DNA of 64,000 bases, taken from Auricularia sp. M13 (lineage: Eukaryota; Basidiomycota; Agaricomycetes; Auriculariales; Auriculariaceae). Below, one piece after another: positions 1 to 64,000 of the stretch. The first letter of the stretch is position 1. Each line of letters begins with the position of its first letter. The position numbers were made by a program, and so were the translations under genes. The stretch covers positions 930,001 through 994,000 of the forward strand of contig CM073193.1 in NCBI GenBank assembly GCA_037042915.1, read 5' to 3'. The notes beneath the pieces are model-generated. The model ran no database searches. It worked only from the letters and a program-made list of their open reading frames with translations, and was not told where the DNA came from.

Positions 1-236
1 TTCTTGGGTGTTGACTTCTCCTTGGGCAGTGACGTGACTGGCGCTTGTATGTCGAGCGTTTCTACTGCCCCCTCCGCGATGACCACTACCGCCTTCAACT
101 TGCCAGCTCGCCCGCGTTTCTTCGGCGTCGCGGGCTCTGACGTCCGAGTCGGTGCTAGCAGGCTCTTGTCGTGGGCATCTGCAACAGCGGCCATATCTTC
201 CTCGACCTCAGTTATCTTACGCCTTCGTTTGCCCAT
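1..236 (-). CDS. Partial gene (5' end only): lysine-rich, probably nuclear protein
   Basis: An open frame on the minus strand starts with ATG at 236 and runs off the left edge without a stop, so only about 78 N-terminal residues are visible. The start (MGKRRRKITEVEED) is very basic and is followed by a Ser/Thr/Pro-Lys segment (SEPATPKKRGRAGKLK) that resembles a nuclear localisation or AT-hook-like stretch. No catalytic domain is visible. The opposite strand is also open here, but its translation has no protein-like features and I treat it as a shadow. I do not recognise the family. Confidence 0.45.
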   Translation of the reverse strand, partial: MGKRRRKITEVEEDMAAVADAHDKSLLAPTRTSEPATPKKRGRAGKLKAVVVIAEGAVETLDIQAPVTSLPKEKSTPK

Positions 237-955
237 AGCTATAAGTGTCGCAGCCGTCCGGAAGTGGGACTTGGTGCCTGTCCTGCCCGTGATGTCGCGT
301 ACCAGTAGGAAGTGCCGAGAGGTCCGAGTCAAGAGCGCGAGTATGCTGGCCACGGCGTGTAACCTGGAACGGTCTGTAAAATCTGAGGACAAGCTTGTTT
401 TCGGAGCTTGTGGCCCCTACGTAGGGCTTGAGCGATCTCGGCCGGGCATCGATCGAGGGGACTTGGTCTAGTCGGTTTGCCTCCGGTGGCTTGAGCTCAC
501 AGCTTGTGTTGAAGTTCGCAAGGGCGGTGGTGTCGTCTTGGGAACTTCTTGATCACTGTGGCTTCAGGCTTCCACGCTGCTTGCCAAGGACGCTGAAGAA
601 GACGGCTCGCTCTTGACTTTTGCGAGCAGGTAAACGTTGAACACAAGACTACAACGATCCTTGATGACCATGCACCCTATTGTAATACATCAGCAACAAC
701 ACCTGTACAATTTAATAATACGACCCATTACTCTCTGGCGTTCGCGAGTTGTGTACGTTGGCCGGCCATCCCTGAGCGCAAAGTGCAAGACAGCCACGTC
801 CGGGTAATCTTTATGAGTATAAGTGCTGGAAGCGTATTTGCGCTCGTTCAGTATAGCCATTATGGTAATAATTAAGGTTTTAGTGACTGCCGAATACGAG
901 GAGAAACGCGCTTCAATCTCCGACTTTGCCTCTTGACCTCGGATCTGCTCCTTCC
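237..955. other. Intergenic region with divergent promoters
   Basis: About 720 bases lie between the divergent starts of the left-edge gene and HIS6. Short open frames near 430-610 show no protein-like features. I see no repeat, RNA gene or further gene here. Confidence 0.4.
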
Positions 956-2086
956 ATGCCAGATCATCTGCGCAGAACGCACTTCAGGCCGTGCATCGAC
1001 CTCCATGGCGGCGTAGTTAAGCAGATCGTTGGCGGCACCTTGTCGGACGATGCCTCGCTGCTGCAAACGAACTTTGTCGCCTCGTGCGTCGCTCTACTGG
1101 GTACTTCACTCCCCAATCTCATGCACGAGGCTGCTTTCATGCGATCCCTCGAACCATTTCTTGTCTTCTAATAACTTGATTCCCTGTGGGAAATACCTCC
1201 ACTTTGTCTTCGGTCGGCCGAAACCTGGACCGGGTGCCATTCTGCTCTGGCTTGTGCAGCTCATCAGCCGCCCACTTTGCCGCTCTTTACAAACAGCACA
1301 ATCTAACTGGAGGTCATGTCATCATGCTGGGTCCCAATAATGATGCGGCTGCACGAGAGGCTTTGTCCGCGTGGCCTGGCGGTCTTCAGGTTGGCGGTGG
1401 CATCAACGCGACGAATGCCCGCACATGGCTTGACGCTGGCGCATCCAAAGTCATTGTGACCTCCTACCTGTTTCCGGAAGGGAAATTCTCTCTGGAACGA
1501 CTGCAAACTCTGAGCTCTCTGGTCGGCAGAGAACGGCTCGTCGTGGACGTCTCGTGTCGCCGTAAAGGCGAGAGGTGGTTCATCGCCATGGACAAATGGC
1601 AGCGTATAACGGAGATGGAAGTGAACAAAGGTCAGCCTGAAACATTTTACTGGTGCAACTGTCTGATGCCTTGTTGCAGAGTCTCTTGATTTGCTCGCCC
1701 AGTATTGCAGCGAGTTCCTCGTCCATGCTGCGGATGTGGAAGGCTTGTGCCAGGGAATAGATTCGGAGCTTGTCGAACGCCTTGGGGAGTGGGTCACAAT
1801 TCCCACAACATATGCGGGCGGCGCAAAAAGGACGTTGCTGTCTCTGTTTCTTGTTGATCTCAGCTGACAATCGCATCTTCAGGCATCGAAGACATCGAGC
1901 TTGTCGAACGGCTCAGTCATGGGAAAGTGGACCTGACGTACGGAAGGTATGCATTTTTATCGCATTCAACACCTCACGCGAGCCTCACCCGTCGTCAGCT
2001 CGTTGGACCTGTTTGGCGGCACGTTCGTCAAGTTTGGCGATCTTTGCGCACGCGAGGAGCGTCTCCGGTCGAACGGCAGTCTCTAA
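956..2086 (+). CDS. HIS6: Phosphoribosylformimino-5-aminoimidazole carboxamide ribotide isomerase (histidine biosynthesis)
   Basis: Catalyses the Amadori rearrangement of ProFAR to PRFAR, the fourth step of histidine synthesis, in the cytosol. Exons 956-1083, 1260-1630, 1680-1829, 1883-1946 and 1999-2086 give 266 residues, close to the roughly 260 of yeast His6. Family landmarks appear in order: [86 protein letters not shown] and SSLDLFGG. An in-frame ATG at 926 is an alternative start; 956 better matches the short leader of relatives. Intron 3 (1830-1882) has a GGACGT donor where GT is expected; no canonical donor restores the frame. The gene is convergent with the next one. Confidence 0.93.
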
Positions 2087-2132
2087 TTCGGACGATCTAA
2101 ACAATCATACATCTGAACGAATTATGGCAGCT

Positions 2133-2580
2133 TCACCGGAACCGAACAGTCTTCCCGCTATATGACCCGAGATACCAGCCCAGCAATACACCACCAAGCC
2201 CATCAGATAGCGCAACGAGCAAGAGATCAGTCGCGCTGTCGTATAGGCGCGGATCGCGCCCGCGAGTCGTTATCCACCGCACGGTCGCGAGCACACCGAG
2301 TGCCAGGCGGATGGGCACGGCCGCGTGGAGGAACTGGTTTTCCTCCAGCGGCACATACGATGTCGCGATATCTGAAGCCAGCTTATTCAGCACTGTTTCT
2401 GAGGCTTGGGGCGTGTGACATACATGTCATCCCTAGCGCGGCGAGTGCGATGCCCTGGATGGACTTGTCTCCACCGGGCCCCTTTGGTGTCTTGAATATG
2501 AGAGACAACCCGTGAGCTGTTATCCCGAGCGCGTGAACGAGTATTGGCCACGGGAGGTTGATGGAGGACAGTATTGCCAT
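2133..2580 (-). CDS. Small multi-pass membrane protein, conserved but uncharacterised
   Basis: Two exons (2580-2424 and 2371-2133) encode about 131 residues. The 52 nt intron is canonical, with a branch-like CTGAAT. Three or four hydrophobic stretches are visible: around residues 5-30, 42-60, 68-88 and 100-120. Between them are the polar motifs SYVPLEENQFLHAAVP and LVALSDGLGG. The protein resembles short uncharacterised basidiomycete membrane proteins I recall, but I cannot name a family. An in-frame ATG at 2619 would add 13 residues. It ends 46 bp from the HIS6 stop, tail to tail. Confidence 0.65.
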
Positions 2581-2859
2581 TGTCGTCTCGGGTGCTGCGG
2601 AGATGCTTGCAGGCTGCATCCTGGCTCAATGGCTGATATAGGTATGCTGCGACTTACTAAACCAGCGTTCCTCCGGCGCCCCGGTCACAAGTGGTTATGA
2701 GAGAAAGGATTATGAAGATGATGATTAGGAATCTCACAAGTTGGGCGACCTGACCTAGGTCACGGCTTTATATTCCTATGTCCGCATCCTCGGAGATACT
2801 GTGCTCAGTGGCGTTGTTGTGTTTGAAGCTCCGATCTCTGTTCTCTCCCAGCCTACGGT

Positions 2860-4297
2860 ATGGCCACGGTGCACCCCAGCCGCATGGGACTTGTGCCCCT
2901 GGACAGCTCTCGCCGATACGATGGTTCTGCGCCTGGCAGGGACAAGGACAGAAGCCGAAGTCGTAGCCGCAGTCGCGAGCGCAGACACGACCGCCGCGAT
3001 GAGCGAAGTAGGAGCCGCGAACGCACGCGCCGACCAAGCCCGCGCAGACAGAGCCCGTCTTACGATGGACGTGGCCGCAGGCCGAGCCCGTCGTACGACT
3101 CTTACCGCGGCCGCGGGCAGCCGCCTAACCGCGACGAAGCTACTGCGCCGCCGCCGCGTTCGATGTACCCGCCGCGGAACGGACCGCTGCATATGGATAA
3201 CGGGATGCTGCCTGGCGGTATGCCGCGCCCTCCACCCAATCTGGCTCCTGGTGGTGGTGGGGGGTCCGGATTCCTCGAAAGGTCAGTACTTGCGGTAAAC
3301 GCAGTTCGGTGATAGTCAGGCTTATTGCATTCCAGTCGACGCGAACAGCGCGCAGCAATGACGTTCAGCATCTGGCCCAAGAGTCCTAATCCTCATCGTG
3401 ACGACGAGTAAGTTCCTGTTGATCTGCCTTGGGATGTCTAGTTCTCATTTTTTAATCTGCAGTTCAGACGATGACCGCCGTAAATCGTCCAGAAAGCACG
3501 GCAAACGGCGCCGTTCGCCATCGACCGACGCGACGTCGAGCTCTGAGGACGACCGCCGGCGCCGCAAAGATAAGAAACGTTCTCGGCACAGCGAGTCCAA
3601 GCGCAAGAGCCACCGGAGCAAGCGCCGACACGATGACTCGGACGACGAGGACCGCGACCGGCACAGACGCCATCGCCACCGCTCGCGTACGCGCAGCCGC
3701 AGCCGCACTCGTAGTCGCAGCCACCGCTCTCGCTCGCGTCCCCATGATGGACGCGACGAAGACGACGAATGGGTTGAGAAACCTGTTACAGCGCCTTTGG
3801 TCGTCGCGGCAGCCTCAGCTTCGCCTGAGCGTCGCCCTGCACCTGCGCAATCATCTTCTGCTGCTGCTGCCGACGATAACGATGATGACGTTGAGGTCGG
3901 CCCCGTACCGCCCTCGGACGGCGGCGGTCCCACGACGCTGAACGAGCGGGCGTACGGCGGGCAGCTGCTGCGCGGCGAGGGCTCCGCTATGGCGGCCTTC
4001 CTGCAGGGCGACGACGGGATCAAGACGCGCATCCCGCGGCGTGGCGAGATCGGGTTGCTGCCCGAGCAGATTGAGCAGTACGAGAGCGTCGGGTACGTGA
4101 TGAGCGGCTCGAGGCACCGGCGCATGAACGCCGTGCGCATGCGCAAGGAGAACCAGGTCATCAGCGCCGAGGAGAAGCGCGCCGTGCTCAAACTCCAAAA
4201 GGAGGAGCGCGAGCGGCGCGAGGCGCTGCTGCGCGAGGAGTTCAAGGAGCTTGTGCAGGACAAGTTGAAGAATGCTGTTGCGGGCCCCAGGCAATAG
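2860..4297 (+). CDS. NKAP-family RS-rich nuclear protein (NF-kappa-B-activating protein homologue)
   Basis: Exons 2860-3281, 3336-3407 and 3463-4297 encode 442 residues. The N-terminal two thirds is low-complexity RS/RD dipeptide and acidic sequence typical of splicing-associated proteins. The C-terminal roughly 100 residues carry the NKAP signature: IPRRGEIGLLPEQIEQYES, YVMSGSRHRRMNAVRMRKEN and ISAEEKRAVLKLQKEER. Animal NKAP proteins bind RNA and act in splicing and transcriptional repression; a similar nuclear role is inferred. All introns are canonical. The gene follows the small membrane-protein gene head to head, about 280 bp apart. Confidence 0.88.
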
Positions 4298-4553
4298 CTA
4301 TAGGTAACGCTGTGTCAATTGTCCCTCGTTGTATCCCGAACTCCTAGCTCTATAGTTGTGCTTTTCAAATGCAAACCTCGCCGTCCTGTTGCTCTGACCC
4401 ACAGAGTTGTTGCGGGTTGTATGTAACGGAGGCTATTCGGAGGCTCGGACAGCCGTCCTCATGACCTCGCTTGAGCAAGCTACTATGTCACCCGACTCCC
4501 GGAAGCCTATAAGTATCAGCTCGCTCGCTTGCTCTTGACCAGCACCTTCCACC

Positions 4554-7312
4554 ATGCCGCCCAGACTCCCGACGCGCAACGCCATCTTCAGGCTCATGAA
4601 CGCGACGCAGCACGGCGCCTGCCCGTGCCATGGTTGCCGCTCTGGCTCGGCCGGCGCGCATGCTGTCCAGGGCTTGCTGCACCGCAAGTTTGCGACGCCC
4701 GTGGATATGCCACAGAAGGAATATGCCTTCGAGGTGCGTTTACGACGCTGGATGATACGCTAACAGGCTGAGAGCGGCTGCCGGCGCTGTAGGTTGCGGC
4801 GGCCAACTTGCGCTTCGGTGACGGCGTGACCAGCGAAGTCGGCATGGACTTCAAGAACCAGGGTGCTACCAAGGTTTGTGGACTGTATGCTGTGGGTCTC
4901 ACAGTGATCTCGCGAGCTCGCAACGATGCTAGCAGCGACATGCTGCGATGACAACGTTGGTGACAATGCGAACGATGTCGGCAGAGCTGTCTCAGCCGCC
5001 GTATGACTCTTCTTGAGCTGGCGTTGCGACTCTTGCTACCACCTCGTCTTGCAATGGCTGCGAGCACTGTGATACCCCCAATGCAGGTCTCACGAACGGA
5101 GTACTGAATGTCCTGCAGATTGGTGTGTTCACGGACCAGAACGTGGCAAAGCTGCTGCCGATGCGCATGGTGAGACCAATTCTCGTGTTCAGAATTCCTC
5201 CTTCACCTGGGAATTGTTCTCCGGAACGAGCGCATATTGCGTTTGCGCTGGCGACAACCTATTCGCGGGACGTGCGGGCTCAGCATATGCTTTTACATGC
5301 AAGACGATCCTCCGTCGCGACGACCCGTGTGCACAGGACACTGCGGCATGTCAGAACCCTGCTTGGTGCATGACCATTGGGTCTGAACATGCTCCGTTCG
5401 ATCGTCTCAAAGGGATCTGGCAAGACATGCTCGATTCTGGGCGCTATCTCTCTCTGCTTCCAGGCGCTTGTTTACTGTCTTACAAAGTGCTGACCACTTC
5501 CTTCATTTGCAGGCTGTTGATTCGCTCGAGCAATACGCGGGAGCGCCATTCGAGGTCTTCCAGAACGTCTCTGTCGAGCCGACCGAGGACAGCTTCCGCG
5601 AAGCCATTGAGTTCGCGCGTAAGCATGACTTCAGCCACTTCCTTGCGTAAGCGTATGCAATTCTGGTATCGCTTTCTTCTGATGTGCTGCAGTGTGGGTG
5701 GCGGGAGCGTTATGGATACGGCAAAGGCAGCGAACCTGTAAGCGAGGCACACATCGGAGGGTATCACAGTGCCCGCAACGTTTCGCGCGGCGATAGCTAG
5801 GACATGTCGCCACCGCGCGATCTAGCCTGCTGCGACGTTGTCAAGCGAGTTTTCATGCCTTGCATAGCTCGCAACGCCCCTACGCAACTTGCGCGCAACA
5901 GCACTTGTTGCGGATTTCATGGGAGCGCTGTCACGAAATGTTGCGAGCTCGCTGTGACGCCCCTACTGCAAGTCAATTGGCTCACCAAGTTCACAGGTTC
6001 ACTGCCTACCCAGAGGCCGACCTTTTTGACTTCATCAACGCGCCGGTCGGAAAGGGTCTTCCCATCTCGAAAACATTGCGCCCTTTGATAGCAGGTACAG
6101 TGCCACGCACATTTCCTGCGACGATGAGGCGCTGAGCAGGTTTGTCCATTGCGCAGTGCCTACCACGGCCGGAACGGGCAGCGAGACCACCGGCACGGCC
6201 ATCCTCGACATCCCGTCTAAAAACTTCAAGACGGGCATCGCGAACCGCGCGCTGCGCCCGACGCTCGGCATCGTCGACACGCGCAACACGGAGTCGTGCC
6301 CTACTGCCGTCCACATCAGCTCTGGGCTGGATGTTGTGCGTCTCGTGGTCTTGGCTAGTATCGTATTGCTCATGTGTATTTTCAGCTGTTCCATGCTATG
6401 GAGTCGTACACCGCCATTCCGTACACCGAGCGCATGCCCCGCCCGTCCAACCCCATTCTGCGTCCTGGTAAGCTCGTGCGCACGGTCTGGTTGTGCTGAG
6501 CTGATGTCGTGCAGCGTACCAAGGCAGCAACCCCATTGCCGATATCTTCAGCTTGTGGGCGGTCCGACAGGCCGTCGAGCACCTGCCGCGCATTGCTAAG
6601 AACCCAGACGCGCACGAGTCGCGCCATCAGATGCTGTCTGTCGTATCTGAAACACCGCGCGCTGGTTCTGACTTTCGTGTGTCTTGGGCAGGCTGGCCGC
6701 GACGTTCGCGGGCATCGCGTTTGGTAACGCCGGCGTGCACTTGTGCCATGGCATTTCGTACCCTGTACGTTCTAAATTGAATCTTTATTCCCTGCGACCG
6801 ACCAAGAGCGTTGTAGATCTCCGGCCTCAACAAGACCGGGCCCAAGTACAAACACGCGGGCTACAAAGTCGACAAGCCCATCATCCCGCACGGCGTCTCC
6901 GTCGCGCTGACCGGACCCGCTGGTATGCCATCCACAATTCTCCCGCGCCTCGTTGTCAAATCTGACATGCACAACAGTCTTCCGCTTCACGGCGCCGTCC
7001 TCGCCCTCGCGCCACCGCGAGCTCATCTCCGTCTTTGCGGACTACGTCCCGCCGACGGTGCCGATTGACCGGCTCGCGGATGAGGACCTCGGCCCCGCGC
7101 TTTACGACGCCGTCGCGCGCTTCCTCGATAACCTCGGCGTGCCGCGCGGCCTCAAGGCGGTCGGGTATACCGAGGCTGACGTGCCGCGCCTCGTCAAGGG
7201 CGCCATCCCGCAGCGCCGCGTGCTGGACCTTGCGCCGGGCATCGGGGATGTAGCTGGCGCGGATGGGGAGGAGCATTTGACGGAGATCGTCACGGCTTCG
7301 TTGGCTTATTAG
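4554..7312 (+). CDS. Hydroxyacid-oxoacid transhydrogenase, mitochondrial (iron-containing ADH family)
   Basis: Interconverts 4-hydroxybutyrate plus 2-oxoglutarate and succinate semialdehyde plus 2-hydroxyglutarate. Twelve exons (4554-4733, 4793-4873, 5119-5169, 5513-5646, 5693-5737, 5997-6094, 6157-6335, 6386-6467, 6515-6635, 6692-6764, 6817-6922, 6978-7312) give 494 residues. Iron-ADH motifs are clear: VGGGSVMDTAKAAN, VPTTAGTGSETTGTAI, HAMESYTA, GNAGVHLCHGISYP and a C-terminal IPQRRVL. The Arg-rich N-terminus (MPPRLPTRNAIFRLMNATQ) suits mitochondrial import. Introns 2, 3 and 5 (245, 343 and 259 nt) are much longer than the rest; I see no gene inside them. A TATAAG lies about 45 bp before the ATG. 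Confidence 0.92.
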
Positions 7313-7902
7313 GCGGAATTCCTGTGGTAGTCGAGCTAAGGTGGAGAGGAGAAACGAGTCATTCTCTCCTGAGGCAATAGCAAATGTTGATTGCAGTGAA
7401 TGAATGGATTTTTTTTTTTCTTGGGCCTGGCGCTTGGCGGCTTGTGACGCGTGTTCAAAGTCCGCTGATTTGGTTCAACTTCTACTTGCCTTCGTTGCAT
7501 CGAGAGCCGTGCCGCTGTTTGCGCTGACTACGACCCGACGACGCGGTTCCTCTATATGCCGCTTATATGTGCCTTTTACGTGGTTTCTCTTTGCGGGCCG
7601 GCGGCCACTCATTTGCCCGTTGATGGCCTCGTGCGACGTGCTTATGGTCTTGCGCGTCCCCAACTCTGGCTCTGGCATTCATTCCTGTTGATGGGAACCT
7701 CCACGCTGAAACGCCTGTATTCATGAAGTGTACCTTGTGCGGCTGCTGAGTGGGTCTCGGGCTCTGCTGCGCACAAAAATGTGTGCAGTGGACCTGGCTT
7801 GGCGTCTGGCCCTGGTGATCCTGCGGCCATAACGCGGCGCACCTGACGACTCAAAAATGCAGACACTCCCATTGGGCCCTTCCATCATCCTCTTCCCTCA
7901 CT
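7313..7902. other. Intergenic region upstream of the peroxidase gene
   Basis: A T-rich run lies near 7407-7420 and TATA-like sequences (CTATATG, TTATATG) near 7551-7570. No open frame here shows family features. Confidence 0.4.
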
Positions 7903-10069
7903 ATGGTTCCCTCGTGCGGGCGCCTCGCCATCTTCCTCATCGCAGCGGCGAATGCGAACGCGTATATCTGGCCGAACCCGCGTCTGGACGACATTGAGAG
8001 CGCGCGCTGGGATGCCGACGGGTGGAACGTCCGCACGTCGATTATGAGCGGCCTCAAGCCCTGCGACTTTTTCTTTCGCGGACCGAACAAGGGCAGGTCG
8101 AATGCTGCAGATTGGATACGCACCGTCAGCCTTTTGCCTGTGTCCTGCTATGTTGAGCTGAGGAGCTCTGGGTGTCTGTCCAGGCTTTCCATGACATGGC
8201 TACACATGACACTGTCACTGGCACTGGTGGTATGGACGCTTCTATTCGATTTGAGACCTCTCGCGCAGAGGTACGCTGGTGGTCACAAGGATAAATGACA
8301 CAACGGCTGACGAGACTTGCTAGAACGCCGGTACTGGCTTCTCCAATACCCTTTCCTTCTTCCGCGGAGATCCCGGGCGCTATCTTTCCAGTGCGCCCCC
8401 ACTGAATATTGATGATTTTGCCGAGACCTCACCCTGATCGCAGTGGCGGACGTTCTTGGACTTGCCATGGTCTACTCTGTTGAGAACTGGTATGTTGTGT
8501 AGCCCTTATCATTATTCTATAAGAAGTTTTACACGCTCGCTGCATCTAGCGGCGGTCCCGAGGTCGATTTTCGCGGAGGACGCATTGACGCAGCCGTAGC
8601 GAATGATCCCGGCGTACCAGAGCCTCAGGGCAGCCTCCCGGACCATATCGCTGCGTTCGCCCGGATGGGATTTAATCAGTCCGAGATGATTGGTCTTGTG
8701 GCTTGCGGACACACTATTGGTCTGTTCGTTCCACTGCATGTCAGTGGTATGCTCACGCCTGCTTAGGGTGAGTCCTCAAGTACAGACATTACCCAAGTCC
8801 AAATGCTAACGCAGAATTAGAGGCGTACAGAAGACTGCCTTTCCCGATCTCGTTCAGGATCTCCATGACCCGACTAATGAGGAAAACAACGCTCCGTTCG
8901 ACAGCACTGTCGTCCATTTCGATAACGATATGTGAGCACCTTCCTTTCCCTGACGATGCATCGCTTTGCATACTGAACCTGACTCCAGCGCAAAGGAGTA
9001 TGTCGCTGGAACAACTACGAACCCACTTGTCGTGAATCCGCTGGATGAATTCAACTCGGACAAGAGAATATTCGGAAGTGATGGAAACCAGACGATGCTC
9101 GCGTGAGTTGTACACCTGAGACGTGCTTGCCTTTCTCCTAACCAGTCGTTAACACCAGCTTCTCCCGGGATGCCGCTCACTTTGCGCAGACCTGTGCCGC
9201 TCTGCTCTCGCGCATGATCGATGTTGTGCCGCGGGGTGTGCAACTGACAGAAGTCATAAAGCCTCTAGCGGTCAAGCCGCATGGTCTTGAGCTCGTCTAC
9301 AGGGGTACAGGAGCACTCTCATTCACGGGAGAAGTGCGGGTAAGCATGTTTACAAGTCCCATAGCCTTGCGTCGTCTGAATCGTCCTCAGCTGTGGAATC
9401 CCTCCGTCAATCCCTCCCGCAGAGTACGCATGGTGTGGTCAGATCGCAACGGCGCTCAGACCTCCGTTCCACTGGCACATCTTCCCGAAATGGTCGGCAG
9501 CGCGGCGGGCGGTAGGTACCGCTCTGAGTGGTATTCGTGGAACATCGTCCCAACGGGCAACTCCACCGCGGGCCGTATCACAGAGCAGCTTGGAATCACT
9601 GGGCTGCATTTCGAGGTCGACGAGAGTAACGGCGGCACTGTCAAGATAGAGAATCAGCAGGGACTCGGGTTCCCCGTCAGCGACACCGTTGTGTTCTCAG
9701 AGACGTCGTGTAAGACATCGGATGGATGGCCCAGTCTAGGTCGGTATCGTGTTGCAGTGAGTTTCTCTTTCGCAAAGTCATTCGATGCTCGTCTCTCACA
9801 TAATTCAGGTCCGCCGTGATACCCGCCCGCACCGCGTGTACTTGACGGGCGATGGCGGCTTTGTGAATGGTCTCCCTAGCTTCTTCACTATCGACATACC
9901 ACCCCCTACGAACTCATCCGGAACGGGTCCATATGAAATTTGGTCTGTGGAGCTGAACGAGGACCAGGTATTTCAGACTTTTACCTTGTCCTTCGAGAAG
10001 GACGCGAGCGGCGCCTTCTTTGATGTCGCTGCCGAGCGCCTGCCGTTCAACTTTCCGCTTTGCGACTGA
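7903..10069 (+). CDS. Secreted plant-type heme peroxidase with an extra C-terminal region
   Basis: Exons 7903-8124, 8184-8270, 8324-8390, 8444-8489, 8550-8719, 8823-8931, 8989-9102, 9159-9339, 9391-9756 and 9809-10069 give 540 residues. The start (MVPSCGRLAIFLIAAANANA) is a signal peptide. The distal heme site is RTAFHDMATHD, assembled across the exon 1/2 junction. The proximal site is MIGLVACGHTIGG, with the heme-ligand His. The peroxidase domain covers about residues 20-330. The last roughly 200 residues are beta-rich (FTGEVRLWNP, YSWNIVPTGN, IDIPPPTNSSG) and I cannot assign them. Oxidation of extracellular substrates with H2O2 is inferred; the substrate cannot be told, and I see no clear Mn-binding or LiP-type surface motif. 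Confidence 0.85.
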
Positions 10070-10338
10070 TCGCTGGAAGCATTTTGTGGTTGGAACATCG
10101 AATTCTCTTTCTGCGACCGCCGATATTTTATCATAGAATACCTATAATCACAGAGCATGTGCTACCGCAGATGCTGAATACACATCATTTTCCCTTCACC
10201 TAATTCATCCATTTGCAACCAACCGCGGAGCTCCGACGAGTCCAAGTCATACATCCGGTAAAAAGCGGACAGTTTTTTCGCCATTCGCTAATCGCTTCTG
10301 CTCGTTGCAGCTTATCATCGAAACTATCACTTGCGGCT

Positions 10339-11724
10339 ATGAGCACTCGGTGTTCGCAAGAGAGTGGCACCTCTCGAAATTCACATGACATCTTCGCCGA
10401 GTCGCTCGACCTCGATGCGATTCGCGCAATCGCCATCGAGACTCACCAGGCCGTAGCCACACTACCTGACATCACTTGCAGTGTTGTGCAGCCATATAGC
10501 ATGGGCTCATATAATGTTGTTTACGAGCTGCGCTTCTCGGACCAACGCTCCTGGGCCATTCGCATCCCGTTCAACGCTGACTCCAAGGCAGTGCGCCGTA
10601 GTCTACTATGTCACGAGTTCGTCGCTACACGCACCTCCCTTCCAGTGCCCAAGATTCATGCTTACTCGCTCGACTCCAATAATGCCCTGCATCATCCCTA
10701 CATCATCATGGATTTTGCTCGAGGGAGGCGGCTCGTCGATGTTTGGTATGATCGGTCCTGGTGGACAGGCTCACGATCGAAAACGCGCACTCTCGTCTCA
10801 CTCGCTCAGTACATGGTGCAACTTGCATCCATCGAGTTTGACCAGATCGGTGCGCTTGACCGCGACGACGCTACTGGCGCGTACTTCATCGGGGAGTTTC
10901 CATCACGTTTCGAACTCACTCCAGACTTCGACGGCCCCGATTATGCTCTTGGTCCATTCGAGACACAGACAGCGTGCTTGAAGACCTTGCTCTCTAGCCT
11001 TAGGGCCGAGGCTTCGTCTGAATACCACGTACTTCTGCAGCTCTTCATCGACGAGATCCCAGATCCAAGATTCGACTCAGCTCCTTTCACCGTCGGACAC
11101 CCCGATCTTGATTCGCAGAACGTTTTCGTCGATGAAGCGACGGGAGAAGTTTCTGCGCTCATTGATTTCGACGGTTTAGCCGCCCTTCCCCGCCAGGTCG
11201 GCGCGCTGGCCTACCCCGCGTGGCTCACAGTTGACTGGGACCCGCCGGCATACGAAAGCTACAAGAGGATGAATCGCTACGACCACGCGGATGCCTTGCA
11301 CGAGTTTCGTACCATCTACCTCGAAGCTGTACGCGAGTACGGGGGAGACGCCTGCGCGGACGTGACGCGCAACTCTCACGTCACGCAGGCTGTATGGAAC
11401 GCACTCGCAGTCCGGACGGCAATGGCCCCAATCATACATCAGCTTGGGAAGCTGCTCTGCGGCTCGGCTCGGCGCACATTGTTTTTCGTCCTGGCGATAT
11501 CGAAGTCTGGGTGGCTCACGCGGGATCGCGGAGAAATGATCAGGATGCCAGGTCAGTCATCCGTCAAGTCTATCGTTTGATTGACGGATGACCTTCTGAA
11601 CCGCTAATTCATGTCATGAAATGTAGAATTTCTCGAGCGCGCTGAACTCCTTGGAGAGGACGAAGAAGAAGCTTACGTCGAAGATGACCCGCACGCAATT
11701 GAGATTGGTCCTCAGGCTGTATGA
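10339..11724 (+). CDS. Aminoglycoside phosphotransferase (APH)-fold protein kinase-like enzyme
   Basis: Exons 10339-11551 and 11627-11724 encode 436 residues. The APH/choline-kinase signature is intact: GSYNVVYELRF as nucleotide loop, WAIRIPF with Arg in the place often held by the ATP-binding Lys, VGHPDLDSQNVFVD as catalytic loop (HxDxxxxN), and ALIDFDG as metal-binding Asp. The C-terminus ends in an acidic tail (GEDEEEAYVEDDP). Fungal APH-fold proteins are numerous and mostly have unknown small-molecule or protein substrates; none is assigned here. The frame is open 126 bp upstream to 10213, so a longer N-terminus is possible. It lies about 270 bp after the peroxidase gene, same strand. Confidence 0.85.
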
Positions 11725-12025
11725 TTCGCTGGATAAATCCCTCTAGTATCGCGCGTTCTTGGCGTCGAGAAAATCCAATTGTTCCACACATATACTCTCA
11801 GAAAAGTCGAAGTGGAAGCTGTCTGCCCTTGCCTTCAGCCGAAATATAGATAGAGGGGCGGTTGCAAGCTCTCTCCAATAGATTATTCACACAGGTCAAG
11901 TCAAGTCTGCCCCCTCGTCCTCAATGTTATGCGTCGATGTATTCGTCATATTACGGATACTGTATATTATATGCTAAACAGAAAATAATTTGCATCACTG
12001 GTGCCCGACAATGTCGGATGCAGCG

Positions 12026-13402
12026 CTACTTCTTAGGCTTACGCTTGACCTCCTCATCCTTGCAAGCATGTAACATTATCTTGTTTACATGTCCCGCAGT
12101 CATCCCACTATGCCCCTTTGACCAGTCATACGACACAGCATATGCCAGGATGCTGCCGTTCCTGTTGAATGCCATTGACGAGATGGGGCCTGGCGCAGGC
12201 GGGAAGTCTGTAGCACGCAAAGGACGTCTAAATATATAATAGGCGGAACGAGAAGAGTACGACGCACTCTTTGTCCGCGCGCGCGCATCCTTGTCCCATA
12301 CAGAGATCGTACCGTCCGAACCAGCCGTTGCGAACGTGCCGTGCACAGGGTGAAATATGACATCGTTGACGGCGTAGACAAGCGTCCGGGTCTTTGTCTC
12401 TTCCTTTCGGTGGCAGCGGAAGGAGTAGTTGTCGCTGCAACGGAGAAAGAGGCCGATGAACGTTTTGAACGGCGACAAGACTGAGGCGTACCTTTTCTTC
12501 TTCTGGTCAACCCACTGAATGGCCACGCGGCCCTCGATGCTTCCCACGGCGTACCCGTCTGCAGATGGAAAGCAGCTGACGGTGCGCGTCTGCCATCTGA
12601 GCGGCGACTCCAGTTTCTGGCATTCCGCGTCAATCAAAGGCTTGCGAAGCAACGAAAAGCTTTGCACGCACCTCGTGAATCTTGGTCGGCTCGTTCAAGT
12701 TGACGATTTCAATGACGCGCTCTGAGCCCCCAATGACCATAAGAGGGTACTGGATGTCGAGCGCGTAGCAGCGCCCCGAAAGCGGGAGATTCGCTATGGG
12801 GTTCGGCGAGCGCAGGTCCCAATACTGGCATAGGGAGCACAAGTAAGCTTCTATAGCAAGTGGCATATGCCTTCGCGCGCACCTTAACGGTGCGATCCCA
12901 ACTCCCCGTGACAAGGACGCCTCCAGTTTGGGGGGATTCGAAGTACTTGACGCATTTCACCGCGTCGTCGTGTCGTGCCACCTGCGTGCTCTGGCCGGTG
13001 TTGACGTCGAATGCGCGGCCTGCTTTATCGGCGCCGCCGGAGAAAACCTTTGTGCCATCCTGAAAGAAATCATTGGACCAAGACCGTCAAGAACGACACA
13101 GAAATGCTCACTTTGCTCCAAGTTACACACAGCGCCGGCGCTTCATGATTATACGCCGCCTTTCCCTGAGCCTTTCCATCATGTCCAACCTCGTATATCC
13201 TAACCTATGGATATCTAATCTTAGAATTTAATATGAAAATATGTATCAAGCTGTTGCTGACCTCTCCATTCCAGCTGGAAACGGCCATATACTCCGCAAC
13301 TGGGCACCAAGACAGCTCGGAAATTGAGTCAGGCGGCGGGTTTGCGACCTCAATATCTTCAGATGCTGGGTCAGCAGCGCGCGTGGGTAAGAAGAGCGAC
13401 AT
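12026..13402 (-). CDS. RAE1: mRNA export factor Rae1/Gle2 (WD40 nuclear-pore protein)
   Basis: Seven exons (13402-13262, 13204-13112, 13059-12883, 12824-12672, 12616-12492, 12434-12268, 12207-12026) encode 345 residues. WD40 blades are seen with the characteristic Rae1 sequences: [107 protein letters not shown] and SILAYAVSYDWSKGH. Rae1 binds the GLEBS motif of Nup98-type nucleoporins and acts in mRNA export and mitosis. All introns are canonical and 50-60 nt. Confidence 0.93.
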
Positions 13403-14893
13403 GACGATGTAGCCCGAGGGCAAGAGGCGTGCCGGGATTCTCCGCGGCCGTGTTGAACCTGACTTGGAAAGGATCGGGACCGCAGCAAACGTCAGTTGCG
13501 CCCCGCGTACTCTGACTCTCGCACTTGATGTCGCCATCCACCAGGACCGGTGGAAGGATCGTGGGCGCTCCTCCGCCTGGTCCGCCAGTGGCCGATTGAC
13601 TCGTTTATTGTTCATTTTCACCAGAGAAGCCACGACTCGCCGTGGCCAACGCGGGGTGCATGTGAGTACTTCCGGTAATCTACGTTCATTTACTGCTGCC
13701 TGATAGTGCTCTGGGAACGGGCGTGCTGTTGGGGTTGACCCTGAAACGCGGTTGGATTCTCCCGGCGCCGCGCCGCGGCCTGAGTTTAAAACGCGTCGTC
13801 CCACCTTGTCCTCACACGCCTCTTATCTCGAACCTATCGTCCACCATCTAGAAGTCCAGCGCACTCTACCGCTGCCATTACTGTCTGCATCACTGACCCA
13901 TGCTCGTTCTGTGGAGCCTGCTTAACGCTCTGTCGTCCCGCACGTGTTCTGTGCGTGTAGCCTAAGAAAAGGGTGACTCTGTTGGCTCGCTGAAGATATG
14001 CTAGTGGGACGGAAACTGCGCGTACCGCTATGGTCTGTATGTTTCACCGGCGTCTCTTGGGCAAGCTACAGGAGGTCGTACGATGTGCTATTTCGATATC
14101 TCCGTCATTCTTCTGCTACGGCTGAAAACCGTCTTCTGCGCCGTCCCAGTTGATGGCATCCATCTGTGCTCACTTTCTCGGTCTCTCTAACCTGTTTTCC
14201 GAGAAGGCATTATTATACCGCTCTGTGGCATCGAAGAACCGCAACTACTGGGAGGTGCTTGGAGCTCAAAGCGGTCGATTTTCGACACTCAATAATTTTC
14301 TCTTGGGAGGGTACAGTCTACCTCCTTTCTATACTCATATCAACCTCCAAGGTTTCCCTGGTCGGCGCCCGTGCTGTGCGCGGCTACGAGAAAGCTTCCT
14401 CACTGCACCCGTTGCGCCTCGTCCACGTGCTCGTCTAGCTCCGAATGATTCTGTCGTCGTCGGCGCGCGTGCTTTTCTTGAATCAATGGACAACGTGCAC
14501 CGTTGCAGCGAAGTAGATCCAGTTGCGCATCTGAAGTGCTGTCCTGCAGATTTCGTCGATTAGCGTCCCCGACACTGAATTGCGCGGACGAAATCCAGTC
14601 CACACGCCATTATCACGGGGTCATCTGACGCGGCCCTTTGCCCTGTGCCCTATCGATGTATGTTTGCGTGGGCCGGAATGGGTAGGTGGGAGCCCTCGCT
14701 GTGGATTCGTTGCGTTTGACAGGTTCTTTGACGACTTCTCCGGGAGTGTCTGTACAGCATTCGCTTTTCCGCTGGACAACGTGTACGCGATGCCGATGGC
14801 CAGGCCGCTCGCTAGCCAGGTGCTGCATTCCGACCGGGAACTGTGTCCCTTCACCCTTTAGCCACATTGTCGACTCTTTTTCTGGCGTCCTCG
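13403..14893. other. Intergenic region between RAE1 and kinase-like gene A
   Basis: About 1.5 kb between divergent genes. The RAE1 5' leader lies at the left. Minus-strand segments at about 14620-14930 read as coding-like (ELIEDARKRVDNVAK, then WLASGLAIGIAYTLSSGKA, a possible membrane segment), but I could not build a gene with a start. No repeat or RNA gene was recognised. Confidence 0.35.
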
Positions 14894-17645
14894 ATGAGTT
14901 CTTGGACCTCCAACACCTATGGAAACCAACCATTTTCTGACGGCATGGACGACATGTTTGATCTGCCGCGTTCTTGGTGGTCGTTCGAGCCCGGGCTGCC
15001 CGGCGGTCGATTTGGCAAGATCGGTCTGTCCATCCGAGTAGACGGCGCTGCCCAACCTCTCTTCGCAGTCGATGTAGATCTTTTTTCCCCCCAAACTCCT
15101 ACGGCTGAACTTGTGCGTCGTCTGGACATTGCCACGACGAAGGACCGCTGCGCTATTTGGCGACATACCAGTGAGGAGGCGGACAACTCTGCGACACCGC
15201 CGGAGAAGGACTGCCCTGAGGTGCGCCAGGTTAGCGACAGTCCTATTATGCGAGCTGAATCAGATTCTGCACAGGCATGCTTTTGGACGCTGTGGTACAG
15301 GCACTATACCAACTCGGACCCGCCGTCCGCCAGAGACCTGCTTCGCCTTCGCCGAAATGTGCGAGGCACTTCTGCAGATGCCGCGGAACTCGTCCACCTT
15401 CTGCACATCATATTTTCTATCCCGAGTCAGCATGTCATCACCCGGCTGTCTGAGGCTATGGCTGCCAGCAACGTTGAAGACATCTTGGTGCGTAATGGGC
15501 TGCAACAGTCAATTGCGTGACGAGCCCCTCAGAAATACGGTCCCATTTGCGTCGATCTTTTCTCCATGCTCGACGACTATGACGCCAAGTTCTGCAAGTG
15601 GATGCATCGCGAAGTCGTCTTACAGGCTTTGGGACTATACGGCGACATGGATGATGGCACCGTGCTTTGGACGCACTCCATGCTTAACGAGTGGCAGGAG
15701 CGCCTTGAATTTGCTGTAGACGATTTCAAAAGGCTGCAAGCGAGCGCAAAGGTTGTTAAGTCATCAAGTATCTCCGACCTTCCTCCACCTGTGAACGTGA
15801 GTTATTAGGCACGGCATTACTGGATTTTCTAAACGAAGTTCAGACTCGACAGTCGTTGCCTCTGCCTCCGGTGAATACCCAGCAAGTGGAAGGTGTGTAA
15901 TGTCTAGGACATACGACGGCGCTCATCATTTAACGAACTGGCAGCAGTCGAGCAACCGGCTTCCCCACCTCACTATCTTGCACGGCAAACAACTAGCCCA
16001 TCCATCTCCGAGCGCCATCCGCTCGCATCACCCACCCTTACAATAGATATGGCAGAGTTGAGCGAGGGGGCGGTAAGTGTATCAATTTGGTCGTTCACAT
16101 CGTCATTGCTCATCCAAGTGTCGCCTTTCCCACAGACCACTATGTACGTGCAAGAGGTCGCAGGTGGGTAAAGTCGTTCAGACCGTATTTAAGAGCGCTC
16201 AACCACGCAGGCGAACGTAATGGCCCGCCGCCGCCCAGCCCATTGCGCAGGAGGACAGGGGCTAGAGCCATCGTCTCTGAACACAACCCAGAAATTCCTT
16301 CCAGCCCAGTTCTACGTACGGCACCGGCGGATGGCATTTTGGCAAGTATCTCAGTCGAATGATGCGTCGCATCTTATTTGGCCGCAGCTGTCGCCGTCCA
16401 GCATTTGCGAACGCCCATTGAGTATGTGACCCTGTTCCCAGCCCGCAATTCTCAGACTGATTATGTGTGAAGATGCTGAAATTTACTATGAGATTATTCG
16501 ACCGCATTCTATTAATCTCTTGACCCGGCTCTATGAGGGCTTCTTGCTGCCCGCCAATGCGAACGAGGCTTACATGGCGCGTATAATGCCACCCATACCA
16601 TGTCCTTGGCATTGCTAAGTGCAATAACAGCCGTTAGCAATCAAGGAGATCACTGCAGAAGGCAGCGATGCGTGGATTGAGTCGGAGGTAAAGTTTCGCT
16701 GTCGGTCGTTCCCGCCTGCCTTTTATATCTGCACTCAACAGGCCTGGAAACGCGATATATCTGTGCGGCGAGAGCTTGGTGCCGTCGCCGAAGATATTGC
16801 ATACCCTGTCTTGGGGATCTACAGGAGACCGCAAGCGCTACCCATCTTTGCATCGCCGTGGAGTTCGGCAGGCAACATTACCCAGTACATCGCGAAGCAA
16901 CCCAACGAGGATTCTTTCGACAATCTCGATGCCATTCTGGATCTGGTGCGCATATCCGCACGCTGTGAAACGGTCTTTGACTCTTGGACTAGATGATCCA
17001 GCTTCTTCGCGTTGTAGCAGGTGGTATGTATTCTCGAGAAAGATACCATCCGGCCCTCTTCTAAACGGCTTATAGTGCATGCTGCTGGCATCGTCCATGG
17101 TAACATCAAAGGGGTGAGCAAATCTTCGTTAGAACTGCGTGCAGAGAGACCGACCTCGTTCAGAACAACGTCCTAGTCACTGCAAGCGGGGAACTGAGAC
17201 TGTGTGGTTTTGGTGCCTACCGCACGGACCGAAGCAATGTTTCCAGCGTCGTTCTGGCCGACGAGCACGCGATCGTCCTCCAGAAATCCGAGATGTTCAT
17301 GAGCCCAGAGCTGCGCGAATCAGGGTGTCCCACGATGGAGAGCGACATGTGGGCCGTTAGTTGCGTATGCATCGAAGTACGTCATTGGCTTTCTCATGGA
17401 TGCTGCATGCGTCTCATTGCTCCTGCGACCAGATGTATCTTGCGCGTCACGGATATCTGGATGCTGCAGCTCTGATGACGCTTTCCGAAGAAGCTCGCCC
17501 ACACATCAACTTATCCGTTCCACAACATGTCTGGGATCTGCTTGAGATCAACTGGTCGCTGGTACCGAGCCAGCGACTTTCGGCGCAGACCATGTATGTT
17601 CACTTGATGGCACTTCGGTCCGGTCCCACGTCGAGTCGAACGTAG
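14894..17645 (+). CDS. Gene A: N-terminal helical module plus predicted pseudokinase
   Basis: Fourteen exons (14894-15487, 15533-15796, 15844-15892, 15945-16072, 16136-16163, 16211-16345, 16388-16421, 16456-16580, 16638-16687, 16742-16945, 16993-17020, 17076-17113, 17164-17376, 17433-17645) give about 700 residues; ATG at 14945 is an alternative start. The N-terminal module (about 1-290) has the blocks CAIWR, ACFWTLWYRHY, YGPICVDLF and WMHREVVLQAL, shared with C, D and E. A Pro/Ser linker follows, then a kinase fold with APIKEI (beta-3 Lys), LPIFASPWSSAGNITQYI, the catalytic loop IVHGNIKGNN (Asp to Asn) and CGFGAYR in place of DFG. Catalysis is therefore unlikely. The exons around 16345-16456 (one intron of 34 nt) are the least certain. 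Confidence 0.7.
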
Positions 17646-18315
17646 GTGTTCGTTTCACTATTGGAGAAATAGGGCTCTATTATGCGCAAAGCTGGGCTTC
17701 CGCCAGTCACATCCCGGAGCGTTGCCCTATCAGGCTAGTTCCGTCCCGACGTACTTACTTACTATTACTACTATGCCTGATTTCTGTACTACGATTCGCA
17801 GAACCTCGGAAATCTCAAATATATTGTGTTTCACCTTCAGCTGGCTTTCAGCATGTACTGGTACACGCCATGATCCGGAATTTAATCGGAGGCAAGTTTT
17901 CCTGGAAATAGCCGACATTGCACGTGACCGGCTCTCGACTGTACCAACTGGCTGCAACTGGACGCCCTGCCGGCCATGGGAACTTGGCTCATTAAGGGTT
18001 TGATGTGCTTTCACTTCTGCAAGCTCTTATCGAACCCGCTCCCAATCGATCATGCACTCTGCCGACTGCCCTTCGCTTTAGCCGCCGCACTGTCGCGCCG
18101 CGCAACAATGAAATTGTCCTACGACAAACCCGACATCTCCAAGCGTCCCTGCAAGTCCTGCAAGGTTAACAAGGACATTCAAAGCAAGCGTTGCTCCAAC
18201 ATTCCACTTCTCCGTGTGTTGGTGATCTCATAATCAGGTGGCCGATTGCCGGGTCTTGTTGGTGCCGCCGAGTAGCCTCTCGTGCTGAGAGAATACATAA
18301 TAACGTATCCTGAAG
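17646..18315. other. Spacer between gene A and pseudogene B
   Basis: Expected here if B were whole would be the N-terminal module and kinase N-lobe. I could not find either. A short open frame from about 18108 (MKLSYDKPDISKRPCKSCK) has Cys pairs but no recognisable domain. Confidence 0.4.
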
Positions 18316-19268
18316 CGATGGAAGCGCGAAATGCTTGTGTAGTACACGCTAAAGCATCATAACATCCTTCCCATCTATGGAGTCTGTATTGGGCTGAATG
18401 ACTTTCCTGCACTCGTATCTCCTTGGTGTAGCGATGGGAGTCTCACTACCTACGTTAACACACGAAGGAACGGTGACGTTCCTATCATTAGCCTGTGCCT
18501 CGACCTTGTAAGCCGTCCTTCACCGACTCTTGGAACAACTCAGTGACAGCTCTTAGCTTGAACAAGTGCTCAGCGCAGCAAAATATTATGAGTTCTTATT
18601 TCTGAGATGCCTTCGCTACTCTTCGCTTATCACGATCCTCGTTCAAGTGCACGAGCAGAAGTCCCCCCATTATCCATGGCGACCTGAAGGGTGTAAGTCC
18701 ACAGCTATACATAATATACTGCCAGTTTATCCAATACGCTTGCTTGATCTAGGGGAATATATTGGTCGCAAGCGATGGGAGGCTTCAATTGTGCGATTTT
18801 GGGCTCTCAATAGTCCACGCCGAGTATGGGAGTCTATCCTTGCAGTCCACGGACGCCACTGCCCGTGGGACTATTCCATTTATGAGCCCAGACCTCTTCA
18901 TAGGAAGGCCGACAGTTCATAGTGACATGTGGGCCGTGAGCTGCGTATTCGTCGAGGTACTGCCGCAGATTCCTTCCTGCGACAAGTCACGCAGCTGACA
19001 AGTCATGCAGATGGTCTCGGGTTTCCTACCGTACCACGATAAACCAAACGCTGCGGGGTTAATTATGGCCATCGTCTCGGGAGAGTTCCCCAAGCGTCCT
19101 GATGGGCTGTCCGAGGAGCTGTGGCGTCTCATTGCCACGAATTGGAACAACGTACCTGTGCAACGATTGTCGGCCCGTACGATGCTCGGCCGCGTTCACA
19201 CCTTGCGTGCACAACGGCTAGCTGGAGAACCCGAGCAGGACAGAAGCTCAGTACGGCCTGAGCTGTGA
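18316..19268 (+). pseudogene. Copy B: 5'-truncated kinase pseudogene related to kinase D
   Basis: Five exons matching the last five of kinase D are recognisable: 18316-18507 (192 nt, identical length to D), 18557-18587, 18648-18692, 18753-18956 and 19011-19268 (258 nt, as D). They encode ILPIYGV...FPALVSPWCSDGSL, LEQVLSA, IIHGDLKG, LQLCDFGLSIV and a complete C-lobe. Three lesions are seen relative to D: a TAG where D has a Trp codon (in RWKREMLV*YTLKHH), loss of the GT donor after 18587 (ATGAGT where D has GTACGT), and one extra C in a C-run before HGDLKG. The N-lobe and N-terminal module are missing. The well-kept C-lobe suggests recent decay. Confidence 0.75.
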
Positions 19269-19596
19269 GACTCTGAATTCAGACTGACTCCCGACGGACG
19301 TCGCGTTCAAGCGAACGCAGTGTTCTTGTGCAGTCTACCCGTGCTTTTTATTGTCCGCCTTTGACCTATACATACTAATAGTCCTGATATCTTAATCAAT
19401 TTTTCCTTGCATATCACACGATTCTGAGCAAAATTCCGAAGGGTTGCAAGCGTGAGAAGATGATCAGCTTCGGCGGTCTCTTGGATCCGCTTGGCCCCGA
19501 GTCCGTTCGACGGCTCTTGCTTCCTACCGTGACCGCACTTACCGGCACGGCGTCCAACCTCGCTCGTTAGGCCGCCGCTCGTTATTTTGTGCCTGC
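19269..19596. other. Intergenic, promoter of the aspartic protease
   Basis: About 330 bases. A minus-strand open frame that continues into the protease exon has no protein-like features. Nothing else is seen. Confidence 0.35.
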
Positions 19597-21765
19597 ATGT
19601 GGTCCCTGGAATTATTACTGGCCACTGCGTGGCTCTCGTCCGTTGCTGCGGTCCACATTCCTGTGCGCCAGTACCAAAAGCGCAGGCCACATAGCTCGGT
19701 TTCGTTCCACGGTGCCCGCGCAGCAACAAACTGGAGCCCAGCCAACACATGGCGTATCCTTGCAGCCACAGGACCGACTGATATTGGCCTCCGGTGCGCC
19801 GTTCCCACGTTGTTGTCGCTCTGACTTACAGTTGGCTGCAGGACAAGTCGAGACCTCATTTACATCGCGGATGTAAGTCTAATATTGCCCTCGCTTCCTC
19901 ATGATGACTGTATGCTTGGTATACTGACCGAGAAATCCAGGTAACGGTCTCGGGCACAGGTATGGCGGTTAATTCAGGTGGTTAACAGAGCTGATCCCTG
20001 CCAGACTATCCTGTACAACTGGACACCGGCTCGTCTGACCTTTGGGTACATACAAACCGGGGAATTGCCAATGCTCATACGACGGTTAGTGGCACCAAGG
20101 TTGTTCGGTTATCGCTGACTTTAGTGAGCAGGGTTTAACGTACAACATGACCGTGAGGCGACCGCGTTCACGGGGTTTCATCTACTGACAACGTGCAGTA
20201 CGGAATTGGCTACGCCTACGGCAACATTGTGACCGCGCCAGTCGAGTTTGCTGGATTCACATTGCCGCGCCAAGCACTGATCGACGCCGTCGACGCGTCC
20301 AACCCCGTGCTCAATCTCGGCGCCGTCGGTGTCCTCGGACTGGGCTTTACCGGCCTGTCTGCCATCGACTCGACGGTGAACGGCACGGGCGAGGCGTACG
20401 GCCGCTCGCTCCTGTACAACATCTTCGCCCAGGATGCGTCCGTGCCCAACTTCATCACCTTCCTGCTCTCCCGCAGCAACGACCCATCCGCGCCGGTGGA
20501 GGGCAGCTTCACCATCAGCGAGACGGACGACGATTACACCTCCATCACGAGCGCGCCAAAGATCTCCACATGGCCCGTCGACTCGCCCATACGGTGGAAC
20601 GTCCTGCTCGACGGCTTCGCGGCGGGCGGGAAAAGGTTCGCCGTCGGCACAACTGTGCCCAAGGTCCAGAGCGGCAAGGCCGTCATCCTCCTCGACAGTG
20701 GCACGACGTTCACGTGAGTTCGCGCTGGCTTGATGTACGTAGCTCACCTCCCCGCGCAGCTATGCTCCCGACTCTGTTGTGGATGCCATCTACTCCGAGC
20801 TCGAGGGCGCGTTGTTTAGCAGTGACCTCGGCCAATGGGTCGTTCCCTGTGATACCGAAGTGCAGGTATCGCTCTACATTGCGTGCGTCTTGTGACACGC
20901 GGAGCGACAACGTCCTTACATGTCGCAGTGGAAAACAGTACGATCTGCACCCTCTCGACATGGTCGTTCCCAGCACGTCGGACCCCAAGGTCTGTGTGGG
21001 CAGCTTTATCCCGATGAGCCTGCCCATCGCGGAAGGCGAATTGTGAGCGGCTTGTCTCTCCTACGGAGCCGCGCTAACGTGTTCAGTGACTGGCTGGTCG
21101 GCGTCAACATCCTGCGCTCATTCTATTCGCTGTATGATTTCGGCGACCCCGTTCACGGCGGCGCCGTGCAGCCCTTTGTGCAGCTGCTGCAGCTGCGCAC
21201 GGCCGCGGAAGCCAGCGTCGACTTCCACAAAGTGCGTGGCGGCGAGCCGGCGGATGGCACAGCAAACTCGGCGCCGACGGACGGCGGGTCGACGGTGACG
21301 CCTCACCAGAGCGGCGACGGCAGCACGGGAGGCACCGGCAGTAGCGGTGGCACGTTCGACAACATCAGCGCGAGCGTGCGCGAGAGCATCGGCAAGCTCG
21401 TGGATTACATGCCCGCCATGCTCGGCGTGCTCGGCGTGAACGTCGCGATCTTCGCTGTTCTCTTCGTTGGCGGCATGATCTGGTTCCTGCGCAAACGCAA
21501 GACGAAGGGCCGCCCGTCGCCTCTCAGCGGCGAGTACAAGGCCGTCAGCACGAGCGAGGACAATGGCAGCATGCGCCAGCGCTCGAGGACGCCGCTGCCG
21601 CCGTCACCTATGACCCCTGGTTTCCCTCAGCATGTTATCGAGCAGCAGCAGCCCGCCATAGCACCAGCACCTCAATATGACTCTGCGTCATTGCCTCTGC
21701 GCCGCGGACTGAGGCCGCCCATGCCATTCGCGAACGACGACATGCGGCACTCGACTGCGTTCTGA
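19597..21765 (+). CDS. Membrane-anchored pepsin-like aspartic protease (family A1)
   Basis: Nine exons (19597-19793, 19842-19872, 19941-19959, 20005-20084, 20132-20152, 20199-20713, 20760-20882, 20929-21042, 21087-21765) encode 592 residues. A signal peptide (LLLATAWLSSVAA) opens the protein. The two catalytic Asp motifs are present: VQLDTGSSDLWV near residue 90 and AVILLDSGTTFTY in the second lobe. Further A1 landmarks are GVLGLGFTGLS and DWLVGVNILRSFYSLYD. A Gly/Ser/Thr-rich stalk is followed by one transmembrane helix (MLGVLGVNVAIFAVLFVGGM), then RKRK and a roughly 90-residue cytosolic tail rich in Pro and Gln. This is yapsin-like topology but with a true membrane helix, so it probably acts at the cell surface or in the secretory route. 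Confidence 0.88.
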
Positions 21766-22692
21766 TCGCCTCGCTCTTGCTCTCGCGTCTGATCTCCGTC
21801 GCTCGCTTTCCGCCTCCACTCCCTCCCTCCCATCCTTGACATCCTCCGCGCCTTTGCCTTCTCGTCCACTCCTGGTTGCACGCGTCCACTTGCTCATCGC
21901 TCGATGTTTTCCCCCTTTTATTTCTTGACACTCCCTCGCATACCGTAGGTACAGTAGATTGCATATCCCCGCCATGGACATGACTCGGTTACTCCTCCCA
22001 CCCGCTTTCCACGTCTGTGTGATCTATGCTGGGTTTGCCTCTTGCCTCAAGTTGATGACCTATTCACACCGTGGTTGCTCCGACTCATCATGCGACTATG
22101 CTTGCATGTCCTGGCTGTGCGCAGACGGAAAATGGGCTGCATCGGAAAGGCGAACAGGCGGTCCCGCATGCATGCGCACAGCGCCAAGCTGACCACACCT
22201 CTCAAGAGGCTTCGGACTCACCGATCGTGGACCTTCGACACACGTATTGTTGCGTCACTACAAGCCGTGAAGCCGCGATGTGCGCATGCGCTCAGTTCCG
22301 AGAGCCAGGCTTCGAATTAAGTACATAGTTGGTTCGTTTTACTCATGATCAGTTCGGTAAGTGATCGTGACTGGCAATCATCCACGTGGCAAGCGTACAA
22401 AACGCTGGCGTACTGATGCGGTGTTCGGACGCGGCGATCCTCCAGCATGCTCACAAACCCTCCCGCGCGTGAGGTCAAGCGTGCACAGCACCAATCCTGA
22501 TGTGCTTCCTAGCATTCATAAGTATCTCTTGCAGCAAGGCGACGTTCTGTTCGTCTTTTTGAGTCTCCGTCAAGGTGAGTCTGTCGCTAGTCTTGCCAGC
22601 GATGAGCCTGTTCTCATTGCCGTATTCTGTGTCGCACTATCCGCTGGGTACAGTGCACTCCAGTCCGCAGCGACGACTTATACAGGAATTCG
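21766..22692. other. Intergenic region between protease and beta-helix gene
   Basis: About 930 bases, with a C/T-rich stretch just after the protease stop (21770-21930) that looks like a 3' UTR. Several short overlapping frames show no family features. No repeat or RNA gene was recognised. Confidence 0.4.
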
Positions 22693-24240
22693 ATGGCGTT
22701 CAAGACCGTATTCACTTTGGTGTCGCTGCTGACTGCGTCGGTCAGCGGTGCCTTCGTTCGCTACCCGCGCCCGTCGATCTACAACAAGTCGGCACATTTC
22801 TCGCTCAAGGTCAATGGTACCGACATGTACACGGTCAGCTACGCCAAGTACGATTATGTGCAGTGGTCGATGAGCGAGGGCCCGCCCACCGAAATTCGTA
22901 TCAAGGCTACGGACCAGAGCGCGATCACGTCCTATGCCATCTCGCCCGCCGCATTGCCTATCCAAGCCACCGTCCAGGGCAACGAGCTCATCTTCAGCAT
23001 GAAGAAAGCGCACTACCTCATCATCAAGATCAACGACATGAAGGAGTTCGTCGCCATGGCCGACCCGCTCGAGACTGACGCCCCTACGCTCGGCGCGAGT
23101 GGCGTGTTCAACGTTGCCAACTACGGCGCAGACAACACCGGCGCGGCGATCACCAATGGTGTCCAGGCTGCTCTCGACGCTGCCGGAAAGACGCCCGGTA
23201 GCACGGTCTACGTTCCGCCTGGGCTCTACCTCGTCGGCAACATCGTCATCCCCACCAAGACCAAGCTGTACGTTGCCGGCGGTGCGGTGCTGCGCTTTAC
23301 TGGCAACAAGGCCGACTACCAGGTTATGTACGAGAAGTCGGACCTGTTCGAGGGCACCTGGTGGATTCGCACGGCGAAGGACTCGACGGACATCAAGCTC
23401 TTCGGGCGCGGCACGATCGACGGCAATGGGTTCAACACACGCAACAACAAGTTCATGGCGTCGCTCGTCGTGCCCGCGGGTACGACGAACTTCAAGATGG
23501 ACGGCGTGCTTGTGCGCGACAGCTCGTTCTGGGCGGTGAACGTCGTGCAGGTCACCAACGCCGAGTTCACGAACCTCAAGATCCTCGACCGCTTCGAGGT
23601 CACGCAGAACGACGGGATCGACATTAACGAGTCGCGCACGGTGCGCGTGCGGCGAGTGCTCGCTATCGCGAACGACGACAGCTTCTCCGCGAAGACGTGG
23701 CCGGAGAACACGGGCACGACCGTGCCGTACCCCTACCCGCCGCGCGCCTCGTCTGACATCGTGTTCGACGACTGCCTCGCGTGGACGCTGTGCTGGGGCT
23801 ACAAGGTCGGCGAGGGCGCGTGGGAGGACCAGGCGTCCATCACGTTCAAGAACAGCTACGTGTACCACGCCGGCGTCGGCATCGGCATCCACCACAAGTT
23901 CGGCAGTGCCGCGCTGCGCAACATCACGTTCGACAACATCGACATCGAGCGCCTGAGCGGCGCGCCCGCCGGCCAGGCTGCGTGGGGCACGTTCTACGTC
24001 AACGACGTCAGCCAGGGCGTCGGGCCCATCCAGAACCTCGTAGTCAAGAACATCCGTGCACGCGTGCTCGGCTCGCTCAAGGGGCTTATCCAGGGCCAGA
24101 GCGAGGCTTCCAAGATCAGTGGCGTCACGTTCACTAACATATACTTGCGCAACGACGCCAAGCCGGCCACTACGCTCGACCAGCTCAATATGAACCTCAC
24201 GAAGTTCTACGAGAACGTTCAGATCAAGAACACAGTGTAA
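22693..24240 (+). CDS. Secreted right-handed beta-helix glycosidase, GH28-like, intronless
   Basis: One uninterrupted frame of 515 residues starts with a signal peptide (MAFKTVFTLVSLLTASVSGA). Residues about 20-120 look like a beta-sandwich lead domain (FSLKVNGTDMYTVSYAKYDY). Then comes a pectin-lyase-fold beta-helix opening with FNVANYGADNTGAAITNGVQ and STVYVPPGLYLVG, with later turns such as LFGRGTIDGNG. Candidate active-site segments are TQNDGIDINES, AIANDDSFSAK and GVGIGIHHKFG, resembling the NTDG, DD and HG blocks of GH28. Polysaccharide hydrolysis outside the cell is inferred; the substrate is unknown, and GH49 or another pectin-lyase-fold family is possible. Absence of introns is striking beside neighbours with 3-11. 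Confidence 0.75.
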   Translation: MAFKTVFTLVSLLTASVSGAFVRYPRPSIYNKSAHFSLKVNGTDMYTVSYAKYDYVQWSMSEGPPTEIRIKATDQSAITSYAISPAALPIQATVQGNELIFSMKKAHYLIIKINDMKEFVAMADPLETDAPTLGASGVFNVANYGADNTGAAITNGVQAALDAAGKTPGSTVYVPPGLYLVGNIVIPTKTKLYVAGGAVLRFTGNKADYQVMYEKSDLFEGTWWIRTAKDSTDIKLFGRGTIDGNGFNTRNNKFMASLVVPAGTTNFKMDGVLVRDSSFWAVNVVQVTNAEFTNLKILDRFEVTQNDGIDINESRTVRVRRVLAIANDDSFSAKTWPENTGTTVPYPYPPRASSDIVFDDCLAWTLCWGYKVGEGAWEDQASITFKNSYVYHAGVGIGIHHKFGSAALRNITFDNIDIERLSGAPAGQAAWGTFYVNDVSQGVGPIQNLVVKNIRARVLGSLKGLIQGQSEASKISGVTFTNIYLRNDAKPATTLDQLNMNLTKFYENVQIKNTV

Positions 24241-24536
24241 ATTCAGACGAATGGACAATGTAACTTAAGAATGCTGTACATAACCAAACGCAGCTATTTG
24301 ATCGTGTCGTAACGTTTCGCGCACTTCGGCATGAGTGCATCTGGTACTCACATAGGAATGAGCCCGTCAGCCCATACGTGCGCATTCGAGCCATGCAAAG
24401 TCCGAATGGTTGGAGTGTCAAGGTGTATCATGTATGTGGCAACAGTAAAATAAGGTTAAAACGCCTATCTGAATTTCTACTCAATGTCAGCCATGACTTG
24501 CCACTACAAATAATAATACTAATAGGCCCACCAAGC
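24241..24536. other. Short gap, convergent 3' ends
   Basis: About 300 bases between the beta-helix gene and the KRI1 3' end. It is AT-rich near 24440-24530 (AATAATAATACTAATA). No feature is recognised. Confidence 0.35.
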
Positions 24537-27223
24537 TCACGCATCGCCCTCCACCGCAGAATGGCGCTTCTTTTTTTTCTTCTTCTTCGGCTCCCCATCC
24601 CCATCCCCACCCCCACCCCCATCCCCGTCCCCATCCCCGTCCCTTTGCTCACCCGTCGCACCAGCGAGCTTCTCCTTCATACGCTCCTTCTTGCCCTTCC
24701 GCTTCTTCTTCACCTCTCCCGCTCCCTCGCCCTCTCCTGCACCAGCCACGGGGACGGCGCCGCGCTCCCTGAGCTTCTCACGCAGCTCGCGGAGCTTCTC
24801 GCCGTGCTGCGGGCCCCAGCGCCGGCCGCGGTCCTTGCGGTACGGCGCGTAGCGCTTCACGCCGACGTACGAGTTGAGCTCCGCGTCGGTCGCCATGAGG
24901 ATCTCGGCGGGCGTCAGCCCGAAGTCGTCCGCGGCGACTTGGGTGTATTTGAACCGCGTTGGGAGGCCGCCGACCTATAATGCAGGGGTAGTGAGCATAT
25001 TGGACGATGAGAAATGGAGAACGGAAATGAAACGGGGCGAGTTGAGAGAACGAAGGGGAGGAAATTTGTCGAGTCATGAGTAAGGTGAGGAAATGTGCGC
25101 GCGAAGAGGACGTGTGGGGAGCGGGAGAGATAGAAAGTGGGGTGGGAGGGGGGAAGGGGAAGAGACGCACGATATCGTTAAATTCGAGCGTATCCAGCGA
25201 CGCCATATACTCCTCCAACTTCCTCTTCCGCATCGCCTCCGTCCCGTCCCACTCCTCCTCCTCACCCCCTCCCGCATCGCCTTGCCACTCGGCATCCATT
25301 GCGGCCTCGTCCACCGCTTCCCCGTCCTCCTCCCCTTCCCCGTGTTTCCGCTTCTTCTTTTTCTTCTTCTTGTCCTTCTTCGTGCTCGTGTTGGGCTCGG
25401 ACTCCGGAGCGATGTCGCCGATGTCGATGTCGTCGTCCCATGTGGGCTTCTCCATGTCCTCCGCATCGGCGTCGGCGTCGGGGGCGTCTGGGTCGCCGGC
25501 GTAGATGTCTGCCATCTGCGCATCGTGCTTCGCAGGGTCCCATTCGGACTCGAGGTCCAGCGCGGCCAGCGCTGTCGAGCCAAAGACCCATCAGCAAAAG
25601 AAAAGAAAAGAAAAATCAAGCGAATAAAGTGGGGAGGGTATGAAAGGCAGGACGTTGGGATGGTAAAAGGAAAGAAAGAAAGAACGCGTACCTTCCCTCT
25701 CCAGCGCGGCGCCGCCCTCGCGCCCGATGCGCTCGAGCTTGCGGCGCAACTCCTTGACCTTGAGCGCCTTGAGCCGCTTGACCTCCTCGCGCTTGCGCAG
25801 CAGCTCCTCCTCCTTGCGCGCCTTGCGCCGCTCGCGCGCCTCCTTGCGCCGCGTGTCCTCGCGCCGCACAAGCGTCGGGATCTTGCGCGGGTGCGCGTTG
25901 ATCGTCGCCGCGCCTCTACACAGAACGTTAGCGAGGCTTCCACGCGCGGTTGAGTGGGAACAATGTAAGGCGCGGGATGGGAAGTTGGGCAAAGGAAAGA
26001 CGCACGGCTCTTGGAAGCGGTACATGTAGTCCTCTTCGAAGTGCTCGGCGGCGGCTTCGAATACCTCGTCCTCGTCCTCCTCCTCGGCTTGGCCGTCCGA
26101 ATCTGAGCTGGATTTTTCGTCCGAGGAAGATGCTTCCTCGTCTTTCGTTTTCGATTTGGACTTGGACTTGCGTTTCGACGAGGTGACCTCGCTATACGTC
26201 GGCACGCGTTTTGCGGACTTGTCGATCCAGCCGCGGTTAAGGATATAACTGGGAAAGCAATGAAAATAGAATGAGAACGAGTCCATGGCGATTGGGAGCC
26301 GAGATGCGCACGCACTCGAGCAAGAATTTCTGGTCCTCATCCGGATCGCGCGATTTCTCCTTCTCCTTTCCTTTACTCTTCTTCGACTTTTTCTTGTCCT
26401 TGTCCTGCTTTGCGTCCTCGTCCTCGGCGTGCTGTTGCTGCTGCCGCCACTGCTCTTCGGTTTCGACCTCGACGAGGCCGGCAATGTCCTCGCCGACCTC
26501 GCGCTCGAGGAAGGCGCGGTACTCTTCCTCCTCGCGCTCGATCTCGTCCTTCGTCTTTTCTCGAGGCACGAGGAAGTCATCGTCCTCGGCCTCTGCGGCC
26601 GCTGCGAAGGCTTTGATCGTCTCGTCGCGCAGCGCGCGCTGCTCCTCGACATGCGTGGGTTGTAAAGACGGCGACGGAGAGCGCGAGCCGGCCAGGACGG
26701 CGTTCAGCGCGTGTTGCTTGATCGTCAGAGGCTAGTAGAAAGCACAGTCAGTATCAGTAGCGAAATTAAGTGAATTATTGAATACGGCGCACCTTATCCT
26801 TTGAATTTTTGCCCTTGCCCGTCTCCTTGGTGAGCGGCCGCAACGCAGCCGTCTTCTGCTGCTCCTCCTGGAAGACATGCTTGGCGCTGTCGTATATGGC
26901 CGGGTCTTTCTTGCGGATGCGGGCGAGGGTGCGGAGGATGGCGGCGTCGACCTGGGGCGTGAGCTCCTCGCCGTCCTCGTCCTCGGTCTCGCTGCTCGAC
27001 TCGTCCGACGAGAGCGCGTCCTCGTCCGCGTCCGAGCCGTACTTGTCCTTGACTGTACAGTGAGTTAGACGGCGGCGCGGCCGGACAGAGGCAGCGCACG
27101 CTTCTGCAGCTCCTCGCGCTCCTTGCGGCGCGCGTAGGCCTTGGCGTAGTCCTCGTTGACCTTGAGCGCGTTGAGCGACGAGCCCGCCGACGAGCTCGAC
27201 TCTGCGTCGCTGTCGCCGAGCAT
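24537..27223 (-). CDS. KRI1: Ribosome biogenesis protein Kri1
   Basis: Seven exons (27223-27100, 27052-26793, 26731-26316, 26248-26006, 25915-25692, 25571-25171, 24974-24537) encode 701 residues. Kri1 is a nucleolar protein needed for 40S subunit (18S rRNA) synthesis. Diagnostic stretches are LKVNEDYAKAYARRKEREEL, FLLDYILNRGW, FEEDYMYRFQEPG, IPTLVRREDTRRKEARERR, DIDIGDI, GGLPTRFKYTQVAADDFGLT and NSYVGVKRYAPYRKD. Between these lie long acidic and Lys-rich low-complexity blocks typical of the family. The C-terminus has a Gly/Asp repeat coded by a G-rich tract, then a Lys-run tail. It shares a 121 bp divergent promoter with TFIIF-alpha. Confidence 0.93.
24592..24643 (-). repeat. G-rich tandem tract (quadruplex-prone) inside KRI1 coding sequence
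   Basis: On the coding (minus) strand about ten runs of 3-5 G alternate with A or T and C, encoding the Asp/Gly repeat of the Kri1 C-terminus. The runs meet the usual G-quadruplex pattern of four G3+ runs with short loops several times over. Length is likely to vary between strains. Confidence 0.7.
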
Positions 27224-27344
27224 GTTTGTTGTTTCAAGTAATTTCAGGGAAGGCCGGCGCCGCGGACAGCAGTCATAGCGCGGGACATCGGAGCCCGAAA
27301 CCGGAGCCGCCACTTGTCCCCTTGATTCAGTCGCATTCGCCACC
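27224..27344. promoter_or_regulatory. 121 bp divergent promoter of KRI1 and TFIIF-alpha
   Basis: The two ATGs are only 121 bp apart and point away from each other. The interval is GC-rich and I see no TATA box. Sharing of regulatory sequence is inferred from the short spacing. Confidence 0.55.
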
Positions 27345-29528
27345 ATGCCGCCGGTCGACGCGATGGCCTTTCTGAGGCCGTACAAGCGCGATATCCCTGG
27401 CAAGAAGCCCAGCGCGCCCGCCACGCCGCCCAAGGCACCCGCCAAGCGTCCGCGCCCGCCGCCCAAGAAGGACGACGACGACGACCTGGCGCGTCCGCGG
27501 CCCCAGGGGACCTACCGCGAGTTCAAGCTCATGTCCACGTCCCGCGACAACTGGAAGCACGACGTCTTCAAATTCGACTCGCGCAAGCCCGTCGACCTCG
27601 ACGCGTGGGCCCAGCCGCTGAAGCTGAACCGCAAGAACCCGCCAGCCCGTGAGGGCGATGAGACCGTCAGCAAGGGGCCCATCACCCCCATGCTCGGCTT
27701 GGACGGGAAGCCCGTCATCGGCCCAGATGGCGAGATTGTTCTCATGCAGGACGGCCGCCCGCTCGCCAAAGCCAAGAAGGAGGAAGACGGCGATGACGAC
27801 GAGGTGCCCAAGCCCAAAGAGCCCGCGAAGAAACGCAAGCCGTTCCAGAAGAAGACTCGCCAGATTTTCACCATTCCCGAGGAGCAGCGCCAGCTTCAGC
27901 GGGAGGAACGCTATCCCTGGGTGCTCGAGGACCAGTCCGGCCAGGAGACATGGATAGGCCGCATCGAGAACGCCGACAAGGCCTCCTACCACGGCCTGTT
28001 CCTCACCGGCACGGGCTCCGACTTCTACTTTGTCCCTGCACATCGCTGGTACAAGATGCAGAAGCGGCCAAACTTCAAGACCGCGACCATGGAGGAGGTG
28101 GAGGCTCAGGTACTACGCTGCTGTTGGTCTTGCCAGCAGCATTGTCTGACATCCAGTAGTACGCCCGCCTGCAGAAGAATCATACTCTCGAATTCTGGAA
28201 GAAGCGGCAGCAGCAGTCCCAGGAGGCGGTCGCTGCCGCCGAGGCGCAGGGCCGTCCTATTAACCTCGGCCACATCGTCCACCAGCCCTCGCTCGTGCGT
28301 TCTTCCGGCGGCCAGAGTCTTGCTGCTGGCGGACGGCGGTTGCGTACCGTCATCAAAGGCGACTCGAGCTTGTTCGGGGATGACGATGACGACGAGTTGA
28401 AGGATACCCTCCGCAAGCGCCGCGAGAAGGAGCTCGGCGAAGAGGGCGATTTGGATGAGATTGAGTATGAGGAAGAGTTCGCCGATGACGACGAGAAGAT
28501 GAACGTCGATGAGGACGACGATGAGGAAGCGAAGGAATTAGAAGTTCGTCGCTCGTAGCACCGTGCGTCCTCACTCTGACATCGTCCTAGGAACGCATCA
28601 AACGCGAGACGCGTGCCGCGAACAAGTTGCGTCAGGCCGGCGTCGAAGAGGACGAGTCCGATGAGGACGAAGATTTCTTAAAGAATCTGACCGGCGCGGG
28701 CAAGGAGGTCAAGAAGGCGTTGCGCACACACGAGAAAAACGCATTGTACGATAGCGACGACGAGAAGAACCCGTATTTAACCTCGGTTAGTCTTTTTATA
28801 ATGCTCATTCGCACTTTGGCTAAAATTCTATACAGGAGGATGAGGAAGAGGAAGAGCCGCCCACTACCCAGGCGACAGGAGTCGAACCGACTGCCACACC
28901 CACACCGTCTGGCTCGCGTCCGCCGAAACCTAGCACGCCGTCGCAGCAGCAGAAGTCTGCGCCGACGCCCAAGGCGCAGTCGAAGACGCCATCTCGCGCG
29001 ACCTCTCCCACTGTACCTCGCGCGACCTCGCCCAGTATACCGCCTGGTTCAGGAAGCTCGCTCCTCGCGCAACGCGCGACCAGTCCGAAGGGCAAGAGCG
29101 CCGCGGGTCCATCGCGCGCGACGAGCCCCAAGGTCGGCGCACCGCAGCACGCGGGGAACAGCGCGCGCGCGACGTCGCCGCTCGCGGGCGGCAGCGGCAG
29201 CCGCGCGACGAGCCCGCCTGCGCCGGCGAACATCAAGAAGCGCAAGGCGGAGGACTTGAGCTCGCCCTCAGCGCCGGCGGTCAAGAAGGTGAAGAAGGCC
29301 GTGCCGCCGGGCGCGACGCCGGCGGCGCCGGCGCCGGACCGCAAAATCGACGAGGGCTTCGTGGTGGAGTGGCTGCGCGCGCAGCCCGAGCCGCCGACGA
29401 CGATGCAGTGCATCGGCCAGTTCAGGCCTTACCTCGTCGACAAGAACTCGAAGACCGTCCTCACGAACATCATCAAGAAGGTCGCCGAGCTCAAGGGCGG
29501 CGTGCTCACGCTGCGCCCCGGCTTTTGA
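27345..29528 (+). CDS. TFG1: Transcription initiation factor IIF, alpha subunit (RAP74/Tfg1)
   Basis: Exons 27345-28109, 28160-28543, 28591-28785 and 28836-29528 encode 678 residues. TFIIF-alpha pairs with the beta subunit on RNA polymerase II in the pre-initiation complex. The N-terminal dimerisation region shows YREFKLMSTSRDNWKHDVFK, RKTRQIF-like KKTRQIFTIP, ERYPWVLEDQSGQETWIGRI and DFYFVPAHRWYKMQKR. The middle is highly charged. The C-terminal winged helix (about 600-678) shows IDEGFVVEWLRAQPEP, QCIGQFRPYL and KTVLTNIIKKVAELKGG. Between charged region and winged helix lie about six copies of RATSP, possible proline-directed phosphosites. Confidence 0.93.
28990..29222 (+). repeat. RATSP-coding repeat in TFIIF-alpha
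   Basis: About six copies of a short unit encoding (S/P/A)RATSP, spaced by 5-15 residues, lie between the charged middle and the winged helix. The codons are dominated by CGCGCGACC/GCGCGACG, so the unit may expand by slippage. Confidence 0.6.
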
Positions 29529-29996
29529 GGGAGTCGGTGTTGCGTTATTTTGGGATTCGTGTGTCGGTGTGTGTGTGCCGAGCGCGGCGCGCACAGGACT
29601 CATCTGTCGGTGCGCTTTCCGACAAGATCACTGCTCGTTTGTTTGGGAGGAACCGTTGCACCCTGCACAGCGCTGGAGGGTTGGTGTAATTGTAAACTGC
29701 TGTCGTGTATATCTTTTTAGCTATTGCTTTGAAGCACATTGAACTTGGTCTGCTGTACTTCATTGATCGTAAGTGCACAAAACTCACCGTTCCGCTGTAC
29801 GGCACCTGGGGATCCGGCGTCATCGCAGCAACGCACTCATCATGATAGGTATCCGAGGCTGTGCTGGTGCCGTTGATACGCAGCGCTGATATAAAAGGAC
29901 GCGCCGCCGAGCATCGTTTCCCCGTTCCCCTCCTTCCTTTTTCTTTTTTTCTTCCTTTTTTCGCCGTTTCGGTCGTCCTTTTTTTCTTCGAGCAAT
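29529..29996. other. Intergenic, 3' UTR of TFIIF-alpha and promoter of chitin deacetylase
   Basis: Contains the TATA box listed separately and a T-rich leader (29931-29990) directly before the ATG, common in highly expressed fungal genes. Confidence 0.5.
29890..29896 (+). promoter_or_regulatory. TATA box of the chitin deacetylase gene
   Basis: TATAAAA lies 107 bp before the ATG and is followed by a pyrimidine-rich leader, a spacing usual for strong fungal promoters. Confidence 0.6.
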
Positions 29997-31519
29997 ATGC
30001 GTTCTTCTGTTTCGAGCGTTCTTTTCGCTGCTGCGGCTTTTGCTGCCGTTGCTAGCGCCCACCCCATTGCGCATGGAGACGGAGAACACGTCGAGGCGCG
30101 CGCGCTCCCCGGCGAGTGGTTCCACGACGAGGCGCACCCCGTGAACGCGCTGTTCCGCCGCCAGCCTGCTGAGGATGCGCCGGCGACTACGGCTGCCCCT
30201 GCGGCGCACTTGCCGCCTGTGGGCTCTGACGGTCAGCATGCTTTGCATTGCGGTCTTGGCGACGCGCTGACCCTTGGCATCGCATCCTCGCAGCATGGAA
30301 GGCCCTGTACCCGACGCCGGGCAGCACGCCGTCCTTTGACGAGAAGGACCTCCCGGAGGCGTGGGTGGCTGCGTACAAGGCCGCCGTCGCCAACGGCAAG
30401 ATTCCGGCCATCCCGCCGACGTACATCGTCGAGGGCCTCGACCCCGTCTACGCCGAGGGCTTCCACGCGGACTCTAAGGATGTCTGCTCGGCGACTGTGC
30501 AGTGCCGCGCGGAGGGCGACGTGTGGGACGCGCCGGCCGGCTTCATCGCCATCTCGTTCGACGACGGCCCCGCGGAGGGCAGCCCCGTGCTCAACGACTG
30601 GCTGTCGTCGAACCACGTCAAGGCGACGCACTTCATGATCGGCGGCAACATCCTGGAGAACCCGCAGGAGTTCCTGCGCGCGTTCAGGATGAACGGCGAC
30701 ATGGCCGTCCACACGTTCTCGCACCCGTACATGACGGCGCAGAGCGACCTTGGTGTCATTGCCGAGCTCGGCTGGACGATGCAGATTATTGCTGATGCCA
30801 CGGGCGGCCGCATCCCCCGCTTCTGGCGCCCGCCGTACGGCGACATGGACAACCGCGTGCGCGCCATCGCGCACGAAGTCTTCGGCCTCACGCCCGTCAT
30901 GTGGAACAAGGACACCAACGACTGGGCCATGCCGACCGACCAGACGCCCGCGAAGATTGCGGAGGACATGGAGACGTGGACGTCGGGCGACAAGACGACC
31001 GGCCTGATCATCCTCGAGCACGAGCTGACGCCCGACACCGCCAACGTGTTCATCAACACGACGTGGCCGGCCGTGCAGAAGTATCACTGGCGCCCGCTCA
31101 GCATCGCGCAGCTCTTCGGCGGCAAGGAGATGATGGCCTACGCGAACGCGAAGGACAACCTCTCGCCCGTCACGCAGCTGCCCAACATCGTGTCCTCGGA
31201 GACCGTCACTGGCAGCCAGACGCTCCCGACATGGTACAGCCAGAGCGTGTCCACCAGCACGCCCGCGCCGACTTCCGTGTCGACGGAGGTGCCGGCCAGC
31301 ACTGAAGTCCCGGGCGGCGCTGGCGGAGGCGCTGTCAACCCTGGCCCGGCCGGCGGCGACAGCTCGAGCGGCAGCCCGCCCGACACGTCTTACCCGAACA
31401 GCAGCGAGGCCAACCAGGGCACGCTCGAGGAAGACCCGGACAACGCGGCATTCGCCACGGCGCGCCCGAGCGCCGTCCTCGCTGCCGCCGCCGCCCTCGC
31501 GATTGCGTTCCTTGCGTGA
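29997..31519 (+). CDS. Chitin deacetylase (carbohydrate esterase family 4), probably GPI-anchored
   Basis: Exons 29997-30231 and 30294-31519 encode 486 residues. It removes acetyl groups from chitin to give chitosan in the cell wall. The N-terminus (VLFAAAAFAAVASA) is a signal peptide. All five CE4 motifs are present in order: SFDDGPAEGSP, VHTFSHPYM, FWRPPYGDMDNR, WNKDTNDWAM and GLIILEHEL. The metal-binding Asp and the two His are intact. The tail is rich in Ser, Thr, Pro and Gly and ends with a hydrophobic segment (VLAAAAALAIAFLA), fitting a GPI anchor. The first intron is 62 nt and canonical. Confidence 0.93.
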
Positions 31520-32442
31520 TTCACGCGACATGACGCTTCGTCTCCCCCCACATTACACTGGCACCGTTCAGCCCGAGGGGAGGGGGGCCGTGTCGCCGGG
31601 CCGACGCGGCCGTGCCGTTGGTTCGTTGCGCAGGTTCGACAAACGCTGGTCAGGGAGCCTGGATGGACTTCGCTCGCCGTGGACTTTTTGAGGAACGCTC
31701 GTTGATAGACTCATGGCCTTTTGCTCACCTTAGTACTTTCTTACTTGTGGCCGTCGGCTTTGCACTCCCACAGGATGTGCGCCGCGGTCATCGTTTTTAT
31801 CGTATATTATATTTATGTTGGCTCCCTCAGCTGATCGTGTGAGTGAGTGACGATAGCCAGGGACGCGAAGACAACTTGCGGAGTTTTTCCGGGATGAGAG
31901 ACGCAGAACACTGCAAACACGCTTGTCGTCGTGGCTATCAAGTGTGTACGCTGTGACTACGCCCGCCCCGCCAATGCGCGTCAACGATTCGCAACTCACA
32001 GCCCAATACTACTCACCCCGAGCCTCCCCGAGCAAGCGCCTCGTTCGGCAGCGAGTTTGCCGTCCAGGTGAAATTCATGAAGAACTTGTGCCGAATCACG
32101 CGACGCAGGGCATACTGTAGAGAACGCCGCTCCAGCCTTTCCTCGGGTCGCATGTGTTCCCAACTGCCAACCAAGGCCCGGTCTCCGTCGACTCGTCCTG
32201 TTCCATGTCGCCTTTAAATCAATTTCGTATCTGGCAGTACGTGTTGCAGGTTCTGACGGTAGTTCGGTCTTTAACAATAACGCGTACAGAGCGAAGAAAA
32301 GTGCGTAGACCGGATGCGGATGACGCCGCTTCCATTGCTTTAGCGCCGGCGTGCAACAGTATTCGATTGTTGACCACGACTGCTGCCAGAGCTTGCCAAG
32401 GAGCGAAAACTATCGATAAGCGCACCTGTGCTCGCAACCAGT
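31520..32442. other. Intergenic region
   Basis: About 920 bases. The right end is the promoter of the metallophosphatase gene. No frame with family features, no repeat and no RNA gene were recognised. Confidence 0.4.
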
Positions 32443-33495
32443 ATGGCCTACATCAACGACGTGCAGACCTACCCGCCCCCGGTTGCGGCGGGGCCGGAGG
32501 CCACGGGTGCGTTCTACGCCGAGCAAGCGCCGCTCGATACTCGTATACTTATGGTTTCATGCGCAGATTTGGATGATCCCCAGGCCATCCAGGGTGCGTG
32601 CTGGGGAAGCGCGAAGATTGCGGCTGATTGCAGCAGTCATGAGCGATCTGCACCTCGAGTTCATGTTTCGCGTCAAGGATGGGACAGCAGACGATCGCAA
32701 GCCCGGTTACGAAGTCTTCGATTTTCCAGTCGCAGCCCCGAACCTCGCTCTCCTCGGCGATATTGGTTTGGCAAAACACGAGGGACTTCACAGATTCATC
32801 GAGAAGCAGCTCCGGCGATTCAAGCGTGTGTTCTTCGTGCCAGGCAACCACGAATTCTATGGCTCATCCCCGGTGAGTTCAACTTTATGTGCGTGGTCTC
32901 ATGCTCAGATGGCACAAAGAGCAGCGCTATCTCTCAATTGCAGTCATTTGCGGACAAGATGTCTTCAAAACGTAGCGAAACCTTTGGAGAATTCATCCTC
33001 CTCCATCGCACGCGCTACGATCTCTCGCAAAACGTAACCATCCTCGGGTGCACCCTATGGTCGTTTATACCATCCTTCGCGGAGGACACCGTCTTCCGGG
33101 TCCTGAATGATTTCCGGCAGATCGAGCAGTGGACGGTCAGGTCGCATAACGCCTCCCATGAGGCTGACCGCAGATGGCTCTCCCGGCAGCTAGCTTCGCT
33201 ACGTGATTCTGGGAAGCGCGTCCTGGTGCTGACACACCATGCACCCACGACACCGGGCACGAGCGAGCCGCGCTTCGAGCATGAAGGCAATCTCCCGTCT
33301 CACGCGTTCGTAACGCCCCTCAGCGCCGAGAAGGACCTGTGGGATCGCCCTGTGGCGACGTGGGCGTTCGGCCATACGCATTTCAACTGCGATTTCGTCC
33401 GCGACGGCATACGCGTTGTTGCCAACCAACGCGGCTACGAGGCCTTCGAGTCTCACCGCATCGGATTCGTCGAAGACAAAGTCATCCTTGTATGA
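32443..33495 (+). CDS. Calcineurin-like metallophosphoesterase
   Basis: Exons 32443-32593, 32637-32872 and 32944-33495 encode 312 residues. Metal-binding motifs of the superfamily are all visible: VMSDLHLEF (DxH), LALLGDIGLA (GDxx), FFVPGNHEFYG (GNHE), VLVLTHHAP and WAFGHTHFN (GHTH). The first intron (43 nt) was chosen because it joins an upstream frame (MAYINDVQTYPPPVAAGPEA) in phase to the DLH motif; if wrong, the protein could start at the ATG at 32639 and have 261 residues. A cytosolic phosphodiesterase or phosphatase role is likely, substrate unknown. It is convergent with gene E, 124 bp away. Confidence 0.85.
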   Translation: MAYINDVQTYPPPVAAGPEATGAFYAEQAPLDTRILMVSCADLDDPQAIQGACWGSAKIAADCSSHERSAPRVHVSRQGWDSRRSQARLRSLRFSSRSPEPRSPRRYWFGKTRGTSQIHREAAPAIQACVLRARQPRILWLIPGEFNFMCVVSCSDGTKSSAISQLQSFADKMSSKRSETFGEFILLHRTRYDLSQNVTILGCTLWSFIPSFAEDTVFRVLNDFRQIEQWTVRSHNASHEADRRWLSRQLASLRDSGKRVLVLTHHAPTTPGTSEPRFEHEGNLPSHAFVTPLSAEKDLWDRPVATWAFGHTHFNCDFVRDGIRVVANQRGYEAFESHRIGFVEDKVILV

Positions 33496-33619
33496 TGTTA
33501 CAGTGCGCCTCGGTCCCGAACTGCAGACGCTACGACCTCAGCGCACTCAACTGATGGAACAGACTATTTGTGACAAGATTAGTACAGCAGGTTTGCGTAA
33601 CACGGACCTTGCTGCTGCA

Positions 33620-34601
33620 CTACTGCAGCAGCAGATGCACTGGCTCGTTCACGTGAGTCACAATACGGAATGGATGAGCCGGATCGTTCGCCTCGACAAG
33701 AACAGGGCGGCCGTCGGAGGCGTCCTGCATGCGATACGGACCCATGGTTACATAGTAAAGGCCTTGAGGTGCTGGCTCAGGAATGACGGGGTCCGGCGTC
33801 TCGGGCTTCCTCGGGGAACGCATCCACTCGTAGTAAGCATGAACGATGTCGTCCAGCGCAGCCAGCCGCTCGGTGATCTTGGTCGCCTGGCGGCCGTTCC
33901 AGTCGTCCAGCCTGTGCGGAAGAGCCAGCTCCCGCAAAACTAGTTGCCGATGAAGCCAGACTTTGACCTGCTCGAGAGCTTGGTGCGCAAGCCGGCGATA
34001 CTCGATGCATCTTGGTCCGAATGTCTGCGACACAGGTTATTGTTAGATGATCGGTATGCCATGCCCTGGATTTTCAGGCTCACCGCTATAGTGAGAGCAT
34101 CATTGGACGTAATGGCCTCCCGAAGCAGCTCGACGTGTTCCACGACGCGCATCGAGAGAAAATGGGTGAGCATTTCCCGAAAGTCGAGCCCGAGCGGTTC
34201 GGTGAACCAGACCGGCGCCCTGAGAGACAAGAACAATTGACTGAACCAGCGCAGGGTCTCCGCGTCGGTATTCTTCTTCATTTCCGTCTTATAAGCGTGA
34301 ACAACGTTCCAGAACGCCACCTTGCAGCGCGGCGTAAGTACTAGTAAGTAGCCACCATCACGCCGGAGGCGGACGAAATGCACGAGGACCGGCGGCGTAC
34401 CTCAACATTGCGATCCGTCCATATCGCACCTCCGTCGTTGCGCACGGCGTTGACGACTAAGTGCGAGTTGTCGTTGACTCTCTCGATCGTCACCGGCTGC
34501 AGCGGGATTTCGCGCCTCAGAGCGACGGGCAGTCGATGAACGCTCGGCACGGGCGCCGCTGCAACGACTAGCTGGCCTTCAGGGCGCGGTACTAGGGCCA
34601 T
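33620..34601 (-). CDS. Gene E: stand-alone copy of the kinase-family N-terminal module
   Basis: Exons 34601-34401, 34320-34084 and 34024-33620 encode 280 residues. All four blocks of the module found in A, C and D are present: GGAIWTDRNVE, VAFWNVVHAY, FGPRCIEY and WLHRQLVLREL, with introns at the same two places as in D. After the module the protein continues about 70 residues (YYEWMRSPRKPETPD onwards) and stops; there is no kinase domain here or in the bases up to the neighbouring gene. It may be a truncated duplicate or a genuine single-domain partner of the kinases. Frame and splice sites are intact. Confidence 0.7.
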
Positions 34602-35003
34602 GGTGTTGGGGGGCGAGAAGGAGAAGAGGACGAACTCCGAGCCGCGTCTGTTTCAAGCACTCCGGGGAATGGGTTCCGGTGATGTCAAGCTGTTACGGAC
34701 AAGGCTCCCCCGCAGCTCTCCGGTCGCGCTCGACGGGAGCCTCGTGGCGATGTCCGTATCCCACACACGGCTGCAGAGCGCCGATCGCCGCGATTGCAGC
34801 AATGTTTCATTGTTTGTGGCCGTTTGGATTTCCGAAGATGATATCTACTCGGAGACGGACACGGCAGATTGAGGTCTATTAGTCAATTGTCAGGGCAGAG
34901 TCAGGGCCGCATTGGTGAGTACGAAGAAGGCGTGGGATTTGTTAAATCCGCCAGGCTACAAATACAGCGTGGGTTGGAATGTTTTTAAAACTCGATGGAT
35001 TCG
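34602..35003. other. Spacer between gene E and kinase-like gene C
   Basis: About 400 bases that should contain the E promoter and C 3' UTR. A plus-strand open frame here has no protein-like features. Confidence 0.35.
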
Positions 35004-37193
35004 TCACTCCCCCACAAGGTTGTCCTGATAGCGCAGGATCCACAAACGAGTAAGCATGAAGGATGCAGATAAACGCTTCTTTGGGTCGCGGAAGTTCTCC
35101 CAGATGAGGTTCCAGAGGTTTACCGTGACCCCGCTTGGCTTCCGATTGGTCGGAGCTCTGCCCAACTTGATCTCGCCGTTCTGTAGCTTGTGGCATGGGA
35201 CTTGGCCAGTGAGCATCTGTAGTATGCCGGTCATCGACTCGGACGCAAAATCGCAGTTCAGCACACTTGCCTCGACGAAGGCGCAGCTTGCAGCCCACAT
35301 ATCACTCTCTGGCGTAGGTCCACTGATCCTCGTTGTGAGCTCTGGACTGAGGTATGCCAATGATGCTTGTTCCAGGTGACGATCCGTCCCGATCTGCGGT
35401 AATCCGATCCCGAAATCGGTCAGCTGGAGCCGTCCGTCTTGCGAGACCAGCAAGTTTGTCTGCGAGAGACTGTCAGTGTAGTGATGGAAGATGAAGCTGA
35501 AATTCTATACCGCTTTCAAGTTCCCATGACATCCCTCCTTGCTTTGGCCATGGACTGCATTATGTGAGTGAGGCCACTCAGTTCCGGCCGCTAGGAAACG
35601 CACTGTATTTGAGCGCACTGAGCAGTTGCTCAGACTTCCACGGGAAATGCGGAATCAGCATGGGCATCTGCAACTTGGAATAAGGCTGCTGACCAGATCC
35701 AGTACAATGGTAATCACACGCAGTTCGGCATGTACTTGAGAGCGCCGTGATGCGATGTACTTGTTGACGGTCGTACACCACGGGGAGACCAACGCGGGGA
35801 ATCTGCCCAGAGCTGTGACCTCACCATACACACCATACACAGGAAGGATGTTGGGATGCTTCGGGGAGGTCCGAGCCTTGAGATCTCTAAGGAAACGCTG
35901 CAAATGAGATTAATAATCCACTATATCGTGGAACATGTTATGCAAACATACAGGATTGATCACATTGTCACCAATCGTCTCCCATATGAAGGATTTGATC
36001 GCAACGACCTGTGAAAATGCGGTAGGTGAACCTCCATTGAACAGGCTTCATTCTTTTCACTGACTTCGCGAGGCTTCGTGCGGCTTTTGTGGGCTAGTTT
36101 GCCTCTCATGACTTTTGCCCATCCCGTCTCAGGGACCGCCTTCCTCTTCTCGACGTCGGTGATTAACGAGGACAGATCTCTATCTGAAATTTTCGGCTTT
36201 GAGTAGCACGAAGACTTGGAAGGCGTGAAATCATCGCCCACATGGTTTATTATCCAACGTCCACGGCTTGGTTTCGAGCTGCCCGAAATGAGCGCTTCCA
36301 ATCGCAGCTATCAAGCAGCGGACCTTCATCGGCAATTGAACTCCCTGACAACAGTCGTTATCACATTGAATGGCCACTCGAAAAGCATTTGACTTACTGG
36401 ATAAGCCCCAGTGGTAGCGCTTGTAGAAAGCCAGCTCTCATAGGCGACAACTACCCCATACAATGCGGCCATCCACTGGCTCAGTTGCGTCGCGGTCCGC
36501 CCGCACGCGTCGTTCAACTCGTTGGGAAGTTTAAGCTCTCGCAGAACGAACTGACGCCGCAACCACGCTCGAACGCGCTTGAGCATCCACTCCGCTCGCT
36601 CCTGATGGCGTTTGCAATCCGGACCCAACTTCTGGCAGAGTTTCAACCGGGAATGAGTACAAGGGTTTCTCGTCAAATTGAAATGAGGCTCACCTTGATC
36701 TCGTCGTTATTCTTGAGACGGAGGGCTTGGTTCAGCTCACCGATTTGTGCCGTGACGAGTTCAGAGAAGCACATCTTGTCCATGAAATGCGGATCATGTC
36801 CGCACGGTTTGCTCTTGGAAACGCTCTGTTTGATGGCTTGAAGCCACTGCCCGGATTCCGCAGATTCCAACGCAGTTCTCTGCCTGTACAACCAGCAGAA
36901 GTTCCAGAAGAAAATCTGCACGCTGTGAGGGGGGGCGGACAGTGTAGACAGCTGCGCACCTCGAGATCTTCGTTAGCCCATATGGCGCTGCTGTGCAGGT
37001 ACACCTCCCGTGCAATCTTCTTCGCGAGATCCACCAAGCCGCGTCTCGGGAGAACGGCCACGGAGATTTGCAGAGCTGAGGACGTGCGGTACGGCGTTGA
37101 GAGCGCGACGGTCAGCTTACTCTCGGACTCGTGTAGGGTTATGAAAACCTTGAGGTTTTGTGCGGGGGTCATGTCGGCTTGTAGTCTAGACAA
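35004..37193 (-). CDS. Gene C: N-terminal module plus HGN-type kinase-like domain
   Basis: Eleven exons (37193-36960, 36915-36694, 36631-36398, 36344-36324, 36214-36065, 36008-35952, 35897-35694, 35634-35604, 35554-35511, 35459-35271, 35216-35004) give 532 residues. Module blocks: SSAIWANEDLE, IFFWNFCWLY, LGPDCKRH and WLRRQFVLREL. The kinase part has a poor glycine loop (ETGWAKVMRG), VVAIKSF (beta-3 Lys kept), PNILPVYGVYGE, ALVSPWC, catalytic loop CHGNLKATN (Asp to Asn) and LTDFGIG (kept). Loss of the catalytic Asp makes normal phosphotransfer doubtful. The last intron (35270-35217) uses a GC donor (GCAAGT) and is 54 nt, so retention would keep the frame. Exon lengths match D and A at several places. 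Confidence 0.72.
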
Positions 37194-37768
37194 ATGTGTC
37201 GAGCCGAGGTTAAATAGGTTGATGCATCGGCCAGACAGCGTGAGCGTCTGCAGCAGGGTGGTCTCCGGTGTGAGCGCAGCGTAGCAAAGGCGTCAAGATT
37301 CAAGACTGTGAAACACGAAGCTTGAAGGCTTGTGCCCGACTGTATTCGTGCGTGACCTGCCACCCGAGATGGACTGCATGCCGGAATCGTTACAAAGGCG
37401 CTGAATGACAAATCCCTAACACGGAATTGAGCTTGCACCTCAGCCGCACATGGGCCCATGTCAACGGAACTGAGGCGCAACTCGAGCCGGGAACAACATG
37501 GCTATGAAAGCTCAGGTAAAGAGCCAGATTATGCAACCGTTGGAATCTGTACGCCCGAGTCAAGAATTGCCCCGTCATGATGCCATGGAACGGACATTGA
37601 CGTTGAGGGAGAAAGCATGCGTGCAACAAAAGACCACGAAAGCCTCCGAGGCGCTGTATTCGGGCTCTTTTCCGCTCTGCCGCTGGAAGAGAACCCGTTG
37701 TAACGGCTGGCCTAATACCAGTTAAAGCGCCAGGCACGCTCAGCGAGAGCACGTATACTAACAGAGAA
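37194..37768. other. Upstream region of gene C
   Basis: About 575 bases. It contains the 14 bp palindrome ACATGGGCCCATGT near 37448-37461. No gene is seen. Confidence 0.35.
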
Positions 37769-38230
37769 GATACGCGCGCCTGATAAGACCAGGATGCAGA
37801 ACGAGTTCAGAGTCGATAGAGACAGCCGGCGCTCGAATCGAAGAGCAGCCCATACAACCAGAGTAAGAAGAGTCTCGCACAGGTCTCCCAGCGTTAAATT
37901 TCGTGGTACAGACGCTTTCTTCGACTGTGAAGAACTGGACGTGACATGAATCGAAACGCGGTGAGAGGTGGTCGGGGACTCGGATAGAACGCCGGAGCGG
38001 AGTTTATTTTCGTATTTTTTCGCGTCACCCTTGAGTTACTCCTGCATGTTCCGCCAACTGCAGTGACGCGACGTGCCGCCACCTCCACCGAATTCATTCT
38101 AGATGTATTCTCAAGTCTGGCTGCGCGCCCGAGCTTGACTGGCTACTCTATCACTGCGCTGCTTGTGCGCTGCTTTGCAACTCCGGACCACTGCTTCGGC
38201 ACGGGCTGCATTAACTGTGTGGGCGCAGCA
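37769..38230 (+). repeat. Decayed duplicate of the PPR gene promoter and first exon
   Basis: Matches 41502-41930 by eye. The anchors are the 17 bp GATACGCGCGCCTGATA (37769-37785 and 41502-41518), CGGAGTTT(A/G)TTTTCGTATTTTT, and ATGTTCCGCCAACT followed by GCCTCTACCTCCACC-like sequence. The two copies lie about 3.7 kb apart in the same orientation and each sits upstream of a divergent kinase-family gene (C here, D at the other copy). Confidence 0.75.
38045..38230 (+). pseudogene. Remnant of PPR gene exon 1
   Basis: Starts with ATGTTCCGCCAACT exactly as the intact PPR gene at 41795, but a stop (TGA) follows after six codons and further insertions and deletions are seen. Similarity fades near 38230, corresponding to about 41930 in the intact gene, just before the 3' end of kinase D. 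It is a by-product of the segmental duplication rather than a working gene. Confidence 0.7.
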
Positions 38231-38520
38231 ATACAAGTCTGGGTATGAGAATGCGCACTATGCTCGAGCGCACTGAGGAAGGTGCTCGCCCTGGGCACAT
38301 ATTCGGAACTGAATCAGTATGCGAGTCCAACATTCGAAATACGCTTGTGCTTCCTGAATGGGTTTTTCGGTATGTATACAGAAATACAACAGCTTATTAA
38401 ACATGGTCCCGGCTCTCCACGGCGAGATACAACCAGGAGGGGCACGTTTTACAAATTTTGAGACACCATACAAAATAAACGAGTTCATCCAGCGCAGTTC
38501 TACTCGGCTCCTCCCAAGCC
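38231..38520. other. 3' flank of kinase D
   Basis: About 290 bases between the PPR remnant and the kinase D stop. One breakpoint of the segmental duplication should lie in this interval. No gene is seen. Confidence 0.35.
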
Positions 38521-41039
38521 TCAAAGCACGAAGATTACAGAGTTTCTGTGTGAGTCTGGTTCTCCGGCAAGACGTCGTCCCCGCAAGCTGAAAATGCGGC
38601 TCAGCATCGCGTGAGCCGACAGTCGTTGAACGGGTTCCTGGTTCCAATTAGTGGAAATGAGGTTCCATAGCCCGTCCGATAACCCATCCGGGCGGGCAGG
38701 GAGCTCTCCATTATAAATGGCCATTATGATTCCGGGCATATTCGGTTTATCGTGGTAGGGCGGGAAGCCAGATACCATCTGAGGGGACGTAAGCCAGATG
38801 TCCAGTGTTTTGCTGGACGAAAGGAGTTGCCATACCTCGACAAACACGCAGCTCAGGGCCCACATGTCACTATGGACAGTGGGACGTTCGCCGTTGACTA
38901 GCTCCGGGCTCATGAATGGTAAAGTTCCACGACCAGCGGGGTCGGTGGACATCAAGGAGAGACCGCCGTGCTGCGCGTGTACCACCGAAAGACCAAAGTC
39001 GCACAGCTGAAGCCGTCCATCGCATGCTATCAATATATTCTTCTAAAAGGTACGGTCAGGTTTCTAGGCTCGCAGCTCGAGAATGTTGCGAACATACTCC
39101 TTTGAGGTCGCCATGAATAATTGGTAGTCTTTGCTCGTGAACTGTGGCGAATGTTACTGGCCGAAATAATATCCAAGCCCGAACGTACGATATTTTACCG
39201 CGCTGAGTACCTGCTCGAGCTAAGGCCCGTCAGTAAGTCATCGGAAAACGCAAGTAGAAGCGACTCACGAGATCGAGACACAAGCTGATCACAGGATATC
39301 TTGAATTCCTTCGAGCATTGATATACTCGGTAAGATTCCCGTCGCTGCACCACGGAGAAACGAGTGCAGGAAGGTCGTTGAGCCCGACAAGCACTCCATA
39401 GATGGGAAGAATGTTTGCGTGCTCCATCGCGGCCCAGACGTGCATCTCTCGGCGGAATCGCTAAAGGAGGCTCAATACATGGCGGGACAACGGCGCAGCT
39501 GAAGGCAGACCCTGTACATCACCTCTGGCTCTAGATCGCGAGAATGTAAGACCTTTACTGCCACAAGCTAGGAACACCATCAGTCCAAGGTTTGCGGAGA
39601 ATTGAAGCGGCTTATTTGAGCTCACCTCGCTCATGCCGTTGAAGCTCAGGACACCTTGGTATACGGTGGAGAAGTAGCCCTCGTCTGTCGGCTTGATGAT
39701 GTGAATAACGGACGAAAGGTCCAAACCTGGAACGACTCTCAGAACTGTCGAAGGGTGGCAATGATCGGACAGCTTACAAGTCATATCGTCGATCTGAACG
39801 TATTCGGGCTGAAATAAAATGAATATAATAACGGGAACAAGAAGAGAGGTCAGCGCACATATTTTTGGAAATTCCCATCACCGATATCTGAAAGGTTTCA
39901 TGTCAGGCCAGTGTCACACTCTTCCCATGGGTCATGGCAGTTTCAATCGCTGTAAACTCACGAGGAGGCGTCTGAATATCTTGATCATCATCGTCATCGT
40001 CTTCTTCAGGTTGCGAGATGTCATCGTCGCCGTCTTCTTCGGTTTCCACTGCGTCCGCCGAAGGATCACCGTCGTCGTGCGTGTCTTGGTCGTTAAGATC
40101 ATCCAGCCATATCTCGTATTCGTAAGTCACATCGTCCAGCGCTTCGGTCCAATGGGTGAATTGGGCTATCAAGGATCCTTCATAGTCCCAATCTGCCCAT
40201 TCCAACTCGAGCAGCACGAACTGACGTCTCAACCAGTCTTGAAGAAAGCTGACTTCTGTGTCAAGCATCTCGCAGCGTGCCTGGCAAGCTGGGCCATGTT
40301 CCTATGTACCATCATTCAGAAGCAATAGTAAATGGAGGCAGAGCCAGAACTTTGCGCACGGAGATGACGTTCACGTCATTGATCTTCAGCGCCTCTCGCA
40401 GCAGACCAATCCGCTCCTGGACCTCTGGAGGAAAACAAATGTCGAGCACCGCGCCAGTTCTCTTCCCTGGCGCTGACGTGGTCCAGACCCGGGTCCTGAT
40501 GTCTTCGACGACGTCGCTGACCCAGGCGCCTTCGTCGTCCGTCATGTCCTCGAGGATTAGGGGAAGCTGGTAGACAAAGTTCCAGAATGCGGTCTTCTAG
40601 GAATCAGTATCGTCTTAAAGTGCACAAAGAACGCTGTGCTCGCCTCTATTTTTGCGACCTTCCAGATGGCAGATGCATCCTCATCCACTGCATCTTTGAC
40701 GACCTGCAATAGGCGCAGCGTGTTGGTGGCATCTAACAGTGGGATCTGGAGATGGAGGAAGCTATGTGTGCGATATTTTGGTGGAAAGAGCACAGTCAAC
40801 GTGTTTTCATGACCGTCGGGCTGATCGGGCTGGGCGTAGCTGCCGTCTGCGAGACTGGAGGACAGGATGATCATGGCTAGGAAAGGGGCGCATGACTCAA
40901 TGAAAGCGCGCCGCAGCTCGCCGTTTCGTATTGAATCCGATGCCCAGCTCACAGAGGCGATGTAGTACCGAAGGACTGGCGGAAAGTATACATCTACAGG
41001 CGCGGGACTGAACCGGAAACCGGGCGAATCTAGAAGCAT
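38521..41039 (-). CDS. Gene D: N-terminal module plus apparently active protein kinase
   Basis: Eleven exons (41039-40644, 40596-40360, 40301-39920, 39886-39858, 39808-39626, 39567-39523, 39460-39269, 39219-39189, 39141-39098, 39042-38836, 38778-38521) give 667 residues. Module (about 1-340): DASAIWKVAKIE, KTAFWNFVYQL, HGPACQAR, WLRRQFVLLELE, then an Asp/Glu-rich linker. Kinase (about 370-650): loop DEGYFSTVYQG, LVAVKVL (Lys), NILPIYGV, LVSPWCSDGNLTEYI, IIHGDLKGKNIL (catalytic Asp), LCDFGLSVV, GTLPFMSPEL and SDMWALSCVFVE. The key residues are present, so Ser/Thr kinase activity is plausible. The first intron (40643-40597) has a GC donor. The closest relative in the window is pseudogene B. Confidence 0.78.
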
Positions 41040-41070
41040 GATTCAGAAGCCCCTCCATGGCCACCGTATG

Positions 41071-41311
41071 ACACCAGGACAGGGCACCAGTATATTGACC
41101 CAGAATACATAAACACCGACCGTAGGTATTGCTCTCCTATTGTGACACAGAATACTTTACGAGATACCAAACAAAAACCGGCTCTTTTCAATTCAAAAGC
41201 TCTGGTATTCCCTCGGTATAACTCCGGTATTGCGTGTCACAATACTCAAGCAATACCTACGGTCGGATACAGAGTATTCTGGGTCAATATACTAATGTTC
41301 TGCCCTGGTGT
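41071..41311. repeat. Inverted-repeat (MITE/foldback-like) element, 241 bp
   Basis: The left arm (41071 to about 41153, starting ACACCAGGACAGGGCA) and the reverse complement of the right arm (about 41225-41311) match along some 85 bp. The shared cores are AGTATATTGACCCAGAATAC, CGACCGTAGGTATTGCT and TATTGTGACAC. The roughly 70 bp between the arms has no coding potential. A target-site duplication is not evident. It lies 32 bp upstream of the kinase D ATG, in the kinase D/PPR divergent promoter. I see no second copy in this window. Confidence 0.75.
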
Positions 41312-41794
41312 GAGCGCCTTCGAATTTGTTGCGCAAGTACAATGCGCCTTGCAGGCAGAGCAGGTAGTACCGGGCCAGCAGCAAATAATTTTGCACAAGA
41401 CCCTGGTGTGTAGCTGTGGCCGTCGACGTGAAGACAGCAAGTATCCAGATGGCGTACATGGAGCCCGGTTCGCCATAGCACCGGCGGCGGTCAGGTCAAA
41501 TGATACGCGCGCCTGATAGTCCCAGGGCGCGCAACAGTTTCGGACACAATAGAGACATCAAGCGCTCGAGCGTCGATTCGAAAACTTTTCCGAAAAGCAT
41601 CCCGCATCACCTGAGCAACAAGAGTTAAGCCAGAGCTTCGCGCAGCTTCCCGCGTGAAATCCTATCAGAATAGGAGCGCATCTCGACCTATGCGCGATCT
41701 AAACGCAGATTTGGGACGCCATGCGAGCGGTCGAGGACAGAGCGCGAGGTGCGGAGTTTGTTTTCGTATTTTTCGCGTCTTGAGCTGCTCCCGC
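41312..41794. other. Promoter region of the PPR gene
   Basis: Contains the intact counterpart (from 41502) of the duplicated sequence at 37769-38230, including TTTTCGTATTTTTCGCG about 20 bp before the ATG. No other feature is seen. Confidence 0.45.
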
Positions 41795-43794
41795 ATGTTC
41801 CGCCAACTCCAGCATCTGCCACGATGTGCCTCTACCTCCACCGCTTGCATGCCTGGTGTGACCGCAAGCTCTGCTGCGCGTAGCACGAGCTCAACTGGCT
41901 GCTCTATGCGCTGCCTTGCGACACAGGCGAGGTTTCCGAATTCGGCCGCCACTGAAGACAAAGCACCAAAACGGCGTCCAGGATTTGCGATATGGGACGC
42001 GAACGGAAAACCCTTCCCCAAACCCTATGACTCTGCGAAGCGGCTGACGAAGCTGTGCGAGGCCGGGAAGCTGGACGAAGCGTACGACGACCTGCTCACC
42101 ATGTCCATCCACTCCCAGGACGTCGTTACCTGGAATACTATGATATGGCATGCTATGAAAGCGGAGCGCTTTAAGCTGGCTTACAGCATTTATATCGAGG
42201 TCAGTTCTGCCTGTCCCTGGCCTTCGTGCTGATTCTGACCGATCCTTGCGCTCGTCAGATGAAGCGTCGCAAATTCGTCCCAAATATGCGCACATATGCA
42301 ACAATGTTGGCAGGCTACGCGCGCATCGAGGACTGGACGGGCCGCACGATCAACCTGGCGCAGATGCACGCTGTTTACGATGCGTACAAGGTCCACGCCC
42401 GCCGACACAAAGGCACGTGGCAGGAAGACAAGGAGGCGAGCGTCATCCCAGTCAACAACTATCTCAGATGTCTCGCGCGCACCGGCGACTTCGACAGAAT
42501 GTGGGAGATCTTCAACGAGCTGCCTGCGGACGGGCCCGGCGCGGCCAACGCGTATACATATGCGACGCTGCTCAGCCGCATTGCCGAACGACGCGCCCCG
42601 GCCGATCGGAACGCGCTCGAGCCCGATTCTGATGATGACCTGCCTGGCACGCAGGCCAGGGCAGCGTCACCGTCAGAGCTCAAGGCTTACCAGCGCAATG
42701 GCACCGACGCCCTCCTCGTGTTCCGCATGATGCAGAACGCCAGATCGCGGCGCCCCGACTTCATGATGGACGAGTTGCCGCTCAACTTCACGTTGCAGAA
42801 CCTCTTGCGCAGTCCGCTGGACGAGCACTTTCACTTTGCGCAGGGCCTCATGCAGAAATATTACGGTCTGCCTCTGTCAGGCGACCAGGTCGAGAAGGGA
42901 CAGCTCCAGCTCTCTGCACATGGCCTGCACACCATTCTCTCGTCGCTCGTGGCCAGCAGGCGCTACGATGCATGTCTCCACTACGGGAAGCTCGCGATGC
43001 ACGTGCCGCGGTTGCGCAAAGTTCTGGACATTGGACACATGGACGACATCCTCGCGGCGTACGCAGGTATCGCACAACCCGCCGCAATCCTCCTGGCCAG
43101 AGCGCAATCGGCGTCCGCAGACGCGCTCGTGACGATCGACTGGATGCTGCGCGCGGAGCATGACGTGGGCACGAAGCCCATCGTGCCGCGTCAGGCGTCG
43201 TACACGCTCGCGCTGCGCGCGTGCTGGCACGCGGGCGACTGGCCCACGGCGTGCGCCGTCTTCGAACGCATGACGGGCTGGCGCGCGGCCGCGTTCGCCG
43301 AGCCGCCGTCGCTCGAGCCACCCGAGCAGCGTAGTGCCGGGCGCGCGCTCGTCCCCAAGCCCGAGGCGCTGAGCAACCTGCTCCGCACGGCCATGGCGAC
43401 GCGCGCGCCGGCGCACACACGGCAAGCGCTGCGTATGTTGGGCCAGTTCGGTACCCCTTACTTAGTTGCCAGCGCAAGGGCTGGTGCACCTGAGCGCGAG
43501 GAGCGCTCGACGCTGAGGCTGTCTACGCTCATCGTGCGGGCCATCGATGGCCTGAAAACTAGCGGCGACGCGAAGCTCGACAAGGGTATGGTCGCGTTGC
43601 GGCATGCGGCTGTGGGCTTCATGCGCCTATCAAATGCGCCTGTCCGTGGGCCTAAATTTGAGGAAGGTCCTAGAGCACGGCCCGGAGAGCTATCCACCAG
43701 CCGCGGACGCTTCATTCCCGGGACGGAGGATGATAACGAGTTTGAGGGCGCTGCGAGACGCTTGCGCGACGCTGTTGAGCCTCAGGCGCCATGA
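41795..43794 (+). CDS. Mitochondrial pentatricopeptide-repeat (PPR) protein
   Basis: Exons 41795-42199 and 42259-43794 encode 646 residues. The N-terminus is Ser/Thr/Arg-rich without acids (MFRQLQHLPRCASTSTACMP) and suits mitochondrial import. Helical PPR-type units are visible: TKLCEAGKLDEAYDDLLTM, VVTWNTMIWHAMKAERFKLA, FVPNMRTYATMLAGYARI, NNYLRCLARTGDFDRMWEIF and YTLALRACWHAGDWPTACAV. Fungal PPR proteins bind mitochondrial RNAs for translation, stability or processing; the target here is unknown. Its 5' end was copied to 37.8-38.2 kb. Confidence 0.82.
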
Positions 43795-44093
43795 TCTTCG
43801 CGCACTGTAGAGGAGGGTGCGATAATGTATTATCTATCTAATTTTGCGTATATATCACCCATTATCGAGCGTATCCGTATGAGCGACGAAAAGCTGGGAG
43901 TGAGCATTTCCGACAGAACTATCACTCCTCGGAAGCTGTCAGAGACGCACTGTTTGGTTCCGGAAACCTTGTCTGGTCGGCTTTGGAAATCAAATCAACA
44001 CACGACTCCGACCTCATCCCCTCAAGGTGCGCCGCCGCCGACCGCGTCCAGCACCGTGTTCTTACCTTCCTCGTTACCGCAGACACCCTCGGC

Positions 44094-44649
44094 ATGCCCT
44101 CCGCCACCGCAAAAGTCAAGGCCGGCGAGCTGCGCGGCAAGTGCGTAGTCTTTCGAGCTCGTTGCGCGTGTCGTTGTTGACACTCGGCTCTAGGACCAAG
44201 GCCGACCTCGTTAAGCAGCTCGAGGAGCTGAAGGGCGAGCTCCTTGAGCTCCGCGTACAGAAGATTGCGGGCGGCTCGGCGGCCAAGCTGACCAGAATGT
44301 GCGCCTGAACCAGCCTTGTAGCGCGAATGTCGATACTAATTTGCTGCTACTTGCATAGAAACACCGTCCGCAAGTCGATCGCACGCGTGCTCACCGTCAC
44401 GAACGCCAAGGCGCGCCAGAACCTGCGCGAGTTCTACAAGGGCAAGAAGTACCTGCCCCTCGACCTCCGCTACAAGAAGACGCGCGCCATCCGCCGGCGG
44501 TTGACCAAGGTATGTCACTGCGATAATCCTAGTCATCACTCACCCACTTACTCCACTTACAGCACGAGAAGTCGCTGAAGACGGAGAAGCAGCGGAAGAA
44601 GGACATCCACTTCCCGCTCAGAAAATACGCCGTCAAGGCCGCCGCATGA
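44094..44649 (+). CDS. RPL35: 60S ribosomal protein L35 (uL29 family)
   Basis: Exons 44094-44140, 44194-44298, 44359-44509 and 44563-44649 encode 129 residues. uL29 sits at the peptide exit tunnel. Family stretches: [89 protein letters not shown] and [14 protein letters not shown]. The three introns split a very short coding region, usual for basidiomycete ribosomal protein genes. Confidence 0.95.
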
Positions 44650-45231
44650 TTGCATTCCGTCTCTGCCGTCCGGTCTGTACCTTATGCCCCGACCTATGCG
44701 ACATGTTGCATGCACGAGAAAAATTCACGGCCTGTTGTCCGGTAGACCATGGTCGTTTGATTTCGGCAAATGCAATAACGACGGGGCGTTTGTGAAGGCA
44801 CGTCTGCTAGATTTCCCGCAAGTGTCTGGCTTTTCTCGCGCCTCCATCGTTGTCCCGTTTGACGCGCGGTCCGAGCGTGCAGCGTTGTCCTGTGACGCAA
44901 GGCTTATGGCGCATGAGTTCATCTGGGACACCTGGGATTTCCGGCGGGCCCTTGACATAACCTGCAGCGTCCTTGAAGCTTCTCGCAGTGTTGCGCTCAA
45001 TAGAACTGTCGCCGCTTCGGGATAAACATTCTGGCAACGTGACAGACATGTGCCGAACGGGAGCTCTTGAGCAGGTGAGGAGCCGGAGATGCTGCTTGCG
45101 CCTGCTTACACCTAGCTTGCTTGCTCTGCACCAGACAACCGTAACGGCGGCCCAAGGTTGAGATACGCAGCGAGACCGTAAATGCTAACTTGGGATTCGT
45201 TGCTCTTGACTGACGGCAGCAGGCAGCCGCC
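44650..45231. other. Intergenic region before the P450
   Basis: About 580 bases. A plus-strand open frame at 44684-45025 has no recognisable domain and no splice logic; I leave it out. Nothing else is seen. Confidence 0.35.
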
Positions 45232-47157
45232 ATGCTCGAATTATTCCTGCAGCATCCCATTTTGACCCTGCTGGGCGCAGGACTCGCGGCCGTCCTGGCG
45301 GATTACGCTCGCATGCTCTATCTGCGGTCCAAGATGGTGCAGTACAAACGTAAACATGTGTTGATGCGCCTAAACAACTAACGAACTCGCGATGGGTATA
45401 GCCTCCAGGTCCTTTCCCCTGGCCCCTGATTGGCAACACATTCTCCCTACCTGACGAAAAACCCTGGTTTTACTTCGAGGCTCTGGCGAAGAAGTTCAAC
45501 AGCCCTGTCATCACATTCTGGATTGGAAGGTTGCCGTTCACGTCCTGTGCTCTCATGATCTCACATGCTGATAACATCTGTAGGAGTCCCACCGTCTGGC
45601 TTAACGATGCCTGGTCGGCCTCCGAGCTGCTCGACAAGCGCGCCGCAATCTACAGCTCGCGCCCGCGCATGGTGGTCTTCGCGGAGCTGGGCGCGGGGCA
45701 GTCGAACTTGGTCAACATGTACACCTTCACGACGGAGCAGCGCGACCGGTGGCGCGTGCACCGGCGCATCACGCACGCGGGCGTCGGCGTCCAGAAGGTG
45801 CGCGAGTACCGCAAGTTCCAGGACGACGAGAGCCGCGTCGTCGCGCTCGACATGCTCAGCTCGCCGGAGCGCTTCGCGGAGCACTTTGAGCGCTATGCGA
45901 CGAGTGTTGTTAGCATTATTGCGTTTGGGCGGCGCGTGGAGAGCCCCGAGGACCCGATTATTACGGAGGTCATTGCTGCTATGCAGTTGGCTGCTGAGCT
46001 CAATGTGCCGGGTGCGTCAACCTGCTCTAGCTATACTCGACGAATGCTCATGAGTAACTGCAGGAAAAAGATTCCCAATGCTGATGGAAACTTTCCCATG
46101 TGTGTGCCCGCTCATATTCTCTCTCTCACAAACAAACAGGAAAACTCACACTGTCAGTCCTCGCAAAATTCCCCGACGAAATCGCCCCGTGGAAATACCG
46201 TCTCGGCGGGCGTCGCAAGAAAGGGGCGCACAGCTTCTTCTACAGCCTCGCGCAGGAAGCGCTGGAGAAGGAGGGCCACGACGAGTGCTACGTCAAGCAC
46301 CTCTTCCGCGAATCCGAGACGCAGCACCTCACCGCCGAAGAGATCTCCTCGCTGACGGGCAACCTGTTCGGCGCGGGGTCGGACACCAGCAGCTCGACGC
46401 TCATCACGTTCGTGCTGGCGTGCTGCGCGTTCCCCGAGGCGCTGCCGCGCGCGTGGGACGAGCTCGACGCGGTGGTCGGCGCTGGGCGCAGCCCGAGCTT
46501 GGAGGACGCGGGGCGGCTGCCGTATGTGCGCGCGTTCGTCAAGGAGGTGCTGCGCTGGCGCTCGGTGGCGATCATCGGCGGGCAGCCGCACGCGCCCGTC
46601 CAGGACGACTGGTACAACGGGTGGCTCATCCCCAAGGGCACGTGGGTGCAGGGCAACATCTGGGCCATCCACCATTCCGCGCGCGAGTTTCCCGAGCCCG
46701 ACCGGTTTATGCCTGAGCGCTTTCTCAGGCTCGAGGGGAGTGAGAATCCCTATGCGAGACCGTTCCCTGCGGAGAAGGGGTATATGACGTTTGGGTGGGG
46801 ACGCCGTGTGTGCAGTGGCCAGGCGCTCGCGGAGCAGGGGACGTGGTTGAGCGTTGCGAGGATGTTGTGGGGATTCCGGATTGAGAAGGCCAGAGAGGCG
46901 GATGGGTCGGAGGTCCCGGTTGACATATTCGACTTCACGTACGCTGTGTTCTCAGGTTGCTGCTACCGTGCGAAGCTGATACCTTGAGCAGAAACGGGTT
47001 GAACTGGCGGCCACGACCGTTCAGGTGCAGCATCACACCCCGGAGTGAGGAAATTAAGGCCACTATTGAACGGGAAGGCCAACAGGCATTGGCGGACTTG
47101 CAGGAGTATGCGGGAACGACGAGTTATAGGATGTCCGTGTTTTCGAAGAAGACGTAG
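45232..47157 (+). CDS. Cytochrome P450 monooxygenase, ER membrane-anchored
   Basis: Exons 45232-45357, 45402-45529, 45584-46011, 46064-46099, 46158-46938 and 46992-47157 encode 554 residues. The N-terminal anchor (HPILTLLGAGLAAVLA) is followed by the proline hinge PPGPFPWPLIGN. The I-helix oxygen motif is FGAGSDTSSST, the K-helix ExxR is KEVLRWR, the PERF region is FMPERFL, and the heme loop is FGWGRRVCSGQALAE with the Cys ligand. The C-terminus holds RPRPFRCSITPRS, typical of a basidiomycete clade whose oxidising substrates are mostly unknown. The short exon 4 was placed so that METFPFLAKFPDEIAPW reads through. Confidence 0.92.
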
Positions 47158-48746
47158 GAAAGTGTTGCTTGGAATTGAACAAAATTGTAACTCAGTAGGT
47201 AACTTGGGGTAGTGTGCGCGGCTTTCCCTGTGGCTTAGCTCACCAATGCCAATCCATTCACTCGTCAAACAACATTTCTATCTCACCTCGGTTACCCGAT
47301 GCTTGTTTGCCACATTCTATAGCTCCCATCTCGCACTGACGCGCGCTCTGGTCGCTATTGTTCCTGAAATCAGCAAGCTCGGAAACACTGCATTCATGCG
47401 ATTCTCTGTTAAACTGCCCCATGTAGCTGGTGCCGACTCCCGTTGTTGTTTTCGTGATTGCATGGGCGTGGGAACTTCGGTACTGTACATCGCTTCTTAG
47501 AAGGTCTGTCGAAGGTTAAAGGGGTTTGTTGCAACTGAGTCCGTCGGAGAGCGCAGTCGGCAGCACATACTGCAGCACACGTTGAACGATCCCGCCTGCG
47601 AGCTTGAAGCAAGTCGGCTAATAGCAGGCTCCTCGTTCGAATGTACGTCACGGAGTACGTGCAGGCACCGATATCGAGAACCCGCGACGCGTGTCGGAGC
47701 ACGGGACGCGTGTGATATGAGCGTGGAACAACGGCGGCAAATGACGTGAGTGTGATTGGCCATTGCACGGGCATGGAAGACTGTCTATGTAAAGCATAGG
47801 ACCAGGTGCGAGCGAGTGAGACAGACCCCAGCTGGCTCTGTGCCTGAGACTCGCAGGCGGAAAGGCGGGGGAGAGTAGCTGCGCAGGCAGTGTATAGTTT
47901 AGTGTGCCACAGTGACTCTCAGCGGTCCCGGAGGCATATTGACCGCAGGCCCGCGCGCGCCGCCGCAGACATCGAGAATCTGGAGGTGGCAGAAACGGAT
48001 CAGGTGGGCGCGATTTGGTGGGAGAAGTCGAAGATGCGGCGACCCGGCTGTCGCCCATGTGCGCGCATGGCGCACGTTTCCAATGGCCGCGAGAGCCAGC
48101 AGATCGAGGCAGGGGGCCCAGTGACATTGGAGCTGCAGGGTCGATAGAGACAGACTGAGAGACAGATTGAGCGAATCTCGGACGAAGCCAGTGGCAGAAC
48201 CGAGCGCATGGGGGCTGAGTGGATGATCAGAAAAAGGCCATCGTACGAGCGACGTCGGGCAGGGGTAAAGTGTCGCGACTAGTCACTAGCGCCGGCGTCG
48301 GGCCCCCCTTTACACTGCCTTGTCCGCGGTTGCTCGCTCTTGCTTGAAGCGACAGCGACTGGGGGCAGTTCGAGCGCGCGGTTGCATCATAGCCGAGCCG
48401 CCTCGAGGCCGGTTCGGAGTCTCCAGGCTTGCCAGCTTCTTGCCTCCTGCCGCCAGAGGAGCCTGACGCCGCCGCCGCCGCTGCCGACGCCCGCAAGTCG
48501 TCGCTGCTCGCATCGCTCCTGGCCCCCCGACCGCCCGCCACCACCGTCGCGACGTCGCCCGCCAGCTAGCAGCCCGCCAGCTGTCCATTGTCGCCGAAGC
48601 GCGCTTCACGCACAACGGCCGCGGCATACCACATATAATTTATATAAACTCGCATTTACTGCCAGAGCCCTCACTGCGCCAGACGACAGCCGAGCATGGT
48701 GCGTGCGCCGTGTCTGCTTTTTTACCGCGGGTGTTAACTCAATTGA
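47158..48746. other. Intergenic region / long 5' leader of the GCK kinase
   Basis: About 1.6 kb. The right third (48400-48740) has a TATA-like ATATAATTTATATAAA near 48632 and an ATG at 48695 immediately followed by a GTGCGT donor, so a 5' UTR intron ending near 48759 is possible. No gene with recognisable domains is seen in the remainder. Confidence 0.4.
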
Positions 48747-51376
48747 ATGCCACAGCAACGCAAGCGATCGTCCTTTGGCGGCGGCCAGCCCTCGCCCACG
48801 GCCATCCACTCGCCCGTTAAGCGCTACTCGGCCCAGCCATCGCCGACGCCGAGCAGCGACCCGTCGAGCCAGTACACCCTGCTCGAGAAGCTCGGGACAG
48901 GCTCGTTCGGCACAGTCTACAAGGCGTAAGCCGCCCCCGATTACATCCACGCTGTTACTTACCGTGTCTACTAGGATGCACAATGAAACAAAGCAGATAG
49001 TAGCCATTAAGCAAATAGGTTCGCTCGCCTTGTTGACCCATATGCTCCCGCTCGCTCATCACGCGCTGCTCCATCCAGATCTTGAAGATTCCGACGACGA
49101 CATCTCCGAGATACAACAGGAAATCCAGCACCTTGCTCAGTGCGACTCGGAATATGTCACAAGATATTATGGTTCCTTCGTCAAGGGATACAAACTATGG
49201 ATCAGTAAGCGCTTGGCTCAGCAGTGATAATCCGGATTAACTCTCGCACGCAGTTATGGAGTATCTCGCCGGAGGGTCCTGCCTCGATCTGCTCAAGGCA
49301 GGCACGTTCTCCGAGCCCCATATTGCCACCATATGCAGAGAACTGCTCCTCGGCCTGGATTACCTCCACAACGAGGGCAAGATCCACCGCGACATCAAGG
49401 CCGCCAACGTCCTGCTCTCCGCCTCCGGCAAGGTCAAGCTCGCTGACTTTGGTGTCGCCGCTCAACTGAGCAATACACTGCGTCATACCTTCGTCGGCAC
49501 GCCGTTTTGGATGGCGCCCGAGGTCATCCGCCAGGCGGGCTACGACGCAAAGGCCGACATGTGGTCGCTCGGCATTACCGCCATCGAGATGGCCAAGGGC
49601 GAGCCGCCGCTGAGCGAGTATCACCCGATGCGCGTGCTCTTCCTAATCCCGAAGGCGAAGCCGCCCGTGCTCGAGGGCGCGTTCTCGCTGGCGTTCAAGG
49701 AGTTTGTCGGCCTGTGCCTCACGAAGGACCCCTTACAGCGCCCCAGCGCGCGCGAACTGCTGCAGCACCGCTTCATCAAGACCGCGCGCAAGACGGCGAG
49801 CCTGACGGAGCTCATCGAGCGCTACCAGGACTTCCGCGCACGTGCGCCCACCAAAGGCGGCAACGGCAAGGACGCACTGACGGTCATGCCCGGCGGCGGC
49901 ACGTGGGACTACAACGCGACGCTGCGCTCGGAGTGGAACTTCGACACCGTGAAGAGCGCGGCGATGGGCACGTACAAGAGCGCGGCGCGCGACGTGCTGA
50001 TGCTGCAGGAGGGTGCGGGCAACCGCCAGAGCTACCTCGACCCCGACGGCGAGTTTGGCGAGATCGGCGACGAGGACGACGACCCGTTCGACACCGGGGG
50101 CGCCGTCAAGGGCTCGGACGTCGGCGGCGGCATCGGCATGAACCCCGCCGCGGCGCACTCGACCGTCATCATCCGCGTATGTCTCGCTTCGCTGTTCATG
50201 TGGGGCGTGACTGACGTCGCAAATTACTGCAGCAGGCGCCGCTGTCAGACTCGCCCGGGTCGTCATTGGACGAGTTGGTCAATAACGCGCCGCCGCCCAC
50301 TGCATCCGCCGCGGCGCTCGTGGCGGCCGTGTCGGGCGCGGAGGCGATCGGCCTCGGCGCGCCGCCCGCGTACTCGAGCCCGAACAACAGCACGGGCTCG
50401 CTGCGCGGGTCGACGGGCCGCCGCTCGTCGTACAATGCGCGCACGAACCCGAACGGGACGATCATGCGGCCTGCCGACCTCGGCTCTGGGTGCGTTTTGC
50501 GGCTGCGTGGAAACGTTTGAACGTGTGCTGACGCGTCATGGGACGGCAGGATGGACACGGTGCGGCCCGTCAAGCGCGTCGACGCGGCCAACTCGCTGCG
50601 GCTCAGCGCGGAGTACATCAACTCGACGCGCCGCTCGGGCAGCTCTGGCGGCCCGACGTCGCCCACGTCGTCTGAGGCGGGGAGCGGCAGCCCCGGCAAG
50701 CTCATCAAGCCGCACCCGCGGCGGTCGCCGAGCGAGGTGGCCAAGGCCGGGTCGGCGATGATCGAGGAGGTCGTGCTGCCTACGCTGCAGCAGGTCAGTC
50801 CCCGTGAATTAGACGCTCTCATTTAGGTTGCTGATCAGTGTTTTTTTTTTGGTGGTGCAGAGCATACGCGATGATATGGATGCGAGGGAGATTGAGGCGT
50901 TATCCATGCTTGTGCGCGGGTTTACGGACCTGCGCGAAGCGAATCCCGAACTCGCGTATAATGTCGTGCTCGACATCTTGGCGGGCATTAACGAGTGCGT
51001 TCTCTATCTTCTTCAGTCACCGCTAAATTGCTGACTGGTACTATTTTCAAGTAACAACGCCGTACGGCAGCACATATCGACGACGCGGGGGCTGTTCCCT
51101 CACCGGCGGATAACGCGCAAGAGCGAGATGACGGCGAAGGGCCTCATTGTCGTCGAGCAGGAGGAGGTCGTGGGGCCGAGCACTTCGGCGCCGGACGTGC
51201 GCGAGGTGCGCTCGCCGAGCCGGGTGTCGACCAACACCGCAAGCTCGGCGGAGCGCGCGGAGAACCGCGCGGAACGCGAGGCGCGCGAGGCCGTGAAGCG
51301 CAGCCCCATCGGCGAGCTGCTGTACATGCGCTGGCTGGACGGGCTCAAGCTCAAGTGGCCGAGCATCTTGTCGTGA
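48747..51376 (+). CDS. STE20-family germinal-centre kinase (GCK-III type)
   Basis: Eight exons (48747-48925, 48975-49018, 49079-49204, 49254-50176, 50233-50489, 50550-50793, 50861-50994, 51052-51376) encode 743 residues. The kinase domain (about 40-300) has GTGSFGTVYKA, VAIKQI, DLEDSDDDISEIQQEIQ, VTRYYGSF, IHRDIKAANVLL, ADFGVAAQL and GTPFWMAPEVIRQ. The linker is Ser/Pro/Gly-rich and likely phosphorylated. A conserved helical C-terminus follows (VVLPTLQQ, LVRGFTDLREANPELAYN, INDNNAVRQHI). The DLEDSDDDISEIQQEI motif and C-terminal region point to the MST3/4, Sid1, Kic1 branch that acts in polarity and septation. Start could also be the upstream ATG at 48695 through a leader intron. Confidence 0.92.
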
Positions 51377-52179
51377 GATGCTCCGTTGCACCCCGCTCCT
51401 TGCTTCACTCTTGGTCAGACTCGCCCTCGCCCCAACCTTGTTATTTCCTACGCTATCTGTACGCCGTCGACATGCTCGTCTTGTCTCTTTGCCACTAATG
51501 AATGACCCCCCCCCCTTCCCCACTCTCCAATCCCCTCATACCTCATACCATGTTCCCACTTCCGCCCCCCGCATTGCTCATCCATCCATCCCCTAGTCTT
51601 AGTCTTGTCCTTGTCTCCCCCGCCACGGTACATAGCACCTCCCATCCCATCCCGCCCTGCACGCTGTTGTTTTCGAGGACGCTCTACTCACGTCTGTTCG
51701 TCTGTTCGTTTGTTCTCTGTTCTGTTCTCTGTTCTCCCGCTCGCTCTCACGACCTTTGACGACCACTCTCAGAACTCGACGCTTATTCTTTCTGTCTCCC
51801 TCTCTTTTGCTCGTGCAGTTTTCGGGCTTTCGGTCGTCCCCTGGCGTACATACATACTGTAATACCCGGGGTGTGCGTGGCCACTGGCTGCGTATGCTGA
51901 AAACACGAGAGATGCTGTTGTCTGTGTTGGTGCGCTTCGCGGTTAGGGCTGTAACTCACTAAGTGTCATGTACGACAAGGCGATGTTTTTGGAACGTCTA
52001 TCGTTGCCGCTACACTGAGCTCTGCGCTATGCGCTGTAGTTCCAGTGTGAAACGGTGTAGAAACAGCTTCAGTTCGGTACCGTGCGTCCATCAGCGCGGC
52101 TCAGTGGCGGCTGTCCGGCTGAAGCCTGACGGCGACTCTCCTCTGCTTCCTCCACCTCACGCGCAGCCCGCACCACTGG
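51377..52179. other. Intergenic, pyrimidine-rich 3' UTR
   Basis: From about 51400 to 51800 the plus strand is strongly C/T-rich with runs such as CCCCCCCCTTCCCC and repeats of TGTTCTCTGTTCTG, likely the 3' UTR of the GCK gene. No gene is recognised. Confidence 0.4.
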
Positions 52180-54615
52180 ATGGCAAGCGGAGCAGACTGG
52201 CGGCAGTCATGCCCCGCCGGCTCGTTCAACCCGTACTTGCGGGAGTCGAAATGGACGTACGAGTACAAGCTCTGCATGGTCATGGAGGCTATCGTCAAGA
52301 CCGAGCTCTCGCTAGGCGACGTCCTCCAAGGCATCTTCACGCCGCACTTGTTTGATGCGCCTGCCACGCGCCCGTTTGCGCTGCTAGTCGCTGCCTTTCT
52401 GCGCGGCAATCCGAGGGCGTATGTGCCCGCTGTGCTCGAGCGCATCCTGCGACACCCGGATAGCAGCCCGCGGGATGAGAAGCGGTGTTTTTCGCTGGAC
52501 GTGCCGTATCACCAGCTCAACGATGCTTGCTCGGTTCTTACGTCGTGGGCCGCGCAGACTTGTGCGAAGCGACAAGCGTTGCACGGAGCCCCGAAATGCG
52601 ATAGTGCAGAGACTGTTCGAGCGCTCCCGCATCTTCTTCCCGCTCCATATCCTCGCAATCCTGCCCATCCCCTCAGACCATTATCTTCATGTAAGACGAG
52701 TATGGTCTCAGTCGGATCCCCGCTCATACCGCCCCTCAGCGCCCTTCGATCCCCCGGCCGCCTCGCAGAACGTCAGACTCCGAGTCGAGCCTACAGAGAG
52801 CAACCCGTCGAGCTCGGATATCATTATACTATCTAACTCTGCCGTGGATAACGGCGCTAGTGCCGACATATTCGTCGGCGAACTTGACGAAGAACCCCGC
52901 ACGAAAGTCGCGCTCAAGGTGTTTAGACATGACTATGCTGCAAACAAGAACCCGCTTCTTGCTACGGTATGTTTTATTCTTTGAGCGTGAGGACGTTCTC
53001 ATGCTCCCAAAGCACTTGAAACGAGAAATTCTCGCGTGGCAAAAACTGCGCCATCCCCGGTTACTGCCCTTCCTGGGCACATCCGAATGGAACGGCCGAC
53101 CCATTCTCATCGCGCCTTATATGACTGGCAACCTGTTGCAGTACGTAGAGAGAAACCCAGAGGTCGACAGGCTTCCGTTTGTAGGTCGTTGTCATCCGGA
53201 CAAGCGTCTTGGGTCTGACTTTGCGCCTCATATGCAGGTTCGCCAAGTTCTGGAAGGTCTAGTGTACCTCCATGAGGATGCCAAAATCGTCCATGGCGAC
53301 CTGAAATGTGTAAGACCTTGCAAACGCGTGGCTGGCGCTGACCGCCGCTACAGCAAAACGTGCTTGTTACACAGTCTGGCGAGGTCATGCTTGCCGACTT
53401 TGGTCTGAGCACGCTGATCGAGAAGTACGATGATGATGCCACGACGTGCAGCGCGATCCGCTGGCAGGGCACGCTCCGCTTCAGTGCTCCCGAAGTGCTG
53501 GACGAAGAGACGTTTGTCAAGCGGGCATCGACCGCAGGCATTCAGCATCGTCTGCGTTCGAAGACGCCTCAAAGCGACATTTACGCGTTCGGCATGTTCA
53601 TTCTCCAGGTACGTATCCGTATCTCCTGCGGCTGCGCGACCCAACCTCCAGGCAGCTGTTCACTGGGGCCTCGCCGTGGGACGGCATCCCAGAGCTGCAA
53701 GTGATTAAATATGTGCTATCCGGTTTGACGCCTCCACGACCTGGACTCAAGGCACGGGAGCGCGGGCTTAACGACTTCTTGTGGCGCGTGTGCCACTGGT
53801 GCTGGCAGTTCATGCCTTCCCACCGTCCACACGCACAGTTGATCTCGCACGCCTTGACCTTGGGATGCACTAAGACCAAACCCGCCGGTATGCTGCGCTG
53901 GATCGGGTCCACGGCATTTGAACGGCAGCAATGGGTGTTCCCCGTGCTCAACGGTGTACTGTCTATTATTCAGGACGCTATTCTCCCCGCCACCATGACA
54001 CCCACCGCCCTGCAGTACTTGGCATCGGCCATTGCGAGCGTGGAAGGGCATGACAAACTGGGCATGCGCACCGCGCTTACGCACCTTTCCTCGCTGCTCG
54101 AAGGAAACCCATCCGCTGCTCTCGGTCTGCTAGATTCCCGATCGGTCCCCACACCTTGGCAGACGCTGTACCGCGCTGCACACGAACTAGTGCCACGCAG
54201 TGCGCTCGATATTGCGCTGATTCTCGCGACAGCCTTGCGGGATGAGAAGGCGTCTGCCTCGTGGAAGGATACCCCAGATCCCCCGCGCGCTGAACGCGCC
54301 GTGCGTCTCGCGCAAGTTCTTCTGGACGTCGATCTCGCGAAGTTGCTCATCCCCATCTCGTCTGCCGACAATCAAATAGACGAACGATTGCAGCTGCTCT
54401 TGCGTCTCGCCGTCCCGGAATTGTCGCCTGACAGATGGCCCTCGCTGCGCGCAGCGGTACTTGCGGCCAGCCAGAGCATCCCTTCTTCGCGTCGCACTGG
54501 TGTGCAGCAAACCGTTGTTGACATCGACGGTGTAGTGGGCCCAAAGAAGCGTTTACCGTGGTCCCTTGAGCAGTTGCTCGACCCTCGAAAGCGCATACGC
54601 CGCTCAACTTATTGA
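52180..54615 (+). CDS. Gene F: chimeric kinase with DUF6589-neighbour-like N-terminus and novel C-terminus
   Basis: Six exons (52180-52690, 52740-52966, 53013-53180, 53238-53309, 53354-53608, 53656-54615) give 730 residues in one phase-consistent chain. Residues about 1-170 (WTYEYKLCMVMEAIV, LLVAAFLRGNPRAYVPAVLE, LNDACSVLTSWAAQTC) resemble, from memory, the leader that precedes DUF6589 domains in many Agaricomycete proteins. The kinase (about 190-430) has VALKVFRHD, PRLLPFLGT, IAPYMTGNLLQYV, VHGDLKCQNVL, LADFGLSTL, GTLRFSAPEVL and SDIYAFGMFI; the catalytic residues are kept. The last roughly 280 residues are helical and Leu/Ala-rich with no family I know. It lacks the module of genes A, C, D and E. 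Confidence 0.68.
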
Positions 54616-54945
54616 AGAATTAGAACTGCAAGTAAGTTGCAGCTCGGAGGTCACTATATGTCGAACCATGTTGTATTTTATTCGTACATGGCATGAACAA
54701 TGCTGCATGCATATGATGGAAATGTCACCCATTTCGCACAGATAAAGGTACAGACGTAAGAACTCGCAGATTCAACAGCTACATGGATAACAAGCAAGCC
54801 AGTATCGCGTACCGCGCCTGCAAAAATATAGATGCATGTTCGCCAGAGGTCCCATTACGACCAGTTGTGTTTGCTCTGGTCAGGAATATCGGCCAAGCTA
54901 TACAACAGTCATTACGAGAACGTTACGAGTGGACTGAGCTACGAC
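54616..54945. other. Gap between convergent genes
   Basis: 330 bases between the stops of gene F and the MYND gene. It is AT-rich and presumably holds both 3' UTRs. Confidence 0.35.
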
Positions 54946-57184
54946 TTACTCGAGTTCGAGGCAGTCGCCGACGCGCTTCGCCCAAAGGTAGACCAGTTGA
55001 CCGTGGAACCCCTTCTGCACAATGACCTTCCGGAATTGTGTGTATCCGACGACGTCGAAGGGGATGGTAGCTCCCTCTTGCTGTTTCGCAAACGCAACAT
55101 CGGCCGGGCCTGTGCGCACGAACAAGCTACGGCGGCGGTCGAAGAGGAACACTGTCGTCCCGCGCAGCCGTGTAAGGTCGCCAGAGACGTAGTCAGCGGG
55201 CATCTGCACGCGTACTACGAAGCGTGCAGTGCCATATTCGTTTGGCGGGCAGTCGCCATCTTTGGGACAGCCGCTTTGTTTCACGGCCTCCTGTACTTTA
55301 GTGTTATGGCTCGCTCCACAGCGCGCATCGCGAAGTTTGACGTACCTGCTCGACAGTGAAGCCAGCGTCGAGGATGGTCTCGTGGAACCCCCGGGTGCAG
55401 ACGTAGAACGTATTGGCAGGGAGGTCGCGCTCCGTGCCCAGCAGCCGCTGCGAGAACTTGCACATTTCTTTATGGTCTTCCCAGTCACCTTTGTTGCATG
55501 CAGCACCGCAGTACATCTACAGTAGGTCCGCATCAGTACCGCGCACACTTCACTTCTGCAATGCTTGCATACCACAGATTTGCACCTTCAGTCGGTCAGC
55601 ATCAACATGCGGACGATGCGTAGAAACAGGACGCACTTGGCACACGACAGCTTGCAGCCTTCCTTACCGCACTTCTTGCAAGTTGTGTATCTCTTTGGCG
55701 CGACGCCGGTTTCGAGTTCTTCCAAGGCCCTGCCGCACGGCTTAGCTCGGTGATTCGCTTAGAAACAGTCATACCTCCAACGCAGACGCAAGCACGGCAC
55801 CACGAAGCTGATGCGTGTCTCCTTGATAGCCTCGCGCGACAAGCCGCTCCAGTGCGACTGCACCTCGTCCACGTAGTCGCTGTCGACCAGGGCGCGGTTG
55901 GCATCGAGCACGCGGGCCCACGTACGCAGGTGGTCCACGGGGACCTCGTGGCCGGATTGCAGGTGGAACGTCAGCTTTTCGCGCGCCTTGCGGTCGTTCA
56001 GGCCGAACGATTTCTTGAGCTTCTCTTCGAGATAAAGCATGTACTGTAACCCGTTCTTCGGAAAGGAATAAGCTTCTTCTGCAGCGGGACGGGGGTGCTG
56101 CTGACAACAGTACCTTTGGACGCGCTTCGCAGTAAGCATAACGAACGACGAGCACAGGCATCTTGGGTGTTTTCATCATGGGAATGATCGGACCTGCGCG
56201 CGCGAGTCAGCAGACCGGGCTGCAGTGCAAATTCAGTCCTGTCGCACCGTCTGACCTCCAGTTAAACTTGGTTTGCTGCACCGAGCGGAGGAATTTCCAC
56301 TCCTAGAGATATGCGGATGATTCAGACGTGCACTTGGAGGGTATAGTCTGGATGCGCGCACTTTTTGCGTGGGATCCGGCCACGCGACTTGCTTAACATC
56401 GAGGACTTCGATAATGAGCATGTTGCCGTTAGGGTTGTAGAACGCGAGGAAGGGAACATTGGCGCCTCCTAGGGTGCCAGGTTGGTATATCAGACTCGCG
56501 CGTAGAAGTACAAAGGCTGACCCTGGGATGTGATCTCATTGGCGAGAGAGCTCATGGCGTTTTTGACACCATACCAAGCGCCGGTCATATTTGGCGGTGG
56601 GTTACGGTGTCGACCCTGCATGATTTCGAGTTGCGTGAACGCAGAGGTCTGAAAATGCCGAAATACAAATCTGCAACGGTTGTCGTGTTCAGCGTTTCTT
56701 CGTCAACAAGCAAAAGAGCTGAACAATTCACGAATCGAGCTTGTCAGCGTCCTTAATCCCGTCCAGTTGGACAGCACCTCTGCTTGTCAGGCCGCTGGTG
56801 TCGCTCTTGTCTTGCCATCCCGGCCAAGTTGGCAACTTGTCGACTGCGAGCTTCTGCTTGCCGCCGAACGTCTTGCCGGGGAAGAGGAGGTCAAGTCTAC
56901 GACGAAAATGAGCTCTGCACAAAGACAAGGATGTGCTACGCCTACCTTTGTGAGTCCCACAGTGCCAATCGTAGCTTCTGCTTCAATTCTTCGTCGGCTG
57001 CGGTGGTAGACTGCGGGTTGAAGCCATTGACACCGAGCGACTTGAGCAGCACGAGCAGCTCGATTCTTGAGAACTCATCGAATGCTCCAGGATCCTCCTC
57101 AGGATCAGCTATTTTCATTTTGGCCGCGAGCCTCGCGATTTCTTCGTTCGATACGTAGGTCGATTCATAGCTGGACTCGGCCAT
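54946..57184 (-). CDS. MYND zinc-finger protein, uncharacterised
   Basis: Ten exons (57184-56946, 56914-56732, 56670-56522, 56468-56362, 56302-56248, 56193-56114, 56043-55775, 55729-55633, 55516-55346, 55290-54946) encode 564 residues in a consistent frame. The MYND finger lies at about 390-430: TTCKKCGKEGCKLSCAKC followed by MYCGAACNKGDWEDHKEMC, with the complete Cys/His set. The N-terminal half (FDEFSRIELLVLLKSLGVNG, KLPTWPGWQDKSDT, GPIIPMMKTPKMPVLVVRYA) is conserved-looking but unassigned. MYND fingers bind proline-rich peptides, so a protein-interaction role is inferred. The first intron is only 31 nt. Confidence 0.82.
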
Positions 57185-57678
57185 CGATGTCGAGCTTCTT
57201 TGTGGCAGAAGGCAAAGAAGGAAGTGGCTGTGCTACGTGCAACGCTTCCAAGCTTCATTCGGAGATAACTATACCGATGCGCGGCTATAGCGCGTCAGGC
57301 CAGCGTCTTGATGGAAAGACGATGCTTAACCAACCCACGGCGCACGCGACCATGAGTTTCTCGTCAACTGCAATTTTCTCTGTTGAGCATACTTACAGTG
57401 TATACAGCTACCCTCGGGTGAGTTAAGAGACCTATTTAGAACGTGGGAACTGCCTCTGGACCACCGTTGCCACATAAAAAGCGACACTTGCCGCTAAGCA
57501 TCGGGGAAACTGGCTCTAAGAGGGGGCCTGCAGGCCCCCGTGGTTTTGGATCACTTTGTGATGGTTACTTGATCCCAATATTAGTCTCTGATAAGGTGCG
57601 AAGTCAGCGCAGTGAGCACGTGACCACGCGACGCTCTTGGTCTCATCCTGTTCGCTCGCGCTCGCCTGTTCGTGAAGA
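57185..57678. other. Divergent promoter between MYND gene and beta-grasp gene
   Basis: 494 bases between the two ATGs. No gene or repeat is recognised. Confidence 0.4.
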
Positions 57679-58787
57679 ATGGCTACCATGACCACGCCCC
57701 CTGCTTTGAAGAAGAAGCTCATCCTGAAGTCTGGCGAGCGGAAGTTGCTCATCCACCGTCTGAGCTCCTACGAGGTTCGTTAAGCTCTGCAGAACTCTGT
57801 GTCTTCTGCAGCGCACTAATAAATCCCGTGTAGAGCACCATTACCCTGGCGCGTCTGGAGCTTCATCTCAGTCCCAGCAAGCCGCATCTGCTCATGGTGG
57901 ACATGGCCGACATCGAACCTGGCAGCGCCCATGGTCTCGTCCAGCTCTCACGGATGGCCTGGGACCTCATAAGCGATTGCCAAGGCACGCCCGTATTGGA
58001 GATCTGCGAGGACCCTGGCTACGATGGGGAACCTCAGGGCGAGGACGCTGCGCTGCGCTGGCGCGAGTTCAAGGAGTCCGAGGCGACACTCAATCGTGAG
58101 TTGGCTCTGCCTTCGTCTGTGCCGCCACCGACAGCCGCAGGTGCTACTGCGAAGGAGGTGAAGGCTTCCCTGAAAGATACCACGAAGGCTGCGCCGCCCA
58201 ATGCGAAAGCCTCCGCGAAGGACGTTCCGAACACGCTGCCCGCTCTCAAAGCCGCGAGCCTCAGGGCAAAGGACACTCCGCTCACTAGGACGGATGGGAA
58301 GATCGAGATCGCCATCTGCCGCGGGGACTCCAACGAGGTCACCAAGTTCCTGGTCAAGCCTTCTTCCAGCGTCGAGAAGGTGCTCAAAGGCTGGTTCAAC
58401 CTGGGAGAAAACCGTTCCAAGACCTGGCGCATGGAGTTCAAGGGCAAGTCGATTCCTTCTTTCGACGACCAGACCATGGAAGATCTTGGCGCAAAGTGTG
58501 GCGACAAGATCTATGCCTGGGAGCAGACGCTCGACACGAAGGATGGCATCTTCGTTCACATCAAATGGCCCTCGGACTCGGCTCACTCTGGAAGCCTTGG
58601 TATCAAAGTTAGCCCTACCGCCAGATTTCAGACTGTAATCGACGCATGGTGCGAAGCGAAGGGTCTCTGCGAGGAGGACTGGATCTTCGAGCTCGACGGA
58701 GAGGGCTTTTTCTGGTCGAAAGATGATACGATCGCGGATCTGGGCATAGAAAATGGTGACGAGATTGTCGCCATCCGTGACAGCTAA
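57679..58787 (+). CDS. Protein with two C-terminal ubiquitin/SUMO-like domains
   Basis: Exons 57679-57774 and 57834-58787 encode 349 residues. Residues about 1-100 are unassigned. An Ala/Lys/Thr linker (KASLKDTTKAAPPNAKAS) follows. Then two beta-grasp units are seen: one with VEKVLKGWFNLGENRSKTW, MEFKGKSIPSFDDQTMEDL and GDKIYAWEQ (about 190-260), and one with VIDAWCEAKGLCEEDWIFEL, DGEGFFWSKDDTIADLGIEN and GDEIVAIRD (about 270-349). The F-x-G-x-x-I...D-x-T...LG...GD pattern is that of Rad60 SUMO-like domains. No C-terminal GlyGly is present, so it is not a conjugated modifier. Rad60/Esc2 proteins have such tandem domains, but orthology is not shown. Confidence 0.72.
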
Positions 58788-59569
58788 GGTCGTCTTTAGC
58801 GCTCTTATGCATGGTAATAAGTTGTTATGTAACCCAGGATATATGTCCGAAGACGATTGATTTGTACTTCTCTTCCGGCTTCTCCTCACATTTCCCTCAC
58901 TTATTCCGGAATTATGGCGGAGGATACTTGCCATTGAGTCTCGCCGTTCAACCGTTGAGCTTGAAGGCTGGCATAAGACTCTAGATGTGTTGCTCATTTC
59001 GTACCTGTCCTCTCCGTCTGACTGTTTTAAACCACAGCACCCAGGATTCCCCGCCAGCTTTCTGATTTGGTCATCGTAGGGCGGCCTAAAAATTTCGTCG
59101 TGCAGGCCACTGAGATGCTCAGCCGGGAGTTTTTGCGTGGCGGGAAGGAGTACGTCGACTGCGATGATCGCTGTGACTGCATGGCTTTGGACTCACCGGT
59201 GGGTCGTTCGTCATGGCTGGATCGCTTCCGCGCAAGGATTTTCAATGGGGCTCCAGGTAAAATTGGGGGACATATAGCTAGCTAGTTTCCAGGGCACCAT
59301 GGCACTATATTTTTATGATTTGCGATGCACTTCCTGTTAATTGTAGTGCTGGAAATGACTACCCCGCAAATGTCCATGGTGCCCGCAGCTCTTTCAGTCT
59401 ACAGCTAGAGTAGTTCGAGAACTGGCTTTTCAATGCCTCGGGAACAAGCAGAAGCAGGAATCCGCGGCGGCGCCACCAGGTGTCGCCATATGCCTCCGAC
59501 CGCTCGTCATCCCAGAGCGGCTGCTTTGGATCTTGGGTCTCCGAGTCAGCTTCTTGTTCTGGCACCAGG
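58788..59569. other. Intergenic region
   Basis: About 780 bases. A plus-strand open frame at 59067-59285 contains CDDRCDCM but no domain I know. Nothing else is seen. Confidence 0.35.
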
Positions 59570-60498
59570 ATGACAACACGCAGGGCCACCCAATTCGTTC
59601 TTGCTCTGGCCTCGCTTGCTCACGCAGCCGTGCTACAAGAGCAGCGGCCGTTCGCGGTGCCTGCACCGCAGGACATGCCAATGTACAACGCCAATCGCTA
59701 TGCACCGATAGCAGATTACACCTTCGACGAGAGCGTGGACGACGCTGAATGCACGGCCGTACGAGTTCCCGTCGTTTTGGGCGTCATGTCACAATGCCCG
59801 GACGCGCTGTACTGCGAGACGGTCTTCGACACCGTTCTGCAACAGGTCGGCGACATTGTCGACATTGGCTTGACTTTCATCGGCACGTGCGTCTCTCCTT
59901 TGCATACATCCTCACAGAACGGTCTCCGCTAGCTAGAACTGACGTCAAATAAAGGCCGAACAAAACAGATGCGAAGTGGGGCGTAAGCTGCAAGCACGGC
60001 GAGGGCGAGTGCGCGGCCAACGCGCTCGAGCTCTGCGCGATCGAATACAGCCCGACATCTCAGACGGACAGGCCCGTGTGGTGGGATTACGTGCAGTGTC
60101 TCAACGAGGAGGGCCGCTACCGCGTCGGCGAACCCGCACTCGCGCGCGCCTGTGCCGTCAGGACGGGCATTGACTACGGCCTCTTGGAGACGTGCGTGTC
60201 CGGCGGCGAAGGCCGCCGGCTGCTGCTCGAGAGCGTCGGCGTCACACGTGGCCTGGGCGTCGTGAACAGCTGCACTGTCATCGTCAACGGTCGCAAAGTC
60301 TGTGTCCGCGACGACAACAAGTGGCGCGACTGCGAAGTACGTTCTGTTTCCCATTGCCTGTTTTGACGGTTGACAATGTTGCTATAGGGCGGCTCGGAGG
60401 TGAACGACTTCGTAAAGCAGATCGAGGACGCGTTTGACGAACTGAACGGCGAGGGTGGCGACGATGTACAATTACAGCTGGAAAGCAACGGTGTGTAA
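59570..60498 (+). CDS. GILT-like thiol reductase family protein, secreted
   Basis: Exons 59570-59886, 59955-60336 and 60388-60498 encode 269 residues. A signal peptide (ATQFVLALASLAHAA) starts the protein. Family features are VVLGVMSQCPDALYCETVFD, VDIGLTFIGT, VSCKHGEGECAANALELCAI and WWDYVQCLN. Animal GILT reduces disulfides in lysosomes through a CxxC site; here the two Cys are spaced C-x5-C (CPDALYC), so classic reductase chemistry is uncertain. The second exon start (after AAG at 59954) was chosen because it alone keeps the frame into DAKWGVSC. It is convergent with YOS1, 49 bp from stop to stop. Confidence 0.82.
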
Positions 60499-60547
60499 CG
60501 AATAAAATGACGCGACTATTGCATAGACTGCTCGAGGCGCGCGTCGT

Positions 60548-61029
60548 CTAGGTGCCGAATAGCAACTCGTACACGATGAAGAGGAGGTTGACGGCGATGA
60601 GTGGTACTGATTACTGGTCAGACACAAATGGGTAAAATAGTGAAGAAAGACGGACTTCGCATGAGCGTGCGCACAGCGCCTATGAGGGAAATCAGCTTGA
60701 CCTTGACGCCTACTTCCGGTACGTTCGGGTTGCCAAAACCAAGGTTCGGGTCGCCGCCATACGGTTGTTGCGAGTACGATTGTTGCTGTTGTACTTGCGC
60801 CTGTGCTTGCGCAGACGACCAGCCAACTGACAGTGGAGAGAAAAAGAAGGGTCAAGGAAGAGAGCAACGCAGGCGGTAGACGTGTCACTCGTCAGCGACC
60901 CGTAGACTAAACGCTCGAATACTACGCACTGGGAGCGAGGAAGCGTTCTTCAGATAGTATGGCAATGCCATTGATCATAAGCACGCCGGCCTTGAGGAGG
61001 CTGATAATACCCGCGAACATGCCGGCCAT
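60548..61029 (-). CDS. YOS1: Yos1/IER3IP1-type ER-to-Golgi transport membrane protein
   Basis: Three exons (61029-60930, 60826-60656, 60606-60548) encode 109 residues, too short and split for simple frame scans. Yos1 forms a complex with Yip1 and Yif1 on COPII vesicles. Conserved elements: an N-terminal hydrophobic helix with VLMINGIAILSEERFL, then after a Gln-rich insert (AQAQVQQQQSYSQQ) the C-terminal block VKLISLIGAVRTLMRIPLI and AVNLLFIVYELLFG. Both termini match the family closely. The Gln/Pro insert is longer than in yeast. Confidence 0.92.
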
Positions 61030-61262
61030 GCGCGGCGGGAGGAGAAAGACGTGACCAAGCGGGCTTTGAAAATTCCGCATCTCTCACTCTCCTCCATTCT
61101 CCTCCTCTGCTCTGCGATCATATCTGCGGGAACACTGAATGGTGGATCATTCACTTCTACCGCAGTAAGCGAAGCAAAAAAGCAAGAAGACGCTCAAGAT
61201 TATGGTTCTACACGGCACAACTACATCGTGACGGCGAGGTCTACAAGCGAGACACACCCATG

Positions 61263-64000
61263 TTAACCCTTTTGGATCAACCTCCACAGCAGGCCCTCGA
61301 GCGTGGTCATTCTGGCAGCCAACGCGTTCTCAACCTGCTGAACTGGATTCACCTGCGTGCCGAGTTGGCGTTCTATCGCATCGAGCCGCGCGTGCATGGC
61401 CGACTCGTGCTCGGCAAATCTCTGCTCGAGCGCAGCAAGGCGTGTTTTTAACTCGTCTTCTGGCGGATCGGGTTCCGACTCTGCAGGCTTGTGCACTTTC
61501 ACGAGGACATGCCACCAATGATGCGGAGGCCGCTGTTGTGCTGCGGAGCCCTGCATGCTGAGCACCAGCTGCTTTGCCTCGCATGCGTTGCAGAGCAACA
61601 CATCTACACGTTGTGAGCCGTTGAGTCAACCTCATCATCGATGGGCCAGTGTCCGCATTGCTTACCGACATCGCTACACTCGGCACAGTACCAGCATGGG
61701 CGTGATACCTCTCGCTCGCAGGCAAAACAGCGCACGGGTCCGGCTTCGACCTGCAAGAATTTATCGGCGGCGGTGACGACGGCTTGCTTGGTGATTTTGT
61801 TGATGGTCGTTATTTCCCGGAGCGACAGCGTTCGGAGGGATTTGTACGCATTGTGCGATGCGCGGTGCGAAAATCCCTCTTCGGGAACGTCCAAATCTTT
61901 CTCTGCACAGCCGTCACAGAGCTCGAAGCTATTGGTTATGTTGTCGTCCATTCTGCACACGAGGCACCTGCGGGACATCCGTCAATTAGAACTTTCTTGG
62001 ACGCTTGGACTTGGAGTTTGCGCACCTGTTTCTGCCTCCGACGATGGACTCTCCGCACGAATCGCACAGCGCATTGCTTGGGAAAGAGGCACGATGAGCT
62101 CGATTACTTGGTCAGCAAACAGTCAGCCTCACTCGTGGTAACACTCCGTTTTGATCTCGCGTTCGGCGAGGAAGCGATAGAACGCGGCGTCCTCCAGTGA
62201 AAGGCGCATCTCCAAGTCGGTCAGGAGTACGGAATAGTCCGTTCCGTCCTCCGCCCAGACGCGGACGAACCGCTCTGGCTCGTTGGCGCAGAGCGTGCGC
62301 TTGGCGGCATCCACGACAGTCTTGCGGATGTCGCGCCTTTCCCTGAAATAACTCCAGGACCACAACCGCTGGCGCACTTGCGCCTCTACGGCGCCCAGCG
62401 CAAGTTTCCATCGTGCGCGCGCCGCGTTGGCTTCGAACTCTGCCGTCGGAGGGCGGTGTTGCGCCGCAAGGAGCGGGGCACTATCCAGGTAGAAGTGTCC
62501 GACCGAGTGGAAGGTCTCGCCTGCTTCTGGATGGGGACCCCATTCGCCCCGTAAGGTCCGCGTAACGCCCGTAGTGGGATCAGGCTCAACGATGCACTCG
62601 TAGTGAAACGTTTCCTGAGACCCCGAGATGTACTGTCTGGTGAAGACAATCTTTTCGGGTTGGGTATCATCGGGACTGGGAGTCAACGTCCCGGAGATGC
62701 TGAACTCTCCGACGGAATCCGCGCCTTGACCGGAGACCTCTCCGCCCTCGTGCAACGTCAGCCGTGTAGCGAGGAAGCCGTCGAACACGTCGGGATCGGA
62801 GCCTGTAAGTACGTTGTTGAATCTGCCGACCCACAGTCCGTTGCATTTATCCGGTAAGATGGTTTCGTTATAGTGGTTATCAGGGACGGCAAGCGACACG
62901 ATGCCGTGTTTCAGTATTTCAGGGCTCGGTTCCTTGGCTGCATCATCGTCGCATCGAGGGTATTCGTTGCGGAAGTCATACGCCTCAATGGTCCCCCTTG
63001 TCTGAAACTTGTACACCGCAGAAAACTGCACAAATATTCATCAGCACAAGTCCAGCAATAAGTTTTCTGTGATAAGATATCACCATTCCATCGTAAGCAT
63101 AAGAAAACTGCTCGTCGAGATTCAACCTCTGATTGCGAAAATTTGCTAGAAGACAGGGGAAGTGGGTTAGAATCACGTAGACTGGATATCGAGAACCAGA
63201 GCGCTCACATTCCAATGCTTCAACACGAGTTGTAATGGCACTACTGAATGTGTTGAGCGTCCGCACTGCTTCAAACAACTCGAGATCGTCCAGTGGTAAC
63301 TTGCAGGCCAGTTGTATTATATCGGCATGGCGCTTGAGAACCAGATGCATGAGGGGCAGGATATGCTGGGTAGAAAAATGAGACTCCTTCCAACAGCCAA
63401 TTACGGGTTGCTTACACGCTCAATTCGACCGGTACCGATGATAACCTGCAGAGAGTTATAGGCATCCAAGTCGAACGCAAAGCGCTCCAGTCCTTTCGCA
63501 TGACGGGCTTCCTCGCTCTTGACGAAATCCTCGAAGTGGACCATGATCGAGACGTCCTCCGCATTGTCATCCCAACCCTCCAGCACGCCGCGCGTGAGAC
63601 AGTCAACTGAGACCAGGCCGTATTCTGAGAGATACTTCTCGACACGAGCCCGGTTGCAAGGCAGGACTTGGTGTGACAGCTCGAGCATCCGCGCGCGAGT
63701 TTGCTGGATATTTTGAGCATATCGCACGGACACGATGCGAAACGCTGATCCTCGTTAACAAGAGGTCTCATGTCTTGAAGGAGCAACTCACCAGCAGCCC
63801 AATAGGCAAGCCACTTTATGACGGAATAGTCCAGCGGGCGAGCGCTCGTAAAAGCGTTCGCTTCCTTGACGCTGATCCATCCACTCGCGTCGTCGTCAAA
63901 AGCCTCCAAAACGCTCCGCACGCGCGCAAGAGAGATATAATCAATAGCCCATCTGTCTTGGAGTTCGCGGTGCGCCATCCGCGCCTGGATGGCCCCGGTC
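61263..64000 (-). CDS. Partial gene: EF-hand protein with two C-terminal ZZ zinc fingers
   Basis: The start lies beyond the right edge. Visible exons are >64000-63792, 63744-63416, 63365-63209, 63145-63084, 63025-62133, 62076-62026, 61967-61666 and 61603-61263, phase-consistent throughout (about 711 residues). Near the visible N-terminus is an EF-hand-like loop, EAFDDDASGWISVKEANAF. The centre contains a globular region (WVGRFNNVLTGSDPDVFDGF). Two ZZ-type fingers follow: CDSCGESIVGGRNRCLVC to ELCDGCAEKD, and VRCFACEREVSRPCWYCAEC to LLCNACE. The C-terminus is a coiled coil (RLAALEQRFAEHESAMHARL). Calcium sensing and protein interaction are inferred; I cannot name an orthologue. Confidence 0.8.

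Follow-up and report, generated by a model that had tools for sequence, protein, structure and literature searches.

An N-terminal module shared by kinases and putative pseudokinases on one contig of Auricularia sp. M13

A stretch of 64,000 nucleotides from Auricularia sp. M13 (GCA_037042915.1, contig CM073193.1, positions 930,001 to 994,000, forward strand; hereafter the window) raises the question of what kind of module precedes the kinase-like domains of several of its genes. The module is N-terminal, about 200 residues long and encoded by three exons, and it is marked by four blocks: xAIW, FWN/T, GPxC and W[LM]xRxxVLxxL. The original prediction placed these blocks in the same order in genes A, C, D and E, and indeed each of the 12 motif strings of the first three blocks is present a single time in the window, and they follow that order. 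The fourth block follows GPxC at a constant spacing of 16 residues in these genes and in gene F, a fifth member found by searching the source genome itself. The module is thus common to five genes (A, C, D, E and F) on one contig. The gene models, which are predictions from sequence, place the following features in the window:

14894..15220, + strand: gene A module exon 1, with the AIW block, ending ...CPE (motif, intron model)
15275..15487, + strand: gene A module exon 2, ACFWT... (motif; leave-one-out HMM E 0.028)
15533..15796, + strand: gene A module exon 3, GPIC...WMHREVVLQAL (motif; leave-one-out HMM E 2.1e-5)
16631..17645, + strand: kinase-like part of gene A, a putative pseudokinase with HGN and with GFG in place of DFG (Pkinase E 1.3e-13 for exons 16631-17376; the final exon is 17433-17645)
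18316..19268, + strand: relic of a kinase (gene B), sharing 65-70% identity with the kinase exons of D and carrying an in-frame stop; neither N-lobe nor module seen
33620..34601, - strand: gene E, three module exons (34401-34601, 34084-34320, 33620-34024) and a short tail; no kinase domain by Pfam scan and gene model
35004..36232, - strand: kinase-like part of gene C, a putative pseudokinase with HGN, an Asp in place of the alpha-C Glu and an unchanged DFG (Pkinase 1.3e-22)
36398..37172, - strand: gene C module exons (36960-37172, 36694-36915, 36398-36631; leave-one-out HMM)
38521..39808, - strand: kinase part of gene D, which retains VAVK, the alpha-C Glu, HGD and DFG (Pkinase 1.4e-39)
39936..41039, - strand: gene D module exons (40659-41039, 40360-40596, 39936-40301; leave-one-out HMM), the last running on into an acidic linker

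Homology of the module across the five genes is established, for exons 2 and 3 by profile. Leave-one-out HMMs were tested on the window's 1,510 six-frame ORFs, with F removed from the model along with C when C was left out. For exons 2 and 3, the left-out gene was the top ORF outside the model genes in all eight tests. E-values for exon 3 were 3.4e-17 (C), 1.8e-12 (D), 6.1e-19 (E) and 2.1e-5 (A), and those for exon 2 were 2.2e-5 (C), 4.8e-13 (D), 4.5e-7 (E) and, weakest, 0.028 (A). Exon 1 profiles recovered the left-out gene for D alone (E 7.9e-4) and missed C (rank 12, E 2.8), E (rank 8, E 3.9) and A (rank 28, E 11) among the window ORFs; the case for exon 1 homology therefore depends on AIW and its position, together with the intron that the genes share. 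Intron places agree with this picture. C, D and E share both, as predicted, and A has the same two phase-0 places, so that two phase-0 introns stand at matching places in all members, F included. Apart from the C-F pair, the paralogous modules are 18-43% identical exon by exon, with A at 18-28% to the other members; F and C are 65-76% identical by exon, and the genome search that found F put its exon 3 at 77% identity to that of C.

A kinase-like domain stands behind the module in four of the five genes, E being the exception: the three copies originally proposed (A, C and D) hold up, and F makes a fourth. TKL-type kinases are expected to pass the cut-offs of both Pkinase and PK_Tyr_Ser-Thr. 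In the Pfam scan, which took in A, C and D, Pkinase scores were 136.5 (D), 81.0 (C) and 51.4 (A) bits against a cut-off of 31.7, and PK_Tyr_Ser-Thr scores were 129.8, 58.5 and 32.4 bits against 23.1; the kinase part of F is 67% identical to that of C. Judged by eye on the alignment, D is the sole member with a full catalytic set (VAVK Lys, alpha-C Glu, HGD and DFG), and its kinase is probably active. Conversely, A, C and F carry HGN, that is, the HRD-type Asp is missing; A has further lost the DFG Asp (GFG), and in C and F the alpha-C Glu is replaced by Asp. The kinase-like domains of the family thus usually look catalytically dead. C and F share both HGN and the alpha-C change at just 67% identity of their kinase parts, and their dN/dS (one pair, simple estimator) is 0.36 for the module and 0.55 for the kinase part. 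The pair is thus constrained, and the HGN form has been retained under that constraint.

That the module matches no named domain was also borne out: none of the four modules had a Pfam family above its cut-off or a relative in the PDB profile search. The sole Pfam match at E<=1 was DUF6279 (0.032, on C), under its cut-off, and no HeLo or MLKL-type N-terminal family appeared at that threshold. The PDB search gave 14 chains at E 0.57 to 3.1 (seven SF-1 nuclear receptor, four retroviral capsids on the exon 2 part, and three others), which were read as chance. MLKL/HeLo-type proteins join a helical N-terminal domain to a pseudokinase, and the region before the pseudokinases here is likewise predicted to be largely helical; the module differs in lacking a Pfam match of that type and, presumably, in its conserved Trp-rich motifs. 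The fungal search covered the source genome, where exon 3 and exon 2 consensus queries returned known places only. These queries might overlook a member that has diverged as far as A, which the exon 2 consensus itself failed to recover. The module was absent from three of three other kinases checked, over 2.5 kb upstream of each. Pattern matches in viral (18) and prokaryote (3) collections included no confirmed relative.

The best explanation, tentatively held at a probability of roughly 0.4, is that the module is a real, unnamed domain (or domain pair) of about 200 residues defining a small one-contig family of fungal TKL-type kinases and pseudokinases, probably for protein association. The module would gather family members or a common partner, and catalysis would fall to D. 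A, C and F, which carry HGN, may serve as allosteric partners or decoys, and the module-only E as an adaptor or competitor; the family may thus pair an active kinase with dead partners. A module without a kinase, as in E, is possible for an interaction domain and was counted for this reading, as were the leave-one-out HMMs, matching introns, kinase landmarks, C-F dN/dS, the lack of a Pfam or PDB relative, and the three other kinases without the module. Counted against it were weak and conflicting structure models, interruptions of C and E described below, and the low identity of A.

Large expansions of TKL/FslK kinases are described in Agaricomycetes (PMC3937382, PMC2838846), and the functions of the many TKL-like kinases of mushroom-forming fungi are largely open (PMC3937382). 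The kinase parts here resemble them in passing both Pfam cut-offs. In the parts of these papers available to us, however, the kinases are described by their kinase domain only, and the term 'N-terminal' is absent from the main text of PMC3937382, whereas the genes here have an N-terminal module. Most FslK members, as far as those parts go, have complete catalytic domains (PMC3937382, PMC2838846), unlike A, C and F. An undescribed domain carried by an intact kinase, by several conserved pseudokinases and by a gene that lacks a kinase would add a new entry to family databases and offer a concrete handle on the regulation of such kinases.

An unlikely alternative, in line with the sensor or scaffold role that the original prediction proposed, is that the module is a sensor and switches the attached kinase on binding a ligand or a protein of host or non-self origin. 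Its placement N-terminal to kinase-like domains fits this reading, as does the divergence of the paralogs outside the C-F pair, but neither Pfam nor the PDB profiles gave a known sensor domain. Moreover, module exons of the second genome copy are 97.9-100% identical to the window, except for D exon 3, which is 90% identical and differs in length by 33 bases; four neighbouring stretches are 97.7-98.2% identical. The module exons are thus no more divergent than their neighbours and give no sign of hypervariable recognition. A hypervariable allorecognition locus was not favoured on the same grounds.

It is likewise improbable that these genes are decaying lineage-specific duplicates in which module function is lost and C, E, A and B are becoming pseudogenes. 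The relic B, with its stop and without its N-lobe, points to decay, as do the catalytic residues lost in A, C and F and the state of the second copy, where insertions, 54 kb in C and 11 kb in E, break exon 3; C and E may therefore be dispensable. Yet D is intact, A differs from the second copy at 1 base in 804 of its module exons, and the window copy of C, like F, has open exon models with dN/dS below 1 in both parts. Targeting of module exon 3 by mobile elements is not favoured. Both inserts sit near VLREL and each carries a LINE-like ORF (1,805 and 1,807 residues; 46% identity over 1,668 columns), but their target duplications are of unequal length (8 and 15 bp) and the ORF of the 54-kb insert lies well inside it, at 5.7-11.2 kb.

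Very doubtful is the proposal that exon 1 forms a ubiquitin-like (beta-grasp) header of the kind reported for Crinkler-type (CR) proteins, with a helical domain and then a kinase behind it, so that the family would combine a CR-like header with a kinase. An undescribed ubiquitin-like-plus-helical header would then assemble one active TKL-type kinase with a kinase-less adaptor and several pseudokinase paralogs that are conserved, all from one contig. The AlphaFold model of exon 1 (pLDDT 57.6, pTM 0.36; low confidence) has strands at 6-11 and 21-26, a helix at 34-47 and a strand at 52-55, a beta-beta-alpha-beta order ending on the invariant AIW, so exon 1 could form a small domain of its own. 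The longer gene A model, also of low confidence (pLDDT 51.9, pTM 0.25), keeps the hairpin but disagrees on the third strand, placing AIW inside a helix (31-57). Neither model is strong enough to demonstrate a common fold or an interface. The predicted helicity of the last block found weak support in the longer AlphaFold model, which has helices at 177-206 and 215-251; its means over blocks of ten residues are 42 for 171-180 and 57-73 from there on. Ubiquitin-like headers are reported for CR and SSK1-like signalling proteins, and the available part of PMC5289972, summarising Zhang et al. 2016, describes CR headers as predicted ubiquitin-like and about one-sixth of CR C-termini as joining a nuclease to a kinase domain. 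The likeness extends to the strand order of one model and a kinase further on; the extra helical part is a difference, and exon 1 homology among the copies is itself weak. Pfam gave no ubiquitin-like or Crinkler model for exon 1 of the five genes up to E 10, a scan whose filter removes most weak matches, and returned just Antimicrobial20 (0.12, C) and DUF7469 (0.11, D), both under cut-off. Foldseek returned 45 and 43 matches for the two models, none at E<=0.001, neither model matching a solved fold, and none of the 45 (best E 1.9) was titled ubiquitin-like. No nuclease domain was seen in the four modules or the kinase models of A (less its last exon), C and D, with linkers and F outside the scan.

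Chance similarity of the four blocks, which the low identity of A and the missed exon 1 profiles of A, C and E might suggest, is refuted for exons 2 and 3 by the leave-one-out HMMs and matching intron places, and its scope shrinks to exon 1 outside AIW.

Three details concern splicing. The predicted first intron of gene A (54 nt) is open in frame, so the gene is possibly unspliced there. The kinase-like part of gene C has one GC-AG intron, and intron 1 of gene D has two candidate donors, a GT inside KVAKIE or a GC after it.

Genes A, C, D and E of the window share a homologous N-terminal module of about 200 residues, and a fifth member, gene F, lies outside the window on the same contig (C1; the window is C1:930001–994000 of a 52-Mb genome in 14 contigs). 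In its introns and genes, the window has a fungal appearance. The twelve AIW, FW and GPxC strings of the original prediction each occur once in the window, in the expected order and on the expected strands. In gene models made by hand from predicted splice sites, each module is split into three exons. The end of exon 1 lies six residues past AIW in C, E and F, twenty residues past it in A, and one or six residues past it in D, depending on the choice of donor. In exon 2, FW is preceded by two or three residues, and in exon 3, GP is preceded by two. The module introns of C, D and E had been predicted to lie at common places, and both junctions are indeed in phase 0 in A, C, D and E, as they are in F. 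The first intron of A may be unspliced, since it is open in frame. Behind the module, D carries an acidic linker rich in Asp/Glu (window 39936–40080).

The similarity of the modules exceeds chance. Profiles built from the remaining genes (leave-one-out, with C and F left out together) were searched against 1,510 ORFs from a six-frame translation of the window. Exon 3 profiles recovered the left-out gene with E values of 3.4e-17 (C), 1.8e-12 (D), 6.1e-19 (E) and 2.1e-5 (A), and exon 2 profiles with 2.2e-5 (C), 4.8e-13 (D), 4.5e-7 (E) and 0.028 (A); in all eight tests, the left-out gene ranked first among the ORFs outside the model set. The exon 1 profile recovered only D (E 7.9e-4), with left-out C, E and A ranking 12th (E 2.8), 8th (3.9) and 28th (11). 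The alignment of A, C, D, E and F has three invariant columns in exon 1, seven in exon 2 and eleven in exon 3.

That the module matches no named domain was upheld in Pfam, where the four modules gave a single match at E ≤ 1 (DUF6279 on C, 0.032, below its cut-off). Exon 1 of the five genes, searched up to E 10, gave two matches only, both at chance level, and no ubiquitin-like, Crinkler, HeLo or MLKL model was matched in either search. When a profile of five sequences was run against the PDB, 14 chains came back with E values between 0.57 and 3.1, all read as chance matches; seven are SF-1 chains, four are retroviral capsids and three are other proteins. No relative was confirmed in viral and prokaryote collections. 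AlphaFold models, made from alignments of four and seven rows, are of low confidence: exon 1 was modeled as beta-beta-alpha-beta (pLDDT 57.6, pTM 0.36), and the gene A module as a beta-hairpin followed by helices (pLDDT 51.9, pTM 0.25), with confidence highest in two long exon 3 helices. The gene A model places AIW inside a helix, contradicting the exon 1 model, and neither model had a Foldseek match at E ≤ 0.001. Together with the description of CR headers as ubiquitin-like (PMC5289972), the exon 1 model makes a ubiquitin-like, CR-like header no more than a possible reading of this exon. TKL and FslK expansions are reported from Laccaria and Agaricomycetes, in passages that mention no such N-terminal domain (PMC2838846; PMC3937382). 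Among the papers listed in literature searches, including one for pseudokinases in Agaricomycetes, none describes the module by its title or the opening of its abstract, and a description elsewhere in print, as in subscription journals, is possible.

A kinase-like domain follows the module in three copies, as predicted: A, C and D pass the Pfam cut-offs of PK_Tyr_Ser-Thr and of Pkinase (D 136.5 bits, C 81.0, A 51.4; cut-off 31.7). Read by eye, the alignment shows D with VAVK, the alpha-C Glu, HGD and DFG all intact, C and F with DFG but with HGN and with Asp at the alpha-C Glu place, and A with HGN and GFG. E stops behind the module and is without a kinase, and B resembles the D kinase as a relic in which a stop lies in frame and no N-lobe is seen. 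For the single pair C and F, the simple Nei–Gojobori estimator gives dN/dS of 0.36 across the 215 residues of the module, which are 68% identical, and of 0.55 across the 281 residues of the kinase part, which are 67% identical. Thus, the HGN form seems to be maintained under constraint. An intron of the GC-AG type is also common to the kinase parts of C and F (window 35217–35270 and C1:5029027–5029076). Beyond the homology, architecture, catalytic residues and constraint described above, we infer a scheme of association, regulation and pairing of partners, in which the module would be an association domain gathering family members or a common partner. Catalysis would be supplied by D, HGN members would be regulators or decoys, and E would be a competitor or adaptor.

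Own-genome searches gave 8 matches with exon 3 of E, 9 with that of C, 5 with that of D, 5 with exons 2–3 of A, 11 with the exon 3 consensus and 7 with the exon 2 consensus. Every module match lies on C1, in the four window genes, their second copies at 4.67–4.76 Mb, and F at about 5.03 Mb, which has the full architecture of module and kinase-like part and an exon 3 77% identical to that of C. A further member as divergent as A could have been missed, because the first search stage, though loose, was less than exhaustive and A escaped the exon 2 consensus. The module is absent from the 2.5 kb upstream of all three D-related kinases examined (best profile E 8.2); one of these stretches resembles, by eye, a small GTPase domain. 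Two further window kinases were seen by eye: a STE20-like gene outside the module family (48747–50758; GTPFWMAPEVI) and a TKL-like one with a different N-terminus (52123–53705; HGDLK, DFG).

From gene A onward, where the comparison began, window 14894–64000 is repeated inverted at C1:4640001–4760000, mostly at 97–99% identity. The second copy seems to be a limited block, because, among the matches listed, kinases at C1:820 kb and 1,125–1,151 kb have no partner there. It is either another haplotype that was put into the scaffold or a duplication, recent or segmental, with neither favored. Some other kinase pairs score equally at two genome places, as if repeated too. Module exons are 97.9–100% identical between copies, similar to four neighboring stretches (97.7–98.2%), D exon 3 aside, where the copies differ by 5 mismatches and by 33 bases in length. 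In the second copy, exon 3 is broken by an insertion of 54.0 kb in C (site at window 36544–36551) and of 11.3 kb in E (window 33918–33932). Each insertion holds one ORF with reverse transcriptase and endonuclease domains (RVT_1, Exo_endo_phos), the two being 46% identical to each other. As in LINEs, the 11.3 kb insertion ends on one side in a T-run and comes with a 15-bp duplication.
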